DNA of 55,292 nt from Calditrichota bacterium (GTDB lineage: Bacteria; Zhuqueibacterota; Zhuqueibacteria; Thermofontimicrobiales; Thermofontimicrobiaceae): NCBI GenBank assembly GCA_013152715.1, contig JAADFU010000121.1, positions 1-55,292 on the forward strand, read 5' to 3'. The notes beneath the pieces are model-generated. The model worked only from the letters and a program-made list of their open reading frames with translations. It had not been told where the DNA came from and ran no database searches. Below, piece after piece: positions 1 to 55,292 of the stretch; position 1 is the first letter of the stretch; every line of letters begins with the position of its first letter. A program made the position numbers and the translations under genes.

Positions 1-253
1 TTTCTTTCAATACAAGTTCTGTGGTAAGTTTCTGTCTTTTTTTATTTATTTTTTGTTTCCTTATGTGTTTTTCAAATTACAATGTTCCTGGTGACGAGTT
101 TTGCGTTTGCTGTTTTTGAAAATTGACTCAAGAATGAACTAAATTTCTAAAATGGACTATTTCAAAACTGCTGATGCGAGTGCTATTTAGTAGCTTTGTC
201 ATATCCGCACCCGAATGAATTCAGATGCTAATACAATTGCACTAAATAAAAAA

Positions 254-994
254 CTACCGCAAATCTCTAATTCTCACTTCGATCTCTTTCTCATTTTTGA
301 GCAGATCGACTAATTTCTGCGGATCGGTGTCGCCGTAATGATAGGGATACAAAATTTTCGGGCGAAAAGCTTTTGCCGCATCGGCAACCATTTCCGGCGT
401 CATCGTGTACGGCAAATTCATCGGCAGAAACGCGATGTCGATATTTTTCAAGTTCTTCATCTCTGGCGTGTTCTCTGTATCTCCGGCGATGTAAACACGT
501 TTGTCGCCAAAAGTGATGATGTAACCGTTGCCGCGACCTCTGGGATGAAACGGCTTGCCATCGCGGCGTTTGTGTTTGATATTGTACGCCGGCACAGCCT
601 CGATTTTCCAGCCCAGAACAGTCTTCACGTCGCCGTTCTTCATGAAGATGGCTTTGCGTTTGCACTTTTCCGCGCAGGGACGCGTCATGACGATGACGGT
701 GTTTTTCTTCCAAATATTTTTTATTGCCACCGGATCGAGATGGTCGTAATGTTCGTGAGTGAGCAAAATCAAATCTGCCGCCGGCATTTTTGAGTAATCC
801 GCTTCTTTCATCACCGGATCCACGTGAATCACTTTCCCCTGAAACTGAAACATCAGACTCGCATGACCAACGGCAGTGATTAACAGCGGGCCTTGCGAGG
901 TAGCAATGGTGTCCGTGCGAAAAGTTTTCTGCGCAAAAGCGGAGTTGAAAGAAAGAAAAAATACGCCGACAAAAAACAGAGTTATTTTTCTCAT
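254..994 (-). CDS. Secreted metallo-beta-lactamase-fold metal-dependent hydrolase
   Basis: The 246-residue product has the metal-binding motif THEHYDHLD (His80, His82, Asp84, His85), a later GDT with Asp172 and a C-terminal YPYHYGD with His219. Together these are the metal ligands of the UlaG/UPF0173-type branch of the metallo-beta-lactamase superfamily, so a hydrolase of an unknown, probably small, ester or phosphoester substrate is expected. A signal peptide of about 21 residues ending in AFA-Q implies export to the periplasm. The ATG at 994 is preferred over an in-frame codon 30 bases upstream because it directly follows the signal-peptide-like start MRKITLFF and has an AAGGGG ribosome-binding site 6-7 bases before it. 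It is about 140 bases downstream of the Wzi-like gene on the same strand and may or may not be cotranscribed. Fold assignment is secure; the substrate is unknown. Confidence 0.88.
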   Translation of the reverse strand: MRKITLFFVGVFFLSFNSAFAQKTFRTDTIATSQGPLLITAVGHASLMFQFQGKVIHVDPVMKEADYSKMPAADLILLTHEHYDHLDPVAIKNIWKKNTVIVMTRPCAEKCKRKAIFMKNGDVKTVLGWKIEAVPAYNIKHKRRDGKPFHPRGRGNGYIITFGDKRVYIAGDTENTPEMKNLKNIDIAFLPMNLPYTMTPEMVADAAKAFRPKILYPYHYGDTDPQKLVDLLKNEKEIEVRIRDLR

Positions 995-1133
995 AACAAC
1001 ACCCCTTCTTTTATTGTAAATCAAAAATTTGACCGCTATAATGTAATACTGCGAACCCGAAATGTCAAGTATTTTGTAAAAAAGATTTGTTCAAATCAAA
1101 AATTGGAATTTGAACTGAACGAAAATTTGGGAT

Positions 1134-2660
1134 TTAATCGAACGGAAGCGGCTGAATAAACAAATAGGAAAAACCAAATTTGAAAATTAGATTTGATTTG
1201 TCAGACGTTCGGTTGGAGTAATGGTTGGGGTCTTTGCGGTAAATCAAGTCAGCGGAAAAAATTAGCGATGGATTGAAAAAATAATCAATTGTGAATTGTT
1301 CAATAAAATTATTTTTAACCGGCGTAATGGGAAATTTTTCCTTGATCATTAAAAATACATCTTGCAGAGAAACATCTCCGTACCTGCCCCAAATTATTTT
1401 ATTGTGCAAGTAAAGCGGGAATTTTCCCCAATAGCCGAATTCAAATTTAAGCTCCTCGCAGCCGGCGCAGGGATAGCCCAAGCCCAGACCGCGGTAATGA
1501 TAATTCTCCCAAGTCGTTTTCGATTGATAAGTTCGATTCCAGACGCGATTGTAGGTCAGATTGAAATTTGTCCCTCTGAAAATCAGATCTCCTGCCCGCA
1601 GAGAAATCAGACCAGCAAATCTGTCCGGGTACTGTGCGCGATCATTTATGCCAGGCTCGTTATTGACAATGATGTCGTCAATTAAAAATTGACCGTAAAC
1701 CGTCCATTTTTTCGCAGGTTTGTAAAATAGATCCACAGCCCAGAAGCCGTCCATTTGTCGGCGGTCGTTACGTTGCACCGGGTAGTAGAAATTTGCCGGA
1801 TTCATGAAAGAAAACTCAAAATCTCTGCCCGGACCGCCGTAAGTTGCCATTTCAGTGAATCCGATTTGGAAATTCGGTCTGATCATTAAATCCAGTCGAT
1901 GCCCGACTAAAAACTTGCGGCAATTTGGGATCAAACTGTCCGGTTTTTCGAAACTGGCGCCGGTCAAATCTTCGAGTTGGGCGAAAATCATGGAAAAGCG
2001 AAATGTTTTCGCCGTGTACTGAAAAAGGGCGTGATCGTAGCTGTAGGGATTGTCGGAAAGAATGAGACTGTAATCATTCACCGGCCCCCAGTTGCGCTTG
2101 GTTCTGCCGATGAAAAAATTGAAGCGATTGAAATTTAAATTCAGGTAGGCTTCGTTGATTCTACCGTAGAGCCAGTTTTCGGATTCCGACAGATCTCCGG
2201 CGAAATGGGGATCGCGTTTGTAATTTTGATCGAATGTAGTGAGATTCCCGATGGTAAAATTTTTGGAATGATAAAAAAATCCGCCCTCGGCACGAGTGCG
2301 ATTGAGGAAAACTTCATCGCGTTTCAGATGATCACTGGCGCGAAGGATGAATTTGCTGCCCGAATTTCCCAGCCATCTCTTCCAGCGAACGTGAAAATAG
2401 TCTGCCCCAGTTTCCTGAACTTTTTCCGAAAAAATTTGAGAAAAAGTGTACGGCTGCTGCAGAACAAAATCCGGCGTAAAACTCCCGCGGTTGATTTCAT
2501 AATCCAAAAAGTGATAGATGAAATCATCCAGCGGGAAATAACTGCCATTGGACTGAGCAAAAGCGGGAATGGCAAGCCATAAAAAAAGCATCTGCAAAAG
2601 CAGCAGACACTTTTTTGCTTTTTTCAAAAGAGTCAGATTTTTCAAAAAATTTATCGCCAT
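1134..2660 (-). CDS. Wzi-like capsule-assembly outer-membrane beta-barrel protein
   Basis: The 508-residue protein has a signal peptide (hydrophobic residues 18-34, cleavage near AFA-Q) followed by alternating aromatic/polar strands typical of an outer-membrane barrel. Family-like stretches include IGRTKRNWGP, GHRLDLMIRPN, MNPANFYYPVQ and KKWTVYGQFLIDD, which resemble the capsule-assembly Wzi family, whose members help retain surface polysaccharide. The last residues form an aromatic beta-strand (FGFSYLFIQPLPFD) as expected for Bam recognition. The gene starts 9 bases after the stop of the sugar-transferase gene, so the two form an operon for surface polysaccharide. The ribosome-binding site is weak, consistent with translational coupling. 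Wzi family membership is by resemblance only; 'outer-membrane barrel' is firmer. Confidence 0.75.
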   Translation of the reverse strand: MAINFLKNLTLLKKAKKCLLLLQMLFLWLAIPAFAQSNGSYFPLDDFIYHFLDYEINRGSFTPDFVLQQPYTFSQIFSEKVQETGADYFHVRWKRWLGNSGSKFILRASDHLKRDEVFLNRTRAEGGFFYHSKNFTIGNLTTFDQNYKRDPHFAGDLSESENWLYGRINEAYLNLNFNRFNFFIGRTKRNWGPVNDYSLILSDNPYSYDHALFQYTAKTFRFSMIFAQLEDLTGASFEKPDSLIPNCRKFLVGHRLDLMIRPNFQIGFTEMATYGGPGRDFEFSFMNPANFYYPVQRNDRRQMDGFWAVDLFYKPAKKWTVYGQFLIDDIIVNNEPGINDRAQYPDRFAGLISLRAGDLIFRGTNFNLTYNRVWNRTYQSKTTWENYHYRGLGLGYPCAGCEELKFEFGYWGKFPLYLHNKIIWGRYGDVSLQDVFLMIKEKFPITPVKNNFIEQFTIDYFFNPSLIFSADLIYRKDPNHYSNRTSDKSNLIFKFGFSYLFIQPLPFD

Positions 2661-2669
2661 AAATTCAAC

Positions 2670-4793
2670 TTACAAACTACGCGCTTTTTTGAACAAAATA
2701 TTAAACACCGCTTTGGTAAAATATTTAACGTCTGTGACGAACGGCTGTTTCATTTTTTGTGCCAGATATTCGCGCTCCGAGGCAACAATTTCATCAAAAT
2801 TTTTCGGCAAATCCGCGTAATACGGGGGAAACAGACCGGGTTTGAATTTCACCCGCAGATTTTTCAAATCATCGGGATAAAGGTTAAAGTACTGCTCGCT
2901 CAAAGCACGCACGCCAACCAACGCCAAATCGCCCCGAATAAAATTTACCAATTGCGGCAATTCATCCAGCCAAAAGCGACGCAAGACTTTTCCCCATTCA
3001 GTCACGCGAAAGTCTTGCTTAAATTTACCGTTTTCCTGAAGATTATTTTTCTGAAAAACATATTCCTGTAAAAATTCAGAGTACGGGTGCATGGTGCGAA
3101 ATTTTCGAATGTACACCGGTTCGCCATTGAGTCCCACGCGGTTCAGCTTAATCACTGGCCCATACGACGGATCCCGAACCAAAGAAGGATTTTTGTTGCA
3201 TTGAACGATAAAGTAAAGTCTGGTGTTAATTTCTCTCGTCGCAATAATTTTGAATCCGCAAAAACTCAGTCGGCCCAGGGTCTCCGCTTTTGACAAAACC
3301 CTATTTTTACCTTTAGTCAGGAAAAAGTACAACTTTTTGAAAACAGGTAATTTAGGAATGATGCGCCGCACGATAAAATCAATCGGATAAATCACCCGAG
3401 CGAACAAAATCGGAAATTTTTTAAAAATACTTTTCCGATGCGTCTCAATTGTGTCCACAACGCCGACGAAAAAACCGCCGTTGTAAATTTTCCGGTGCAC
3501 CGCGAGAAAATATTTATTGAGATAACGGAAATCATTCACCCGATGCAAATTAATAATCAAGTCCAGCGTTTGATTCTCCAATACCTCAATGTTATAAGCA
3601 GTGTGAGTGTTCAAGACTTTTAACGAATTGGCGTCAATATTCTCCAACGGGACGTGAGCCTCGATGAATCTAAATAGCTGTCGATGCTCTTTCAAATAGT
3701 AACGGCGCAATTTCTCTGTTGCCGGAAGACCTATGCGATTTTTGGATTTGGTCGTTTCGCTCAAAGACAGAGCCGGCGGTTCCTGCCCGGCGAAGATCAC
3801 CTCTTTCACCTCGCTGATCGTATGCACATCATTGACGCGCTGAAGTTCCGACCAATCAAGATAATAGAGAAAATAAAATGCCAGCTCCGCGCCAAACCAG
3901 AAGACAAATGTTCCAAAAATCTGTATCCTTGACAAATAAAAAAGATGAAACGCGTAAACAGTAATCGCGGTCAGAGAAAAAATCATGAAGAACGACTTGA
4001 TGTACGGCGCAATCGCATAATAAATGTTCTGATGATTTCGGACTTCAAATTTGCCAGTAAAAATGCCCGTCAAAAACCACAGACCATAGCTCAACCAGAG
4101 AAGATTTTGATACTCAGGTAAAAGTCCTAAAACCCCTCGTTTGTAATAATGAAACGCAAAAAAAGAAATGGTCAACATTATAAAATCAGCAAGAAACAGG
4201 AAGTAAGAAAAATGGTGCTGCTTGACAAGATTCGTCGGGAAGTGCAAACGCGGTTCCGGCATACGTCTTTTTGTCACAACTGAATAAATAGTAAATGCGA
4301 ACGTTTCAGACAGAAAAAGAACAGATACCGTCCCAAATGTCTGAACTCGCGACAAATCATGAAGACCGCCGAGCACCATCAAACTGGCGAGCAGAAACAA
4401 CACCGCCACATTGGATTTTAACAATGACGAAATTCCCGTATGATAGGAACGATAGGTCTCTCTCTCGAATTTCTGAAATAAAAGGGAGACAACAAACCAC
4501 ACGCCGGAGAGAAGCAAAAAAAACGACACATACCGATCGGACACCATAAAGGAATTTTGTCTAAAAAAATTCAACAGTAAAACGGAAAAAATAACTAATC
4601 CGAAGTTAAGAAAAAAAGCAGCTATCCGAAATAGTTTGCGTTTCGATTCATAATTCTGTCTCAGGTCATATTCTTCATAAAATTTTTTCTTGCTCTCATT
4701 ATAGCTACCGGGAGCCTGATAAACCGCGCTTTCCGTTGCAACGTTCGGATAGATGCGTTTCCGGGTTACTTGGGATGTCTGGTGTGGGTCCAC
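2670..4793 (-). CDS. Polyprenyl-phosphate sugar-1-phosphate transferase (monotopic phosphoglycosyl transferase) with doubled membrane domain
   Basis: This enzyme is expected to start repeat-unit synthesis of a surface polysaccharide by moving a sugar-1-phosphate from a UDP-sugar to undecaprenyl phosphate at the inner membrane. The C-terminal 200 residues carry the bacterial sugar transferase signature: IRKFRTMHPYSE, then WGKVLRRFWLDELPQLVNF, then IRGDLALVGVRALS and KPGLFPPY. The acidic DEL pair fits the catalytic Asp-Glu of this family. The N-terminus has eight predicted membrane segments arranged as two copies of a four-helix unit, followed by a soluble domain (about residues 320-510) whose sequence resembles the C-terminal half of a methyltransferase fold. 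A GTG start at 4793 is chosen because it lies 8 bases after AAAGGA; the TTG six bases upstream lies too close. It is followed closely by the Wzi-like gene. Confidence 0.85.
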   Translation of the reverse strand: MDPHQTSQVTRKRIYPNVATESAVYQAPGSYNESKKKFYEEYDLRQNYESKRKLFRIAAFFLNFGLVIFSVLLLNFFRQNSFMVSDRYVSFFLLLSGVWFVVSLLFQKFERETYRSYHTGISSLLKSNVAVLFLLASLMVLGGLHDLSRVQTFGTVSVLFLSETFAFTIYSVVTKRRMPEPRLHFPTNLVKQHHFSYFLFLADFIMLTISFFAFHYYKRGVLGLLPEYQNLLWLSYGLWFLTGIFTGKFEVRNHQNIYYAIAPYIKSFFMIFSLTAITVYAFHLFYLSRIQIFGTFVFWFGAELAFYFLYYLDWSELQRVNDVHTISEVKEVIFAGQEPPALSLSETTKSKNRIGLPATEKLRRYYLKEHRQLFRFIEAHVPLENIDANSLKVLNTHTAYNIEVLENQTLDLIINLHRVNDFRYLNKYFLAVHRKIYNGGFFVGVVDTIETHRKSIFKKFPILFARVIYPIDFIVRRIIPKLPVFKKLYFFLTKGKNRVLSKAETLGRLSFCGFKIIATREINTRLYFIVQCNKNPSLVRDPSYGPVIKLNRVGLNGEPVYIRKFRTMHPYSEFLQEYVFQKNNLQENGKFKQDFRVTEWGKVLRRFWLDELPQLVNFIRGDLALVGVRALSEQYFNLYPDDLKNLRVKFKPGLFPPYYADLPKNFDEIVASEREYLAQKMKQPFVTDVKYFTKAVFNILFKKARSL

Positions 4794-5858
4794 GGCCAAA
4801 TTCCTTTCTTGAAGTTTTTCTCAACTAGAGACAGACCAATTCAATTTTTTGAATATGGACATTTGATGTATGACCCCCCAGGTGAAAATATTTTGTTAAA
4901 TTGGTAAATTTTCCTTGGTGCCGAAGCTGAGCAAAAAGTTGTTAAAAAAATCACTACCATCTCTTAATGTCAGACATTAATGAAGTCGTCTTTATTTACA
5001 AGCATTGCATATCTGTGACATTTTAAAAATCAATAATTTAAATCGGTCAATGATTAGCAAATTTTATACCAAAATCAAAATCGCTTTTTTGATTTTCTCC
5101 CGATGAATATAATTCATTGTAATTATTTACTTTGAAAGGTTAACTTATTGTTATTTTAGAGGTTAAGTTTTACGCCGGAAATTTAGTGTTCAGTTTTGAG
5201 GTACATATTTAAAAATCAGTGGCTAAAAACAGATCACCTTGTGGCAGAAATGATACACTACCGTCTCAAAAGTGTAACATTATGCGTCACTTTGATAAGT
5301 TTTCTCGAATTTCCTACATATTGTCGTTTTGAAAAAAATAGATTTGCCCGATAAATTTGAGCAGGATTTCAGATGGCAGTGATGGGTGAGCGGTTAGTGG
5401 AATCCAGGATTAATGATTGACGATTTTCGATTGCGGATTGACGATTACGACTTGCCACATTAAAAGTCACAGATATTACATAAAATTTGCCTTTCTCCTC
5501 AATTTTTGAAAAAATCTCTTGACAAATATCCATTTTTTTGGTAATTTTGACATAGAATCTACTACTACATCGGTAAAATTAGCGCACTCTGCTTTCTGAT
5601 TTTTTTTCAACTTTTGCCGTTTTTCTTTTGGCAAATCAAATGAAATATGACAATCCGAATAAGGTCTCCATTTTATTGCAAAACATTTCAGTTCTTTTTC
5701 CATTTTTGCCCAACAACAGCATTCTCAACAATCTATCCGGAGCAAGCATGAGACGTGCGAATCGGAAATCTCTCAAGATCGTTTTTACCAAAGCAGAGAT
5801 TTTTAGATAATAATCAATCAAAAAATTCTTTGTTAAAAAAAAGAGGGAGGGTATTGCC
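4794..5858. other. 1.06-kb AT-rich intergenic region with paired direct repeats
   Basis: No convincing gene was found. Short open frames here lack ribosome-binding sites and family features. The region must contain the promoters for the minus-strand polysaccharide operon and the plus-strand repeat protein. Two identical 11-base direct repeats lie at 5415-5425 and 5436-5446. Confidence 0.6.
5415..5446. repeat. Two 11-bp direct repeats, 21-bp period
   Basis: GATTGACGATT occurs at 5415-5425 and again at 5436-5446, so the copies start 21 bases apart, two helical turns. Related shorter variants (CGATTTTCGATT) lie between them. This could be a protein-binding site, or a remnant of a dispersed low-complexity repeat. 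Confidence 0.5.
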
Positions 5859-8675
5859 ATGAAAAAAATTTCTCTGTTCGTACTGACGGCGTCCGTCATT
5901 ATTTTTCTGTTTATTCCTTTGCGCGCGAAAGCTCAACAAGACAAAGGAAGTTCGCTTTTTAAAAAAATTCGCGAAAAACAGAGCGTCAGCAAAACCTTCA
6001 TCCCGATGGGCAAAAAACGGCTTTCGGAAAACGTGAAACAGAGAATCTTCAACAAAATGGCTGAACAAAGGATGGCAATCAGAAGAATGCAACCGGCGGA
6101 AAAACACTATTCCAAAATCAAAAAAAATTTTAACCCAAATCAAAAAGCCTTGGGCAGCGGCGTCATTTCCGGCTTTGTTTTTGAACAGGACGGAGTAACG
6201 CCTATTCAGCATCAGGTTACGATCGAAGTTTTTGACGATGCGGTGAGTTATGCCGGGATTGATTTTGTCGACGATTACGACAACTACTACGAAATAACGG
6301 ATTTGGAAACTGGCGATTATTACGTTTGGGCGGTTTCTGGCAATTACATCGATGAATTTTATGACAACGCAGCCAACTTTTCGGATGCTTCGCTGGTTCA
6401 CGTTCAGAACGGTCAGGTGACGGCAAACATTAATTTCAGCCTTCAGCCCAATACCGTAGGGGTTGGCGCGATTTCAGGTAATGTGACAGCTCCCAACGGC
6501 TTACCGGAATCCAACTGCATTATCGAAATTTATGGCGAAAATCAGAATTATCAAGGGTCCGAATCTGTAAACGCTAACGGAGACTACCTTCTTTCAAGTT
6601 TGGCTGCCGGAAATTATAAATTACTTTTGCGATACTACGGAGACCAAAATTACGCCAGCGAATGGTACGAGAATGCCTCCAACTTTTCTGACGCCACTTT
6701 CATTTCAGTGACAGAGGGTGATACGATAAAACATGTTGACTTCGTACTTGACTGGGGCGGCTGCATCGCCGGGAAGATTGTTAGGCCGGATGGGTCTCCT
6801 TTGGAACAATACGATTATGTAAATTTAACTGTATATGATCTGGATTACAATTGGGTAAACTCTTTTCCCGTAGATGAATCAGGTAATTTCAATATTTCAC
6901 AACTTCAAACAGGCTCATACAAGTTGCAATTTGAGTACGACGGAATGAATAATTTCTTTGGCGGCTGGTACCTGGAGGCAAATAATTTTGAATCAGCGAC
7001 TCCGATAAATGTTACTGCTGGCGATACGGTCAAAAATATTATTTTTACATTAAGAGAAGCCGGAGCAATCTCCGGCAGAGTGACCGGGCCTAACGGCGCG
7101 CCAATTGAGTGGGAAGTTGAAATTACCGCTTATGACCAAACAAACGAGGAAGTGGGTTTTTCGCAGAGCGAAGAAAATGGTTTTTATTCCATTAGCAGCC
7201 TTCCCAGCGGCAAATATAAATTATTTGCAGAATATACATCCATGTACGCCGCTAACATCATTCAAACGCCCGCCAGCGAATGGTTCGATGGCGTTTATGA
7301 TGAAACTTTAGCCGCCTGGGTGGACGTCACTGCCGGCGATACCACTAAAAATATCGATTTCACTCTTGAAGCCGGCGGTGTGATCAAAGGAAATGTTTAC
7401 TCGCCGGAAAATGCTTTGCTTGATTATAGCGGCACAGTAACTGCTTACGACTCAACCGGCAAATTGATCAGGCAAGGAATTAACGCCAATCTGGGAATGT
7501 ATATGGTCGCCGGATTACCGACCGGATCATATAAACTATATTTCATCTATAATGGCGAGCAAAATTATCTGAACGAATGGTACGATGGAAAATCAAATTT
7601 TCTCGCCGGCGATGACGTTAATGTTATTGCCGGACATTGGACCTCGGGAATTGACTTCACTCTGGACTATGTCAGTGGCTTTAAGGGGATGATCAAGGAT
7701 GCCTCGGGCAATGCACTCACTGGAGAGACGCACTATGTGCTCGTTTATCTGATAGATCCACAGACCGAAGAGTTTGCGGAAGGAGATGTCGCCAATGAAT
7801 TAGGCGGATACAATTTTAAATTACACGGAGTCAGCTACAAAATTGCCGCTTGTTCAGGATACGGAAACTGGATGAGTGAAGACGATTCTCTTTCGCTCAC
7901 TTTTTATGGGCAAGGTCATAGCTTGAATGACCCGAATACCGAAACAGTCGCCATCATCCCTGATTCCATAATTGGACTCGACGACATTACGATGCAAAAA
8001 GCAACCGGTTCAATTTCCGGAAAGGTTTTTGTCCCAATAACCGATGAACTGATGACTGAAGGCATCTACTACATCTTTGCCTTTGACGAAGACGGATGTC
8101 TGGCAAAATTTTCTGCTTTTGAAGATGAATCAGGACCTATCAATGGCTCCTACGCAGTAAAAGGTTTACGGCCCGGTAACTACTATTTATTAGCGCTGGC
8201 GCAATCACAGAATTTCGGCGTAACCATTTGGGCGACGGCGCAATGGTATGGTGATATTTTCTGGAATGGTTCGATCGAATTTCTTTCACCCAAAATGGAG
8301 ATTCCGCAGGGCGCTGTGCCCATTACTGTCGGAACTGGCGATACGCCTAATATTGATTTTCATTTATCCATGCCAACAGATGTTCCCTCAAAGTCACAGC
8401 CACAAGTGGCAAAGCAATATCGTCTGAGACAAAACTACCCCAATCCATTCAATCCGGAAACTACAATTCAATATGAGATTCCCAAAGCGACTCACGTTGA
8501 ATTGTCCATTTACAACTTATTGGGGCAAATGATTCAGACATTGGTTGACAAAAAACAATCGGCCGGAAGCTACAAATTGCGCTGGAATGCCAGCAATTTG
8601 CCGTCGGGAATTTATTTCTATCACTTGAAAACAAAGGATTTCGTCAAAACGCGCAAGTGCTTATTTTTGAAATAA
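5859..8675 (+). CDS. Secreted seven-repeat Ig/CarboxypepD_reg-like protein with T9SS sorting domain
   Basis: The 938-residue product has a signal peptide (MKKISLFVLT to about residue 26, AKA-QQ) and then seven related units, each opening with a pattern like GAISGNVTAPNG or GGCIAGKIVRPDG. Units 2 to 5 close with a YKL..Y.G..NY..EWYD...NF pattern and an AGDT...FTL strand. These resemble carboxypeptidase-regulatory/SdrB-like beta-sandwiches, which serve as stalks or adhesive modules; no catalytic residues are seen. The C-terminal 85 residues are a FlgD-like/T9SS type A sorting domain (RLRQNYPNPFNPETTIQYEI ... RKCLFLK), so the protein is probably exported by T9SS and attached to the surface. A strong GAGGGAGGG ribosome-binding site precedes the ATG. 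It is a stand-alone gene, ended by a hairpin shared in sequence with two other T9SS genes. Confidence 0.85.
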   Translation: MKKISLFVLTASVIIFLFIPLRAKAQQDKGSSLFKKIREKQSVSKTFIPMGKKRLSENVKQRIFNKMAEQRMAIRRMQPAEKHYSKIKKNFNPNQKALGSGVISGFVFEQDGVTPIQHQVTIEVFDDAVSYAGIDFVDDYDNYYEITDLETGDYYVWAVSGNYIDEFYDNAANFSDASLVHVQNGQVTANINFSLQPNTVGVGAISGNVTAPNGLPESNCIIEIYGENQNYQGSESVNANGDYLLSSLAAGNYKLLLRYYGDQNYASEWYENASNFSDATFISVTEGDTIKHVDFVLDWGGCIAGKIVRPDGSPLEQYDYVNLTVYDLDYNWVNSFPVDESGNFNISQLQTGSYKLQFEYDGMNNFFGGWYLEANNFESATPINVTAGDTVKNIIFTLREAGAISGRVTGPNGAPIEWEVEITAYDQTNEEVGFSQSEENGFYSISSLPSGKYKLFAEYTSMYAANIIQTPASEWFDGVYDETLAAWVDVTAGDTTKNIDFTLEAGGVIKGNVYSPENALLDYSGTVTAYDSTGKLIRQGINANLGMYMVAGLPTGSYKLYFIYNGEQNYLNEWYDGKSNFLAGDDVNVIAGHWTSGIDFTLDYVSGFKGMIKDASGNALTGETHYVLVYLIDPQTEEFAEGDVANELGGYNFKLHGVSYKIAACSGYGNWMSEDDSLSLTFYGQGHSLNDPNTETVAIIPDSIIGLDDITMQKATGSISGKVFVPITDELMTEGIYYIFAFDEDGCLAKFSAFEDESGPINGSYAVKGLRPGNYYLLALAQSQNFGVTIWATAQWYGDIFWNGSIEFLSPKMEIPQGAVPITVGTGDTPNIDFHLSMPTDVPSKSQPQVAKQYRLRQNYPNPFNPETTIQYEIPKATHVELSIYNLLGQMIQTLVDKKQSAGSYKLRWNASNLPSGIYFYHLKTKDFVKTRKCLFLK

Positions 8676-8681
8676 AGGCCC

Positions 8682-8716
8682 AAAGTGTACTCCATCTTTA
8701 AGGTGGAGTACACTTT
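8682..8716 (+). terminator. Hairpin A of the TGTACTCCA family, after the repeat-protein gene
   Basis: The arms AAAGTGTACTCCATCTT and AAGGTGGAGTACACTTT pair over up to 17 bases, with one T-G wobble on the plus (sense) strand. The hairpin lies 7 bases after the stop codon and between two convergent genes, so it may end transcription from both sides. There is no long U-tract. The same core recurs at 48601 and 51887. Confidence 0.7.
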
Positions 8717-8731
8717 ATAAACTACGCTTGT

Positions 8732-10576
8732 TTACTTCGTTCCTTTTTCCATCATTTTCAAAAATTTATCTGCCCCCACAAAACCGATTGCGCGCAAATC
8801 CTTCACTTCATTTCCGTTTTTGTCAATGAAAATAAACGTCGGCATGCCGGTGACGCCCCAGTGAGCCTTGAATTTCTTCACTGTTTCATTCGGTTTGGTG
8901 CAGTCGATTTTTATCATGGTAAATTCTTTAGCTTTTTCAATGACTTTTTTATCGGAAAAAGTCTTTCTATCCATTTCTTTGCAGGGTGCACACCAGTCAG
9001 CGTAAAAGTCAAGAAAAACCGGTTTCCCGGGAGCAGCCAGTTGCTCCACAGTTCCCTGCTCGTAATGAATCCAGTTTATACCAGCTTTTTTCTCTGTCAG
9101 ACTGCTATTGACCAGAAAAATACCAAGAAGAATCACTAAAATCCCGAAAATTCCTCTGCCAATCTTAAAATTCTTCGTGTAGCCAGGCGCATGATCCAGA
9201 AATCCTAACAGCAAACCGCCAAAAATTGCCAGCAAACCGAAAAAGAAGTTGCTCATGTTCGGCACATGTTTCGCCTGCGGCAAAAAGAAATACAGCGCCA
9301 CGCCTACAAGCAACACGCCGAATAGCTTCCTGATCCAGACCATCCACATGCCGGATTGTGGGAGTTTATTCAACAAACCGGAAAATGTCGCCAAGAACAA
9401 ATACGGCACACCAAGACCAAGTCCCATCACAAAAAATAGCAATGTGCCTTTGGCGACAATGCCCAATTTTGCCACGAGACCAACGAGTCCGATAATAATT
9501 CCGGCAGCGCACGGCGCAATCACTACACCAACGGTCAGACCCATCACGAGCGCTCCGATATTTCCCTCGCGCGATTTTCCCAGCGACGACGACAGCCAGG
9601 CAGGAATGGTAATTTCAAACGCGCCAAACATGCTCGCCGCCATCGCTAAAATGATCACTGTTACCGCAATGACAAACCAGGAACTTTGAAACAAAAATCC
9701 CCATTGCTTGCCGGCAAGCCCGGAAATCAGACCCAAAGCGGCAAAAACAAGGGCAATTCCCACCACGTAAAACAGCGCCATCACAAACGCGGAACCTTTT
9801 GAGCGGCCGCTTTGGCCGCCGAAATAGCCGACAGTCAAAGGAATGACCGGGTAAACGCACGGCGTCAGATTAATCGCCAGCCCGAAAATGAAAAAAGCGA
9901 GTATCGCATACGGCAGACCTTTTTCCAGCACACGTTTTGCGCGCAACTCATCTGAAGTGAATTCGACCGCTTGTTCCGGCTGCTCTTGTTTCACAATTTC
10001 ACCGGCGACGATCGACGCGTTTGATGCTTGCTCCCCGGGTGTTGCTGCCACTGCTTTTACTTCAGCGGCTGCCCCTTTTTTTTCTGCAACGAAAATCGGA
10101 ACCGCAAAATTCAATGTTTGGGGAGCGAAACAATTCACGTCATTGCACGCTTGAAAACTGAAACTTCCCTTGATAATTTGTTTCCCGATAGTGACTGCCT
10201 GCGTGATTTCAGCCGATGTTTTTACGGTAATTTTTCCCTCGTAAACTGAAAGCGGTTCTTCTGAAAAAGAAAACTTTGCTTCTTTCGCCTTCGGATATTT
10301 GGTCTCCCCGAAATTCACTCCTGCGATTGGCTCAAACTTAACCACGGTAGGAATGAGGTACTCTTCGGTAGGCTTGTTGGAATTGATGTGAAATTCCGGC
10401 TCAATAGTCGCGACAACCTCGATGGCAGTCGCACTTGCCGGGAAAACGGTGTCCGGCACTGCCTTCGCAGTAACAGTAACAATTTTTACGTCAAAAGGAT
10501 TTTGAGCAATTAAATTATTCTCTCCGACGAATAACAACAACAGAATCAGTCCAGTTACAAAAAATTTACTTTTCAT
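8732..10576 (-). CDS. dsbD: Thiol:disulfide interchange protein DsbD
   Basis: DsbD carries electrons from cytoplasmic thioredoxin across the inner membrane to periplasmic disulfide isomerases and thiol reductases. All three parts are present in 614 residues. A signal peptide is followed by an N-terminal immunoglobulin-like domain with the Cys pair in FQACNDVNC (144 and 149). A membrane domain of about eight helices (222-490) has Cys240 in NLTPCVYP and Cys356 in VIAPCAAG. A C-terminal thioredoxin domain has the CAPC active site at 529-532 (FYADWCAPCKEMD). The ATG has a GGAGAGG ribosome-binding site. It is divergent from the asparaginase gene. Possible clients include the cysteine-containing secreted dockerin modules encoded downstream in this window, although that link is only an inference. 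Identification is secure. Confidence 0.96.
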   Translation of the reverse strand: MKSKFFVTGLILLLLFVGENNLIAQNPFDVKIVTVTAKAVPDTVFPASATAIEVVATIEPEFHINSNKPTEEYLIPTVVKFEPIAGVNFGETKYPKAKEAKFSFSEEPLSVYEGKITVKTSAEITQAVTIGKQIIKGSFSFQACNDVNCFAPQTLNFAVPIFVAEKKGAAAEVKAVAATPGEQASNASIVAGEIVKQEQPEQAVEFTSDELRAKRVLEKGLPYAILAFFIFGLAINLTPCVYPVIPLTVGYFGGQSGRSKGSAFVMALFYVVGIALVFAALGLISGLAGKQWGFLFQSSWFVIAVTVIILAMAASMFGAFEITIPAWLSSSLGKSREGNIGALVMGLTVGVVIAPCAAGIIIGLVGLVAKLGIVAKGTLLFFVMGLGLGVPYLFLATFSGLLNKLPQSGMWMVWIRKLFGVLLVGVALYFFLPQAKHVPNMSNFFFGLLAIFGGLLLGFLDHAPGYTKNFKIGRGIFGILVILLGIFLVNSSLTEKKAGINWIHYEQGTVEQLAAPGKPVFLDFYADWCAPCKEMDRKTFSDKKVIEKAKEFTMIKIDCTKPNETVKKFKAHWGVTGMPTFIFIDKNGNEVKDLRAIGFVGADKFLKMMEKGTK

Positions 10577-10700
10577 GAGCCTCTCCGTCCTATTTACTAC
10601 TTGATTTTGATGATTATTTTACTCATATTTATTCTTGCAGTTCCTTGCGGTGGATTTAGATGCTGACTATTTTAGCGAGATTCGCTGCTCAAGCGATTTC

Positions 10701-10718
10701 TGTTTTGTCAACAAAACA
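10701..10718. promoter_or_regulatory. 18-bp palindrome in the dsbD-asparaginase divergent intergenic region
   Basis: TGTTTTGT and ACAAAACA form a perfect 8-base inverted repeat around CA, 20 bases before the asparaginase ATG. Position and symmetry fit an operator for a dimeric repressor, but no regulator is known here. Confidence 0.35.
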
Positions 10719-10737
10719 ATTGAAATGGGAATAAGCC

Positions 10738-11733
10738 ATGCCTCGAAAAAAATTACTATTGATCACAACTGGCGGCACCATCGCCATGAAAAGAGACACT
10801 CATTCGCAAATCATCGCTCCGGCAGCCAGCGGAGAAGAACTGTTAGCGTCAGTGCCGGGGATCAAAAAATACGCGGACATCGAACTGATCGAATTTTCCA
10901 ACATTGACAGCTCAGAAATGACGCCACAGATGATGTTTGAGCTGTCTCAGCTCATTCGAAAACAGGTCGCACGGCGAAAGATTGACGGCATCGTGATTAC
11001 TCACGGCACGGATACGCTGGAAGAAACCGCCTACATGATCGATTTGCTCACTGACTCGCCGCGACCTGTCGTGCTAACCGCTGCCATGCGCAGTTTTGAC
11101 GATCCAGGAACCGACGTCCCGACAAATTTGTACGCCGCCGTAAAAGTTGCCTGCGCTGATGTTTGTCACGGAGTCGGAACTGTCGTCGTGATGAACGATG
11201 AAATTCACGCCGCCCGGGAAGTGCGAAAAACTTACACCAGCAATGTTGCAACGTTAGAATCTCCCGGTTATGGGCCTTTGGGGATCGTTGACGAGGACAA
11301 TGTGATTATTTACCGCAAATCCCTGACAAAGGAATTTTTGCCTGCCGCTAAAATCGAGTTGCAGGTTCTTTTGCTGAAAATGTCCGCTGGCGACGATGGT
11401 TCACTGATTAAATTTGCCGTAGAAAACGGCGCGAAAGGTCTTGTCATCGAAGGCCTGGGTAGAGGAAATTTGCCCACGCTGGCGGCGGAAGAAACAATCC
11501 GCGCCATCAGATCGAATATTCCGGTAGTTTTGACGTCGCGCTGTTTCAAGGGACGCGTGCTTGGTATTTACGGCGGCAGCGGCGGCGGGAAAAAATTGCA
11601 CGCTGCCGGGATTATTTACGGCGGCGATCTTTCCGGGCAAAAGGCGCGGATTAAATTGATGGTCGCGCTTGGCTTTGCTTCCGAGCGCGGCGAAATTAAA
11701 AAAATTTTTGAACAACGAATGTACAGAGAATAA
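10738..11733 (+). CDS. L-asparaginase (asparaginase/glutaminase family)
   Basis: The enzyme hydrolyses L-asparagine to aspartate and ammonia. The 331-residue product matches the family length and carries both threonine motifs: TTGGTIA with Thr14 as the nucleophile, and ITHGTDTLEET with Thr91-Asp92. A serine in the NIDSSEMTP region, TAAMRSFDDPGTD and the conserved YTSNVATLESPG segment with Lys164 are also present. No signal peptide is visible, so it is likely the cytoplasmic form; the sequence alone does not settle type I against type II. The ATG at 10738 is preceded by GGAATAAGCC, a modest ribosome-binding site. The gene stands alone, divergent from dsbD and convergent with the cold-shock gene. 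Confidence 0.94.
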   Translation: MPRKKLLLITTGGTIAMKRDTHSQIIAPAASGEELLASVPGIKKYADIELIEFSNIDSSEMTPQMMFELSQLIRKQVARRKIDGIVITHGTDTLEETAYMIDLLTDSPRPVVLTAAMRSFDDPGTDVPTNLYAAVKVACADVCHGVGTVVVMNDEIHAAREVRKTYTSNVATLESPGYGPLGIVDEDNVIIYRKSLTKEFLPAAKIELQVLLLKMSAGDDGSLIKFAVENGAKGLVIEGLGRGNLPTLAAEETIRAIRSNIPVVLTSRCFKGRVLGIYGGSGGGKKLHAAGIIYGGDLSGQKARIKLMVALGFASERGEIKKIFEQRMYRE

Positions 11734-11750
11734 GGCTAAATCAAATATAA

Positions 11751-11782
11751 AAAAGCCCCGATGAAAAAAATCACCGGGGCGA
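11751..11782 (-). terminator. Rho-independent terminator between asparaginase and cold-shock genes
   Basis: GCCCCG (11755-11760) pairs with CGGGGC (11775-11780). Read on the minus strand the stem is followed by a run of six T, so it best fits termination of the cold-shock gene; it may also stop the convergent asparaginase transcript. Confidence 0.8.
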
Positions 11783-11799
11783 CAATTCATCACCGAGCA

Positions 11800-12000
11800 T
11801 TAGAGTTTGCGTACATTTATCGCTTGTAAACCTTTTGCGGTCTGTTCCGTTTCAAACTCAACCTTATCGCCTTCTTCCAAAGATCGAAATCCTTCCCCGA
11901 CGATGCCTTTATAGTGCACAAACACATCATCACCCTGTTCGCGAGTGATAAATCCGTAGCCCTTAGAGCCATTGAACCATTTGACAGTTCCAGTTTCCAT
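11800..12000 (-). CDS. Cold-shock protein, CspA family
   Basis: The 66-residue protein is a single cold-shock domain that binds single-stranded RNA and DNA and melts RNA structure. RNP1 is KGYGFI (13-18) and RNP2 is VFVHY (26-30); the start [10 protein letters not shown] is typical. AAAGGA lies 7 bases before the ATG. Upstream there is about 390 bases of AT-rich sequence with small inverted repeats that could include a structured leader, as is common for csp genes. A good terminator follows. Which csp paralogue it is cannot be told from one window. Confidence 0.96.
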
Positions 12001-12391
12001 CGAAAAATCCTTTCTAAAAAAGCTAAAACTTACCCTGTTACCGACTCTGCGCTATTATTCAGCCTTCCCTCCAAAAAAAAATCGCATTGAACGGCAGATA
12101 CACTGAGCCATTCGCAGCGAAGTCATTTTTTTTTGAGGCATTTGATAATTAAAATTCATAATAGCAAAACAGAGATACAGCAATCAGAAACAATTAATTA
12201 ACATTGAAATATATGATAATTCAAAATAAAATGCAACAACTTTTTTGATTTTTTTCAATATTTTTGATTTTGGGGAATTGTCGCAGTGATCTCGGGTGAT
12301 CTTAAAAAGCGACAGAGTTTCAGGCAAAAAAGGCGTTGATTCTCAATTTAATTTTTCGTACATTTAGCTCGCAAAAATTTGGAGGATAAGA
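12001..12391. promoter_or_regulatory. Divergent intergenic region upstream of csp and the lipid A operon
   Basis: This 391-base gap separates two divergent units. Nearest csp are two A-runs and the palindrome TTCGCAGCGAA (12111-12121), possible parts of a csp 5' leader. The right half is very AT-rich and probably holds the promoter of the lipid A operon. No promoter boxes can be fixed with confidence. Confidence 0.4.
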
Positions 12392-13396
12392 GTGGATAAA
12401 ATAAAAATTGGAATTTTGGGCGTCGGTCATCTGGGACGGTTTCACACACAAAATTATCTCTCGATCCCGGAAGCTGAAATTGTCGGAATTTATGATGCTG
12501 ATTTCGCGCGCAGTCAGGCTGTCGCTTCCGAATTGAATGTACCTGTTTACAAAAATTTAGTCGATTTATTGGATAAAATCGAAGCTGCCAGCGTTGTCGT
12601 GACAACGTCAGCTCATCACCAAATAGCAACAGCCTGTCTGGAAAACGGAATTCACTGTCTGGTGGAAAAACCAATTACCAGCACGCTGGTTGAAGCGGAT
12701 GAACTCATCGAATTGGCAGGGGAGAAAAATTTAATTTTGCAAGTGGGTCACATTGAGCGATTTAATCCGGCGCTTATGGCGTTGAACGGATTTGAATTAT
12801 CCCCTATGTTCATCGAAAGCCACCGCTTAGCGTCGTTCAATCCACGCGGTACCGACGTGGCGGTTGTGCTGGATTTGATGATCCATGACATTGATATTAT
12901 TTTGCATTTGGTGAAAAGTCCGGTCACGGAAATCGACGCTAGCGGTGTCGCGGTGATTACGCGCGCGGTTGACATTGCCAATGCCAGAATAAAATTTGCT
13001 AACGGCTGTGTCGCCAATGTGACCGCCAGCCGCATTTCACAAAAAGCCATGCGCAAAATGCGGCTATTTCAAAAGAATTGCTACATTGGCGTTGATTTTT
13101 TACAAAAATATTCCGAACTGTACCAGTTAGTGGACGCGAACGATTTTCAACCGCAAACCAATCAAATTCCTATCGAGTTCGGGCAAGTGAATCAATTTCA
13201 AACGCCGAAAAAAATTGTTTATGAGCGACGGCAGGTTGAAGAAGCCAATGCGTTAAAAATGGAATTGGAATCTTTTTTGCACGCCGTTCGCAGTGGAGAA
13301 AAACCGGCGGTGAGCGGAGAAGACGGCAGAGAAGCCCTGCGCGTGGCGATCGAAATCACCGGACTGATCGAAAAACAAGTTAAAAAGCTAATCTAA
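12392..13396 (+). CDS. Gfo/Idh/MocA-family NAD(P)-dependent oxidoreductase in the lipid A operon
   Basis: The 334-residue product has an N-terminal Rossmann fold (GILGVGHLG, residues 7-15), the family EKP motif (92-94) with its conserved lysine, VGHIERFNP (118-126), and MIHDIDI with His165, Asp166 and Asp168 in the substrate site. It starts with GTG after a strong GGAGGATAAGA ribosome-binding site. The lpxB gene follows after 17 bases, placing it at the head of the lipid A operon. Family members act on sugar nucleotides; GnnA, which oxidises the 3-hydroxyl of UDP-GlcNAc for 3-amino lipid A, is one possible function. No gnnB aminotransferase is present here, so this remains a hypothesis. Family assignment is firm. 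Confidence 0.9.
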   Translation: MDKIKIGILGVGHLGRFHTQNYLSIPEAEIVGIYDADFARSQAVASELNVPVYKNLVDLLDKIEAASVVVTTSAHHQIATACLENGIHCLVEKPITSTLVEADELIELAGEKNLILQVGHIERFNPALMALNGFELSPMFIESHRLASFNPRGTDVAVVLDLMIHDIDIILHLVKSPVTEIDASGVAVITRAVDIANARIKFANGCVANVTASRISQKAMRKMRLFQKNCYIGVDFLQKYSELYQLVDANDFQPQTNQIPIEFGQVNQFQTPKKIVYERRQVEEANALKMELESFLHAVRSGEKPAVSGEDGREALRVAIEITGLIEKQVKKLI

Positions 13397-13413
13397 AAAG
13401 CTACGGTTAGACA

Positions 13414-14577
13414 ATGGCGCCAAAAATAATGATTATTGCCGGCGAGGCATCCGGCGACTTGCATGGCTCGGGCCTGGTCAGAGAAATAAAATCAGCGATT
13501 GCGGAAGTTGACATTTTCGGAATTGGCGGCAATGGCATGAAATCCTTCGGCATGGAGTTGATTCACCATATCAATGAAATGAGCGTGCTGGGATTCTGGG
13601 ACGTGATCAAACGATTTCGTTTTTTCAAAAAAGTCCATGATGAATTAGTTGAATTGATGGACTCGAACCGGCCTGACTTGTTGGTGCTGATTGATTACCC
13701 AGGACTCAATTTGAAACTTGCCCGGGCGGCGCACCAGCGGAAAATTCCCGTTTTGTATTACATCGCGCCGCAAGTCTGGGCCTGGGGCGCCGGACGCATG
13801 AAAAAGATGGCGGAAACCGTGACTAAAATGGCGGTCATTATCCCTTTTGAAGAAAAAATGTACCGCGCCGCCGGCATTGACGCTAAATTTGTCGGACATC
13901 CGCTATTGGAAGTGATTTCTGCTCAAATGAGCAAAAATGAGTTTTTTAAACAAAACCATCTTAATCCCCAAAAGAAGACAGTCGGTCTTCTGCCAGGTAG
14001 CCGCCCCCTTGAAGTGAAGCGATTGCTCTCGACAATGGCAGAAAGCACGTCTTCGTTGCGGGAAAAACATCCCGAAATTCAGATTTTAGTGAGTCAAACA
14101 ACTTCAGTGGATAGCGCCATTTACGACGAGATTCTGCGCAGCCACCCGGATTTTAGACGAATTAAAAATCAGACCTACGAGATCATGAGCCACAGCGATT
14201 TACTCGTTGTTGCCTCCGGAACTGCGACACTGGAGTCTGCACTGTTCGAGAAGCCGCTCATCGTCGTTTATAAGGTCGATCCGCTTTCTTATTTTTTGGG
14301 AAAGACTTTAGTAAAAATAGATTCCATCGGCCTGGTCAACGTCATCGCTGAGAAAAAAATAGCTCCGGAATTCATTCAATATAATTTTTCAAAGGAGAAA
14401 TTGATTCCCGAAATGGAAGATTTATTATTTAATGAAGTTAGGCGCGAAAAAATGATCAAAGAATTGAAAATTATCAGAGAAAAATTAGGCTCTCAAGGCG
14501 CATCAAAAATAACAGCGGAAATGGTTTTGAGCTTAATTGATCGCCATTCCAATCATGAGATAGCCCATGCTCGATAA
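13414..14577 (+). CDS. lpxB: Lipid-A-disaccharide synthase
   Basis: LpxB joins UDP-2,3-diacylglucosamine and lipid X into the beta-1,6 disaccharide of lipid A at the inner-membrane face. The 387-residue length is normal. Diagnostic segments are IAGEASGDLHG at the start, GIGGNGM, the IDYPGLNLKLA stretch, the PQVWAWG motif (119-125), KFVGHPLLE, LLPGSR (192-197), and the UDP-binding region with ASGTATLES. Translation begins at ATG 13414, with only a weak ribosome-binding site, suggesting coupling to the gene upstream. Its end overlaps the start of the next gene by 11 bases. Identification is secure. Confidence 0.97.
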   Translation: MAPKIMIIAGEASGDLHGSGLVREIKSAIAEVDIFGIGGNGMKSFGMELIHHINEMSVLGFWDVIKRFRFFKKVHDELVELMDSNRPDLLVLIDYPGLNLKLARAAHQRKIPVLYYIAPQVWAWGAGRMKKMAETVTKMAVIIPFEEKMYRAAGIDAKFVGHPLLEVISAQMSKNEFFKQNHLNPQKKTVGLLPGSRPLEVKRLLSTMAESTSSLREKHPEIQILVSQTTSVDSAIYDEILRSHPDFRRIKNQTYEIMSHSDLLVVASGTATLESALFEKPLIVVYKVDPLSYFLGKTLVKIDSIGLVNVIAEKKIAPEFIQYNFSKEKLIPEMEDLLFNEVRREKMIKELKIIREKLGSQGASKITAEMVLSLIDRHSNHEIAHAR

Positions 14578-15232
14578 AAAAACCAAAAAAAAGATCACTT
14601 TATTTCTTGCGATAAAGTTTGGCTGGCTGCTGGTGTTTGCGCTTGGCAAGTCGCTTTTCATCAAAGAAAAAGGCAGGCATTATCTGAAAAAATTGCAGCG
14701 GGAAAAGGCAAAATATATTTTCGTTCTCTGGCATGGTAGAATCATTGTTCCCATTTTTGTTCATCGCGGCGCGGGAATCACGCCGATGGTCAGTCAGCAT
14801 AGCGACGGGGAGATGATCGCGCAAACAATGGAGAGATTGGGCTACCACACGGTGCGCGGCTCCAGTACACGCGGCGGTAAAGAAGCGTTTCACGAAATGG
14901 TCGCTCGCATCAATCGCGGATCTGTCGGCGCCATGATTCCAGACGGGCCTCGCGGACCAAGTCAGCAATTTAAACCAGGTACGATTTACATTGCCCAACA
15001 GGCTGACGCCTACCTGGTTCCTGTTTGTTTTTCCGCCAATCGCAAAATTGAATTCAGAAGCTGGGACAAATTCACCATGCCGTTGCCCTTTTCGAAAAAC
15101 ATTCTACTCTACGGCAAGCCCTTAAAAATTCCCCGAGAGGCGTCCCCCCGCCAATTGGCAAAATTGCGCAATGTTATTGAAAAGCGAATGATTGACCTGG
15201 AAAAAGAAGCCGATGACTATTTTCGAAAATAA
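14567..15232 (+). CDS. DUF374 lysophospholipid acyltransferase-like protein, LpxJ-type lipid A acyltransferase candidate
   Basis: The 221-residue protein has an N-terminal membrane helix (residues 11-30) and the DUF374 motifs LWHGR (54-58), SQHSDGE (76-82), RGSSTRGG (97-104) and IPDGPRGP (124-131). DUF374 includes LpxJ of Helicobacter and Campylobacter, a secondary lipid A acyltransferase that does not require Kdo on its acceptor. Its position, overlapping lpxB by 11 bases and lpxK by 20, supports a role in lipid A acylation at the cytoplasmic face. An acyltransferase acting on another lipid cannot be excluded. The family call is firm and the LpxJ role is inferred from context. Confidence 0.85.
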   Translation: MLDKKTKKKITLFLAIKFGWLLVFALGKSLFIKEKGRHYLKKLQREKAKYIFVLWHGRIIVPIFVHRGAGITPMVSQHSDGEMIAQTMERLGYHTVRGSSTRGGKEAFHEMVARINRGSVGAMIPDGPRGPSQQFKPGTIYIAQQADAYLVPVCFSANRKIEFRSWDKFTMPLPFSKNILLYGKPLKIPREASPRQLAKLRNVIEKRMIDLEKEADDYFRK

Positions 15233-16277
15233 AATTGTGCGAACATTCCTGTTCCCTTTGTCCCCTCTGTATGGCACTGTCATGCGCCTGCGCAATTTTT
15301 GTTACGACGCCGGCGTTTTTACGATCCATCGACTTCCGCGAACGAAAGTCATCAGTGTGGGCAATGTATCAGTTGGCGGAACCGGCAAGACGCCTTTTTG
15401 CATTTTCCTCGCCAAAGAATTGCAAAAAATGAAGTTGCGCGTCGCGATTCTCAGCCGCGGCTATCAGCGAAAATCGCGGGGCACGGTTGTCGTGTCCGAC
15501 GGGGAAAAATTATTGGCTCACGTCGCCGCCGCCGGAGACGAACCATATTTGCTAGCGTATAATTTACCGGGCGTCCCGGTCGTCTGTGAATCAAATCGCT
15601 ACCAGGGCGGCTTGTTCATTGAAAAAAATTTTCACCCTGACGTAATCATCCTGGATGATGGGTTTCAACACCGACGTTTGCATCGAGACCTTGACATCCT
15701 TCTCATTGACGCAACGCGTTTCCGCAAAGGACAAACAACTCTTCCCACCGGATATCTGCGTGAGCCGCTTTCCGGCCTTAAGCGGGCAAATTTGATTTGC
15801 CTGAGTCGCGTCGATCAAGGAAATGACCTTGAGCAGATATTTAAGGCAATAAAAGATTTTTCATCAGAACCAATCGTGACGGGCAGTCACAAACCTCGAA
15901 AGCTAATTCGCGCCGGCTCAGGTCCGGGGGAAGAGGTTTCTTTTTCTCTAATGAAAAACAAGCGCGTCTTTCTTTTTTCCGGCATTGCCAATCCCCGCTC
16001 GTTTGAGAAAACCATTCGTTCCGTAGGCATGATTGTCGGCGAGCATCTCGTTTTTCCTGATCATCACAACTACAGCGCCCATGAAATCGAACGAATCAAA
16101 TTTCTTGCGACACAAGCCGATTGCGAAACAATCATAACGACTGAAAAAGATTTCACTCGATTGCGTCCATTTTCAGAAAATCTGCCGAAAGATTTACATT
16201 ATCTGCAAATTGAATTTGAAATTTTACAAGGGAAGGATATACTGGCGAAACTGATTGACAGTTTTAAACAAGCCTGA
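15213..16277 (+). CDS. lpxK: Tetraacyldisaccharide 4'-kinase
   Basis: LpxK phosphorylates the 4' position of the lipid A disaccharide. The 354-residue product has a membrane-associated N-terminus, a P-loop in SVGGTGKT (residues 53-60), the second conserved segment ILDDGFQHRRL (146 onward, with the Asp-Asp-Gly and His), and a C-terminal TTEKDFTRL. The ATG at 15213 is chosen over an upstream TTG at 15192 because the family starts near this point and GAAAAAGAAG precedes it. It overlaps the acyltransferase gene by 20 bases and closes the operon. No Kdo transferase gene (waaA) lies between lpxB and lpxK, unlike many Gram-negative clusters. Confidence 0.96.
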   Translation: MTIFENKIVRTFLFPLSPLYGTVMRLRNFCYDAGVFTIHRLPRTKVISVGNVSVGGTGKTPFCIFLAKELQKMKLRVAILSRGYQRKSRGTVVVSDGEKLLAHVAAAGDEPYLLAYNLPGVPVVCESNRYQGGLFIEKNFHPDVIILDDGFQHRRLHRDLDILLIDATRFRKGQTTLPTGYLREPLSGLKRANLICLSRVDQGNDLEQIFKAIKDFSSEPIVTGSHKPRKLIRAGSGPGEEVSFSLMKNKRVFLFSGIANPRSFEKTIRSVGMIVGEHLVFPDHHNYSAHEIERIKFLATQADCETIITTEKDFTRLRPFSENLPKDLHYLQIEFEILQGKDILAKLIDSFKQA

Positions 16278-16309
16278 AACATTCCTTACAAATCTTGAGC
16301 GGACAAGCA

Positions 16310-16654
16310 TTAGTGAACAAATTTGAATAAAATAGTCAGCAAAATAATAATTCCAAACCCGATATTCATAAAGGTAAACATCATATTAAAACGTTTATTC
16401 ATGTCTTCAAAACGTTTATCCATGTAACGCTGCATATCTTCAAAACGCTTATCAATAGCCTTAAATCCTTCTTTCATTGTCTCGGCGAGAAGGCGGATGT
16501 CACTCTTTTGTTCGATCATATTCTGATCGTAAGAGCCTTTGTCGACAATATTTGCCGTCAGCAGTTTAACGTAGCGATGGAGCGATTTTTTGTCCTTGAC
16601 TTCAAATGCTCCCTCGAGCTCACGTTCCAAAAGTTCCGCTAAATCTTTCATCAT
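16310..16654 (-). CDS. Small tail-anchored coiled-coil protein of unknown function
   Basis: The 114-residue product has no recognised enzyme motif. The middle (about residues 45-88) is a charged heptad-like coiled coil containing KRFEDM twice, and the C-terminal 24 residues (MMFTFMNIGFGIIILLTILF) form one membrane helix, giving a tail-anchored layout with the coil in the cytoplasm. The ATG at 16654 has a GAGAG site 9 bases upstream; GTG at 16660 is less well placed. It is convergent with lpxK. Proteins of this form are common as single genes in environmental genomes, and their role is unknown. Confidence 0.65.
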   Translation of the reverse strand: MMKDLAELLERELEGAFEVKDKKSLHRYVKLLTANIVDKGSYDQNMIEQKSDIRLLAETMKEGFKAIDKRFEDMQRYMDKRFEDMNKRFNMMFTFMNIGFGIIILLTILFKFVH

Positions 16655-16833
16655 TGACACACACTCTCTTTTGTGAAAATCTTTCTTTTAACATGAATGA
16701 CAATAAAAAGATAACATTTTTTTGCTGAAATGTCAATAAATTTTTTGACCTGACTGTTTTGTCCTCTTTTGAGCTGCGACGACCACTGATTTTATTGACA
16801 ACAAAACTTTCGTAAAAATCAGAAGTTGTTGAT

Positions 16834-16874
16834 GAAAGAGTCTCACTCCCTTCTAACAGAAATGAGACTCTTTT
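16834..16874 (-). terminator. Terminator hairpin after the 16901 scaffold-like gene
   Basis: AAAGAGTCTCA (16835-16845) and TGAGACTCTTT (16863-16873) form a perfect 11-base stem with a 17-base loop, 27 bases past the stop codon. It is probably the end of the S8-scaffold-scaffold transcript. Confidence 0.75.
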
Positions 16875-16900
16875 CCTTAAAAATGATTAATCAAAAAATG

Positions 16901-18964
16901 CTATTTCAACAACAACATTTTTCGAGATGCAATGAATTCCCCGGCTTTTAACTGACAGATATAAACTCCAGTCACCACTTCATTGCCAAGCGCATCGCGG
17001 CCTTTCCATTTCAGGCGATAACTTCCGGCAGGCTGCTGCCCGGAAAATAGCGTTTTGATTTTTTGACCCTGCAAGTTAAAAATCGTCACTTCAACAGCGG
17101 CATTTTCCGGAAGTTGGTAGGAGATTTCGGTTTCGGGATTGAAAGGGTTGGGGTAATTTTGATCCAGATGAAACGTGGTCGGTGCAACAGCATTGTTTTG
17201 CTCTGATGTAACTTCTGCATTCACCACGCGATCGTCGAGGATCAATTGCTGAAATTGTACGCCGAGATTTGCCTTGCTAACATCATTTTTCTTTTTGAAA
17301 ATTAGATTCAATTCAAGCGTTCTGCCAGATAAAGTTTTTGTGTTAGCAAAAGCAACGCTCAAATCGTCGTTTCGATTTTTTGCAGCAAAAATGACATTTT
17401 CTTCTGCTAATCCTACCGAAACAAACTCAAATCCACCGGAATTGAATTGCAAGTCTATTTTCCCGGAAATCGCATTTCCGGAAATTTCGACCGTCAGTGG
17501 TACAACTAATCGATTCTCGTCTTTCGTTTCCACTGATTGAATCGCAATCCTGGCGTTCAACGGCGCGCTGCCGGGTCGGAAAAGCTGCCAGTTTCCGGTC
17601 ACGTCGCCGTAAACGATTCCAGTGAAATCCTGATCTGCCATGTCCGAATTCAGCGGATCAAAAACAAGCGAATCGGGTGCTGAATTCCAGTTCGTCTCTG
17701 TGACAGTAAAATTGTCCGGTACAAATGCCCAATCCTTTCCTATCGAAAATTGAGTAATGATGCCCACAGAATATTGTAGCACTTGGGAGGCATCGAACGG
17801 AGAGACGGAACCATTACCTGTCACATCCGCTGCAATTAGCTGCATCGGTGTCAATGTAATCAGCCCGACTGAATACTGCAATATTTTCGCCGCATCGAAA
17901 GGACTGATGCTCTGCGCCGCATCTCCTGCTTTCGTCGGTTGCAGCACATAAGAACCAGGCAACACATTCGCGAATTCGTAGTCCCCATTATTCGCCGACA
18001 CCGTTTGCAATCCATCCAGATGAATATCGGCATTATCAATCGGTTTATTGCCGTTATAATAATGAAGACTGCCACTTACTGTAAATCCGGCGCTAACGGT
18101 AAAACTGCCGTCTTGAAGAATAGCCACCGGGTCTCCTTCGTTGAAAGTTACGCTCACCAGATCAAGAGCGCTCGTCTGTCCGGCGGTAGCTGACGGATTT
18201 ACTTCGTATTCTATGTAAATCAAAATACCCTGTCCGCTGAGCGGCGAGACGTCAAATCCCCCAATTGTAATTTCACCGTCGGAAGTGGAAAAAGCAATAT
18301 TCGACCAGGAAGAAGTCATTGTTCCGTTTATCTGAACATCCATCGGGGCGATGATATTGGTGTCCGTTTCAACTTTTACCTCAAAAGCCAGAACTCCCTT
18401 TCCCGTGAGATCATCTTCGACCATCACCGGAATAAGCAGGGTCTGCCCGGAAGCTCCGGAAGTGTCATGAATCGCAACGTGAATCCCTTCTTCCTGTCCC
18501 GCGCGAAATGTTGCCGGCGTTGTCGTGGAACCGGACAAATCATCAGTGAAACCATTAATTGTGAACTGACCTTCCCCGGAGGCGCCGGATTTCACCGTAA
18601 AACTCAACTTCACCAGCGTACCCGTGGTCCCGGAATTGATTTGCCCGCTGGTGGTAAAGCCCGCTACGCGCAAATTGCCCGCGCTGGTCTGATTCACCTG
18701 TTTGTACATCCAGGCGTCCAACAAAGTGCCGGAAAAATCTGCGCTATTGTACTGCAACAGATTGCTGGGATAGTGAAAATCAAATCCTAACGCGTCGATG
18801 GTGTTTCCGGCCCCTGAAAGGGCAATTTCAACAGTAAAAGTTTCGCCCGGAGAATGTTCATACAAAGTCTGCGACGGGCTAACATCCCATGCCGCCAGCA
18901 AACTAGGAGAGAGAAAAAACAGAAGTGGTGCCATTAAGACCAGCACCAACATTAACCGTTTCAT
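16901..18964 (-). CDS. T9SS-sorted cohesin/dockerin protein without catalytic domain (scaffold-like)
   Basis: The 687-residue secreted protein has a signal peptide (1-24), two consecutive cohesin-like domains (about 26-160 and 163-293), and a CarboxypepD_reg-like unit (about 294-345). A dockerin-like pair follows with SISPFDAAKILQYSVG and the better-formed DVTGNGSVSPFDAS calcium loop, then a third cohesin-like sandwich (about 470-585) and the T9SS sorting domain (DQNYPNPFNPETEISYQLPE ... KMLLLK). Cohesins bind dockerins in cellulosomes; here both occur in one chain. No enzyme motif is seen, so an assembly role is inferred. It has a GGAGG site before the ATG. The 19079 protein upstream is a clear paralogue, and it is probably the last gene of a transcript that begins with the subtilisin gene. 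Cohesin calls rest on pattern resemblance. Confidence 0.8.
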   Translation of the reverse strand: MKRLMLVLVLMAPLLFFLSPSLLAAWDVSPSQTLYEHSPGETFTVEIALSGAGNTIDALGFDFHYPSNLLQYNSADFSGTLLDAWMYKQVNQTSAGNLRVAGFTTSGQINSGTTGTLVKLSFTVKSGASGEGQFTINGFTDDLSGSTTTPATFRAGQEEGIHVAIHDTSGASGQTLLIPVMVEDDLTGKGVLAFEVKVETDTNIIAPMDVQINGTMTSSWSNIAFSTSDGEITIGGFDVSPLSGQGILIYIEYEVNPSATAGQTSALDLVSVTFNEGDPVAILQDGSFTVSAGFTVSGSLHYYNGNKPIDNADIHLDGLQTVSANNGDYEFANVLPGSYVLQPTKAGDAAQSISPFDAAKILQYSVGLITLTPMQLIAADVTGNGSVSPFDASQVLQYSVGIITQFSIGKDWAFVPDNFTVTETNWNSAPDSLVFDPLNSDMADQDFTGIVYGDVTGNWQLFRPGSAPLNARIAIQSVETKDENRLVVPLTVEISGNAISGKIDLQFNSGGFEFVSVGLAEENVIFAAKNRNDDLSVAFANTKTLSGRTLELNLIFKKKNDVSKANLGVQFQQLILDDRVVNAEVTSEQNNAVAPTTFHLDQNYPNPFNPETEISYQLPENAAVEVTIFNLQGQKIKTLFSGQQPAGSYRLKWKGRDALGNEVVTGVYICQLKAGEFIASRKMLLLK

Positions 18965-19078
18965 GAATTGCCTCCAATTTTAAATAATATTTTTCACTAG
19001 TACAAATTAAACGATGAAATAAGTAGCCACAATAGTATTCGTTCTCGAATCTATTAAGTGATATTTTTTCCCAAAAAT

Positions 19079-20737
19079 TCAGCGAATGAACAGCATCTTT
19101 TTCACAGCCCGAAAATCACCAGCATTTAGTTGGTAAAAATAAACGCCGCTGGCAACAGTCTGCCCTTTTTCATCAAGTCCGTCCCAAACAACATGATGCT
19201 CGCCCGTTCCCATTTTTCCGGAAATTAATGTCCGAATTCGCTGCCCCTTCGTGTTGAAAACTTGCAGCAAAACCTTCTCCTGTCCTGCCAGAAAAAATTG
19301 AATTGTCGTTTCCGGATTGAACGGATTGGGGTAATTTTGTTCGAGACGAAAAGAAGACGGAACGGGCTGCGCATTTTCGTTTGCGCCGATTAATTGAGCG
19401 CGAGACTCATTAATAATTGCAGTTGAAATTTCGATTTGAGGGTATCCTCCGGCGTGAGAACTTTTTTTCTCAAAAATTAGCATTACTTTCACGGGCTGAT
19501 TTTTGAGCGAATAAGCTGAAGCAAACGCCACATCAATATTGCCAGATTTCGCGCCCGCTTTGAATAATAGATTACCACGATTTCCGCCAATAACTGCTTC
19601 TGAAAATTTGAAATCAGTCGCAGTGTAATGCATTTCAATCTGCCCGGCAAATGTCTCATCGCTGAAATTTAAAATAAGCGGAATGCCAATTTTGCTTTCT
19701 GAAATCATTCCCGGAGATTCCAACTGATAGCGTACCTGGACGGGCGCTTGTTTTTTCAATCCTCCGCTCCAGTTCCCGGTCACGTCGCCAAGAACAATAG
19801 CCTTGAAATCCACTCCAGTTGTGTCTCGATCTAACGGCTTGAGTTCGATCGAATCCGGCGCAGAATTCCAATTTGTTTCATTTAACGAATACAAAAACGG
19901 CAAGAAAAACCAATCTCGGCCGACAGGAAACGATTCAATGAGCCCGACACTGTACTGCAAGATATAGGAAGCATCAAAAGGAGATACGGATCCATTCCCC
20001 GAAACGTCGCCGGCGATCAATTGATAGGGATTCAACTCGATGAGTCCTACCGCATATTGCAAAATTTTAGCTGCATCAAACGGAGAAATGCTTCCGCCGG
20101 TATTGTCAATTTTTGCCGGCTTGATGACATAATTTCCGGCCGGTATTTGTGAAAAAGAAAATTCCCCGCTGGAATTCGTGCTGCTGATAAAATTCGCCAG
20201 AACGGCGCTCACCCCTGGGACAGGAAAGAGATTGTTGTAATAACGAACATAGCCGGTGACAGAAAATCCGGCTGATGGAACGCGGAAAAGCGCCGAGTCT
20301 CCCACTGCGTCAACGAGATCGTCAGTGAAGCTATTGGGGAAAATATACCCTTCTCCCGAAACCGATGGTTCCACTTCAAAAACCACATTCACCAATTTGC
20401 CGGTCGTTCCGGAATTAATCTGCCCCGTCGTCGTAAATCCGGCGATTCGCAGGACGCCATCAGAAAGCAACTGCGCCTGCTTGAACATCCACGGTTCCAA
20501 AACAGTCCCTTCGAAATAAGCCCTGCGGAAATTGAGCAATGTCCCCGGATAAGTCAAATCAAATCCCATGGCATCAATGGTATTTCCGTCGCCGCCAATC
20601 GTCAGCGCCACGACAAAGCTGTCTCCTGGACTATATTCGTAAGTGTCAGCGGACGGCGCCACCTGCCAATTTCCCAATGATACCGAAAATAGCAGTAGGC
20701 AAAAACTGAAAATGAAGTAAAAAGTTTTCCTTCGCAT
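19079..20737 (-). CDS. T9SS-sorted cohesin/dockerin protein without catalytic domain, paralogue of the 16901 product
   Basis: At 552 residues this is a shorter version of its downstream neighbour: signal peptide (1-21), one N-terminal cohesin-like domain (about 24-160), a CarboxypepD_reg-like unit, a dockerin-like pair (ISPFDAAKILQYAVG and DVSGNGSVSPFDASYILQY), a second cohesin-like domain (about 335-455) and a T9SS sorting domain ending KMLFIR. The shared phrases TGQINSGTTG and ILQYSVGLI show tandem duplication with the 16901 gene, which has one extra cohesin. It has a strong AAGGAG site and starts only 31 bases after the subtilisin stop codon, so the two are cotranscribed. The role is inferred to be structural assembly at the cell surface. 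Confidence 0.8.
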   Translation of the reverse strand: MRRKTFYFIFSFCLLLFSVSLGNWQVAPSADTYEYSPGDSFVVALTIGGDGNTIDAMGFDLTYPGTLLNFRRAYFEGTVLEPWMFKQAQLLSDGVLRIAGFTTTGQINSGTTGKLVNVVFEVEPSVSGEGYIFPNSFTDDLVDAVGDSALFRVPSAGFSVTGYVRYYNNLFPVPGVSAVLANFISSTNSSGEFSFSQIPAGNYVIKPAKIDNTGGSISPFDAAKILQYAVGLIELNPYQLIAGDVSGNGSVSPFDASYILQYSVGLIESFPVGRDWFFLPFLYSLNETNWNSAPDSIELKPLDRDTTGVDFKAIVLGDVTGNWSGGLKKQAPVQVRYQLESPGMISESKIGIPLILNFSDETFAGQIEMHYTATDFKFSEAVIGGNRGNLLFKAGAKSGNIDVAFASAYSLKNQPVKVMLIFEKKSSHAGGYPQIEISTAIINESRAQLIGANENAQPVPSSFRLEQNYPNPFNPETTIQFFLAGQEKVLLQVFNTKGQRIRTLISGKMGTGEHHVVWDGLDEKGQTVASGVYFYQLNAGDFRAVKKMLFIR

Positions 20738-20768
20738 GGTGCTCTCCTTAATTTGTTAAATTAAATTT

Positions 20769-23700
20769 CTATTTGATCAACGTCATCTTACGCATTTTTT
20801 TGAAGCTTGTTGTTTCAATGCTGAAAAAATACAGACCGGATACCACATCGCGATTGCGCGCGTCTTTTCCGTCCCAGACAATTTCATACGAACCCGGCTG
20901 CTGGAGTTTGTTGACCAAAGTTTCTATGACTTGGCCATTTACATTGTAAATTTTTATCGCTACCTGTGTGGCTTCGGGAATTTCGTACGAAATCACCGTT
21001 TCCATGTTAAACGGATTTGGGTAATTTTGCCCCAGACGATACGTTCGGAGATTGTTACTTTCACTAACCTTCTCCCGCTGATTGGCCTTTTCAAAAGTAA
21101 AAGTTTCCACCTCGGCGCCGACAATATCGCCTGTCAGATTGTAGAGCCAGCAAGCGAATTTTTCCTGTTGCGGATTTCTAACGCGAAAAGTCAATTCGAC
21201 CAGATTTTCTTCTCCGCTGATTTCAGTAATCTCATCGTGAAAACCGCCGATGCGCAGCACGCCTGAAAGAATTTTATGGCTACCGAATGCCTGCCACCCT
21301 TTTGTCGCATTCCCTGAAGTCGCTGAAACGAATTCCAGTCCGTTTTCTGAAAATCCCAAATCCATGCCAAAAACTTGCAATGCCGCAGATTCATCAAGCC
21401 TGACGCCGATTTTCAATTCATCATCTTTTTCCGCGGGCAAAGAAACTAACTTTACTGTTCGAGTTGATTTATTCTTTGCCAAACTTCCTTCCGGCGGACA
21501 AGCCAGCGGAGGAGTCAAGCCGTCCAGATAGGCTGTAAAAATAACCAATGCATCTCCCGGCGTAATATCATTGTCGCAATTGGCGTCTCCGGCGAGAACG
21601 GCGCATTCGGTATTGCATTCGCCTTCCGGAGGTGTACCGCCTTGGAGATAAGTTTGAAACACACAAAGCGCATCCCCAGGCGTAATGTCGCCGTCCATGT
21701 TTGGATCGCCTAATTCGCAAGCAGGTTGACAGGTAAAAGTTCCGGAGCAATTGTTCAATCCAACGATATCGTCGGTCAGAAACGTCAAATTCAAGACGCA
21801 AGTTTCTCCTTCGCCGCATTGATTGACGAGTAATTTGACAAAAACAAGCGTCCCGCTGCTGTTGGTGTCAATTGGAACCGGATCAAATCCACCAATATTC
21901 ACGACGCCGGGTGCGTTTTCCTTTCCGTCTAAATAATCAAAATCTGTGGTTAAATTACCGGCTTGCACACCTAAATAACTCAATTTTTCGCTGCAATAAT
22001 GAAATTTAAATCCAAAGGCATCAATGGAATCCGGATTTTGCTCGATGAGAATCGGCACCAACAAAGTATCGCCCGCGACTCCTGAGACATCACCGACCTT
22101 GATGTAAGGCGGCACACATTCATGCGAAAAAGTTGCGCCGGTGATAATTATTGAAAAATTCTGAGAGCCACCTTGCAGTTGACCGGCGTGACGCACAACA
22201 ATACGATAATTCCCGCTTTCAGGACTTTCGACAAAAACCTGCTCTTCTGTATCAACGTTGTTATTGCCGGAAACCGCCGCTTGTGAGGGATTGTCAGGAG
22301 AAAGTTTCCAGGGATAATAAACCGTTCCGCTATTCAAAGCAGTTACGCGAAGATTCAAATCGTTTACCAGAACCGGAGTTCGCAAATTCAATTGCGCGGC
22401 TGGCGCGGTACCCGGTGGGTCGGTCCAGGCAATCGTTACACGCAACGGATCCACACCATCGGACTGCACAAAAATCACTGTTGAATCACCCTGATTGAGA
22501 GTCAGTTCCTGAATTGTACTCGTGTCTTGAACATCGACAGAAATGAGCTCTGCTGCTTTTTTGGTATTCAACAATCCCCATCCGTAAGAATAATCGGGTC
22601 CGGGATGACCGCCGGCTTCGTCTGCCGAATGGATCACTATCGCTTTGAGCGTCGCCGCACGCATTAAAATGCCGTCGTGTGTGTTTTGATAATGCTGTTG
22701 CAACAAAATCAGCGAACCGGCAGTATTAGGCGCTGCCATGGAAGTTCCACTGTAACGAGTATAATCTGAATCAAAATCATCGTCGCAAGAGTAGAGCGAA
22801 ATCCCGTTTGCCACAATATCAGGCTTGATTCTCCCGTCATCAGTTGGGCCCCAGGAACTAAAATCTGACATGATTACGTCTGCTGGCTGACTGTAGCCCG
22901 CAGGAATATCCCGTACTGCGCCGATAGTCATAATATTTTTTGCCGTGGCACCGCCGCCGGGCAGACAATCAAATCCCTCCGCTCCGCCGTCAGGCTGCCG
23001 CGTCACCGTGCTCAAAACCCACCCGTTATTGTTGTCGTAAACCCAGTGTTCTTCGCCCGGCACGGGTCCCTCATCATTGCGGTCATTTCCCGCGGATTTA
23101 ATAATCAAATAGTAAGGCGCATTGTAAGCTATTTCGTCCCATGTTTGAGATTGGTCGCTATAAAAACCGAAATTGTAATCCTCGGTCTCGCTTATTGAAG
23201 GGTCTCCAAACCATGCCCAGCGATTATCTCCCCGATAGCCGTAAATCCAACCTGTGATGTAACTATAAGAATGGTTAGAAACTAATAATCCGTTTGCAGC
23301 GGCATTGGCCATTTCGGAGTCGTCGTCGTTCCACTCATACGCATGCAAATTAGCCTGTCCAGCCATGCCTTTTGCGTCAGAATCCACGCCGCTGGCGATC
23401 ATAGTTCCGGCGACGTGTGTGGAATGTGACGAAGTTGAGGACGAATAATCCATTTGCGTCACCCGGCCTCCAAATTCCTGATGTGAAAGCAAAACGCCCC
23501 CGCCGTCCCACTCTCCGAGATAAAGCCCATTCCCGGTAAGAGACAAACCGGCAGAGCCGCCCGGCCAGACGTCATCCGTGGATACTGTTTTTGCGGCATC
23601 CAAATTATCAGTGACGTAATATCGCGGACGTCCATTCAGGAGATTTTGAATTTCAATGATTTCTCCGTTGTCAAATTCAGAACGTACAGGGTAACCTTTG

Positions 23701-23876
23701 GACTGCGCCCAATTCACCGCGGCGTGTTTTTTTTGAGAGAATTCTTGCTGGTATTTCTGTTTTAAGTTGAGTAATTGCGCCCTGTTGGTTTGCGGATGTT
23801 GCGGACTTTGCGCCCCGCCGACAAAAACAGCGAGGGCAACAATTATCAGCAATGCAAATAGCAACTTTATAGACAT
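20769..23876 (-). CDS. Subtilisin-like (S8) serine protease with cohesin-dockerin-cohesin tail and T9SS sorting domain
   Basis: The 1035-residue secreted peptidase has a signal peptide (1-22) and propeptide, then an S8 domain (about 100-440) with a complete triad: Asp124 in LGEWDGGG, His151 in HSTHVAGT and Ser379 in SGTSMAAP, plus oxyanion Asn264 in KSAGND. A beta-sandwich of the pre-peptidase type follows (to about 600). Then come a cohesin-like domain, a Cys-containing dockerin (GDPNMDGDITPGDALCVF and GDANCDNDITPGDAL), a second cohesin-like domain and the T9SS sorting domain (QNYPNPFNMETVISYEIPE ... KMTLIK). The ATG at 23876 has an AAGGAGGGG site; the upstream TTG is rejected. It is the first gene of the likely transcript continuing into the two scaffold-like genes. 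Protease identity is firm. Confidence 0.92.
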   Translation of the reverse strand: MSIKLLFALLIIVALAVFVGGAQSPQHPQTNRAQLLNLKQKYQQEFSQKKHAAVNWAQSKGYPVRSEFDNGEIIEIQNLLNGRPRYYVTDNLDAAKTVSTDDVWPGGSAGLSLTGNGLYLGEWDGGGVLLSHQEFGGRVTQMDYSSSTSSHSTHVAGTMIASGVDSDAKGMAGQANLHAYEWNDDDSEMANAAANGLLVSNHSYSYITGWIYGYRGDNRWAWFGDPSISETEDYNFGFYSDQSQTWDEIAYNAPYYLIIKSAGNDRNDEGPVPGEEHWVYDNNNGWVLSTVTRQPDGGAEGFDCLPGGGATAKNIMTIGAVRDIPAGYSQPADVIMSDFSSWGPTDDGRIKPDIVANGISLYSCDDDFDSDYTRYSGTSMAAPNTAGSLILLQQHYQNTHDGILMRAATLKAIVIHSADEAGGHPGPDYSYGWGLLNTKKAAELISVDVQDTSTIQELTLNQGDSTVIFVQSDGVDPLRVTIAWTDPPGTAPAAQLNLRTPVLVNDLNLRVTALNSGTVYYPWKLSPDNPSQAAVSGNNNVDTEEQVFVESPESGNYRIVVRHAGQLQGGSQNFSIIITGATFSHECVPPYIKVGDVSGVAGDTLLVPILIEQNPDSIDAFGFKFHYCSEKLSYLGVQAGNLTTDFDYLDGKENAPGVVNIGGFDPVPIDTNSSGTLVFVKLLVNQCGEGETCVLNLTFLTDDIVGLNNCSGTFTCQPACELGDPNMDGDITPGDALCVFQTYLQGGTPPEGECNTECAVLAGDANCDNDITPGDALVIFTAYLDGLTPPLACPPEGSLAKNKSTRTVKLVSLPAEKDDELKIGVRLDESAALQVFGMDLGFSENGLEFVSATSGNATKGWQAFGSHKILSGVLRIGGFHDEITEISGEENLVELTFRVRNPQQEKFACWLYNLTGDIVGAEVETFTFEKANQREKVSESNNLRTYRLGQNYPNPFNMETVISYEIPEATQVAIKIYNVNGQVIETLVNKLQQPGSYEIVWDGKDARNRDVVSGLYFFSIETTSFKKMRKMTLIK

Positions 23877-23954
23877 GACTACCCCTCCTTGCAAGAAATT
23901 TTATGTAATTAAATTACAACATGCTGCGTTAAGGTTTTGCTAAATTTACAAAAG

Positions 23955-23988
23955 CACTGACAGCCGAACAGAATCAACTGTCAGCGAG
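23955..23988 (-). terminator. Short hairpin after the M14 carboxypeptidase gene
   Basis: CTGACAG (23957-23963) pairs with CTGTCAG (23978-23984); on the minus strand the stem extends by a G-U and a C-G pair and is followed by TTTT. It lies about 45 bases past the stop and probably separates this unit from the subtilisin gene. Confidence 0.5.
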
Positions 23989-24028
23989 TAGTCGTTTCAG
24001 ATAAAAAAAATGTTTTTCCAAAATACTT

Positions 24029-26956
24029 TTATTTCATCAACAAAATTTTCCTTGATAGTCTAAAATGATTTACGAACATTTTAATCAAATAAACGCCGGA
24101 ACTGAGAACATGTCCGGCATCGTTCTTCCCGTCCCAGACGAGTTCATGCACGCCGACAGTTTGATCCGCGGAAACAAGAGTTCGCACTTTTTGGCCCATA
24201 GTATTAAAAATGGAAATCTCAACACGCCCGGGCGCGGCTAATTGATAATTAATGCGAGTCTCCATATTGAACGGATTGGGGTAATTTTGCTCGAGAAAGT
24301 AACCATCGATTTTTTGCGCCTCTTCGGGAGCATTGATGGAAGTCGGCGTCAGATCAAAATGAAGCGGCGCGGATTCAGCTTTCTCTACATCATCCTTAAA
24401 ATTCATCGCCCAGATTTCGCCGCCGCCGTAAGCCTGATCCCGCGGCTGAAACTGTAATTTAGCCAAAAGATGTTTGTCGTGACCGCTGACGTTATCCCCG
24501 GTGAATCCGCCCAATCGAATTACCCCCGCAAAAGGTTCGGCCGCGTCAAATTCTTGCCAGGTCTCCGTAACTTCGCCTGCTTGCGCTGCGACAAATTTCA
24601 ACAAATGGTCGGGAAAACCAATGTCAATTCCAAAAGCGTCCATTTGCACAGCGCTGTCCACAAAAACGCCAAAAGTCATCGTCAATGAATCCGACGATGC
24701 AATTTTCTCAAACCAGATATTTCTTTTGACGGTATTGGAATCTCCGGAAAATCCATTTGTTGGCAGACAATCAAGCGGTGGATTTTTCCCGTTAAGATAG
24801 GCGCGAAAAATATAAAGCGCATCCCCGGGGGTAACTCCGTTAGGAGAACAGTTAATATCCGCGGCGAATTCCGCGCAGGGATTTGAGCAAGAAGAATCCG
24901 CGGGAAATGAACCCGACAGATATCGAAAAAACGCGCAAAACGCATCGCCGGGAGTGATGTCACCATCCATGTTGACGTCTCCCAACTGACAATCTGACGG
25001 AGCGCCGGTCACTACAATATCTTCCAATTGGCTCCAACCGCCCCATTGGTCGTCCGCGTCCTTGGCACGAACGCGGTAGTAATATGTCCCGGGAAGTTTG
25101 CCGGAAATAGAAAAACTGGCAGTCGTCAAATTATCCGATAACGTCGTGTCGTTGCTAAAAAATGGCACCGGATAAATATCGTCAAAATAAATACCCTCTC
25201 CGGTAACGTAGGCGTCCGTCACATAATGCAGCCGAACAATAATACTTTGTCCGGCGAATCCGCTCAAATCGAAAACCGCTTGCGCCCAGCCATTGGAATC
25301 GCCGGTAATGCCGTTGCCCATGTTATTTCCGTTGGGATTTGTCGTCGTAGTAATATTTCCGGGAATACTCTGATAATTGGCGCCGCCATCAGAGGAGACT
25401 TCGACGTAGGCATAGTCCCAATCTTTCTCAATGTCGTACCAGGCGTTAAATGTCAACGCCATGCCGGCGCTCACAATCAGCGGGAATTTGAGTGTCGCCG
25501 TATGGTTCAAATTGTCGCCCATTTGCGAGTACAAACTCTTGGGCGCGCTGTTTGCCCGTACAGAGCTAATTTCAAAACCGTGCATGTTCCAGCGCGCGTC
25601 GGCGTCATCACCCAAATCCGTCACCAGCGTATCTCCGCTCAATTCATCTAATTGATAAGCGACGGCGGGATTCACCGGATCGTCCTGAATTGTCCAACTC
25701 ACGGTGTAATTTCCGTCATCGTCGCTGCCTAATTCGTTTATCGCGGGCACAGCCGGCGGATTAATGCGGTACGGATTTTCAGCAATGAGGCCGGCGATCC
25801 TGGCGACATAAAGATTCGGGCCAAGATTTTCCTGCACGATCTGCGGAAGATCACTCTCCGGCGGCCAAAAATCAGCGCCAATTTCCGGCGTAAAACCAAA
25901 AATCATGTTCTTCTCCGTCTGCTCACCATAAAAATAGTCGTCCGAATCTCCATTAGTTCCATAAATAACTCCCATAGCGAAATTTCCGGGCAGATACCCA
26001 TTGTACGCCACGCAATTGCGCGCAATTTGCATGAAGACATCGTGATGCGGCGTATTTTGCGGGACGTATCCCCACGGGAAAAGCCACATTTTGCCGTAGC
26101 TGTGGTACATGAGCGAAATCACAAAATGATGCGACATGCACAATTGTCGCAAAGCCTGAGTCTCCGGCTCGGAAAAAGCGCTCGTCCCGCGGTAAATATT
26201 GGACGACGGATCCGGACTGGAGCCGCTGTTGTCGTAGCCCCATTTGTAGCCAAAATTCCGATTCAAATCAACGCCGTAGCTACCGTCACCGTTGTTGCGG
26301 CGATTTTTGCGCCACATGGGATCAGTGGTTTCCACGTAAACATGGCCATCCGGATTGGTTGTCGGAATCAGCCACAGTTCCCGGTTGTCCACCAAAAAAG
26401 TGACTTCCGCATCGGTCCCGTAATTCGTCACCAGATAATTCAAAAAATAAAGAATCACTTCCGGCGTTGCTACCTCCCGGGCGTGGATGTTGGCGACGTA
26501 AAGCACATCCGGCTCATCCGCTTCTTCCTGAGTCGGATTGTCAGAGACTTTGACCGCCCAAATATCGCGCCCTTCGATGCTCTGACCGATGCTGGTTATC
26601 GTCGTAATATTGGGATAAGCCGCGTGTACTTGATTGATTTCAGCGACCATTTCCTGATAGGTGTGATAGTCGCCCATGTCGCCGTCCAGCCCCACATTTT
26701 CCTGATAAGTTTTCCGTAAATTTTTATCCAAAATTTCAAACTCAAAACCGCGCTCGCGAAGAAATTGCATGTCTTCATTTGTCGCCACAATATCAGCAAA
26801 ACGCTTGAAATTGCGCGTGGCAAAATCGAGATCGTACGAATGCAGTAATTTGGCATCTTCCACACTGAAGAGTTTCACTCGAATCAATTGCTTCTCTTGA
26901 CCAAAACTGACGGAAATGAATCCCGCCAATAGCGCACACAACAGAAATCGTTTCAT
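24029..26956 (-). CDS. M14 zinc carboxypeptidase with dockerin-cohesin tail and T9SS sorting domain
   Basis: The 975-residue secreted protein begins with a signal peptide (1-19) and a propeptide, then an M14 domain (about 95-400). Zinc ligands are His158 and Glu161 in NIHAREVATPE and His285 in MYHSYG; substrate Arg233 lies in VDLNRNFG and catalytic Glu358 in GFTPEIGAD, so it should be active on C-terminal residues. Next is a jelly-roll region like that of immune inhibitor A (about 420-610), then a Cys-containing dockerin (GDVNMDGDITPGDAF and AADINCSPNGVTPGDAL), one cohesin-like domain and the T9SS sorting domain ending KILLMK. Unlike its neighbours it lacks the cohesin before the dockerin. 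GGAGAAAG precedes the ATG. It probably forms its own transcription unit. Confidence 0.92.
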   Translation of the reverse strand: MKRFLLCALLAGFISVSFGQEKQLIRVKLFSVEDAKLLHSYDLDFATRNFKRFADIVATNEDMQFLRERGFEFEILDKNLRKTYQENVGLDGDMGDYHTYQEMVAEINQVHAAYPNITTITSIGQSIEGRDIWAVKVSDNPTQEEADEPDVLYVANIHAREVATPEVILYFLNYLVTNYGTDAEVTFLVDNRELWLIPTTNPDGHVYVETTDPMWRKNRRNNGDGSYGVDLNRNFGYKWGYDNSGSSPDPSSNIYRGTSAFSEPETQALRQLCMSHHFVISLMYHSYGKMWLFPWGYVPQNTPHHDVFMQIARNCVAYNGYLPGNFAMGVIYGTNGDSDDYFYGEQTEKNMIFGFTPEIGADFWPPESDLPQIVQENLGPNLYVARIAGLIAENPYRINPPAVPAINELGSDDDGNYTVSWTIQDDPVNPAVAYQLDELSGDTLVTDLGDDADARWNMHGFEISSVRANSAPKSLYSQMGDNLNHTATLKFPLIVSAGMALTFNAWYDIEKDWDYAYVEVSSDGGANYQSIPGNITTTTNPNGNNMGNGITGDSNGWAQAVFDLSGFAGQSIIVRLHYVTDAYVTGEGIYFDDIYPVPFFSNDTTLSDNLTTASFSISGKLPGTYYYRVRAKDADDQWGGWSQLEDIVVTGAPSDCQLGDVNMDGDITPGDAFCAFFRYLSGSFPADSSCSNPCAEFAADINCSPNGVTPGDALYIFRAYLNGKNPPLDCLPTNGFSGDSNTVKRNIWFEKIASSDSLTMTFGVFVDSAVQMDAFGIDIGFPDHLLKFVAAQAGEVTETWQEFDAAEPFAGVIRLGGFTGDNVSGHDKHLLAKLQFQPRDQAYGGGEIWAMNFKDDVEKAESAPLHFDLTPTSINAPEEAQKIDGYFLEQNYPNPFNMETRINYQLAAPGRVEISIFNTMGQKVRTLVSADQTVGVHELVWDGKNDAGHVLSSGVYLIKMFVNHFRLSRKILLMK

Positions 26957-27043
26957 GTTACTTTCTCCGGTAAATTTACTTTCTCACTGTAATTTATTAG
27001 ATGCTTCACTTTAGAGGTATTGAATAATTTTTTTGACAATTCA

Positions 27044-27106
27044 GCCACCGAGTCACGGAACGCGCAGACAGAAAAAACTCATTGTTGTTTGTGTTCTCTG
27101 CTGGTG
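27044..27106. repeat. Degenerate dispersed hairpin repeat
   Basis: The segment reads CCACCGAGTCACGG ... GTTCTCTGCTGGTG with an AT-rich middle. It resembles the purine-rich 'cacagag/ctctgtg' inverted repeats at 43517-43662, though the arms are worn and pairing is partial. Confidence 0.4.
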
Positions 27107-27224
27107 CTTATTAAAATGTTAGCAAATTCAAAATTGATTTTTCGCTAAAACAATATCGGTTCACTGCACCACTGTTGTAATTTATTTTGACTGAACAATT
27201 CTGATTAGTCAGATTTGGTTCAAG

Positions 27225-27281
27225 CATCCCCCTTGGGGAATTCCAAGAAGTCCCCCTTATGAAGGGGGATTTAGGGGGATG
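27225..27281. repeat. CATCCCCC/GGGGGATG inverted repeat
   Basis: CATCCCCC (27225-27232) and GGGGGATG (27274-27281) flank a second pair, TCCCCC and GGGGGA around TTATGAA. An outer pair GTCAGATT (27208-27215) and AATCTGAC (27320-27327) brackets it. The layout is that of a dispersed palindromic repeat inserted in an intergenic region. Confidence 0.65.
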
Positions 27282-27453
27282 TCAAGCAGTTTGAAAAACA
27301 AAATATTGTTAAAAAAACTAATCTGACCAAGTAGTGATAATTGCCTATTTTCTAATGTAAGCCCAATTAATTGAAAAAACAACAACTTTTTGCAAATTCT
27401 ATTTTTGAGTCATTGTTTCATGGACATTAGAAAATTCTGATTTACCAATCAAT

Positions 27454-27505
27454 AAAAAGAGGCCTTACTGATATTGGTAATTATTTTGTAATCAAGTAAG
27501 ACCTC
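27454..27505 (-). terminator. Terminator after the 27521 gene
   Basis: Read on the minus strand, GAGGTCTTACT pairs with AGTAAGGCCTC, with one U-G wobble, followed by TTTTTATT. It lies 16 bases past the stop codon. Confidence 0.75.
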
Positions 27506-27520
27506 AACTAACGCTATCAA

Positions 27521-30500
27521 TTATTTAACAAGAATTAATTTGTTCATCGCTGAAAACCTGGGAGTTTTCAGTCGGTAAAGATAAACGCCCGAGCTCACTA
27601 CATTGCCGGCTTCGTCTTTTCCATCCCACTGCACAGAAAATCGTCCCGCCGGATGTCGCTGTGAAATAAGAGTACGAATTTTTTGTCCGGTAGTATTGAA
27701 CAACTCGAGAGTAACCTGCGTCGGTTCCGGCAATTCGTAAACAATTTCCGTGTTAAGATTGAACGGATTGGGATAATTTTGATGCAACTGGTATTCATCG
27801 GGAATCTCGCCGTTGGCGATCACCTTAATTCCGGAGTGCAGCGTGGCAAAGTTAAATTTTTCCGCTTCTGCATTAACTAAATCGTCGGACAGATTGTAAA
27901 TCCACAATTCGCCGCTGCCTTCCGCTCCGGGGCGCGCTTTAAATTTTAGATAAGCAATTGCGTTCTTCCCTTCGATACTTTGCGCCTGGTCCTGAAATCC
28001 CCCAAGGTAAATCACGCCGGCAACGCTTTCTTTCCCTTCAATTGCTTGCCAGGCTTCAGTGACGGGACCCGGTGTCGCTTCACGAAATTGCAATAAATTA
28101 TCCGGGTAACCAATCGCCATGCCGAACGCCTGAATTTTGTCGCAATTCTCCAGATGCAAAGCAAAAGTTATTTCACCATTTTCGTTTCCCTCAATGCGCT
28201 CAAATCTCAGCCGCGCACGGTCAGTCGCCTGATTGGAAGCGACCTGAAAATTGGGATCGCACGGCAGCGGCAACTCTGCTCCGTTCAAGTAGCCGAGAAA
28301 AATGTAAAGGGCGTCTCCGGGCGTCACGCCGTTGGGAGAACAATTCGTGTCGGCCGCCTTGAGCGCGCACGGGTTGTCGCATTCGCTGGGCGGAACGCCG
28401 TCGCTGAGAAAAATATTAAAAGCGCACAGCGCGTCTCCCGGCGTGAGGTCTCCGTCCCAGTTCACGTCGCCTAACTGGCAATTCGGCTCACATTTAAAAA
28501 TACCGTTACAGATATTCAATCCGACAAAATCATCGACGAGATCGCTCAGTTGCAGCACGCTTCGCTCGCCTTCGTTGCAAGGCGAAGGATTGACATCGAG
28601 GACAATTTTTGCCACAGAACCAGAGCTATTCGCCGGAATCGCCACATTATCAAATCCGCCCACTGTAATTAATCCGCCGGAATTTTCGTAGGACTGAAAA
28701 TAGGAAAAATTTTGCGTGAGCGATCCCTTTTCCAAACGATTGAAGGATAATTTTGTTGAATCAAAAGAAAATTGGAAACCGAACGCATCCACCGGCTGAG
28801 GATTTTGTTCAAGATAAATCGCCACAGAAATTTCTCCCTCAAGAGCAGAAACGTCCGCTGCTTTCAAATACGGCGGCTGACATTGGCCGCGAACCTCGAG
28901 AGAAACGGGAATTTGGACGAGAGGTTCATCAGGGTCATTGCTGGAAATAACAAGTCGGGCCTGATAATTTCCCGCGTTCAAATCGGCGGCATTCACTTTA
29001 ACGCGAACGTCTTCGCTTTGTTGCGCGGGCACAGATCCTGATAATGGCGAAATATCCAGCCATTGAACACCTTTGCTAATTTTCACTGCTAATAAATCGT
29101 GGACATAACTCGCATTAAAAACTACTTCCAAACCGTCGCTGCCATTGCTATTCTCAATGCCAATTGTAGCACTTGTTACATTTCCTGTCAAATGCAAATA
29201 CTGAAACTTAATGTCTCCTGATTGAAATAAAATAATCTGAAAAGTATAGCTTCCTGATCCACTGAATTTTTGAACATTCGAGTACTGGACAATGAAGCGC
29301 TCTGCGTCCGATTGATAATAAATGGCCCCATTCCCATGATTTGGATAGAGATCATCCCAAAAAGGGCAAATGATATCATTCGGCTCAAAACTATCTGGTA
29401 TGGGGTCATTGCTAAAATCTGTGCCGTCTGAGCCAAAAGTAAGGTAGCCGTTGGAAGAGATTTTCAGGCTTGTCTTATTTTCGCCGTAAAATGAAAATGT
29501 GAAGGGCAAAGTCACTGAGTAGAAATCATCATCGGATAAATATATCTCTGTGCCTGTACCAGAAATGTCAATCCAATTAAATGTCGGGCCTCCCGGTTCA
29601 TCGCTGTCAATCCAGGTGTAACCGAAATTATCCGGGCCGCCTTTGCTTTCGACAATCGGTTCTCCGTTTCGGGGATCCGGGTCTCCTTTCCCCAGTTCCA
29701 AATGCGGCAAATTTCTTTTGTGTGAAATCCCCGCGCCCTTTAATTTATTGTTTTTGGATTTATCAGTTTGATTTTTTGCCCTGCCTATTTGGGGAGTGAT
29801 TGTGGAAATTGACCAATTCAGATTTGCATTATTGGCAGGCGCGACATTGGCAATAGTCAAAATCGAGCTGTCGGATTCTCCGACATCAAGCAGAAATGAA
29901 AATGAAGATGGATTTACGTCGATATCAGGGGGACTCTGCGGGGGGGCGAGAAACCAATCTAGGGCGGCATCGGCAATGCTGTGAACATTGGCTTCTGTCC
30001 AGTGATAGCCATCGGTCACCGTATAGGTCGGAAGCGCGCCTGTATCGAGACAGAGCTGATCGAAACCGAGAAAGACTGTTTTGCTTCCGCTATTCTCAGT
30101 GTGAATTCCCATAGCTCTGCTCTGAGCCGAATCGGTGAAGCAAACAACCGCATTGTTGTTCGGCGTAATAGCATCAGACCAGTTGGTCCAGCCCAATTCA
30201 AAACTTGTGTTGATGTACAGAGCCAAACTGTCGCCAAGAAAAGTATGCAACGGCCCGGAAATAAGGTCATTCTGAACCGGGTTAATTCTGAATGGATCAG
30301 TTGCAATGTCATGGCCAGTCCCGCCGGCATATTGAATACCTAAAAATTGGTTGTGCCAATCATCGTCGGCAAAAGTTGTATCATCGAAGGCGCCCCAGCC
30401 ACCGATCAATAGTCCTGCCCATTCCTGCGATGACCAAAAAAGATTTTTGGCTCCGCTGGCCATCCAATTCCCGACGACATCGTCGTTCATCGTCGCCGGC

Positions 30501-31804
30501 GAATAGGCATCAATTTGTACTATAGTTTGATACTGATCTATTAATTCATGGGATAGAGGGCCATCTGTTAGCCCTACCCAAACATCATATTGGTAAGGAT
30601 CTCCTTGGCCATCCCGCCAGAGATTATCATAATAGGGAGACAAAATCCATGAAGGATACGATGTTCCGTCATCATTATAAAAAGCCAAAATATCATTGTA
30701 TTTTTGAAAATAACCGAATGAATTTTCATGAGAAACACTGGTAGCGCCGGCAAAATCCACGGCGCGAAAATAATAGGTCAGTAGATCTCCCGGGTTCATG
30801 TAGCCGGACGGCAAAGTCGCTTGCCAGGTACCATCGGTGTTTGTCCCATTCACCAGGCTACAGGGCGTCGTATGCCAGACGCCATCATTGACTCGGTAGT
30901 ACAAAGTGACGGTCTGGGCGCCGGCTTTTGAGGCATCGTGCGCATCCACATCGGTGACATGACAGCGCAAATCTTTGGCATTCGCGTTCAAAACAGTTGA
31001 GTAAGTCTCGGGTTCCAAAGAAGGCGGTGTATTTTCATAATATTCGACAACAACCAACCACGTCAGGGAATAGTGCCTGACAGTAAACTGCGGATCGTGC
31101 CCGCTTCGTCCCGCTTGATAAAATTTTGCCAAACGATAAATATCGCTTGTGTCAGCAGGATTATCATTGGCGCAAGTTGTGCCCATATATGAATCCGGAC
31201 TGCCATAAGGAACTATGCTGACAACAAATCCATCACCGTGGGTATCGGGCTCTGGTCCCAGCCAGATCATTTCAGTCCATACGCGTTGGCCATCGACAAT
31301 TGGAGCCGGGTACTCTCCCCACAAATGTTCGCCTAACAATGTAGGCAGGCCGTGATCTTTTGTGTAAATCGCGTCTCCATTCCACCAATCATCGGGAAAA
31401 TTCCAGCCATAAGCGGCTTTGTTAATCTGTAAAAGAAAACCATCTGCGAGTTCGTTTGTGCTCCAACTCTGTCCGATAATGCCGATAGCTCTAATCACGC
31501 AAGCCGCTAATGGTTCGTAATAGGAAGATTGTGTATCTCCGGAGGCAATGCCCCAATTCACAGTTGTCGGAAAAGGATGTAGAAGCGTATCCAGTATGCC
31601 GGCATGAGTCGCCTTCAGACTTAGCCCGGGCAATTTCGAAGGAGTCTGTCGCACTAATTTTCTGTACTGTTTTTTAGTAATGGGTATTGCTTCGCTCTTT
31701 TGGCCTTTTTTAGCAGGTTTTAAAATTACCAATTGTTGCGAAAAGGAAGAAATCGCCTGCGTCAAGACCATAACCAAAATCAGTGAAAAAATTTTCCTTT
31801 TCAT
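27521..31804 (-). CDS. Large T9SS-sorted cohesin-dockerin-cohesin protein with N-terminal domain of unknown function
   Basis: The 1427-residue secreted product has a signal peptide (to about residue 22). The next 600 residues match no family I recognise; they contain an Ig-like stretch (TVTLYYRVNDGVWH) and an alpha/beta-looking segment starting NDILAFYNDDG, without an obvious catalytic motif. Then comes a BACON/ASH-type Ig domain split by a nidogen-like sandwich (GGPDNFGYTWIDSDEPGG ... IENSNGSDG). The shared tail follows: cohesin-like, Cys-containing dockerin (GDVNWDGDLTPGDALCAF and AADTNCSPNGVTPGDAL), cohesin-like, and T9SS domain ending KLILVK. The ATG at 31804 follows GGGGTGGAG and is preferred to the GTG three codons upstream. 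It lies between peptidase genes, so it may bind or present protein substrates, but this is a guess. Confidence 0.8.
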   Translation of the reverse strand: MKRKIFSLILVMVLTQAISSFSQQLVILKPAKKGQKSEAIPITKKQYRKLVRQTPSKLPGLSLKATHAGILDTLLHPFPTTVNWGIASGDTQSSYYEPLAACVIRAIGIIGQSWSTNELADGFLLQINKAAYGWNFPDDWWNGDAIYTKDHGLPTLLGEHLWGEYPAPIVDGQRVWTEMIWLGPEPDTHGDGFVVSIVPYGSPDSYMGTTCANDNPADTSDIYRLAKFYQAGRSGHDPQFTVRHYSLTWLVVVEYYENTPPSLEPETYSTVLNANAKDLRCHVTDVDAHDASKAGAQTVTLYYRVNDGVWHTTPCSLVNGTNTDGTWQATLPSGYMNPGDLLTYYFRAVDFAGATSVSHENSFGYFQKYNDILAFYNDDGTSYPSWILSPYYDNLWRDGQGDPYQYDVWVGLTDGPLSHELIDQYQTIVQIDAYSPATMNDDVVGNWMASGAKNLFWSSQEWAGLLIGGWGAFDDTTFADDDWHNQFLGIQYAGGTGHDIATDPFRINPVQNDLISGPLHTFLGDSLALYINTSFELGWTNWSDAITPNNNAVVCFTDSAQSRAMGIHTENSGSKTVFLGFDQLCLDTGALPTYTVTDGYHWTEANVHSIADAALDWFLAPPQSPPDIDVNPSSFSFLLDVGESDSSILTIANVAPANNANLNWSISTITPQIGRAKNQTDKSKNNKLKGAGISHKRNLPHLELGKGDPDPRNGEPIVESKGGPDNFGYTWIDSDEPGGPTFNWIDISGTGTEIYLSDDDFYSVTLPFTFSFYGENKTSLKISSNGYLTFGSDGTDFSNDPIPDSFEPNDIICPFWDDLYPNHGNGAIYYQSDAERFIVQYSNVQKFSGSGSYTFQIILFQSGDIKFQYLHLTGNVTSATIGIENSNGSDGLEVVFNASYVHDLLAVKISKGVQWLDISPLSGSVPAQQSEDVRVKVNAADLNAGNYQARLVISSNDPDEPLVQIPVSLEVRGQCQPPYLKAADVSALEGEISVAIYLEQNPQPVDAFGFQFSFDSTKLSFNRLEKGSLTQNFSYFQSYENSGGLITVGGFDNVAIPANSSGSVAKIVLDVNPSPCNEGERSVLQLSDLVDDFVGLNICNGIFKCEPNCQLGDVNWDGDLTPGDALCAFNIFLSDGVPPSECDNPCALKAADTNCSPNGVTPGDALYIFLGYLNGAELPLPCDPNFQVASNQATDRARLRFERIEGNENGEITFALHLENCDKIQAFGMAIGYPDNLLQFREATPGPVTEAWQAIEGKESVAGVIYLGGFQDQAQSIEGKNAIAYLKFKARPGAEGSGELWIYNLSDDLVNAEAEKFNFATLHSGIKVIANGEIPDEYQLHQNYPNPFNLNTEIVYELPEPTQVTLELFNTTGQKIRTLISQRHPAGRFSVQWDGKDEAGNVVSSGVYLYRLKTPRFSAMNKLILVK

Positions 31805-31911
31805 AAGCTCCACCCCTTAATTTTGCCCATGAGAATTTTTGGTCTCTTTGATTGCAAGCCGATTACTGATGTCAACACTGAAAACAAGTCATGCGTCAAG
31901 CTTTTAAATAA

Positions 31912-31945
31912 AGGACAGCCCCCTATTTTCAAAGGAGGCTATCCT
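31912..31945 (-). terminator. Terminator after the C1 protease gene
   Basis: On the minus strand AGGATAGCCTCC pairs with GGGGGCTGTCCT through 12 positions, two of them U-G wobbles, followed by TTTATTT. It lies 8 bases past the stop codon. Confidence 0.75.
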
Positions 31946-31952
31946 ATTCAAA

Positions 31953-34900
31953 TTACTTGACGAGTATCAGCTTTTTGGCATCAAAAAATTTCGCCGTCTG
32001 AAGTTTGTAAACGTAAATCCCTGAAGGCAAATCGTTGCCTACGGCGTCTTTTCCGTCCCAATGCGCCACATAACGGCCAGCGTCTTGCTTTTGTGATACA
32101 AGAGTTCTCACTTTCTGACCCATGGCGTTATAAACTGTCAGCGTCGCCTGAATTGCCTCAGGCAACTCGTACTCGATATCAGTTTCCATGTTGAACGGAT
32201 TGGGATAATTTTGGCTGAGTGAGAATTTCTGCGGGACGCCATTTGCGTCAACTCGGTGCACGTCCGTTGTCGTCAATGGCACATGAATTGTTTCCGCAGC
32301 CAAACTCGCATCTTTCAAATCATCCGTCAGATCATAAAGCCACAATTCGGCAGCGTCCGCTTCTTTCAGCACGCGGAAAGTTAATTCTGCTAACACAGCG
32401 GGATTTTTTCGCTGAACCGCTTCACTGTGGAAACCGCCAACCGTGACAACGCCGGAAATGCTCTCTTTCCCGCCAAAAGACTCCCACAACTGCGTCAATG
32501 GGGAACTGTTAACTGCGACCAGTTGCAAAATATCATCCGAGAATCCGACATTGAGACCAAACGCCTGTAATCCCTGCACTTGACTAAGTCTCACCGCCAG
32601 TTTGATCTCGCCCGGTTGATCCGCAGAAAGCTGAATCAGGCTGATTTCTCTGGGCTGCGAAGTCTCTTTTTGCAAGGCAAAAGAAGGATCACAATCGAGA
32701 GGCGCGCTATCACCGTTCAAATAGCCCTGGAAAATATACAGCGCGTCGCCTGGCGTGATTCCGTTTGGCGTACAATTGATGTCGGCGGCATAAAGCGCAC
32801 ACTCATTATTGCAATCGCCTGACGGCAAATTTCCGCCATTCAAATAAATCTGAAATGCGCACAAGGCATCTCCCGGGCTGATTGTGCCGTCGTTATTCAC
32901 ATCGCCCAGCAAACAGGACTGACAGGTAAACGTGCCGTCGCAAGGATTCATCCCGGACAAATCATCAGTCAAATTCTGAATACCGAGAGTGACGGACTCG
33001 CCCTCTGAACACTGATTCACATGTAGCGTGACTCGGGCAATGGTTCCGGAACTGTTTGCAGGAATGGGGGTCGTGTCGAATCCGCCGATCGTTACCGTGC
33101 CCGTCGGACTTTCCTGCCCGTTAAAGAAATCGAATCCGCTGGTCAAATTGCCTTTCTCCACAGATACAAAAGAAAGCTTACTGGCATTAAATGTAAATTT
33201 AAAACCGAAAGCATCGATTGCGCTGGGATTTTGTGCAATTGTCACATCAACCACCACATTGCTGCCCTGCGCGCCGCTGGCATCTTCCGCCTTAACGTAC
33301 GGTGGATTACAAGGCCCGCCGCCGCCGTAATTAAAGGTGACGTTCACCGTTTTCGGGCTGCCTCCGGCGCCGGATGCAGTGACGGTTATGGCGCCGGTGT
33401 AAGTCTGACCTGGGGTCAAACCAGAGGAATTTACGGAAACGGTAACATTATCCGTCTCCGACGTCGTGCTTCCGCTGGTCGGATTGCAACTCATCCAACT
33501 CTTATTGTCCGAGACCGTCCAGCTAAATGATCCGCCGCCGCCATTGCTAATAGCAAAAGTCTGCGAAGGTGGGTTGGATCCTTGATTCGAGCTGAAAGTC
33601 ATACTTGTCGGGTTGACAACCAGAATCGGATTATTATTACATTGCGGATGCGCAGTCACTGCTACCTGTACAGTTGCATGTTGCGGATCATTGGAATGAA
33701 TGGAGATTGTCCCGGTTTCGGTCGGACAATTTACCGCGCTCCAGTTTGTAATTGTCACGGTCACTGTCTGGCTCGCGCCAGGGCTGAGTGTAGGAATTGT
33801 TGTCGGCGAAAAGGTCAGCCATGATTTGTTGTCCGTAATCGAGCTGACAATCAAATTGGCGGTTCCTGTATTCTGAATGACAAAAGTATTCCCGCTATTT
33901 CCGCCTTCCTGATAGACGCCAGACGCTGTGCAGGCGTACATGCCAAAATGGACGTCGTCTGTCACATCATCATAGGCGATGCGGAAATATCCGTTTTCAC
34001 CCCAGCTTGGGCCCCAACTATTTTTCGCCTTAAAATATTGTCCGTTGTCATTATATCCGACTATTAGCACCGCATGCCCATTGTCCCATGACAAAGATCC
34101 GCCATTGTAATTGTAAACTCCCCCGCTGTAACTATCAAATGTGCCATCGTCAGGAACGAGCATGGCGACTGCTAATGGTCCGTTTTGTAGTTGCGCCTTG
34201 ATATCGCTCACATTTGCCGGTTCGCCCCAGAGACCTTGCGCTGGCGTATAATTAGTAACCTTAACGAGGTAATCGGGACTATTGCACTTGTCGTTACAAT
34301 TACCGTTAGTGCCGCCGTATGGATGACAAGGTTCCGGTGAAACACCCTGATTGTGAATGTATTCCAGAGCATCCCAATACCAGCCTCCATTACAATCACC
34401 TGGCGCACAGGAGACAAGTTCTTGTTCGGACAAATCGTCCCAGATGCCCAAATTTTCGACCAGAGCAATCGCTGCGAACGCCCAGCACGAGCCGCATTGA
34501 AGCTGATTTTTTATCGGGCTATCATTTGCGCTCCAATCCACGGAAGAAAGTAATTGGTTGGGGTCATAATCAAAATTTGGACTGTGACTTTTCCAATAAT
34601 TCTTTACCGGATCCGGAATTTTCAATCCGCGCGGATATCTTCCGTCCGGCGGAATATAATCATCTGGGGGAGCGTTCTCATTATCAGGAGCACGACGGAG
34701 AGTTTGGTAGATGTCCAGCGATGTGGGAACCACGCTGATAGTGGGCTCCTGTTGCTGCTGTTGGATGATCATAAAATCATCTCTGCTCTTCCAGGTACCT
34801 TCGAGATGTACTCTTGCAATCCACTGGCCTGGATCATTCGCGGGATCATGGCCGGCAATATAGATACCAACCCAGTGAGAATAATTTGAATTACCTTGTG

Positions 34901-36629
34901 GCAAATTGAAATCAAGCCCCGCATAAAAATCATCGTTGGTATCATAAAAGCTGATATTTGCGGTCCAATCACGGGTACAAGAGTTAGTATTCCATTTCGT
35001 GTACAGCGTTGCGAGATTATCCGTCGTATAAAAAGTATCAGCCCGTGTATTATAAGGGTCATCGCCATCACTACACATGAAATGGGCATTTAGCTGCGGC
35101 TCTCCGCCTTGTTGCTGAATAGTGAAATTATCATGAGCGACCTGGCTGCCGTCAACAAATATGCGCGCTTTCCATTGACCTGGGTCATTTGCCGGATCAT
35201 GACCCGAAATATAGATTCCTGCCCACCAGGTCCATGAGGAATTTCCAGCCGGGATATTTGTCGATCCGCCCCAATAATAAGAGTCGCTCGTATCGTAAAA
35301 TTTTACATCTAAAGAATGAGTTGAAGTACAGGAGCTTGAATTCCATTTGGTGAACTCCACGACCATATTGTCAGTCACATCAAAAACCGAAGTTTGTGTA
35401 TTATAGGGATCGTTTCCATCCCGGCAGGTAAAATGGTCTGTCAATGTCGGCGTTTCTGAACCAACGTTCTTTTTAATATAAACATCGTCCAGGTAAGCGC
35501 CGTCATCAATAATCGAGGCGTCGCTGGTAAACACAAAAGCGATCCAGACCTGGCTTTGTCCGGTTAAATCGCCAATTTGGTAAACATTCGTCAAATCGAA
35601 TGTCTGACTCAGCCAGCCATTAACATTACCTGCGTCATCGGTCATGTTGCCAGTGAGGTAGTAGCCGTAAAAATTCGTGCCGTTAGTGGACGCCACATAG
35701 TGGAATTTATCGAAATTGGTTTCTGTTTTTGTCCAATGCCAAAAATTCACTTTAGCGTCAGTCGCATCGGCAAGACTAAAAGGACCGTAAACCATCCAAG
35801 CCTGCATATTGTTTACGTACTGACCGCCATAACCCGTGCCCTCTGAACCCAAATCGGCGCAAAATCCGCTCCAACTCCCGCCATGATGTTTATAGCTCGT
35901 ATCGTCCCAATAGGCGTCGGCATATCCATTTGCGGCGTACACATTCCAACTATTGGGAAATGAGCCTTCAAAAGTTTCCGATTTGATGGTCTGCCATCCG
36001 GTTGGCGCTTGTGGCGGATTTTCCGGAATCAATTCTTTTTTGTTGGGATCATTTGCCGGGATGACTTTTTTGAATTTAGTCGGATCAAATATGAGTGATA
36101 CAGGTCCCTTAAGTGGTTTGTGCGAACCTTTGGGAACTGTCTCACCGGGCCGCAGTTGATATTTCTTTTCGTGTTGTCGAATTGCCTGTTTGAGCTTTGC
36201 AGATTGATTTTCGCCTGATGATGCACCCAGTTCGTCGCTAATCACTTTCTTAATTGTAGGAGCTTCCTGGTATTTGGACTTTATTTTCCCTTCGCTGTTT
36301 CCGGATCCAGCGAACCAGATGGGGATATTGCCATCTGGCAAACTTTGGCCTTTGGCATAGAAAAAACCCATGTGTTTGCCATAATTCGTCACTTCGACGC
36401 GCCAATTCATTTCGCCGGACTTCAGGTCTTTGAATTGACTCGGCTCTCCGATGAGCGCTCCTTGCAGAAATTTCATTTTCGTCTGGTTCGTTTGAATGAA
36501 CTTATGAACCATTGTGACGACTTGACTTTTGGTAACCACTTCCTGTGCCGACAATAATCCCGGCAATATCATGCATCCAATTGCAATCATCAGAAAAATG
36601 GCTACCGCCTTCCTTTTTGATGCTTCCAT
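31953..36629 (-). CDS. Papain-family (C1) cysteine protease with cohesin-dockerin-cohesin tail and T9SS sorting domain
   Basis: The 1558-residue protein is the largest in the array. After a signal peptide come a jelly-roll domain (about 225-400), two tandem 115-residue repeats (HFTCRDGNDPYNT and HFMCSDGDDPYNT, each with SGHDPANDPGQW or AGHDPANDPGQW), and a papain domain. Catalytic residues are complete: Gln709, Cys715 in QCGSCWAF, His852 in DNGHAVLIVGY and Asn870 in KNSWGPSWGENGYF. Two Ig/BACON domains follow, then cohesin-like, Cys-containing dockerin (GDVNNDGTISPGDALCAF and AADINCTPNGITPGDAL), cohesin-like and T9SS domain ending KLILVK. The ATG at 36629 has a GAGGA site; the TTG nine codons upstream is rejected. 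The peptidase domain appears to be inserted within an Ig domain. It is the first gene of the array in the direction of transcription. Confidence 0.92.
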   Translation of the reverse strand: MEASKRKAVAIFLMIAIGCMILPGLLSAQEVVTKSQVVTMVHKFIQTNQTKMKFLQGALIGEPSQFKDLKSGEMNWRVEVTNYGKHMGFFYAKGQSLPDGNIPIWFAGSGNSEGKIKSKYQEAPTIKKVISDELGASSGENQSAKLKQAIRQHEKKYQLRPGETVPKGSHKPLKGPVSLIFDPTKFKKVIPANDPNKKELIPENPPQAPTGWQTIKSETFEGSFPNSWNVYAANGYADAYWDDTSYKHHGGSWSGFCADLGSEGTGYGGQYVNNMQAWMVYGPFSLADATDAKVNFWHWTKTETNFDKFHYVASTNGTNFYGYYLTGNMTDDAGNVNGWLSQTFDLTNVYQIGDLTGQSQVWIAFVFTSDASIIDDGAYLDDVYIKKNVGSETPTLTDHFTCRDGNDPYNTQTSVFDVTDNMVVEFTKWNSSSCTSTHSLDVKFYDTSDSYYWGGSTNIPAGNSSWTWWAGIYISGHDPANDPGQWKARIFVDGSQVAHDNFTIQQQGGEPQLNAHFMCSDGDDPYNTRADTFYTTDNLATLYTKWNTNSCTRDWTANISFYDTNDDFYAGLDFNLPQGNSNYSHWVGIYIAGHDPANDPGQWIARVHLEGTWKSRDDFMIIQQQQQEPTISVVPTSLDIYQTLRRAPDNENAPPDDYIPPDGRYPRGLKIPDPVKNYWKSHSPNFDYDPNQLLSSVDWSANDSPIKNQLQCGSCWAFAAIALVENLGIWDDLSEQELVSCAPGDCNGGWYWDALEYIHNQGVSPEPCHPYGGTNGNCNDKCNSPDYLVKVTNYTPAQGLWGEPANVSDIKAQLQNGPLAVAMLVPDDGTFDSYSGGVYNYNGGSLSWDNGHAVLIVGYNDNGQYFKAKNSWGPSWGENGYFRIAYDDVTDDVHFGMYACTASGVYQEGGNSGNTFVIQNTGTANLIVSSITDNKSWLTFSPTTIPTLSPGASQTVTVTITNWSAVNCPTETGTISIHSNDPQHATVQVAVTAHPQCNNNPILVVNPTSMTFSSNQGSNPPSQTFAISNGGGGSFSWTVSDNKSWMSCNPTSGSTTSETDNVTVSVNSSGLTPGQTYTGAITVTASGAGGSPKTVNVTFNYGGGGPCNPPYVKAEDASGAQGSNVVVDVTIAQNPSAIDAFGFKFTFNASKLSFVSVEKGNLTSGFDFFNGQESPTGTVTIGGFDTTPIPANSSGTIARVTLHVNQCSEGESVTLGIQNLTDDLSGMNPCDGTFTCQSCLLGDVNNDGTISPGDALCAFQIYLNGGNLPSGDCNNECALYAADINCTPNGITPGDALYIFQGYLNGDSAPLDCDPSFALQKETSQPREISLIQLSADQPGEIKLAVRLSQVQGLQAFGLNVGFSDDILQLVAVNSSPLTQLWESFGGKESISGVVTVGGFHSEAVQRKNPAVLAELTFRVLKEADAAELWLYDLTDDLKDASLAAETIHVPLTTTDVHRVDANGVPQKFSLSQNYPNPFNMETDIEYELPEAIQATLTVYNAMGQKVRTLVSQKQDAGRYVAHWDGKDAVGNDLPSGIYVYKLQTAKFFDAKKLILVK

Positions 36630-37369
36630 CGCGATCCTCTTTCGTTTGGTGATCAACTAATGTGATTTAGACAGACCTCAAACAGAATTTTAATCGAGAA
36701 CCACCTCCTTTTAATGATAGTTATCTTCCGATTTTGTTTCATCGATGCAATTGTCGCTAACTTCAAAATGGGTTCATTTTTTTCAAAATTCTTTGGCTCC
36801 TTAAATTATTATTGTATTACCAAGTAAATCTTCGTTTTTTTGCAAAGGAATTTAAACCGCGAAGTGCACGAAAATTTTTTTATATTCTTTATCTTTGTGC
36901 TTCGCGTACTTCGTGCTTAATTATTATTAATGCGGTTTGCTGTGCATGGGTATTCTTGATTTTTTCTCAATCAGGAAACTGAATTTCATCAAAAGTTTTT
37001 CTTCTCGATATTACACAACCTAAAAGCCCAATGAATGAAATTGTTTTGCAGATACCAGGGGTTGAATAAAACACATGGGCGGAAAATAAATAATGATCAG
37101 AAAATTGAGGTTGTGTTTCCTTAACAATAATAATGTAATTGTTTTTCTCTTGATTGTCAAGTGTTTTTTTGTTATTTTTTCGCATAATTTTAATTGTTAC
37201 AACACAAATTGCAAAATGCTTTTTACATAATTTGTACGCTCTCATTTTTCTAAACCAATGTTCAGTATTTTGAAGCAATAACCTGAAAAATGTATTGAGT
37301 TGAAAGGGAAAATTTTGTATATTCAGCAATGGCAAACATTTGACCCAATAGAGTTAATGGAGGAATTTT
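36630..37369. other. 740-bp intergenic region upstream of the citrate-lyase genes
   Basis: The region is AT-rich and separates the divergent C1 protease and citrate-lyase units, so it must hold both promoters. It contains a dispersed inverted repeat at 36854-36937. A 122-codon open frame on the minus strand (36967-37335) has no ribosome-binding site or recognisable features and is not called. Confidence 0.5.
36854..36937. repeat. Dispersed AAACCGC/GCGGTTT inverted repeat
   Basis: AAACCGC and GCGGTTT bound the element. Inside are GTGCACGAA on the left and GTGCTTCGCGTACTTCGTGC on the right, around an AT core. The wording 'cgaagtgcacgaa / ttcgcgtacttcgtg' is typical of dispersed intergenic palindromes in environmental genomes; no coding capacity. 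Confidence 0.55.
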
Positions 37370-38587
37370 ATGACCCGCACTGCTGAAGCAGGGAGAAAAG
37401 GACCCGTCGTCCGCTCTGATTGCTGGATTCAGTTAAATCTCAAAAATTCCGGCGGCGTTCAAATAAACACACAAAGCAAAGTTAAATCGCTGTACGGTCA
37501 AAAAATTGACTCGCTGATTCGCAAAGGAACAGATTTTTTTGATATTCAACACGCTGAAATTAATATCGAAGACGCCGGCGCAATTCCGTTTGTGATGATG
37601 GCAAGATTTGAGTGCGCGGTGCGAAGATTGGGCATTGATAATGACAAAGAGTGGCTGCCTGACTTTCGCGAAGGATGCAAATACCAAACTTCACGCGAGC
37701 GTTTTCGTCGTTCGCGGCTTTACCTGCCCGGCAATGAAGCGAAATTCATGATAAACGCCGGGCTCCACAAACCCGACGGCATCATTTTGGATTTGGAAGA
37801 CAGCGTGGCGCCAGCGGAAAAAGATGCGGCGCAAATTTTAGTGCGAAATGCGCTCCGGCAGATCGATTTTCAGGACAGCGAACGCATGGTGCGCATCAAT
37901 CAAATTCCTCGCGGCATCGAAGATTTGAAATTTGTCGTTCCGCACAACGTACACGTAATTCTCATCCCTAAATGTGAAAGCGCGAAACAGGTGAAATTAG
38001 TCGATGATGAAATTGAGAAAATAAAAAAGGAATGCGGCATCAGCAATCAGATTTTTCTCATGCCCATCGTGGAAAGTGCTCTCGGCGCAATCAAATCCTA
38101 CGAGATCGCCACGGCGTCCCCCAATGTGATTGCACTGACAATTGGACTGGAAGATTACACCGCGGACATCGGGACGCAGCGGACTCTGGAAGGCAGGGAG
38201 AGTTTCTGGGCGCGGAGTCAGGTCGTGAACGCGGCGCGCGCCGCCGGGATTCAGCCCATCGATACTGTTTTTTCTGACGTGACCGACATGGATGGCTTGC
38301 GAAAAAGCGTGCTGGAAGCAAAATCGCTGGGATTTGACGGGAAAGGCTGCATCCACCCGCGGCAAATTCGGGTGATTCATGAGGCATTTGCTCCGTCGGA
38401 CGAAGAAATTGAAAAGGCAAAAAAAATAGTACTTGCATTTGAGATGGCTGAAAAAAAAGGTCTGGGAGTCGTTTCCCTTGGCAGCAAAATGATCGACCCG
38501 CCGGTTGTAAAAAGAGCGCAGCGAACAATAAAATTAGCCATCGAAACCAGGAAGTTGAGTGCAAATTGGCTGCAAGGAGGCGAGTGA
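37370..38587 (+). CDS. Citrate lyase acyl-carrier/beta-subunit fusion (CitD-CitE)
   Basis: Citrate lyase cleaves citrate to acetate and oxaloacetate using an acyl carrier subunit (CitD), a lyase subunit (CitE) and a transferase subunit (CitF). Residues 9-90 match CitD: GPVVRSD with Ser16 at the prosthetic-group position, GGVQINTQSKVKSLYG, and INIEDAGAIPFVMMARFE. Residues about 112-405 are CitE (HpcH/HpaI aldolase family), with RSRLYLPGN, LDLEDSVAP, MVRIN and PIVESA, whose Glu235 should bind magnesium. Both subunits are normally separate proteins. GGAGG precedes the ATG; citF follows after 1 base. No citC, citG or citX lies nearby, so attachment and acetylation of the prosthetic group must rely on genes elsewhere. 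Citramalate lyase is a homologous alternative. Confidence 0.88.
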   Translation: MTRTAEAGRKGPVVRSDCWIQLNLKNSGGVQINTQSKVKSLYGQKIDSLIRKGTDFFDIQHAEINIEDAGAIPFVMMARFECAVRRLGIDNDKEWLPDFREGCKYQTSRERFRRSRLYLPGNEAKFMINAGLHKPDGIILDLEDSVAPAEKDAAQILVRNALRQIDFQDSERMVRINQIPRGIEDLKFVVPHNVHVILIPKCESAKQVKLVDDEIEKIKKECGISNQIFLMPIVESALGAIKSYEIATASPNVIALTIGLEDYTADIGTQRTLEGRESFWARSQVVNAARAAGIQPIDTVFSDVTDMDGLRKSVLEAKSLGFDGKGCIHPRQIRVIHEAFAPSDEEIEKAKKIVLAFEMAEKKGLGVVSLGSKMIDPPVVKRAQRTIKLAIETRKLSANWLQGGE

Positions 38588-38588
38588 G

Positions 38589-40148
38589 ATGAGCGAAAAA
38601 TTGGTTAAAAATGCGATCGGCAGATTGGTTCCCACTGAAGTCAACGGCAAAAAGGCAATTCCCTTTCAAGGCGTGGCTAAATTTCATCCCACCGGGCGCA
38701 AAGCAGCGCCTCCGATTGCCACTTGCGCCGACTACCCGGATGATGGCAATAAAATTGTCCCCGATCTGAAAACTGCTCTGCAAAAAGCCGGTTTGCAAGA
38801 CGGCATGACTATTTCCACGCACCATCATTTTCGCAACGGCGATCTTGTCGCCAATCAGATTTTCGACATTGCAGCCGAATTAGGTGTAAAAGACCTGATG
38901 TGGTTTCCCAGCGCATCTTTTCCGTGCCACGCGCCCATCATCGATCATCTCGAAAGCGGCGTGGTTCATCACATCGAAGGTTCCATGAACGGGCCTCTCG
39001 GCGATTACTGTTCTCACGGAAAAATGCGCGGACTGGGCGTGTTGCGCTCCCACGGCGGCAGATACCAGGCGGTGCAGGACGGCGAAGTTCACATCGACAT
39101 TGCCGTAATCGCCGCGCCGACGGCCGATCCTTTCGGAAACGCCAACGGGCTCACCGGCCAGTCGGCGTGCGGATTGCTCGGTTTTGCTCTTGCGGATTCG
39201 CAGTATGCGGACAAAGTCATTGTCGTGACCGACAATCTCGTTCCTTTTCCCTGTGTGCCGTGGCAAATTCAAGGAAATTACGTCGATTACGTGGTCGTGA
39301 TGGACAAAATTGGCGAGCCGGAAAAAATCATCTCCGGAACGACCCAGATCACGAAAAGCCCGGACAGACTCATGATCGCTGAAATGACGGCGCAGTTTGT
39401 CCGCGACACCGGGATTTTGAAAGACGGATTTTCTTTTCAGGCTGGCGCCGGCGGAACCTCGTTAGCTTTTGCCATTTTTCTCAAAGAAATGATGAAAGAG
39501 ATGGGCATCAAAGCTCGATTTGTGCGCGGCGGAAGCACGCAATATCTGGTGCAAATGCTGGAAGAGGGATTGACTGATTACATTCTGGACGGACAAACTT
39601 TTGATCTCGAAGGCGTTCGCTCCATGCGCGAAAATTCCAATCACGTCAACACCAGTCCTTTCACGAGCTACAATTATCATGGCAAAGGTAATTTCGCCTC
39701 TATTATCGACGTCGTTGTGCTCGGCGCGACCGAGGTTGACGTCAACTTTAACGCCAACGTCGTCACCCATTCCGACGGGCGCCTGCTTCACGGTATTGGC
39801 GGCTGGCAAAATTGTCTTTTTTCCAAATGTACTATTTTGCCCATTCCGTCTTTTCGCGACAGGATTCCGGTGATCGTGGACGAAGTGACTACCGTTTGCG
39901 GGCCCGGCGAATTGATCGACGTGATCGTTACGGAGCGCGGCATTGCCATTAATCCGAAACGGCAAGATTTGATCGAAGCCACAAAAAATTCGTCTCTGCC
40001 CATCAGATCGATTGAAGAAATCAAAGCGGAAGTGGAAGAAATCATCGGGGGCAAACCGCAAAAACCGAAGTTGGGCGACAAAGTCGTAGCTGTGGTCAAA
40101 TGGGTCGACGGCACAATTCTGGACAGCATTTATCAGGCGTTGGAATAA
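38589..40148 (+). CDS. citF: Citrate lyase alpha subunit (citrate:acetyl-ACP transferase)
   Basis: CitF swaps the acetyl group on the acyl carrier for citrate before cleavage by CitE. The 519-residue product matches CitF in length and sequence: NAIGRLVPTEVNG near the start, TISTHHHFRNGD, GLTGQSACGLLG, FQAGAGGTSLAFA, VRGGSTQYLV, and the C-terminal VDEVTTVCGPGELIDV with ERGIAINP. The ATG at 38589 is preferred to the upstream in-frame codon because AAGGAGG lies 9 bases before it and the preceding gene ends two bases upstream. It is translationally coupled to the CitD-CitE fusion and ends at a strong terminator, so the operon here has only two genes. Confidence 0.94.
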   Translation: MSEKLVKNAIGRLVPTEVNGKKAIPFQGVAKFHPTGRKAAPPIATCADYPDDGNKIVPDLKTALQKAGLQDGMTISTHHHFRNGDLVANQIFDIAAELGVKDLMWFPSASFPCHAPIIDHLESGVVHHIEGSMNGPLGDYCSHGKMRGLGVLRSHGGRYQAVQDGEVHIDIAVIAAPTADPFGNANGLTGQSACGLLGFALADSQYADKVIVVTDNLVPFPCVPWQIQGNYVDYVVVMDKIGEPEKIISGTTQITKSPDRLMIAEMTAQFVRDTGILKDGFSFQAGAGGTSLAFAIFLKEMMKEMGIKARFVRGGSTQYLVQMLEEGLTDYILDGQTFDLEGVRSMRENSNHVNTSPFTSYNYHGKGNFASIIDVVVLGATEVDVNFNANVVTHSDGRLLHGIGGWQNCLFSKCTILPIPSFRDRIPVIVDEVTTVCGPGELIDVIVTERGIAINPKRQDLIEATKNSSLPIRSIEEIKAEVEEIIGGKPQKPKLGDKVVAVVKWVDGTILDSIYQALE

Positions 40149-40176
40149 TTTTCCCGAAAATTTCAAATGTGTAACT

Positions 40177-40215
40177 GCCCGATTTTTGGAATAAAAATCG
40201 GGCTTTGTTTTTTAC
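40177..40215 (+). terminator. Rho-independent terminator of the citrate-lyase operon
   Basis: GCCCGATTTTT (40177-40187) pairs with AAAAATCGGGC (40193-40203) around a short loop, followed by TTTGTTTTTT. It lies 28 bases after the citF stop codon. Confidence 0.92.
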
Positions 40216-40420
40216 AGACCCAATTATTTGTTTTTATTTAAATTAAAAGCAGAGCTGATTATCCTCAAAAATTTATTTTTAAAAATCAAAAATTGCACAC
40301 AAATACCCTCGAAATTTACTTTCAAATTATTGTCTTGAAAACCTGATCTTTTTTTATTATTTTATACGAAAATAAAAAGGAGTGTTTGGGGGAAACTGGC
40401 GACAAACAAGGGGCTGCATC

Positions 40421-40690
40421 ATGGAGAGATTTTTGAGATTTAAAAATGAAGTTGACTTGTCCACTCTGCAACAAGCAGTACAAAATCCGGGTATCGTTGT
40501 TCTGAGAAAATCGCAAATCACCGACACCATCCAGGTGCGCGTGCCCGAAGGCATGTCCAATAAAGAGTTGAAAAAACTTTTCGGGCCTTTTGAAATTACC
40601 AAAGTTTACAATGAATTTCCCTATCCGATTCAGGAATCCGGGTTCAGCAGATTTCTTCCCTGGCCTATTTCTCGATTATTGGTGCGCTAA
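40421..40690 (+). CDS. Small protein of unknown function (89 residues)
   Basis: I do not recognise the family. The product is soluble and mixed alpha/beta: MERFLRFKNEVDLSTLQQAV, then VVLRKSQITDTIQVRVPEGM, then a helix NKELKKLFG and a final proline- and aromatic-rich segment (EFPYPIQESGFSRFLPWP). Cysteine, signal peptide and membrane helix are all absent. The ATG at 40421 has AAGGGG 8 bases upstream, and the frame ends just before a non-coding gap. It stands alone after the citF terminator. Its good ribosome-binding site and protein-like composition argue that it is real. Confidence 0.55.
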   Translation: MERFLRFKNEVDLSTLQQAVQNPGIVVLRKSQITDTIQVRVPEGMSNKELKKLFGPFEITKVYNEFPYPIQESGFSRFLPWPISRLLVR

Positions 40691-40795
40691 AAATACATCG
40701 ACCTGCAAAAATTTGCTCTCACCCGAATAATCGGAGTAGCGATTAATTCCCGCGCTGGTTTTTTCTATTGTCTTAGTGCGAACAAAAAATCTGCG

Positions 40796-41488
40796 TCAAA
40801 AGCTCGCGCTCGCTTCCGTCGCCAAGCGGTATTTTGCCTGAAAAATCAGCAGAGAAACAGCGAAAATCGACAGTACACCGAAAACCGTCATCGATTTTGC
40901 CCCGGCCGTTGAAACGAGAATAAAATCGTAAAATCCGTGAATAGCAATGGCATAAACGAGTCCGGTGAGAATGTGTTTTGTCTCAGCCATTGCGGAAGAA
41001 GATAATTTTGCCAAACCGATGTAATAGCCCATGATTCCTGCGGTCAGAAAGTGCATGGGCAATGCCGTGAAATAGCGCCAGACCGCCACGCCGACACCGC
41101 CGATGATCCCGTACAAAAAATTTTCCATCGCGGCGAAACCGAGCGCCGCCAAAATCGCGTAGGCGACGCCGTCGATGAGTTGATTGAATTGCATTTGATT
41201 GTAAACGAAAAAAATGACGACAGCCAGCTTGAAAAATTCTTCGCTGAATGCCACCACGGCAAATGATTTAACAAAAAAACCGGCAAACTGTGACAAATCC
41301 AACATCCCCTGTCCGCGGGAAAGAATTAATTCCAAAGACAGGGCAGGCAGTGTCACCACCAATCCCACGAAAAAAGTACGCGCAATCATCCGTTTTGGTG
41401 CTTTTCGTTTTCTGTCGCGATAGAAAAAATACCCTGTGATGAGAAAAGATGGTGCCGCTGCCACCAATAGCAGCAGTAAATAATGCAT
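40796..41488 (-). CDS. PrsW-family intramembrane metalloprotease
   Basis: The 230-residue protein is mostly hydrophobic, with seven to eight membrane segments. It carries the PrsW/CPBP-type motifs within the membrane: SEEFFKL (Glu83, Glu84, Lys87), FAAMENF (Glu122, Asn123), MHFLTAGIMGY (His146) and HGFYDF (His184, Asp188), which together should bind a metal and activate water. PrsW of Bacillus cleaves an anti-sigma factor, but members act on varied membrane substrates, so the target is unknown here. GGAG lies 7 bases before the ATG. No sigma or anti-sigma gene is adjacent. Family assignment is firm. Confidence 0.9.
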   Translation of the reverse strand: MHYLLLLLVAAAPSFLITGYFFYRDRKRKAPKRMIARTFFVGLVVTLPALSLELILSRGQGMLDLSQFAGFFVKSFAVVAFSEEFFKLAVVIFFVYNQMQFNQLIDGVAYAILAALGFAAMENFLYGIIGGVGVAVWRYFTALPMHFLTAGIMGYYIGLAKLSSSAMAETKHILTGLVYAIAIHGFYDFILVSTAGAKSMTVFGVLSIFAVSLLIFQAKYRLATEASASF

Positions 41489-41571
41489 GAAATAGCTCCG
41501 TCCCTTTTGTGTTCCTCAATTGGTGCGAAAAATAAAAAGCAGAGCGAAAACCACCCCTTTCTTTTTCGTTG

Positions 41572-42135
41572 CTACTTCCCTTCGTAAAAAAAATTATTAT
41601 CCGCCTGACTCAACGGCAGTAGATTCGCATCTTTTTCCGAGACGATCGGATTTGCCAGTTGCCAATCAATGCCAATGACCGGATCGTTCCACAAAATTCC
41701 CCGATCGTGGTCGGGCGCGTATTCGTCGCTGGCTTTGTAAAGCACATCTGCCTCGCCGCTCAACACACAAAATCCGTGCGCAAATCCCGGCGGGATGTAA
41801 AGCATGTACTTATTTTCCGCAGTGAGCCGCTGTCCCACCCATTTGCCGAAAGTCGGAGAGCCGCGCCGAATATCAACCGCGACATCGAAAATCTCGCCGC
41901 CGATAACCCTGACTAACTTCGCCTGAGCGCGGGGATTTTTTTGGTAGTGCAAACCGCGCACAACGCCGTGCACTGAGTGGGAAAAATTGTCCTGAATAAA
42001 TTCAATGTCAATGCCGTTTTCGCTAAATTCGGATTTTTTGTAAGCCTCTAAAAAATATCCTCTCACATCTTTCCGGATAATCGGTTTAATCAAAATAATA
42101 TCAGAAATTTCCAGCCGTTCAAAAGTAAATGGCAT
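41572..42135 (-). CDS. rfbC: dTDP-4-dehydrorhamnose 3,5-epimerase
   Basis: RfbC/RmlC epimerises C3 and C5 of dTDP-4-keto-6-deoxyglucose on the path to dTDP-L-rhamnose for surface polysaccharide. The 187-residue product is of normal length, with KDVRGYFLE, the GVVRGLHYQ motif containing catalytic His63, VAVDIRRGSPTFGKWVG, PPGFAHGFCVLS and the catalytic Tyr133 in VLYK. The ATG at 42135 is used because GAGGAG lies 6 bases before it; the ATG two codons upstream directly abuts that site. The other rhamnose genes (rfbA, rfbB, rfbD) are not in the window, so this copy is solitary. Confidence 0.96.
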   Translation of the reverse strand: MPFTFERLEISDIILIKPIIRKDVRGYFLEAYKKSEFSENGIDIEFIQDNFSHSVHGVVRGLHYQKNPRAQAKLVRVIGGEIFDVAVDIRRGSPTFGKWVGQRLTAENKYMLYIPPGFAHGFCVLSGEADVLYKASDEYAPDHDRGILWNDPVIGIDWQLANPIVSEKDANLLPLSQADNNFFYEGK

Positions 42136-42446
42136 TTGCATCTCCTCAAATTCGATTCAGGATTTTCACCAATCGGGTCCGCCCAATTTAATGCGGTAGA
42201 TAATCAAAATCTCGCGTCAGTTCTGCTTGCAAAAATGGTTTTCTAATTGTTTTTATTAAAATTAATATTTTTTCCCATGCAATTTCCTTTGAATCATTGA
42301 AGTTAAGACATTAAAATAGAAAATTTCCAGGGGTAATGCAAGCAAAAAATTACTTTTCAAAAAAAATTCCTTTTGATGAGTTTAATAGAAGCTGTTTTTG
42401 AAAATAATCTGACTTACGCGTTTCAAAGAGTAAAATAATGTAAAAT
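42136..42446. other. 311-bp AT-rich intergenic region
   Basis: This gap separates rfbC from the DUF2905 gene, both on the minus strand. It is strongly AT-rich and probably holds the rfbC promoter. No gene, clear terminator or repeat was seen. Confidence 0.5.
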
Positions 42447-42647
42447 TTAGCGCTTGAAAAATCGAAAAATCAACGACAAAATAATGCTGAGCAAAATCAT
42501 CGTTGTCAACGGGAAATAAATTTTCACATTTGGTTTGTCGATCACGATATCGCCGGGGAGACGTCCGAAAGGTATTTTGCTCAGATAAGGCCAGAACAGT
42601 CCCAAAACCAAAAGCGCCAATCCCGCGTAAATGAGAATTTTTTGCAC
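42447..42647 (-). CDS. DUF2905 small membrane protein
   Basis: The 66-residue product has the DUF2905 layout: one N-terminal membrane helix, the motif GRLPGDIVIDKPNVKIYFPL, and a second helix ending in RFFKR. The function of the family is unknown. A GTG start at 42647 is preferred over the upstream ATG at 42668, because GGAGGG lies 7 bases before the GTG and would otherwise be inside the coding region. It follows the glutamine amidotransferase gene by about 30 bases on the same strand and is probably cotranscribed with it. Confidence 0.85.
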   Translation of the reverse strand: MQKILIYAGLALLVLGLFWPYLSKIPFGRLPGDIVIDKPNVKIYFPLTTMILLSIILSLIFRFFKR

Positions 42648-42678
42648 GAGTTTTCCCTCCGAACACATTTAAATTATC

Positions 42679-43422
42679 TCACGAAGCAGAATTGCTCTGA
42701 GTTCCGACTTTTTTTAAACAGAGCTGACAAAACCGCTGCAAAACACCAGTCGCTGCCGGCGTCTCCTGAATTTGAGAAAAAATTTGTTTCGGATTTTGTC
42801 CTTCCCGACGCAATTTTTCCTGTGCCCGCTCCACGTAGCGACGCACGATGTGCGCGTCAAACTCGGGGTGAAACTGAATTCCCCAGGCGAACGGCGGAAG
42901 CAAAAACGCGCCAATCTGACAACGATCTGTGTGAGCCAGTGAGACTGCACCGTCCGGAAGCCGGGTTACGGACTGCGAATGACTCATGTGCACGAAAAAG
43001 GGAAATTCCAGCGTTCCAAACAACTCATCGCTTGCTGCCCCGGGAAATGAATGCAGCGCAACTGTGCCAATTTCCGTCCCATCGGGATTGTAATCCACAG
43101 CGCCGCCCAGCGCCTGCGCCAACAACTGGTGGCCGTAACAAATTCCGAGAACAGGGATTTTTCCGACAACAGAATCAGCGAGCCAGACAGCAGTCCTTTG
43201 ACTCCAATCATGCTTGTCCGTCACCATGTTGTGCGAGCCGGTGAGAATAACACCGGCGAATTGACGGACATCCGGGAAAAAAGATTTTTCCGCGGGATTG
43301 AAAATTAGGAACCGCTCGCTCGCCACTTTGGATTTTTCCCTGACCCAATTTTCGAAATCGCCGCGTTCGCGAGCCAGTGACGAAAAAGTGAAGCCCAATT
43401 TCACGATCAGAATTTTAGCCAT
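42679..43422 (-). CDS. Class I glutamine amidotransferase-like protein
   Basis: The 247-residue single-domain protein has the class I amidotransferase triad: Cys95 in LGICYGHQLLAQALGG, with His185 and Glu187 in WGIQFHPEF. It resembles the glutaminase domain of GMP synthase, but no synthase domain is attached, so it belongs to the stand-alone GuaA-like group that may hydrolyse gamma-glutamyl compounds. Its substrate is not known. No signal peptide is present. The ATG has AAAGGG 7 bases upstream. It is followed by the DUF2905 gene; two tandem inverted repeats separate it from mscL. Confidence 0.9.
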   Translation of the reverse strand: MAKILIVKLGFTFSSLARERGDFENWVREKSKVASERFLIFNPAEKSFFPDVRQFAGVILTGSHNMVTDKHDWSQRTAVWLADSVVGKIPVLGICYGHQLLAQALGGAVDYNPDGTEIGTVALHSFPGAASDELFGTLEFPFFVHMSHSQSVTRLPDGAVSLAHTDRCQIGAFLLPPFAWGIQFHPEFDAHIVRRYVERAQEKLRREGQNPKQIFSQIQETPAATGVLQRFCQLCLKKVGTQSNSAS

Positions 43423-43516
43423 AGCAAAACCCTTTTCTCCAATTACAAAGAACCGGAATCACTCTTCACGAGCAACTCCGGTCTGCGCAATTATCTTGAT
43501 TAAACTCATCAAAAAA

Positions 43517-43662
43517 TTACTCACACAAAGACACCAGGACACGGAGAAAAAATTTTTGTAACTTTGTATCTCCGTGTGAGGGAAAATACAAAAAATCTAC
43601 CCACACAAAGACGCCAAACCACAGAGCAAAAATATCTTTGGGACTCCGTGTCCTCCTGTGAG
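43517..43662. repeat. Two tandem copies of a dispersed inverted repeat
   Basis: Unit 1 (43517-43581) and unit 2 (43601-43662) each open with CACACAAAGAC and close with CTCCGTGT ... GTGAGG, giving partly self-complementary arms around an AT-rich middle. They sit in the non-coding gap between the amidotransferase and mscL genes and look like intergenic palindromic repeat elements. Confidence 0.7.
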
Positions 43663-43694
43663 GATTCGGCACAAAAATTACTCCGGGAAAAAAT

Positions 43695-44147
43695 CTATGC
43701 CGATAATTCCGACGTACAATGCGGGCAACGCGTCGCTTTGATGGGAATGGTGCTCAGGCAAAACGGGCACTCTTTTGTCGTCGGCGCTGGCGCCGGAGCC
43801 TCTTCTTGTCGCTGTATACGATTGATCGCCCGAATAATCATAAAAACGGCAAACGCCACAATGATGAAACTAATCACGGTATTAACAAAAACGCCGTAAT
43901 TCAAAGTTACCGCACCGGCGTCCTGCGCCGCTGCCAAAGAAAGATAGGGACCTGCCTGCGCTCCGGATTTGAGAACGATGAACAAATTGGAGAAATCAAC
44001 ATTCCCCAGCAACAAGCCGATAGGCGGCATGATGACGTCCGCCACCAGAGATTTCACGATGGTACCGAACGCCGCGCCAATAATGATACCTACTGCCATA
44101 TCCACGACATTTCCGCGCATGGCAAATTCTTTGAATTCTTTGAGCAT
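43695..44147 (-). CDS. mscL: Large-conductance mechanosensitive channel with C-terminal zinc-ribbon
   Basis: MscL opens under membrane tension to release solutes during osmotic downshock. The 150-residue protein begins [20 protein letters not shown], the standard N-terminus, with two membrane helices (about 14-45 and 84-107) and the [13 protein letters not shown] loop. After the second helix comes a proline/alanine linker and then CPFC ... CPHC (Cys127, 130, 141, 144), a small zinc-ribbon not found in E. coli MscL and facing the cytoplasm. GGGAGGG precedes the ATG. The ribbon may report redox or metal status or bind a partner; this is not shown. Confidence 0.95.
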
Positions 44148-44241
44148 AGAGTCCCTCCCGTAAGTGAATGATTAATTTTCGCCAGTTACGCTGCCATTGA
44201 TAGCGCCAAATAACTACGTTCTTCAAAAAACATTTCCGGAA

Positions 44242-44565
44242 TCAGACCATTGCCCGGCGCAGTTTATTTTTCAATTTTTTGATTTCCAGCCTCACTTTTT
44301 TCAATTCTGCGTAATTTTTCGCCGTAATGGCTTCATCCCGCTGTTGTTTGAGCGCTTTGATTTGCGATTTGATCTTCGTCTTTTCGATTCCCACAGCGCG
44401 ATGGTGCTCGTGCATGTCAATGTTTAACGCTTTGCACAACGCCTCAATCAAATGCTCCTTATTCAATTGCGTGTACCCTTGAACAGCTTCGTGCTCGATT
44501 CCGGAAGCAATCTCTCGCAACTCTGCCACGGTCTTGTGTTTCAAATCTTTGTACGTGTACTCCAT
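44242..44565 (-). CDS. Small Rho_N/SAP-like coiled-coil protein
   Basis: The 107-residue product starts with a helix-extended-helix region (residues 8-48; KTVAELREIASGI, then LNKEHLIEALCKAL) that resembles the Rho N-terminal/SAP nucleic-acid-binding fold. The rest is a basic, helical coil (KTKIKSQIKALKQQRDEAI onward). It may bind nucleic acid, but no function is known. GGGAGTTGAG precedes the ATG. It lies 94 bases from mscL on the same strand and could share its transcript. Confidence 0.7.
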   Translation of the reverse strand: MEYTYKDLKHKTVAELREIASGIEHEAVQGYTQLNKEHLIEALCKALNIDMHEHHRAVGIEKTKIKSQIKALKQQRDEAITAKNYAELKKVRLEIKKLKNKLRRAMV

Positions 44566-44889
44566 TGCTCAACTCCCATTTTAATTATTCCGCAAATTTT
44601 TTATTTCTGAAAAATGGAAATTAATTTTCTCCTACTACAATTTGTGCTTTGCAGATTTACACTTGCGATAAATCTCTAATTAAGATGGCAATATTTCCTA
44701 AAAATGTCAAGTGAAAAATGAATGATTTTGAACGTCCCTGAAAAATTTAAGAAATTTTCAATAAACTAATTTTCATTATCCCCAAAAATAATTTTGCAAA
44801 ACGATGCCTATAATTTTTTTCATAATTAAACGAAAACCGTTCAAACCCGTCGGGGTTGCCCTTCAGAGAAATCGGGCTTGCGATAAATT
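44566..44889. other. 324-bp intergenic region with a possible terminator
   Basis: This AT-rich gap separates two minus-strand genes. At 44843-44857 a short stem (AACCC/GGGTT) is followed on the minus strand by a T-rich stretch and may end the 44890 transcript. A second weak stem GCCC/GGGC is adjacent. Nothing else was seen. Confidence 0.4.
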
Positions 44890-47800
44890 TTACTTCAAAA
44901 TTGCCATTTTCCGAATTTGAATTTCATTGCTTGCCTCCAAACGATAAAAATAAACGCCTGAGGTCACGCGGAAACCGGAATCATCTTTGCCGTCCCAGAC
45001 GACCATTTTTCTGCCAGCAGATTGAACGCCTCGCACGAGCGCGCGCACTTCCTGTCCCAGAGAATTGTAAATTTTTAAATTGACAATGGTAGTCGCCGGC
45101 AAATCGTATCTGATCGTCGTCGTCGGATTGAACGGATTCGGATAATTCTGATAAAGCGCAATTGTGGACGGAAGCTCTGGTTTGTTTTCGCTGATCCCAG
45201 TGGTGAGCGTTTGAATGACAAAGCAGCTATCTGGACCGGGCCAATCCGTCAGCGGGCTCAAATTTGTCACAATTTCGCTCGCCGATTCGATGCCGTTGCC
45301 GGCAATGTCATAAAAGTGAAAACTCCCGCCGATGTGATCCTTGAAACCAATCATGGCGCCCAAGTCCTGACCGCTAAAAGTGCCCGCCTGCACTTGTCCG
45401 TAGTGATATTCGATGACATTGGAAGTCTCGTACAGACGAACCTGAAAATTTACCCTTGTGGTAGTTGAGGGATCCCAATAGGCGCGCATATTTTTCCATT
45501 GAATTACCAAAACGCGATTCGGAGCAGAACCCAGCGTTCTGTAGCTCACTTTACCGCCGCCGTCAGGGTTCAAATCTTCCCACCAGGGGCCTAACGCTTT
45601 CGAAGGCCTCGAAGTAGAAGCTAACCGTCCGTTTTCGTTGGCGCCGACTGAACCGAGTTGGTTGGATGTGGAAACTCCGCGCTCTGATCCGGCTGCACCC
45701 GTTCCGAATTCACACCAGCCGTTGGCGCAAATCTGGATTTTGTCGTATTGGTAAAGATCGTAAGTGAACGGAAAGGGTAAATTAACTGTGGCATAGTCGT
45801 CATCGCCGAAAGAAAATTGGCTTCCGCCGATAATTTCCTCATACGCTCGATATTCTTTTCGAACTGTTGCACTGGCCAATGTCGGAGCACTGGTCACGTT
45901 CATGCTTTGTCGCGTCGTGTCATTTTTCGGTTGCGAGGCTGTGCCGAAATCAATGAATTGAATCTCATATTCGCCGATTTCGTGCGGGATAAGTTCACCG
46001 GCAAAAGTTACTGTCTTTGTTTCTTTCGCCTGAAGATCGCTGAATTGTTGTGAATTCGAGTAAACTTCCGCTTTTGCCGGATCAATGACCCTGAGCATCA
46101 CCGTCGCTGTTTCGCTCAACGGTTCCGAGCCCTGATTGGTCGCATTCACTGAAAACTGAAGCGGCGTTTCCGCCAGGACCGCTGTGGGAATTTGACTCAA
46201 TGCATAGACCAGATAAATTGTCGGCTTGAAAAGCAGCGGTCTTTGATAGACGCCGTTTCCGTGCGTCGCCACACGGATGTTGCGGTTGGCGGGAGAAATG
46301 CTTAAATCCATTGCCATGACTGCCTCGGGCAAGCCTTCATTGAAATTTTGCCAGCTATTGCCGCCGTCAGTGGAAGCGTAAACGCCAACATCATTTCCCA
46401 CATAAACGTGATTCGAATTCAAGGGATCAATGGCGATCGCCAGAGTTGGCACGTCAGGCAGCGAACCGGTGATGTCTGTCCAGCTAATTCCCGCATCTGT
46501 TGTTTTGAAAACGTGCCCGGCACCAAAGCCAGCAAATACAACGTAAACTGTATTCGCATCGTCGGGATCAATGGCAATGTCCATGGGGTAGCGATCCGGC
46601 AAATTGTTAGTGACTTTCATCCAGTTGTCGCCGCCGTTGGTTGTTTTGAAAATATTGGCGCGCGTGTACAAAGGCGCTGTACCCACGTAGACGATGTCGG
46701 GATTCCTGGCGGCAACTGCCATGGAAAGAGCGAAATTGCCATCAAGCAGTGCGCTGTTGTTCGTCGCGAACCAGTTTTGTGCCCCGTCTATCGTTTTGAA
46801 AATTACTTGTCTGCCGGAATACAAAACAGATGGATTAGAAGGAGAAATTACATAGGGCGCGACAAAAGCAGCTGCGCCTCTCATGCCGTTTGTCGCTGAT
46901 GAGAACGATTGCCCCCGGGTTAGCGATTTTTGAATGCTGTTGTACTGATACTCTCCGTACAAAATATTATCGTCAAGCTGGTTGATCGCAGTCCAGCAGC
47001 CGTCTCCGCCAATGACCAAATTCCAATCTTTGCTGCCCAGGTAAATAGCGGTATTGTTATCTTGCAAACCGCCCATTGCCAAATTCGAATCGCTGGCAGA
47101 ATTTGAAAATCCATTGTAAAATTGCGCCGTTTGCAGACCATAGCCGATATTTTGGTAGCTGTCGCCGAAATCTGTGCTGCGATAGACGCCTCCGTCGCAG
47201 GCAATATAAATGATGTCCGGATTTTGCGGATCATGAGCATAGTTGTGATGATCCACATGAGGGCCGTAAACCGAATTGAGCGTGTAACCACCATCGTGCG
47301 ATTTGTAAATATTCACCCCGGCATGGATAACCTGATTCAAATCATTCGGATGAACTGCAACCCAGTGCGCGAAAAATCCTTGATAGCGAGGGACATCTTC
47401 ATCATTCACGAGAGTCCAGGTGTCGCCGAAATTGTCGGTTCGATACAGACCAATGCCGCTCAGGCTATCTGCTACACTGGCGAAAACAATGTCCGGATTT
47501 GCGGCATAGGCTTCGATGAGCGTTTTCCCGCTGAAATTGGGAACACCATTTAATTTTTTCCAGGTCATGCCTGCATCTGTGGAACGATAAATTCCGGAAT
47601 TGGCGCTCCCCAAATTTCCGCAAGAAACCATAATTTTTGTCGTGTCTGTGGGATGAATAACGATATCCTCCCCCATGAAAGCGTCCAATACTAATTGCCA
47701 GCTTTTTCCTCCGTCAACGGATTTGTAAATTCCCTCTGACGTAGCTGCAAGTACAGAGTTCTCATTCAACGGGTTGATTTCGATGCACTGGACACCTCGT

Positions 47801-48435
47801 TCCTGGTGCTGCGTCCAATCCAGACTTTTCTCCCAGGTGGCGCCGCCATCGCTTGTTTTCAAAATGCCGATGCCGTAGCTGCCGCGCGTGGTTCGGATCA
47901 CGGTGCCGCCGATGGAGCGTTTGTAGCCGTAAACTTCGCCGGTACCAATATAAATTTTATTTGTGTCCACAGGGTCGATAGCGATTGCCATGACCCCCAG
48001 GGTAGGAAATCCGGTGTGCACACGATGCCAGTTTTCACCAGTCGATGCTTTGTAGGTTCTCCACAAACCACCGCTCGCGCCACCAGCGTAGAGCGTTTCC
48101 TGATTTTTAGGATTCACCGCCAGACTGATCATTCTGCCCGGCACATTGTGCGGACCCATGGATTGCCAGGGTGACAAATCGGTCGGAAGCTGATTGGTCT
48201 TGCGCAAATTCAATTGAGTTTTTTGAAAAGCTTTGAAATATTTATCTGCTGGGATGTCCTTGTACGGATAAGCGCGCAAACGCGTCCAGAAATTCAATGC
48301 TTCCATCGCCCCAGACATTCGATGTTGTTCACGATTTAGTTTTTGAAAATGAAAATCAAAAAAAATCGCCAAAAGAGGCAACAAGATGAGCAGCGCTGAT
48401 ACGATGAGCAATCTAATAGATTTTTGGGGAATCAT
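44890..48435 (-). CDS. T9SS-sorted Asp-box (BNR/sortilin-like) beta-propeller protein
   Basis: The 1181-residue protein starts with a hydrophobic signal sequence and then about ten Asp-box motifs (for example SDGGATW, SVDGGKSW, STDAGMTW, TTDAGISW, STDGGNSW) spread over residues 75-750. This pattern is typical of VPS10/sortilin-like or 'exo-alpha-sialidase' beta-propellers; such proteins are often mis-annotated as sialidases, and I see no sialidase catalytic set. A CARDB-like Ig domain, a nidogen-like sandwich (YDLYQYDKIQICANGWCEFG) and the T9SS domain (QNYPNPFNPTTTIRYDLPA ... KMAILK) follow. The ATG at 48435 has GAGGA 7 bases upstream; the longer frame start is rejected. Likely a surface binding protein. 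Confidence 0.85.
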   Translation of the reverse strand: MIPQKSIRLLIVSALLILLPLLAIFFDFHFQKLNREQHRMSGAMEALNFWTRLRAYPYKDIPADKYFKAFQKTQLNLRKTNQLPTDLSPWQSMGPHNVPGRMISLAVNPKNQETLYAGGASGGLWRTYKASTGENWHRVHTGFPTLGVMAIAIDPVDTNKIYIGTGEVYGYKRSIGGTVIRTTRGSYGIGILKTSDGGATWEKSLDWTQHQERGVQCIEINPLNENSVLAATSEGIYKSVDGGKSWQLVLDAFMGEDIVIHPTDTTKIMVSCGNLGSANSGIYRSTDAGMTWKKLNGVPNFSGKTLIEAYAANPDIVFASVADSLSGIGLYRTDNFGDTWTLVNDEDVPRYQGFFAHWVAVHPNDLNQVIHAGVNIYKSHDGGYTLNSVYGPHVDHHNYAHDPQNPDIIYIACDGGVYRSTDFGDSYQNIGYGLQTAQFYNGFSNSASDSNLAMGGLQDNNTAIYLGSKDWNLVIGGDGCWTAINQLDDNILYGEYQYNSIQKSLTRGQSFSSATNGMRGAAAFVAPYVISPSNPSVLYSGRQVIFKTIDGAQNWFATNNSALLDGNFALSMAVAARNPDIVYVGTAPLYTRANIFKTTNGGDNWMKVTNNLPDRYPMDIAIDPDDANTVYVVFAGFGAGHVFKTTDAGISWTDITGSLPDVPTLAIAIDPLNSNHVYVGNDVGVYASTDGGNSWQNFNEGLPEAVMAMDLSISPANRNIRVATHGNGVYQRPLLFKPTIYLVYALSQIPTAVLAETPLQFSVNATNQGSEPLSETATVMLRVIDPAKAEVYSNSQQFSDLQAKETKTVTFAGELIPHEIGEYEIQFIDFGTASQPKNDTTRQSMNVTSAPTLASATVRKEYRAYEEIIGGSQFSFGDDDYATVNLPFPFTYDLYQYDKIQICANGWCEFGTGAAGSERGVSTSNQLGSVGANENGRLASTSRPSKALGPWWEDLNPDGGGKVSYRTLGSAPNRVLVIQWKNMRAYWDPSTTTRVNFQVRLYETSNVIEYHYGQVQAGTFSGQDLGAMIGFKDHIGGSFHFYDIAGNGIESASEIVTNLSPLTDWPGPDSCFVIQTLTTGISENKPELPSTIALYQNYPNPFNPTTTIRYDLPATTIVNLKIYNSLGQEVRALVRGVQSAGRKMVVWDGKDDSGFRVTSGVYFYRLEASNEIQIRKMAILK

Positions 48436-48600
48436 TTTGGAATCCTCTAATTTGATTTTGATAGCGGATGCACGCAAAAGATGAGGAACACCAGTTATTT
48501 GGAAGAAATTATTGCAATAAAATTTAACATTTAAATTGAAAAAGTCAAGGGAAAATTTACTTGCAGATTCAAACAGGCGTTTGCTGGGATAGCCTAATCA

Positions 48601-48637
48601 AAAGATGTACTCCACCTTTTAGGTGAAGTACATCTTT
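48601..48637 (-). terminator. Hairpin B of the TGTACTCCA family, after the SBBP-repeat gene
   Basis: Arms of 17 bases (AAAGATGTACTTCACCT and AGGTGGAGTACATCTTT on the minus strand) pair fully, with one U-G wobble and an AAA loop, ending in TTTT. It lies 13 bases after the stop codon. The core matches the hairpins at 8682 and 51887. Confidence 0.85.
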
Positions 48638-48650
48638 TTAAGTAAAAAAA

Positions 48651-51098
48651 TTATTTCATCAAAATCATCTTATTCGTCTGACTGAAACTTTGCTTTGCGC
48701 CAGCGGCTTTGAAATGATAAAAATAAATCCCGCTGACAACTTTGACGCCGCTGTTATCTCTGCCGTCCCAGGTTACCGTATGAAGTCCGGCGGATTTTTG
48801 ACCGGAGACGAGAGTGCGCGCCAGGTGACCGTTGATGTCGTAAATATTGAGCGTGACGGTCGCCGGTTCCGGAAGCGCATAATTGATTTGCGTCTCCGGA
48901 TTGAACGGATTGGGATAATTCTGTGACAGATTGTAATCATCCGGCACAGTGTATTTCTTGTTATCTACGGCAGTCAAAATAACTGAAACCGGGCCGTAAA
49001 AACTGGTGTCGCCGGTCAGAGAAACGGACTGTAATTTGTAATAATAACTTCCCATCTGCGTTGAGTTGTCCGGATACGAATAGTTGGCGCCGGTAGTGGC
49101 ATTCCCCTGCGCCGGAATCAGATTTTCATTGATTTTTGCGTACTCTCCGTTTTCAGACTGACTGCGAAAAATATTGAAACCGGCGTTGTTTGGTTCGGTT
49201 TCCGTCGTCCATTGCAGCAAAATGCCATCCTGACTGATGTTAGCGTAGAAAGATGACAGCACGATATTGGTCGGCTGGGTGCCGTTGCCGGTTACCTGAA
49301 TGTCATAAGGATTTTCGTCATCATCGTTGTTGGCAATATCCATATCAAAACTAAAAGCACCGGCAGCGTCCACATCAAACGAAATTTGCAGCGTGCCAGT
49401 CCCACCCGCAGCGACATGCAGCGGCAGACCGGTTACAACGGTGAAATTACTGCAATTCGTCAGATTGGTAGCGCTTACTGCGGTCACATTAAGTTGAGCC
49501 GTGCCGGCAGTGTTGTCTATGGTGTAGGTCAGATTTACGGTGCCGATATTTTGATTGCCCACATCGTCAGTGCCGCCGTCGGCTATGGACGTTCCAGCCG
49601 GACGCTGGACATCGATTTCTGCTGCTGATTGTTGCTGACCATACTTGGCGACAAAGATATCATGACCACCGGCGCTGGTCAGGGTCGTCTCATTGGCCTC
49701 GCCGGCGCCAAAGATGGCTGAGCCCTCAAAATACCCGGTCACCAGGCTGTTGCTAGCGCCATCGCTGGCGATGCCACGTCCTTGATCATAGTCTGTTCCG
49801 CCGGCGCTTTTTGCCCACAGCAAGGTGCCGTTACCATCGTATTTGGCGATAAAGATATCATCGAGACCGGCGCTGGTCAGGGTCGTCTCATTGGCCTCGC
49901 CGGCGCCAAAGGTGGCTGAACCCTCAAAATATCCTGTCACCAGACTGTTGCCCGAGCCGTCAGTGGCGATGCCGTTTCCATCATCATAATCTGTTCCGCC
50001 GGCGCGTTTGGCCCACACTAAGGTGCCGTTACCATCGTATTTAGCGACAAAGATATCATCACTCCCTGCGCTGGTCAGGGTTGTCTCATTGGACTCGCCG
50101 GCGCCAAATGTGGCTGTGCCATTGAACATCCCAGTCACCAGACTGTTGCCTGATCCATCAGTGGCGATGCCAAGTCCATCGTCATAATCTGTCCCGCCGG
50201 CGCGTTTGGCCCACAGCAAGGCGCCGTTACCATCGTATTTGGCGACAAAGATATCATCACTTCCTGCGCTGGTCAGGGTCGTCTCATTGGACTCGCCGGC
50301 ACCAAAGGTGGCTGTATTTTTGAAATATCCTGTAATCAGACTATTGCCTGCGCCGTCGCAGGAGATGCCATATCCATAAGCACCAGAGGTTCCGCCGGCG
50401 CGCATTGCCCATAGCAACGTGCCGCTGCCGTCGTATTTGGCAACAAAGATATCATAACCACCCGCGCTGGTCAGGGTCGTCTCATTGGCCTCGCCGGCGC
50501 CAAAGGTGGCTGTACCCTGGAAATATCCTGTCACAAAGCTGTTGCCCGCGCCATCGCTGGCGATGCTATGTCCATCATCATTAGATGTTCCGCCGGCGCT
50601 TTTTGCCCACAACAAAGTGCCGCTGCCGTCGTATTTGGCGACAAAGATATCATGATTGCCCGAGCTGATAAGGGTCGTCTCATTGGCCTCGCCGGCGCCA
50701 AAGGTGGCTGTACCTTGAAAGTATCCTGTCACCAGGCTGTTGCCCGCGCCATCGCTGATGATGCCATATCCACCTTCATTAGATGTCCCGCCCGCGCGTT
50801 TTGCCCAGAGCAAAGCGCCACTGCCATCGTATTTGGCGACAAAGATATCCTCGCTTCCTGCGCTGGTCAGGGTCGTCTCGTTGGACTCTCCTGCGCCAAA
50901 GGTGGCTGTACCTTGAAAATATCCTGTCACCAAACTGTTGCCCGCGCCATCGCTGGCGATGCTATGTCCTTGATCCCAACTTGTCCCGCCCGCGCGTTTT
51001 GCCCACTGCAATGCATCGGCCTGGGCAAATGATGCCACCGAGGTTAAGAGCAAAAATGAGAATAAAACGAGCGTAGTAGTTAAATAACTTTTTTTCAT
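48651..51098 (-). CDS. T9SS-sorted seven-repeat SBBP-type beta-propeller protein
   Basis: The 815-residue secreted protein has a signal peptide (1-26) and seven tandem repeats of 66 residues (about 32-490), each with WAKRAGGT, GAGNSLVTGYF, TATFGAGE.NETTLTS and DIFVAKYDGSG. This matches SBBP-type propeller repeats; seven units suit one closed seven-bladed propeller. Next come a choice-of-anchor-type Ig domain (IDVQRPAGTSIADGG ...), a fibronectin-like domain (ILLQWTTETEPNNAGFNIF) and the T9SS domain ending KMILMK. GGGAGACGG precedes the ATG. The last 200 residues closely resemble those of the next gene upstream, at 51931. No enzyme motif is seen; surface binding is inferred. Confidence 0.85.
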   Translation of the reverse strand: MKKSYLTTTLVLFSFLLLTSVASFAQADALQWAKRAGGTSWDQGHSIASDGAGNSLVTGYFQGTATFGAGESNETTLTSAGSEDIFVAKYDGSGALLWAKRAGGTSNEGGYGIISDGAGNSLVTGYFQGTATFGAGEANETTLISSGNHDIFVAKYDGSGTLLWAKSAGGTSNDDGHSIASDGAGNSFVTGYFQGTATFGAGEANETTLTSAGGYDIFVAKYDGSGTLLWAMRAGGTSGAYGYGISCDGAGNSLITGYFKNTATFGAGESNETTLTSAGSDDIFVAKYDGNGALLWAKRAGGTDYDDGLGIATDGSGNSLVTGMFNGTATFGAGESNETTLTSAGSDDIFVAKYDGNGTLVWAKRAGGTDYDDGNGIATDGSGNSLVTGYFEGSATFGAGEANETTLTSAGLDDIFIAKYDGNGTLLWAKSAGGTDYDQGRGIASDGASNSLVTGYFEGSAIFGAGEANETTLTSAGGHDIFVAKYGQQQSAAEIDVQRPAGTSIADGGTDDVGNQNIGTVNLTYTIDNTAGTAQLNVTAVSATNLTNCSNFTVVTGLPLHVAAGGTGTLQISFDVDAAGAFSFDMDIANNDDDENPYDIQVTGNGTQPTNIVLSSFYANISQDGILLQWTTETEPNNAGFNIFRSQSENGEYAKINENLIPAQGNATTGANYSYPDNSTQMGSYYYKLQSVSLTGDTSFYGPVSVILTAVDNKKYTVPDDYNLSQNYPNPFNPETQINYALPEPATVTLNIYDINGHLARTLVSGQKSAGLHTVTWDGRDNSGVKVVSGIYFYHFKAAGAKQSFSQTNKMILMK
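49620..51005 (-). repeat. Seven coding tandem repeats of 198 bp
   Basis: Seven consecutive 198-base units encode the SBBP-type repeats of the 48651 protein. Long blocks such as GTCTCATTGG near the NETTL segment recur with few changes between units, implying recent expansion or gene-conversion among repeats. Confidence 0.85.
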
Positions 51099-51867
51099 TT
51101 TTCCGTCTCCCTATTAGATGTTCTATTTTTAAGTGTTAAGGGAATTACTAAATTAAGTCGATTCAAGTAAAAGAATATTTTGCTGTTGCTCCCGTTTAAT
51201 ATAATTCATGTCTTTTTAATATAAAATTTTGTTCAGTTCGGAGAAACGAGCAAAGTCATTTTTAATTCCTCCTGTTTTCGTGATGTATGAGCTATGCTGC
51301 AAACTAAATATTATTTTGAATTCCCGTAATGCCTAATCTGAAAACTGGTCTGACACAATATGATTGGCAAATGCAAGAAAGAGGCCACAACGCTAAAATT
51401 GAATTAGTAACCAGTCTAATGTTTTACCATATCTAAAGCGTGTATATCAGATTGACAGAGCAAGAATTTTTCTTACTTTATGAGTGGAGATAATTAGGGT
51501 ATGAAACAAAATATTTTTGGGAATTCGTCTTCGGCGTAGGTAGTATCAGCTTCTGCTGAAATGAATGAGGCATAAGGAATTTTCAGAAAATATATTCTGT
51601 TTCCATATTAACAAATTTTTTTCTAAGGGCCAGAGTGCTGAACAATTAATAAATGACATTTAAATAAATTTGCTACCCCCAATTTAATTTTTATGAATGA
51701 TCCGATTTCAGTTATTATAAAGGAAATTAACAGACTTAACCAGTCTAAAAGAAATCAGATAGAACTAATAATTAAATGTTTATCGCTAATAGTATTATTA
51801 ATATACAAAAATTAGCAAAAAAGTCAAGGAATTTTTTTGTGAATTTAAAATAATTTTTGCGTGAAAT

Positions 51868-51881
51868 TTGATAGCTATCAA
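51868..51881. repeat. 14-bp perfect palindrome
   Basis: TTGATAGCTATCAA is fully self-complementary and lies 5 bases from hairpin C. It could be a protein-binding site or chance in AT-rich DNA. Confidence 0.5.
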
Positions 51882-51886
51882 TATGA

Positions 51887-51923
51887 AAGATGTACTCCAT
51901 TTTTGAAGTGGAGCACATCTTCT
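51887..51923 (-). terminator. Hairpin C of the TGTACTCCA family, after the 51931 gene
   Basis: On the minus strand AAGATGTGCTCCA pairs with TGGAGTACATCTT over 13 bases, with one G-U wobble, and is followed by TTTC. It lies 8 bases beyond the stop codon. Confidence 0.75.
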
Positions 51924-51930
51924 CAAAAAT

Positions 51931-54900
51931 TTATTTCATCAAAATCATCTTGTTCGTTTTGCTAAAAATCTGATTTTTGCTTACAGCTTTAAAATGATAA
52001 AAATAAATTCCACTGACAACTTTTGCGCCGGCATTATCTCTGCCGTCCCATATTGCGAGATGCACACCAGCCGCTTGTTTACCTGAAACCAATTTTCGAA
52101 CCAGATGGCCATTGATGTCGTAAATTGATAGTGTCACCTGCGCCGGTTCGGGTAATGCGTACTCGATACTTGTCTCCGGATTGAACGGATTGGGATAGTT
52201 TTGCGAGAGTGCATAATTGTCAGGGATGGTGTTTTTGTTTATATTTGCTGAAGTTAAAATTATAGAAATTGGTCCATAAAAGGTGTTTTGACCTGTTAAG
52301 GCTGTGGATTGTAATTTGTAAAAATAATTTCCTGATTGCTCCGGTGAATCAAGATATGTGTAATTGGTGCCTGTGGTGGCATTCCCTTGCGCAGGAATTA
52401 AGTTGTCATTGACTTTTGAATATTCCCCATTTTCTTGCTGGCTGCGGAAAATATTGAAGCCTGCATTATCAGGTTCGGTTTCTGTGCCCCATTGGATCAG
52501 GATACCATTTTGATCTAATTCGGCTGTAAAATAAGAAAGTGTTATATTCGTCGGTTGCGGATGTAACGGGATGTTATTATTAATAATGACTGGATCACCA
52601 ACTTCTAAATGAAAGTCCCAATAATAGGGATTATCCCCGCAATTCCAGTTAGTCATTTTATTACTTGTGCCGTCCTTGCTGCCCGCACCCACAACATAAG
52701 GATTGGGATCGGTCGCCGGATCAGGATCAAGTTTGCCGGATTGTTCGCTACAGGTTGAACTTAAATTAAAACCTGATGGGGGATTGTAAGATAAGGTGTA
52801 ATCTCCATTTTGAGAAATAGTAAACTGATAATAACCACTTGAGCCATCCTGAATAATATTTACCCCTGCTGACGGTGACACCGAAATCGTACCTCCGGAA
52901 ATAATGTCACCGTTATCTTCATTGTAAATCCAGCCGCTGGGGTCGTAGTCCTGATGGTCAGGAATACCGTCGCCGTCGCGATCTGCGTCTCCTTCTTCAG
53001 CATTTTTTACGCCATCATCATCAAAATCATCATCGACCTCTGTGCACGTTGAATCTTCGTAAGGTGCAGTGTCAGGATCGTCGGTGATTTCGTCGTCAAA
53101 ATTGCTTCCTGAAACAAGTCCTTGATTGCAAAGATGAGTGATATTGGCAGGAATAGAGCTGTTTACGGTCACGTCAAAAGTAATTGTATCAACTCCGGTC
53201 GTATTAAGTAACGTGCCAATATTGACTTCAACTTTTGTGTCGCCAGCTCCATTTCCTGAAGTCACAGTGCCTTGCGTTGAGGAGACAGAACCGGTTACCA
53301 ACGTCGTATTTGCATCAGGCGTGTCGCTAAACACAGCATTTTTGCCGTCTCCGTCGCCAGTATTTGTGACAACGGTTGTATAGCGAATTTGATCGCCAGG
53401 GTCGGCAAGACCATCTCCATCGTTGTCCGTTATTAAAGTATCGTCCTTTGTTACATCAACATCCGGGGGCAGAGTTATCGTTACCTGATAATCTTCCACT
53501 TCGCCATTCATTGAAAATCCGCCGGGACCAGTTAAGGAGCTAGCGTCTGTGCTGACGCGAAAACGAGCAAATGTAGCTGAAGCAGCACCGGTGGGAACTT
53601 GCGGGAAAGTCAACGATACAACTCCCGAAGCGGAAGTCGTGGAAGTCGCTGATTCGCCTGCATCAAAATCCCCGTCACCGTCGTAGTCGATCCACCCTTT
53701 GACAGTGGCGGTATTCCCTGTGTTATTAACTACATTAACATCAATAACCGGAATCATGCCTTCGCTTATTTCCAATTGCGCAGGGTCTATTCCGTCTTCG
53801 TCGTCTCCGTCTGCGTCTGTATCATCACCGTCGGCATTTGCTGTTCTTTGTCCGTCACTTTCAGAATCTATCAGGGAGCCGAGATATAAATCTGATGAAA
53901 TTTCATGACGGGGACCGTTATTTGCCAATAAAGTGGGATATTCTTCTGGCTTTGGAGTTACTTGTGGAGCATCTCCATAATCAAGACAGTAATTCGGATA
54001 CTTAACAATTTTATCACGGTTAATACTAACGAGTAAATCCGCATCTCCATCTCCGTCAATATCAGTGGCATCAATGGCATTTATTGTTTTACCAAATGAT
54101 GAAATAGCATTTTCACTCCATGAATTTCCATTCTCATACCAGCGAATATTATCGCTTGAATATGAGACAATGTCTAAATCCCCATCTCCGTCAACATCGG
54201 TTGCTAAAATATCCTTTTCGTATTTTGCACTATTTGAAACGATTGTCTCATTCCATGAATTACCATTTTCATACCAAAATAGTTTATTATCCGTACCAGA
54301 ATTCGAAATAACATCAATGTCTCCATCGTTATCAATATCAGCAGCAAAAATTCCAAGTGCAGAAGGATTATTTGTTGTAATTATTGTTTCATTCCAGGAA
54401 TTGCCATTTTCATACCAGGCAACTTTATTATCAAGGGAAGAAGCGCAAAGGACATCTAAATCCCCATCATTATCAATGTCAGCAGCAAAAAGGGCGGAAG
54501 CACCTTGTGCAGTTGTAGTAATTATTGTTTCATTCCACGAGTTCCCATTTTCATACCAGGCAACAGTATTTTCCTCACCGAAAGCAGCAATAATATCCTG
54601 ATCTCCATCTCCATCGATATCAGCCGCAAAGATATCATATAGACGCGTCAAACTACTTGTAATTGTTGTTTCATTCCACGAGTTTCCATTCTCAAACCAA
54701 CGGATAGTCACTGGCATATTATTAGCACTCACAACATCAAGGTCACCATCATTATCTATATCAACTGCTAATATTTCTACTACACGGGGAATGTAATTTA
54801 AAATGACAGTTTCATTCCATGAATTGCCATTTTCACACCATGATATTTTTGAAGAACCAATACCACCCGAAAAAGCGCAGATTACATCAATATCACTATC

Positions 54901-55292
54901 TCCATCGATGTCCCCACCTTTAACTCTGAATGGAGAAATAGGAAATTTGGGATTAATAGTTATAACGATGTCATCAGTTCCTGGAATGTATTGATAATTT
55001 CCACATCCATTTTCTGTTTCGATGATGAACTGCCAAGAAAAGGGATTTAGTAAGCTTTTTCCATTTATATCCTTAATGCCTGAAGTGAGAGTAATAGTGA
55101 TTATTTCTCCATTTTTAAAATCGTTATCCGGATCAAAGGTAACGTTTTCGTTACTAATGGCATAAATCCCAGAAATTTGTCCAGTTACAGAACCATCCAC
55201 GTTAAAAGTATTCTCATCAATTGTCCCGGCGTCAATATTTTCGCTAAATTGTATCTGGATATTTGAAGTAACCGCTACATTTAATTCATTCT
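51931..55292 (-). CDS. T9SS-sorted FG-GAP/VCBS beta-propeller protein, N-terminus beyond the window
   Basis: The reading frame is open to the right edge, so the gene is partial; the visible part is about 1120 residues. In order: a Big_5-type Ig domain (IQIQFSENIDAG ...), seven FG-GAP/VCBS repeats with DIDNDGDLDV-type calcium loops and YENGNSWNET, a GEVED-type domain (DYGDAPQVTPKPEEYPT ... GEVEDYQVTI), a DUF11-like domain (DVDVTKDDTLITD), an Asp-rich stretch of thrombospondin type 3 style (DRDGDGIPDHQDYDP), an SdrB-like domain, a fibronectin-like domain and the T9SS domain ending KMILMK. Calcium-rich repeats and sorting tail point to a surface adhesin or structural protein. An internal GTG at 55200 is not the start, because Big_5 sequence continues upstream. 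Confidence 0.88.
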   Translation of the reverse strand, partial: NELNVAVTSNIQIQFSENIDAGTIDENTFNVDGSVTGQISGIYAISNENVTFDPDNDFKNGEIITITLTSGIKDINGKSLLNPFSWQFIIETENGCGNYQYIPGTDDIVITINPKFPISPFRVKGGDIDGDSDIDVICAFSGGIGSSKISWCENGNSWNETVILNYIPRVVEILAVDIDNDGDLDVVSANNMPVTIRWFENGNSWNETTITSSLTRLYDIFAADIDGDGDQDIIAAFGEENTVAWYENGNSWNETIITTTAQGASALFAADIDNDGDLDVLCASSLDNKVAWYENGNSWNETIITTNNPSALGIFAADIDNDGDIDVISNSGTDNKLFWYENGNSWNETIVSNSAKYEKDILATDVDGDGDLDIVSYSSDNIRWYENGNSWSENAISSFGKTINAIDATDIDGDGDADLLVSINRDKIVKYPNYCLDYGDAPQVTPKPEEYPTLLANNGPRHEISSDLYLGSLIDSESDGQRTANADGDDTDADGDDEDGIDPAQLEISEGMIPVIDVNVVNNTGNTATVKGWIDYDGDGDFDAGESATSTTSASGVVSLTFPQVPTGAASATFARFRVSTDASSLTGPGGFSMNGEVEDYQVTITLPPDVDVTKDDTLITDNDGDGLADPGDQIRYTTVVTNTGDGDGKNAVFSDTPDANTTLVTGSVSSTQGTVTSGNGAGDTKVEVNIGTLLNTTGVDTITFDVTVNSSIPANITHLCNQGLVSGSNFDDEITDDPDTAPYEDSTCTEVDDDFDDDGVKNAEEGDADRDGDGIPDHQDYDPSGWIYNEDNGDIISGGTISVSPSAGVNIIQDGSSGYYQFTISQNGDYTLSYNPPSGFNLSSTCSEQSGKLDPDPATDPNPYVVGAGSKDGTSNKMTNWNCGDNPYYWDFHLEVGDPVIINNNIPLHPQPTNITLSYFTAELDQNGILIQWGTETEPDNAGFNIFRSQQENGEYSKVNDNLIPAQGNATTGTNYTYLDSPEQSGNYFYKLQSTALTGQNTFYGPISIILTSANINKNTIPDNYALSQNYPNPFNPETSIEYALPEPAQVTLSIYDINGHLVRKLVSGKQAAGVHLAIWDGRDNAGAKVVSGIYFYHFKAVSKNQIFSKTNKMILMK

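Follow-up and report, generated by a model that had tools for sequence, protein, structure and literature searches.

The window analyzed here is a stretch of 55,292 nucleotides, contig C121 in a genome of the candidate phylum KSB1 (4.15 Mb, 98% complete; G000 below). Between positions 16901 and 36629 it holds six consecutive open reading frames (ORFs), all on the minus strand, as are all array features located below; in order of transcription they are named C1, P5, M14, S8, P2 and P1. A preliminary description of this DNA had proposed six neighboring genes for T9SS-sorted proteins with cohesin and dockerin modules, and this is confirmed by the ORFs, by matches to TIGR04183, by sequence profiles and by predicted folds: each of the six proteins carries a dockerin, at least one cohesin and a T9SS type A tail. 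Iterated profiles give the same layout for C1, P5 and S8, namely cargo, cohesin, dockerin, cohesin and T9SS tail; M14 follows the order cargo, dockerin, cohesin, tail; P2 consists of a cohesin, a dockerin and the tail, and P1 of two cohesins, a dockerin and the tail. By our own estimate, based on a rough gene count, the probability that six such genes are adjacent by chance is about 1e-10; the similarity among them has an obvious reason in tandem duplication of the tail.

Three of the genes encode peptidases. The C1 gene (31953-36629) encodes a papain-family peptidase of 1558 amino acids, counted from ATG, whose other modules are Ig/BACON-type domains, a first cohesin, a dockerin, a second cohesin and the T9SS tail; its peptidase domain (33969-34547; PF00112, E 1e-43) has Cys715, His852 and Asn870 as catalytic residues, again counted from ATG. 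The M14 gene (24029-26956) combines a carboxypeptidase T-like domain (25823-26647; PF00246, E 7e-80; His158, Glu161, His285 and Glu358) with a MAM domain, a dockerin, one cohesin and the tail. The S8 gene (20769-23876) encodes a KP-43-like subtilase (peptidase domain 22575-23537; PF00082, E 2e-29; Asp124, His151 and Ser379 from ATG) followed by cohesin 1, dockerin, cohesin 2 and tail. Three intact catalytic sets had been reported for these proteins, and every residue agrees when numbering begins at the first ATG; the listed ORFs start upstream of it at TTG, by 6 codons in S8 and by 9 codons in C1. Among solved relatives, the C1 domain is nearest in sequence to papain and cathepsin L-like endopeptidases and the M14 domain to carboxypeptidase T. 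The S8 domain is nearest to the alkaline protease KP-43 (PDB 1wmd) and to SubHal.

No enzyme domain was detected in the three remaining proteins. P5 (27521-31804; 1427 amino acids from ATG) bears a nidogen-like domain, cohesin 1, dockerin, cohesin 2 and the T9SS tail; its amino-terminal part has no match in the PDB, Pfam gives the nidogen-like domain only, and no peptidase domain was found there. P2 (19079-20737) is made of a cohesin, a dockerin, a weak carboxy-terminal cohesin-like region and the tail, and P1 (16901-18964) of two cohesins belonging to different clades, a dockerin and the tail; in both, the dockerin sits within a CarboxypepD_reg-like domain. The preliminary description had also stated that no carbohydrate-active domain is present. 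This holds for the six array genes, in which Pfam reveals neither a carbohydrate-active enzyme nor a carbohydrate-binding module, but it does not extend to the whole family of proteins sharing the tail, which includes a relative with CBM9 and a G000 protein with GH114.

The cohesin assignment rests on both sequence profiles and predicted fold. Pfam Cohesin (PF00963) matches above its cut-off in P1, S8, P5 and C1. The first cohesins of the last three lie at 21723-22106 (S8; E 1e-8), 28484-28870 (P5; E 6e-9) and 32919-33299 (C1; E 9e-12, also found by profile and by Foldseek). The second cohesins, at 21078-21458 (S8), 27830-28213 (P5) and 32265-32648 (C1, where profile and model agree), fall below the Pfam cut-off (E 0.001-0.01 for the two tested) and were recovered by profiles built from the window or from KSB1. 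One of these profiles, A1, was made from the four cassettes of the window, and the other, A2, from 18 KSB1 cassettes. M14 has a single, carboxy-terminal cohesin (24341-24721), identified by profile and by AlphaFold with Foldseek. P1 has two clear cohesins, a (18512-18862; PF00963 E 3e-17 for the whole protein) and b (18140-18466; profile and tree), and P2 has one (20291-20644; profile and tree); the carboxy-terminal region of both proteins aligns with a weak cohesin (E 3e-4) of the P2 orthologue in a genome of the same genus (locus L096 of G058). Profile A2 matches the solved cohesins of Archaeoglobus, C. acetobutylicum CohA2 and C. perfringens NagJ, and almost nothing beyond cohesins and dockerins. 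The AlphaFold model of the C1 cassette, comprising cohesin 1, dockerin and cohesin 2 (pLDDT 89, pTM 0.71), finds cohesins as its best Foldseek matches, with the ScaA type II cohesin dyad leading; the M14 dockerin-cohesin model likewise finds cohesins first, with TM 0.6-0.73 to solved structures. The sandwich modules are thus true cohesins, as had been proposed, and an unrelated Ig family can be ruled out, since profiles and fold both give cohesin first.

A tree of 51 cohesins of G000 places the cassette cohesins, P1 cohesin a and the P2 cohesin in one clade (support 97/99), apart from all others. P1 cohesin b belongs to the clade of other cohesin proteins, where it groups with cohesins from two proteins of similar architecture (loci L038 and L044); the wider group around it takes in several cohesins of an eight-cohesin protein encoded on another contig, C163. 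These positions suggest that P1 and P2 may bridge two specificity classes.

The small modules had been described as dockerins, and profile matches to solved dockerins, together with their repeats, support this. Those of C1 (32691-32915; profile, model and motif), P5 (28259-28480; profile and motif), M14 (24767-24991; profile, motif and model) and S8 (21498-21719; profile and motif) each contain six cysteines, and both repeats present [ST]PGDA..F at the recognition positions ([ST]PGDAL..F in its fuller form, seen twice in C1). The two repeats thus share one motif, the pattern that a dockerin with a pair of equivalent faces would show. The dockerins of P2 (19922-20113; profile and motif) and P1 (17747-17929; PF00404 E 1e-3, and motif) are distinct: they carry SPFDA..IL in its place, with a degenerate first calcium loop. 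Pfam PF00404 gives sub-threshold scores for the cysteine-rich dockerins of S8, M14, P5 and C1 (E 1e-4 to 0.2); the P1 dockerin reaches the cut-off when the genome is searched and stays below it in the protein search, while a homologous KSB1 dockerin, at locus L101, lies above it. Among the dockerin matches of profile A2, the ScaH dockerin 8ajy comes first (E 4e-6) and Doc8 is also found. Two calcium-loop/helix repeats are present, as judged from the sequence repeats and from two main helices in the models, and several of the second calcium loops have a one-residue insertion. Coincidental EF-hand repeats are an unlikely explanation, as solved dockerins top the profile searches.

In all six proteins the terminal T9SS type A tail scores above the curated cut-off of TIGR04183; in the cassette proteins it occupies 31956-32207 (C1; E 2e-10), 27524-27775 (P5), 24032-24283 (M14) and 20772-21023 (S8). 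Export of the six proteins by T9SS is credible because G000 encodes 140 such tails and a full PorU sortase (866 bits). That the six genes form one operon is unlikely: terminator-like hairpins of 13 pairs, each identified by consensus match only, are predicted after C1 (31912-31945, read from 31945 to 31912) and after M14 (23955-23986, read from 23986 to 23955), and promoter-like sites number 39, compared to 30 +/- 5.5 in shuffled sequences, so that a single operon is unsupported. On the other strand, adjoining the array, positions 37370-40148 hold a gene for an HpcH/HpaI-type lyase, whose ORF also matches an acyl carrier domain of the malonate-decarboxylase/citrate-lyase type, and a gene for a citrate lyase alpha subunit. 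Three more large T9SS proteins, with sortilin-like/BNR, beta-propeller and FG-GAP repeats, are encoded at 44890-55290; none has a Pfam match to cohesin or dockerin.

The combination of dockerin, cohesin and T9SS tail is not confined to the array. Cohesin matches in G000 number 31, spread over about 20 contigs, and the same three modules occur there, in this order, behind a GDSL lipase, a C25 gingipain-like peptidase, another S8 peptidase, a GH114+C1 protein and a Sde182-like protein; tails of this type are also carried by CotH, FG-GAP and beta-helix proteins. Each of the 82 KSB1 genomes searched has matches to P2, many of which span the T9SS tail alone, and nearly all of the examined loci that match the middle of P2 show the dockerin-cohesin-T9SS order. 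Given these matches and the varied cargo, the tail is common throughout the phylum and has no special tie to peptidases. The cysteine-rich cassette with the PG-type motif is narrower: it is found in six G000 proteins, four of them in the array, and in 14 of the 82 genomes. Several other proteins with cohesins and dockerins deserve mention in their own right. A second S8 peptidase of G000 (L039:3-3560, contig C179) has a cohesin-dockerin-cohesin-T9SS arrangement with a different dockerin class, and the gene directly after it (L039:3667-4479) encodes a single-cohesin T9SS protein of 271 amino acids, a logic similar to that seen in the window. The CotH kinase-like proteins of L106:1-2895 (G023) and L110:7656-10853 (G027) also pair a dockerin with a cohesin; the tail is seen in the latter, and the former runs off its contig. 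CotH proteins are known from cellulosomes too (PMC12484212). Finally, at three loci of related KSB1 genomes (L105:1792-4203, L108:6350-8842 and L109:8431-10863) a T9SS protein has its dockerin between a run of three cohesins and a fourth one, an arrangement that is scaffoldin-like, on a small scale.

The grouping of the peptidases, in turn, is conserved in two other KSB1 genomes, in one of them in part. In G058 the order C1, M14, S8, P2 is kept, and P5 is missing. In G065, which belongs to another family of the same order, cassette-bearing S8 and M14 genes precede the gene of a cassette protein that has no known enzyme domain (L097) and, past one ORF that has neither cohesin nor dockerin, that of a two-cohesin protein like P1. 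Other adjacencies recur: at L105 an S8 gene with a dockerin adjoins a four-cohesin protein, and at L101, L106 and L111 a cassette gene adjoins a single-cohesin T9SS gene. Among about 30 KSB1 loci with M14 homologues, some of them truncated, a clear cohesin and dockerin were seen only in the copies of G000, G058 and G065; most of the others have the T9SS tail with no cohesin or dockerin. The docking modules are therefore an optional addition, present on several peptidases of one locus, and so appear to have been gained (or kept) on these in the three lineages.

These features lead us to propose that the six T9SS-exported proteins would form a cell-surface set in which cohesin-dockerin contacts link three peptidases with complementary roles: S8 and C1, as endopeptidases, would cleave within the protein chain, and the M14 carboxypeptidase would trim its ends. 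Each enzyme would offer a dockerin whose two repeats present the same [ST]PGDAL..F recognition face, flanked by cohesins in C1, S8 and also P5, and followed by a single cohesin in M14. P1 and P2, having no enzyme domain, could act as adaptors: the first cohesin of each is of the peptidase type, whereas their own SPFDA..IL dockerin belongs to the other class, which is common to other surface proteins. We infer that the modules bind between chains, and that the purpose would be the breakdown of protein for nutrition. The identity of the modules, the export tails, the catalytic residues, the shared cohesin clade and the conserved grouping all speak for a functional set; that the three peptidases are actually joined in trans into a surface complex we regard as a serious possibility, at slightly under an even chance. 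Several observations count against a complex. The predicted model packs the M14 dockerin on the cohesin of its own chain; the tail is found phylum-wide, mostly on non-peptidase proteins; each enzyme would need no partner for anchoring, having its own T9SS tail; and the grouping is patchy, with the cassette profile matched in 14 of 82 genomes and terminator-like hairpins splitting the array. Of the surface 'peptidosome' originally suggested, then, the cohesins, the dockerins and the T9SS clients stand, and the grouping recurs in two further genomes, but a dedicated device is at odds with the presence of the same tail on many unrelated KSB1 proteins and with the cis packing predicted by AlphaFold.

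That packing is the starting point of the most direct challenge to trans assembly. The dockerin may bind the following cohesin in the same chain, which would yield a folded, calcium-stabilized, carboxy-terminal block before the T9SS tail; the modules would then stabilize or space individual proteins or aid their export, and would build no multi-enzyme complex. The M14 dockerin and cohesin are modeled together with pLDDT 91 and pTM 0.88, compared to about 0.55 expected by our simple estimate for independent modules, although a single-chain AlphaFold model cannot tell a contact in cis from one in trans: it may show a true closure of the chain, or AlphaFold may have picked up a matching pair that works between chains. 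Given the close paralogy of the four dockerins and of the cassette cohesins, modules that match in cis would in fact probably match in trans as well. The order dockerin-cohesin-T9SS prevails in most G000 dockerin proteins and across KSB1, as closure in cis would have it. In ten G000 proteins, moreover, dockerin distances correlate best with those of the following cohesin (Mantel r 0.90), less with those of the cohesin before it (0.72) and least with those of the tail (0.37), but across KSB1 the following and preceding cohesins differ little (0.86 versus 0.81), and co-inheritance of neighboring modules would explain such a correlation with no binding at all. Nor does pure closure explain why stand-alone cohesin-T9SS genes, lacking a dockerin, adjoin cassette genes. 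We consider closure in cis possible, if on the whole doubtful. Somewhat unlikely in our view, yet worth stating, is a scaffoldin-free and self-complementary system that would combine the two: every peptidase would have its dockerin beside a matching cohesin, so a chain might fold back on itself while it is exported and exchange partners once outside, giving a peptidase network on the surface, and the tail would be a phylum-wide KSB1 device for surface assembly.

There are two further readings. The tail could be a general-purpose KSB1 surface module copied onto secreted proteins, the peptidases acting separately and being neighbors through tandem duplication and tail shuffling. Its occurrence on GDSL lipase, C25 gingipain, GH114+C1, Sde182-like, CotH, FG-GAP and beta-helix proteins, and the P2-like matches in 82 of 82 genomes (many to the T9SS tail alone), are what such a module would produce; against it, the cysteine-rich cassette is limited to six G000 proteins, four of which are in the array, and the peptidase set stays together in a genome of the same genus and partly in another family, so that we judge this reading improbable. 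A two-tier complex, in which P1 and P2 would plug the peptidases into a true scaffoldin, is one to which we give very little credence. No multi-cohesin scaffoldin lies within the array, and the candidate is the protein encoded elsewhere in G000, on contig C163 (L035:3926-10660): it has 2245 amino acids and eight cohesin-like modules that alternate with Fn3-type domains, some of these modules lie near P1 cohesin b in the tree, and relatives are present in 12 of 82 genomes, counting G000, most being colinear with it along almost all of its length and the rest along part. However, tree support around its cohesins is mixed, and no protein of this type was found in G058 or G065 (73% and 85% complete), which both bear the array; it is therefore not required wherever the array occurs.

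The idea of a peptidase complex built on cohesin and dockerin is not new, having been proposed for two other groups (PMC6461901, PMC8542988), in both cases, as described there, from sequence. The 'planctosome' of freshwater Planctomycetes (Andrei et al. 2019, PMC6461901) is there a hypothetical model of a cohesin-dockerin complex for peptide breakdown. Like the array, it includes an endopeptidase (M12B), a carboxypeptidase of family M14 and an adaptor that has the two module types; its peptidases would dock on the cohesin of the adaptor, and a lamin-tail protein would be the anchor, whereas in the array the enzymes themselves bear cohesins and T9SS tails, and S8 and C1 take the place of the M12B endopeptidase. 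Parts of the planctosome type, namely S8, C1 and M14 with dockerins and P1 and P2 with both modules, are present in the array. The cellulosome-like complex of Ca. Stygibacter (Cloacimonadota) contains dockerin-bearing S8 and C25 peptidases, and its surface attachment, as for the array, was inferred from a conserved T9SS-type carboxy-terminal domain; it also has a scaffoldin of 3,755 amino acids with carbohydrate-binding modules, and includes glycoside hydrolases (PMC8542988). In contrast, no scaffoldin lies beside the enzymes of the array, which carry cohesins themselves.

Clostridial cellulosomes also include peptidases, such as a double-dockerin S8 of C. thermocellum and an X-dockerin cysteine peptidase of R. 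flavefaciens (PMC12484212). The modules are homologous to those of the array, and these peptidases too are thought to attach to a surface cohesin (PMC12484212); the array differs in having no carbohydrate-active enzyme or carbohydrate-binding module in its six genes, and enzymes with an export and anchoring tail of their own. Archaeal and ANME proteins offer another case of non-cellulolytic use, with both module types in one protein, but their cargo is different, they are archaeal, and a T9SS tail is not described for them (PMC9012536). We found no paper in the open-licence literature on dockerins or cohesins in KSB1, Calditrichaeota or Zhuqueibacterota. What is new here is that each enzyme combines a dockerin, one or more cohesins and a T9SS tail, and that no scaffoldin accompanies the enzymes in the array.

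Cohesins and dockerins are widespread beyond cellulose degraders, and their roles there are mostly unknown. The array presents them in compact form: three peptidases share one class of dockerin, two further proteins are likely adaptors, and assembly in trans, closure in cis and the absence of assembly lead in it to differing and directly measurable predictions. If closure in cis is true, the array would illustrate a use of the module pair for which we found no description in the literature searched. If assembly is true, it would be a source of cysteine-rich cohesin-dockerin pairs and would represent an equivalent of the cellulosome for peptidases, displayed by T9SS in an uncultured phylum.
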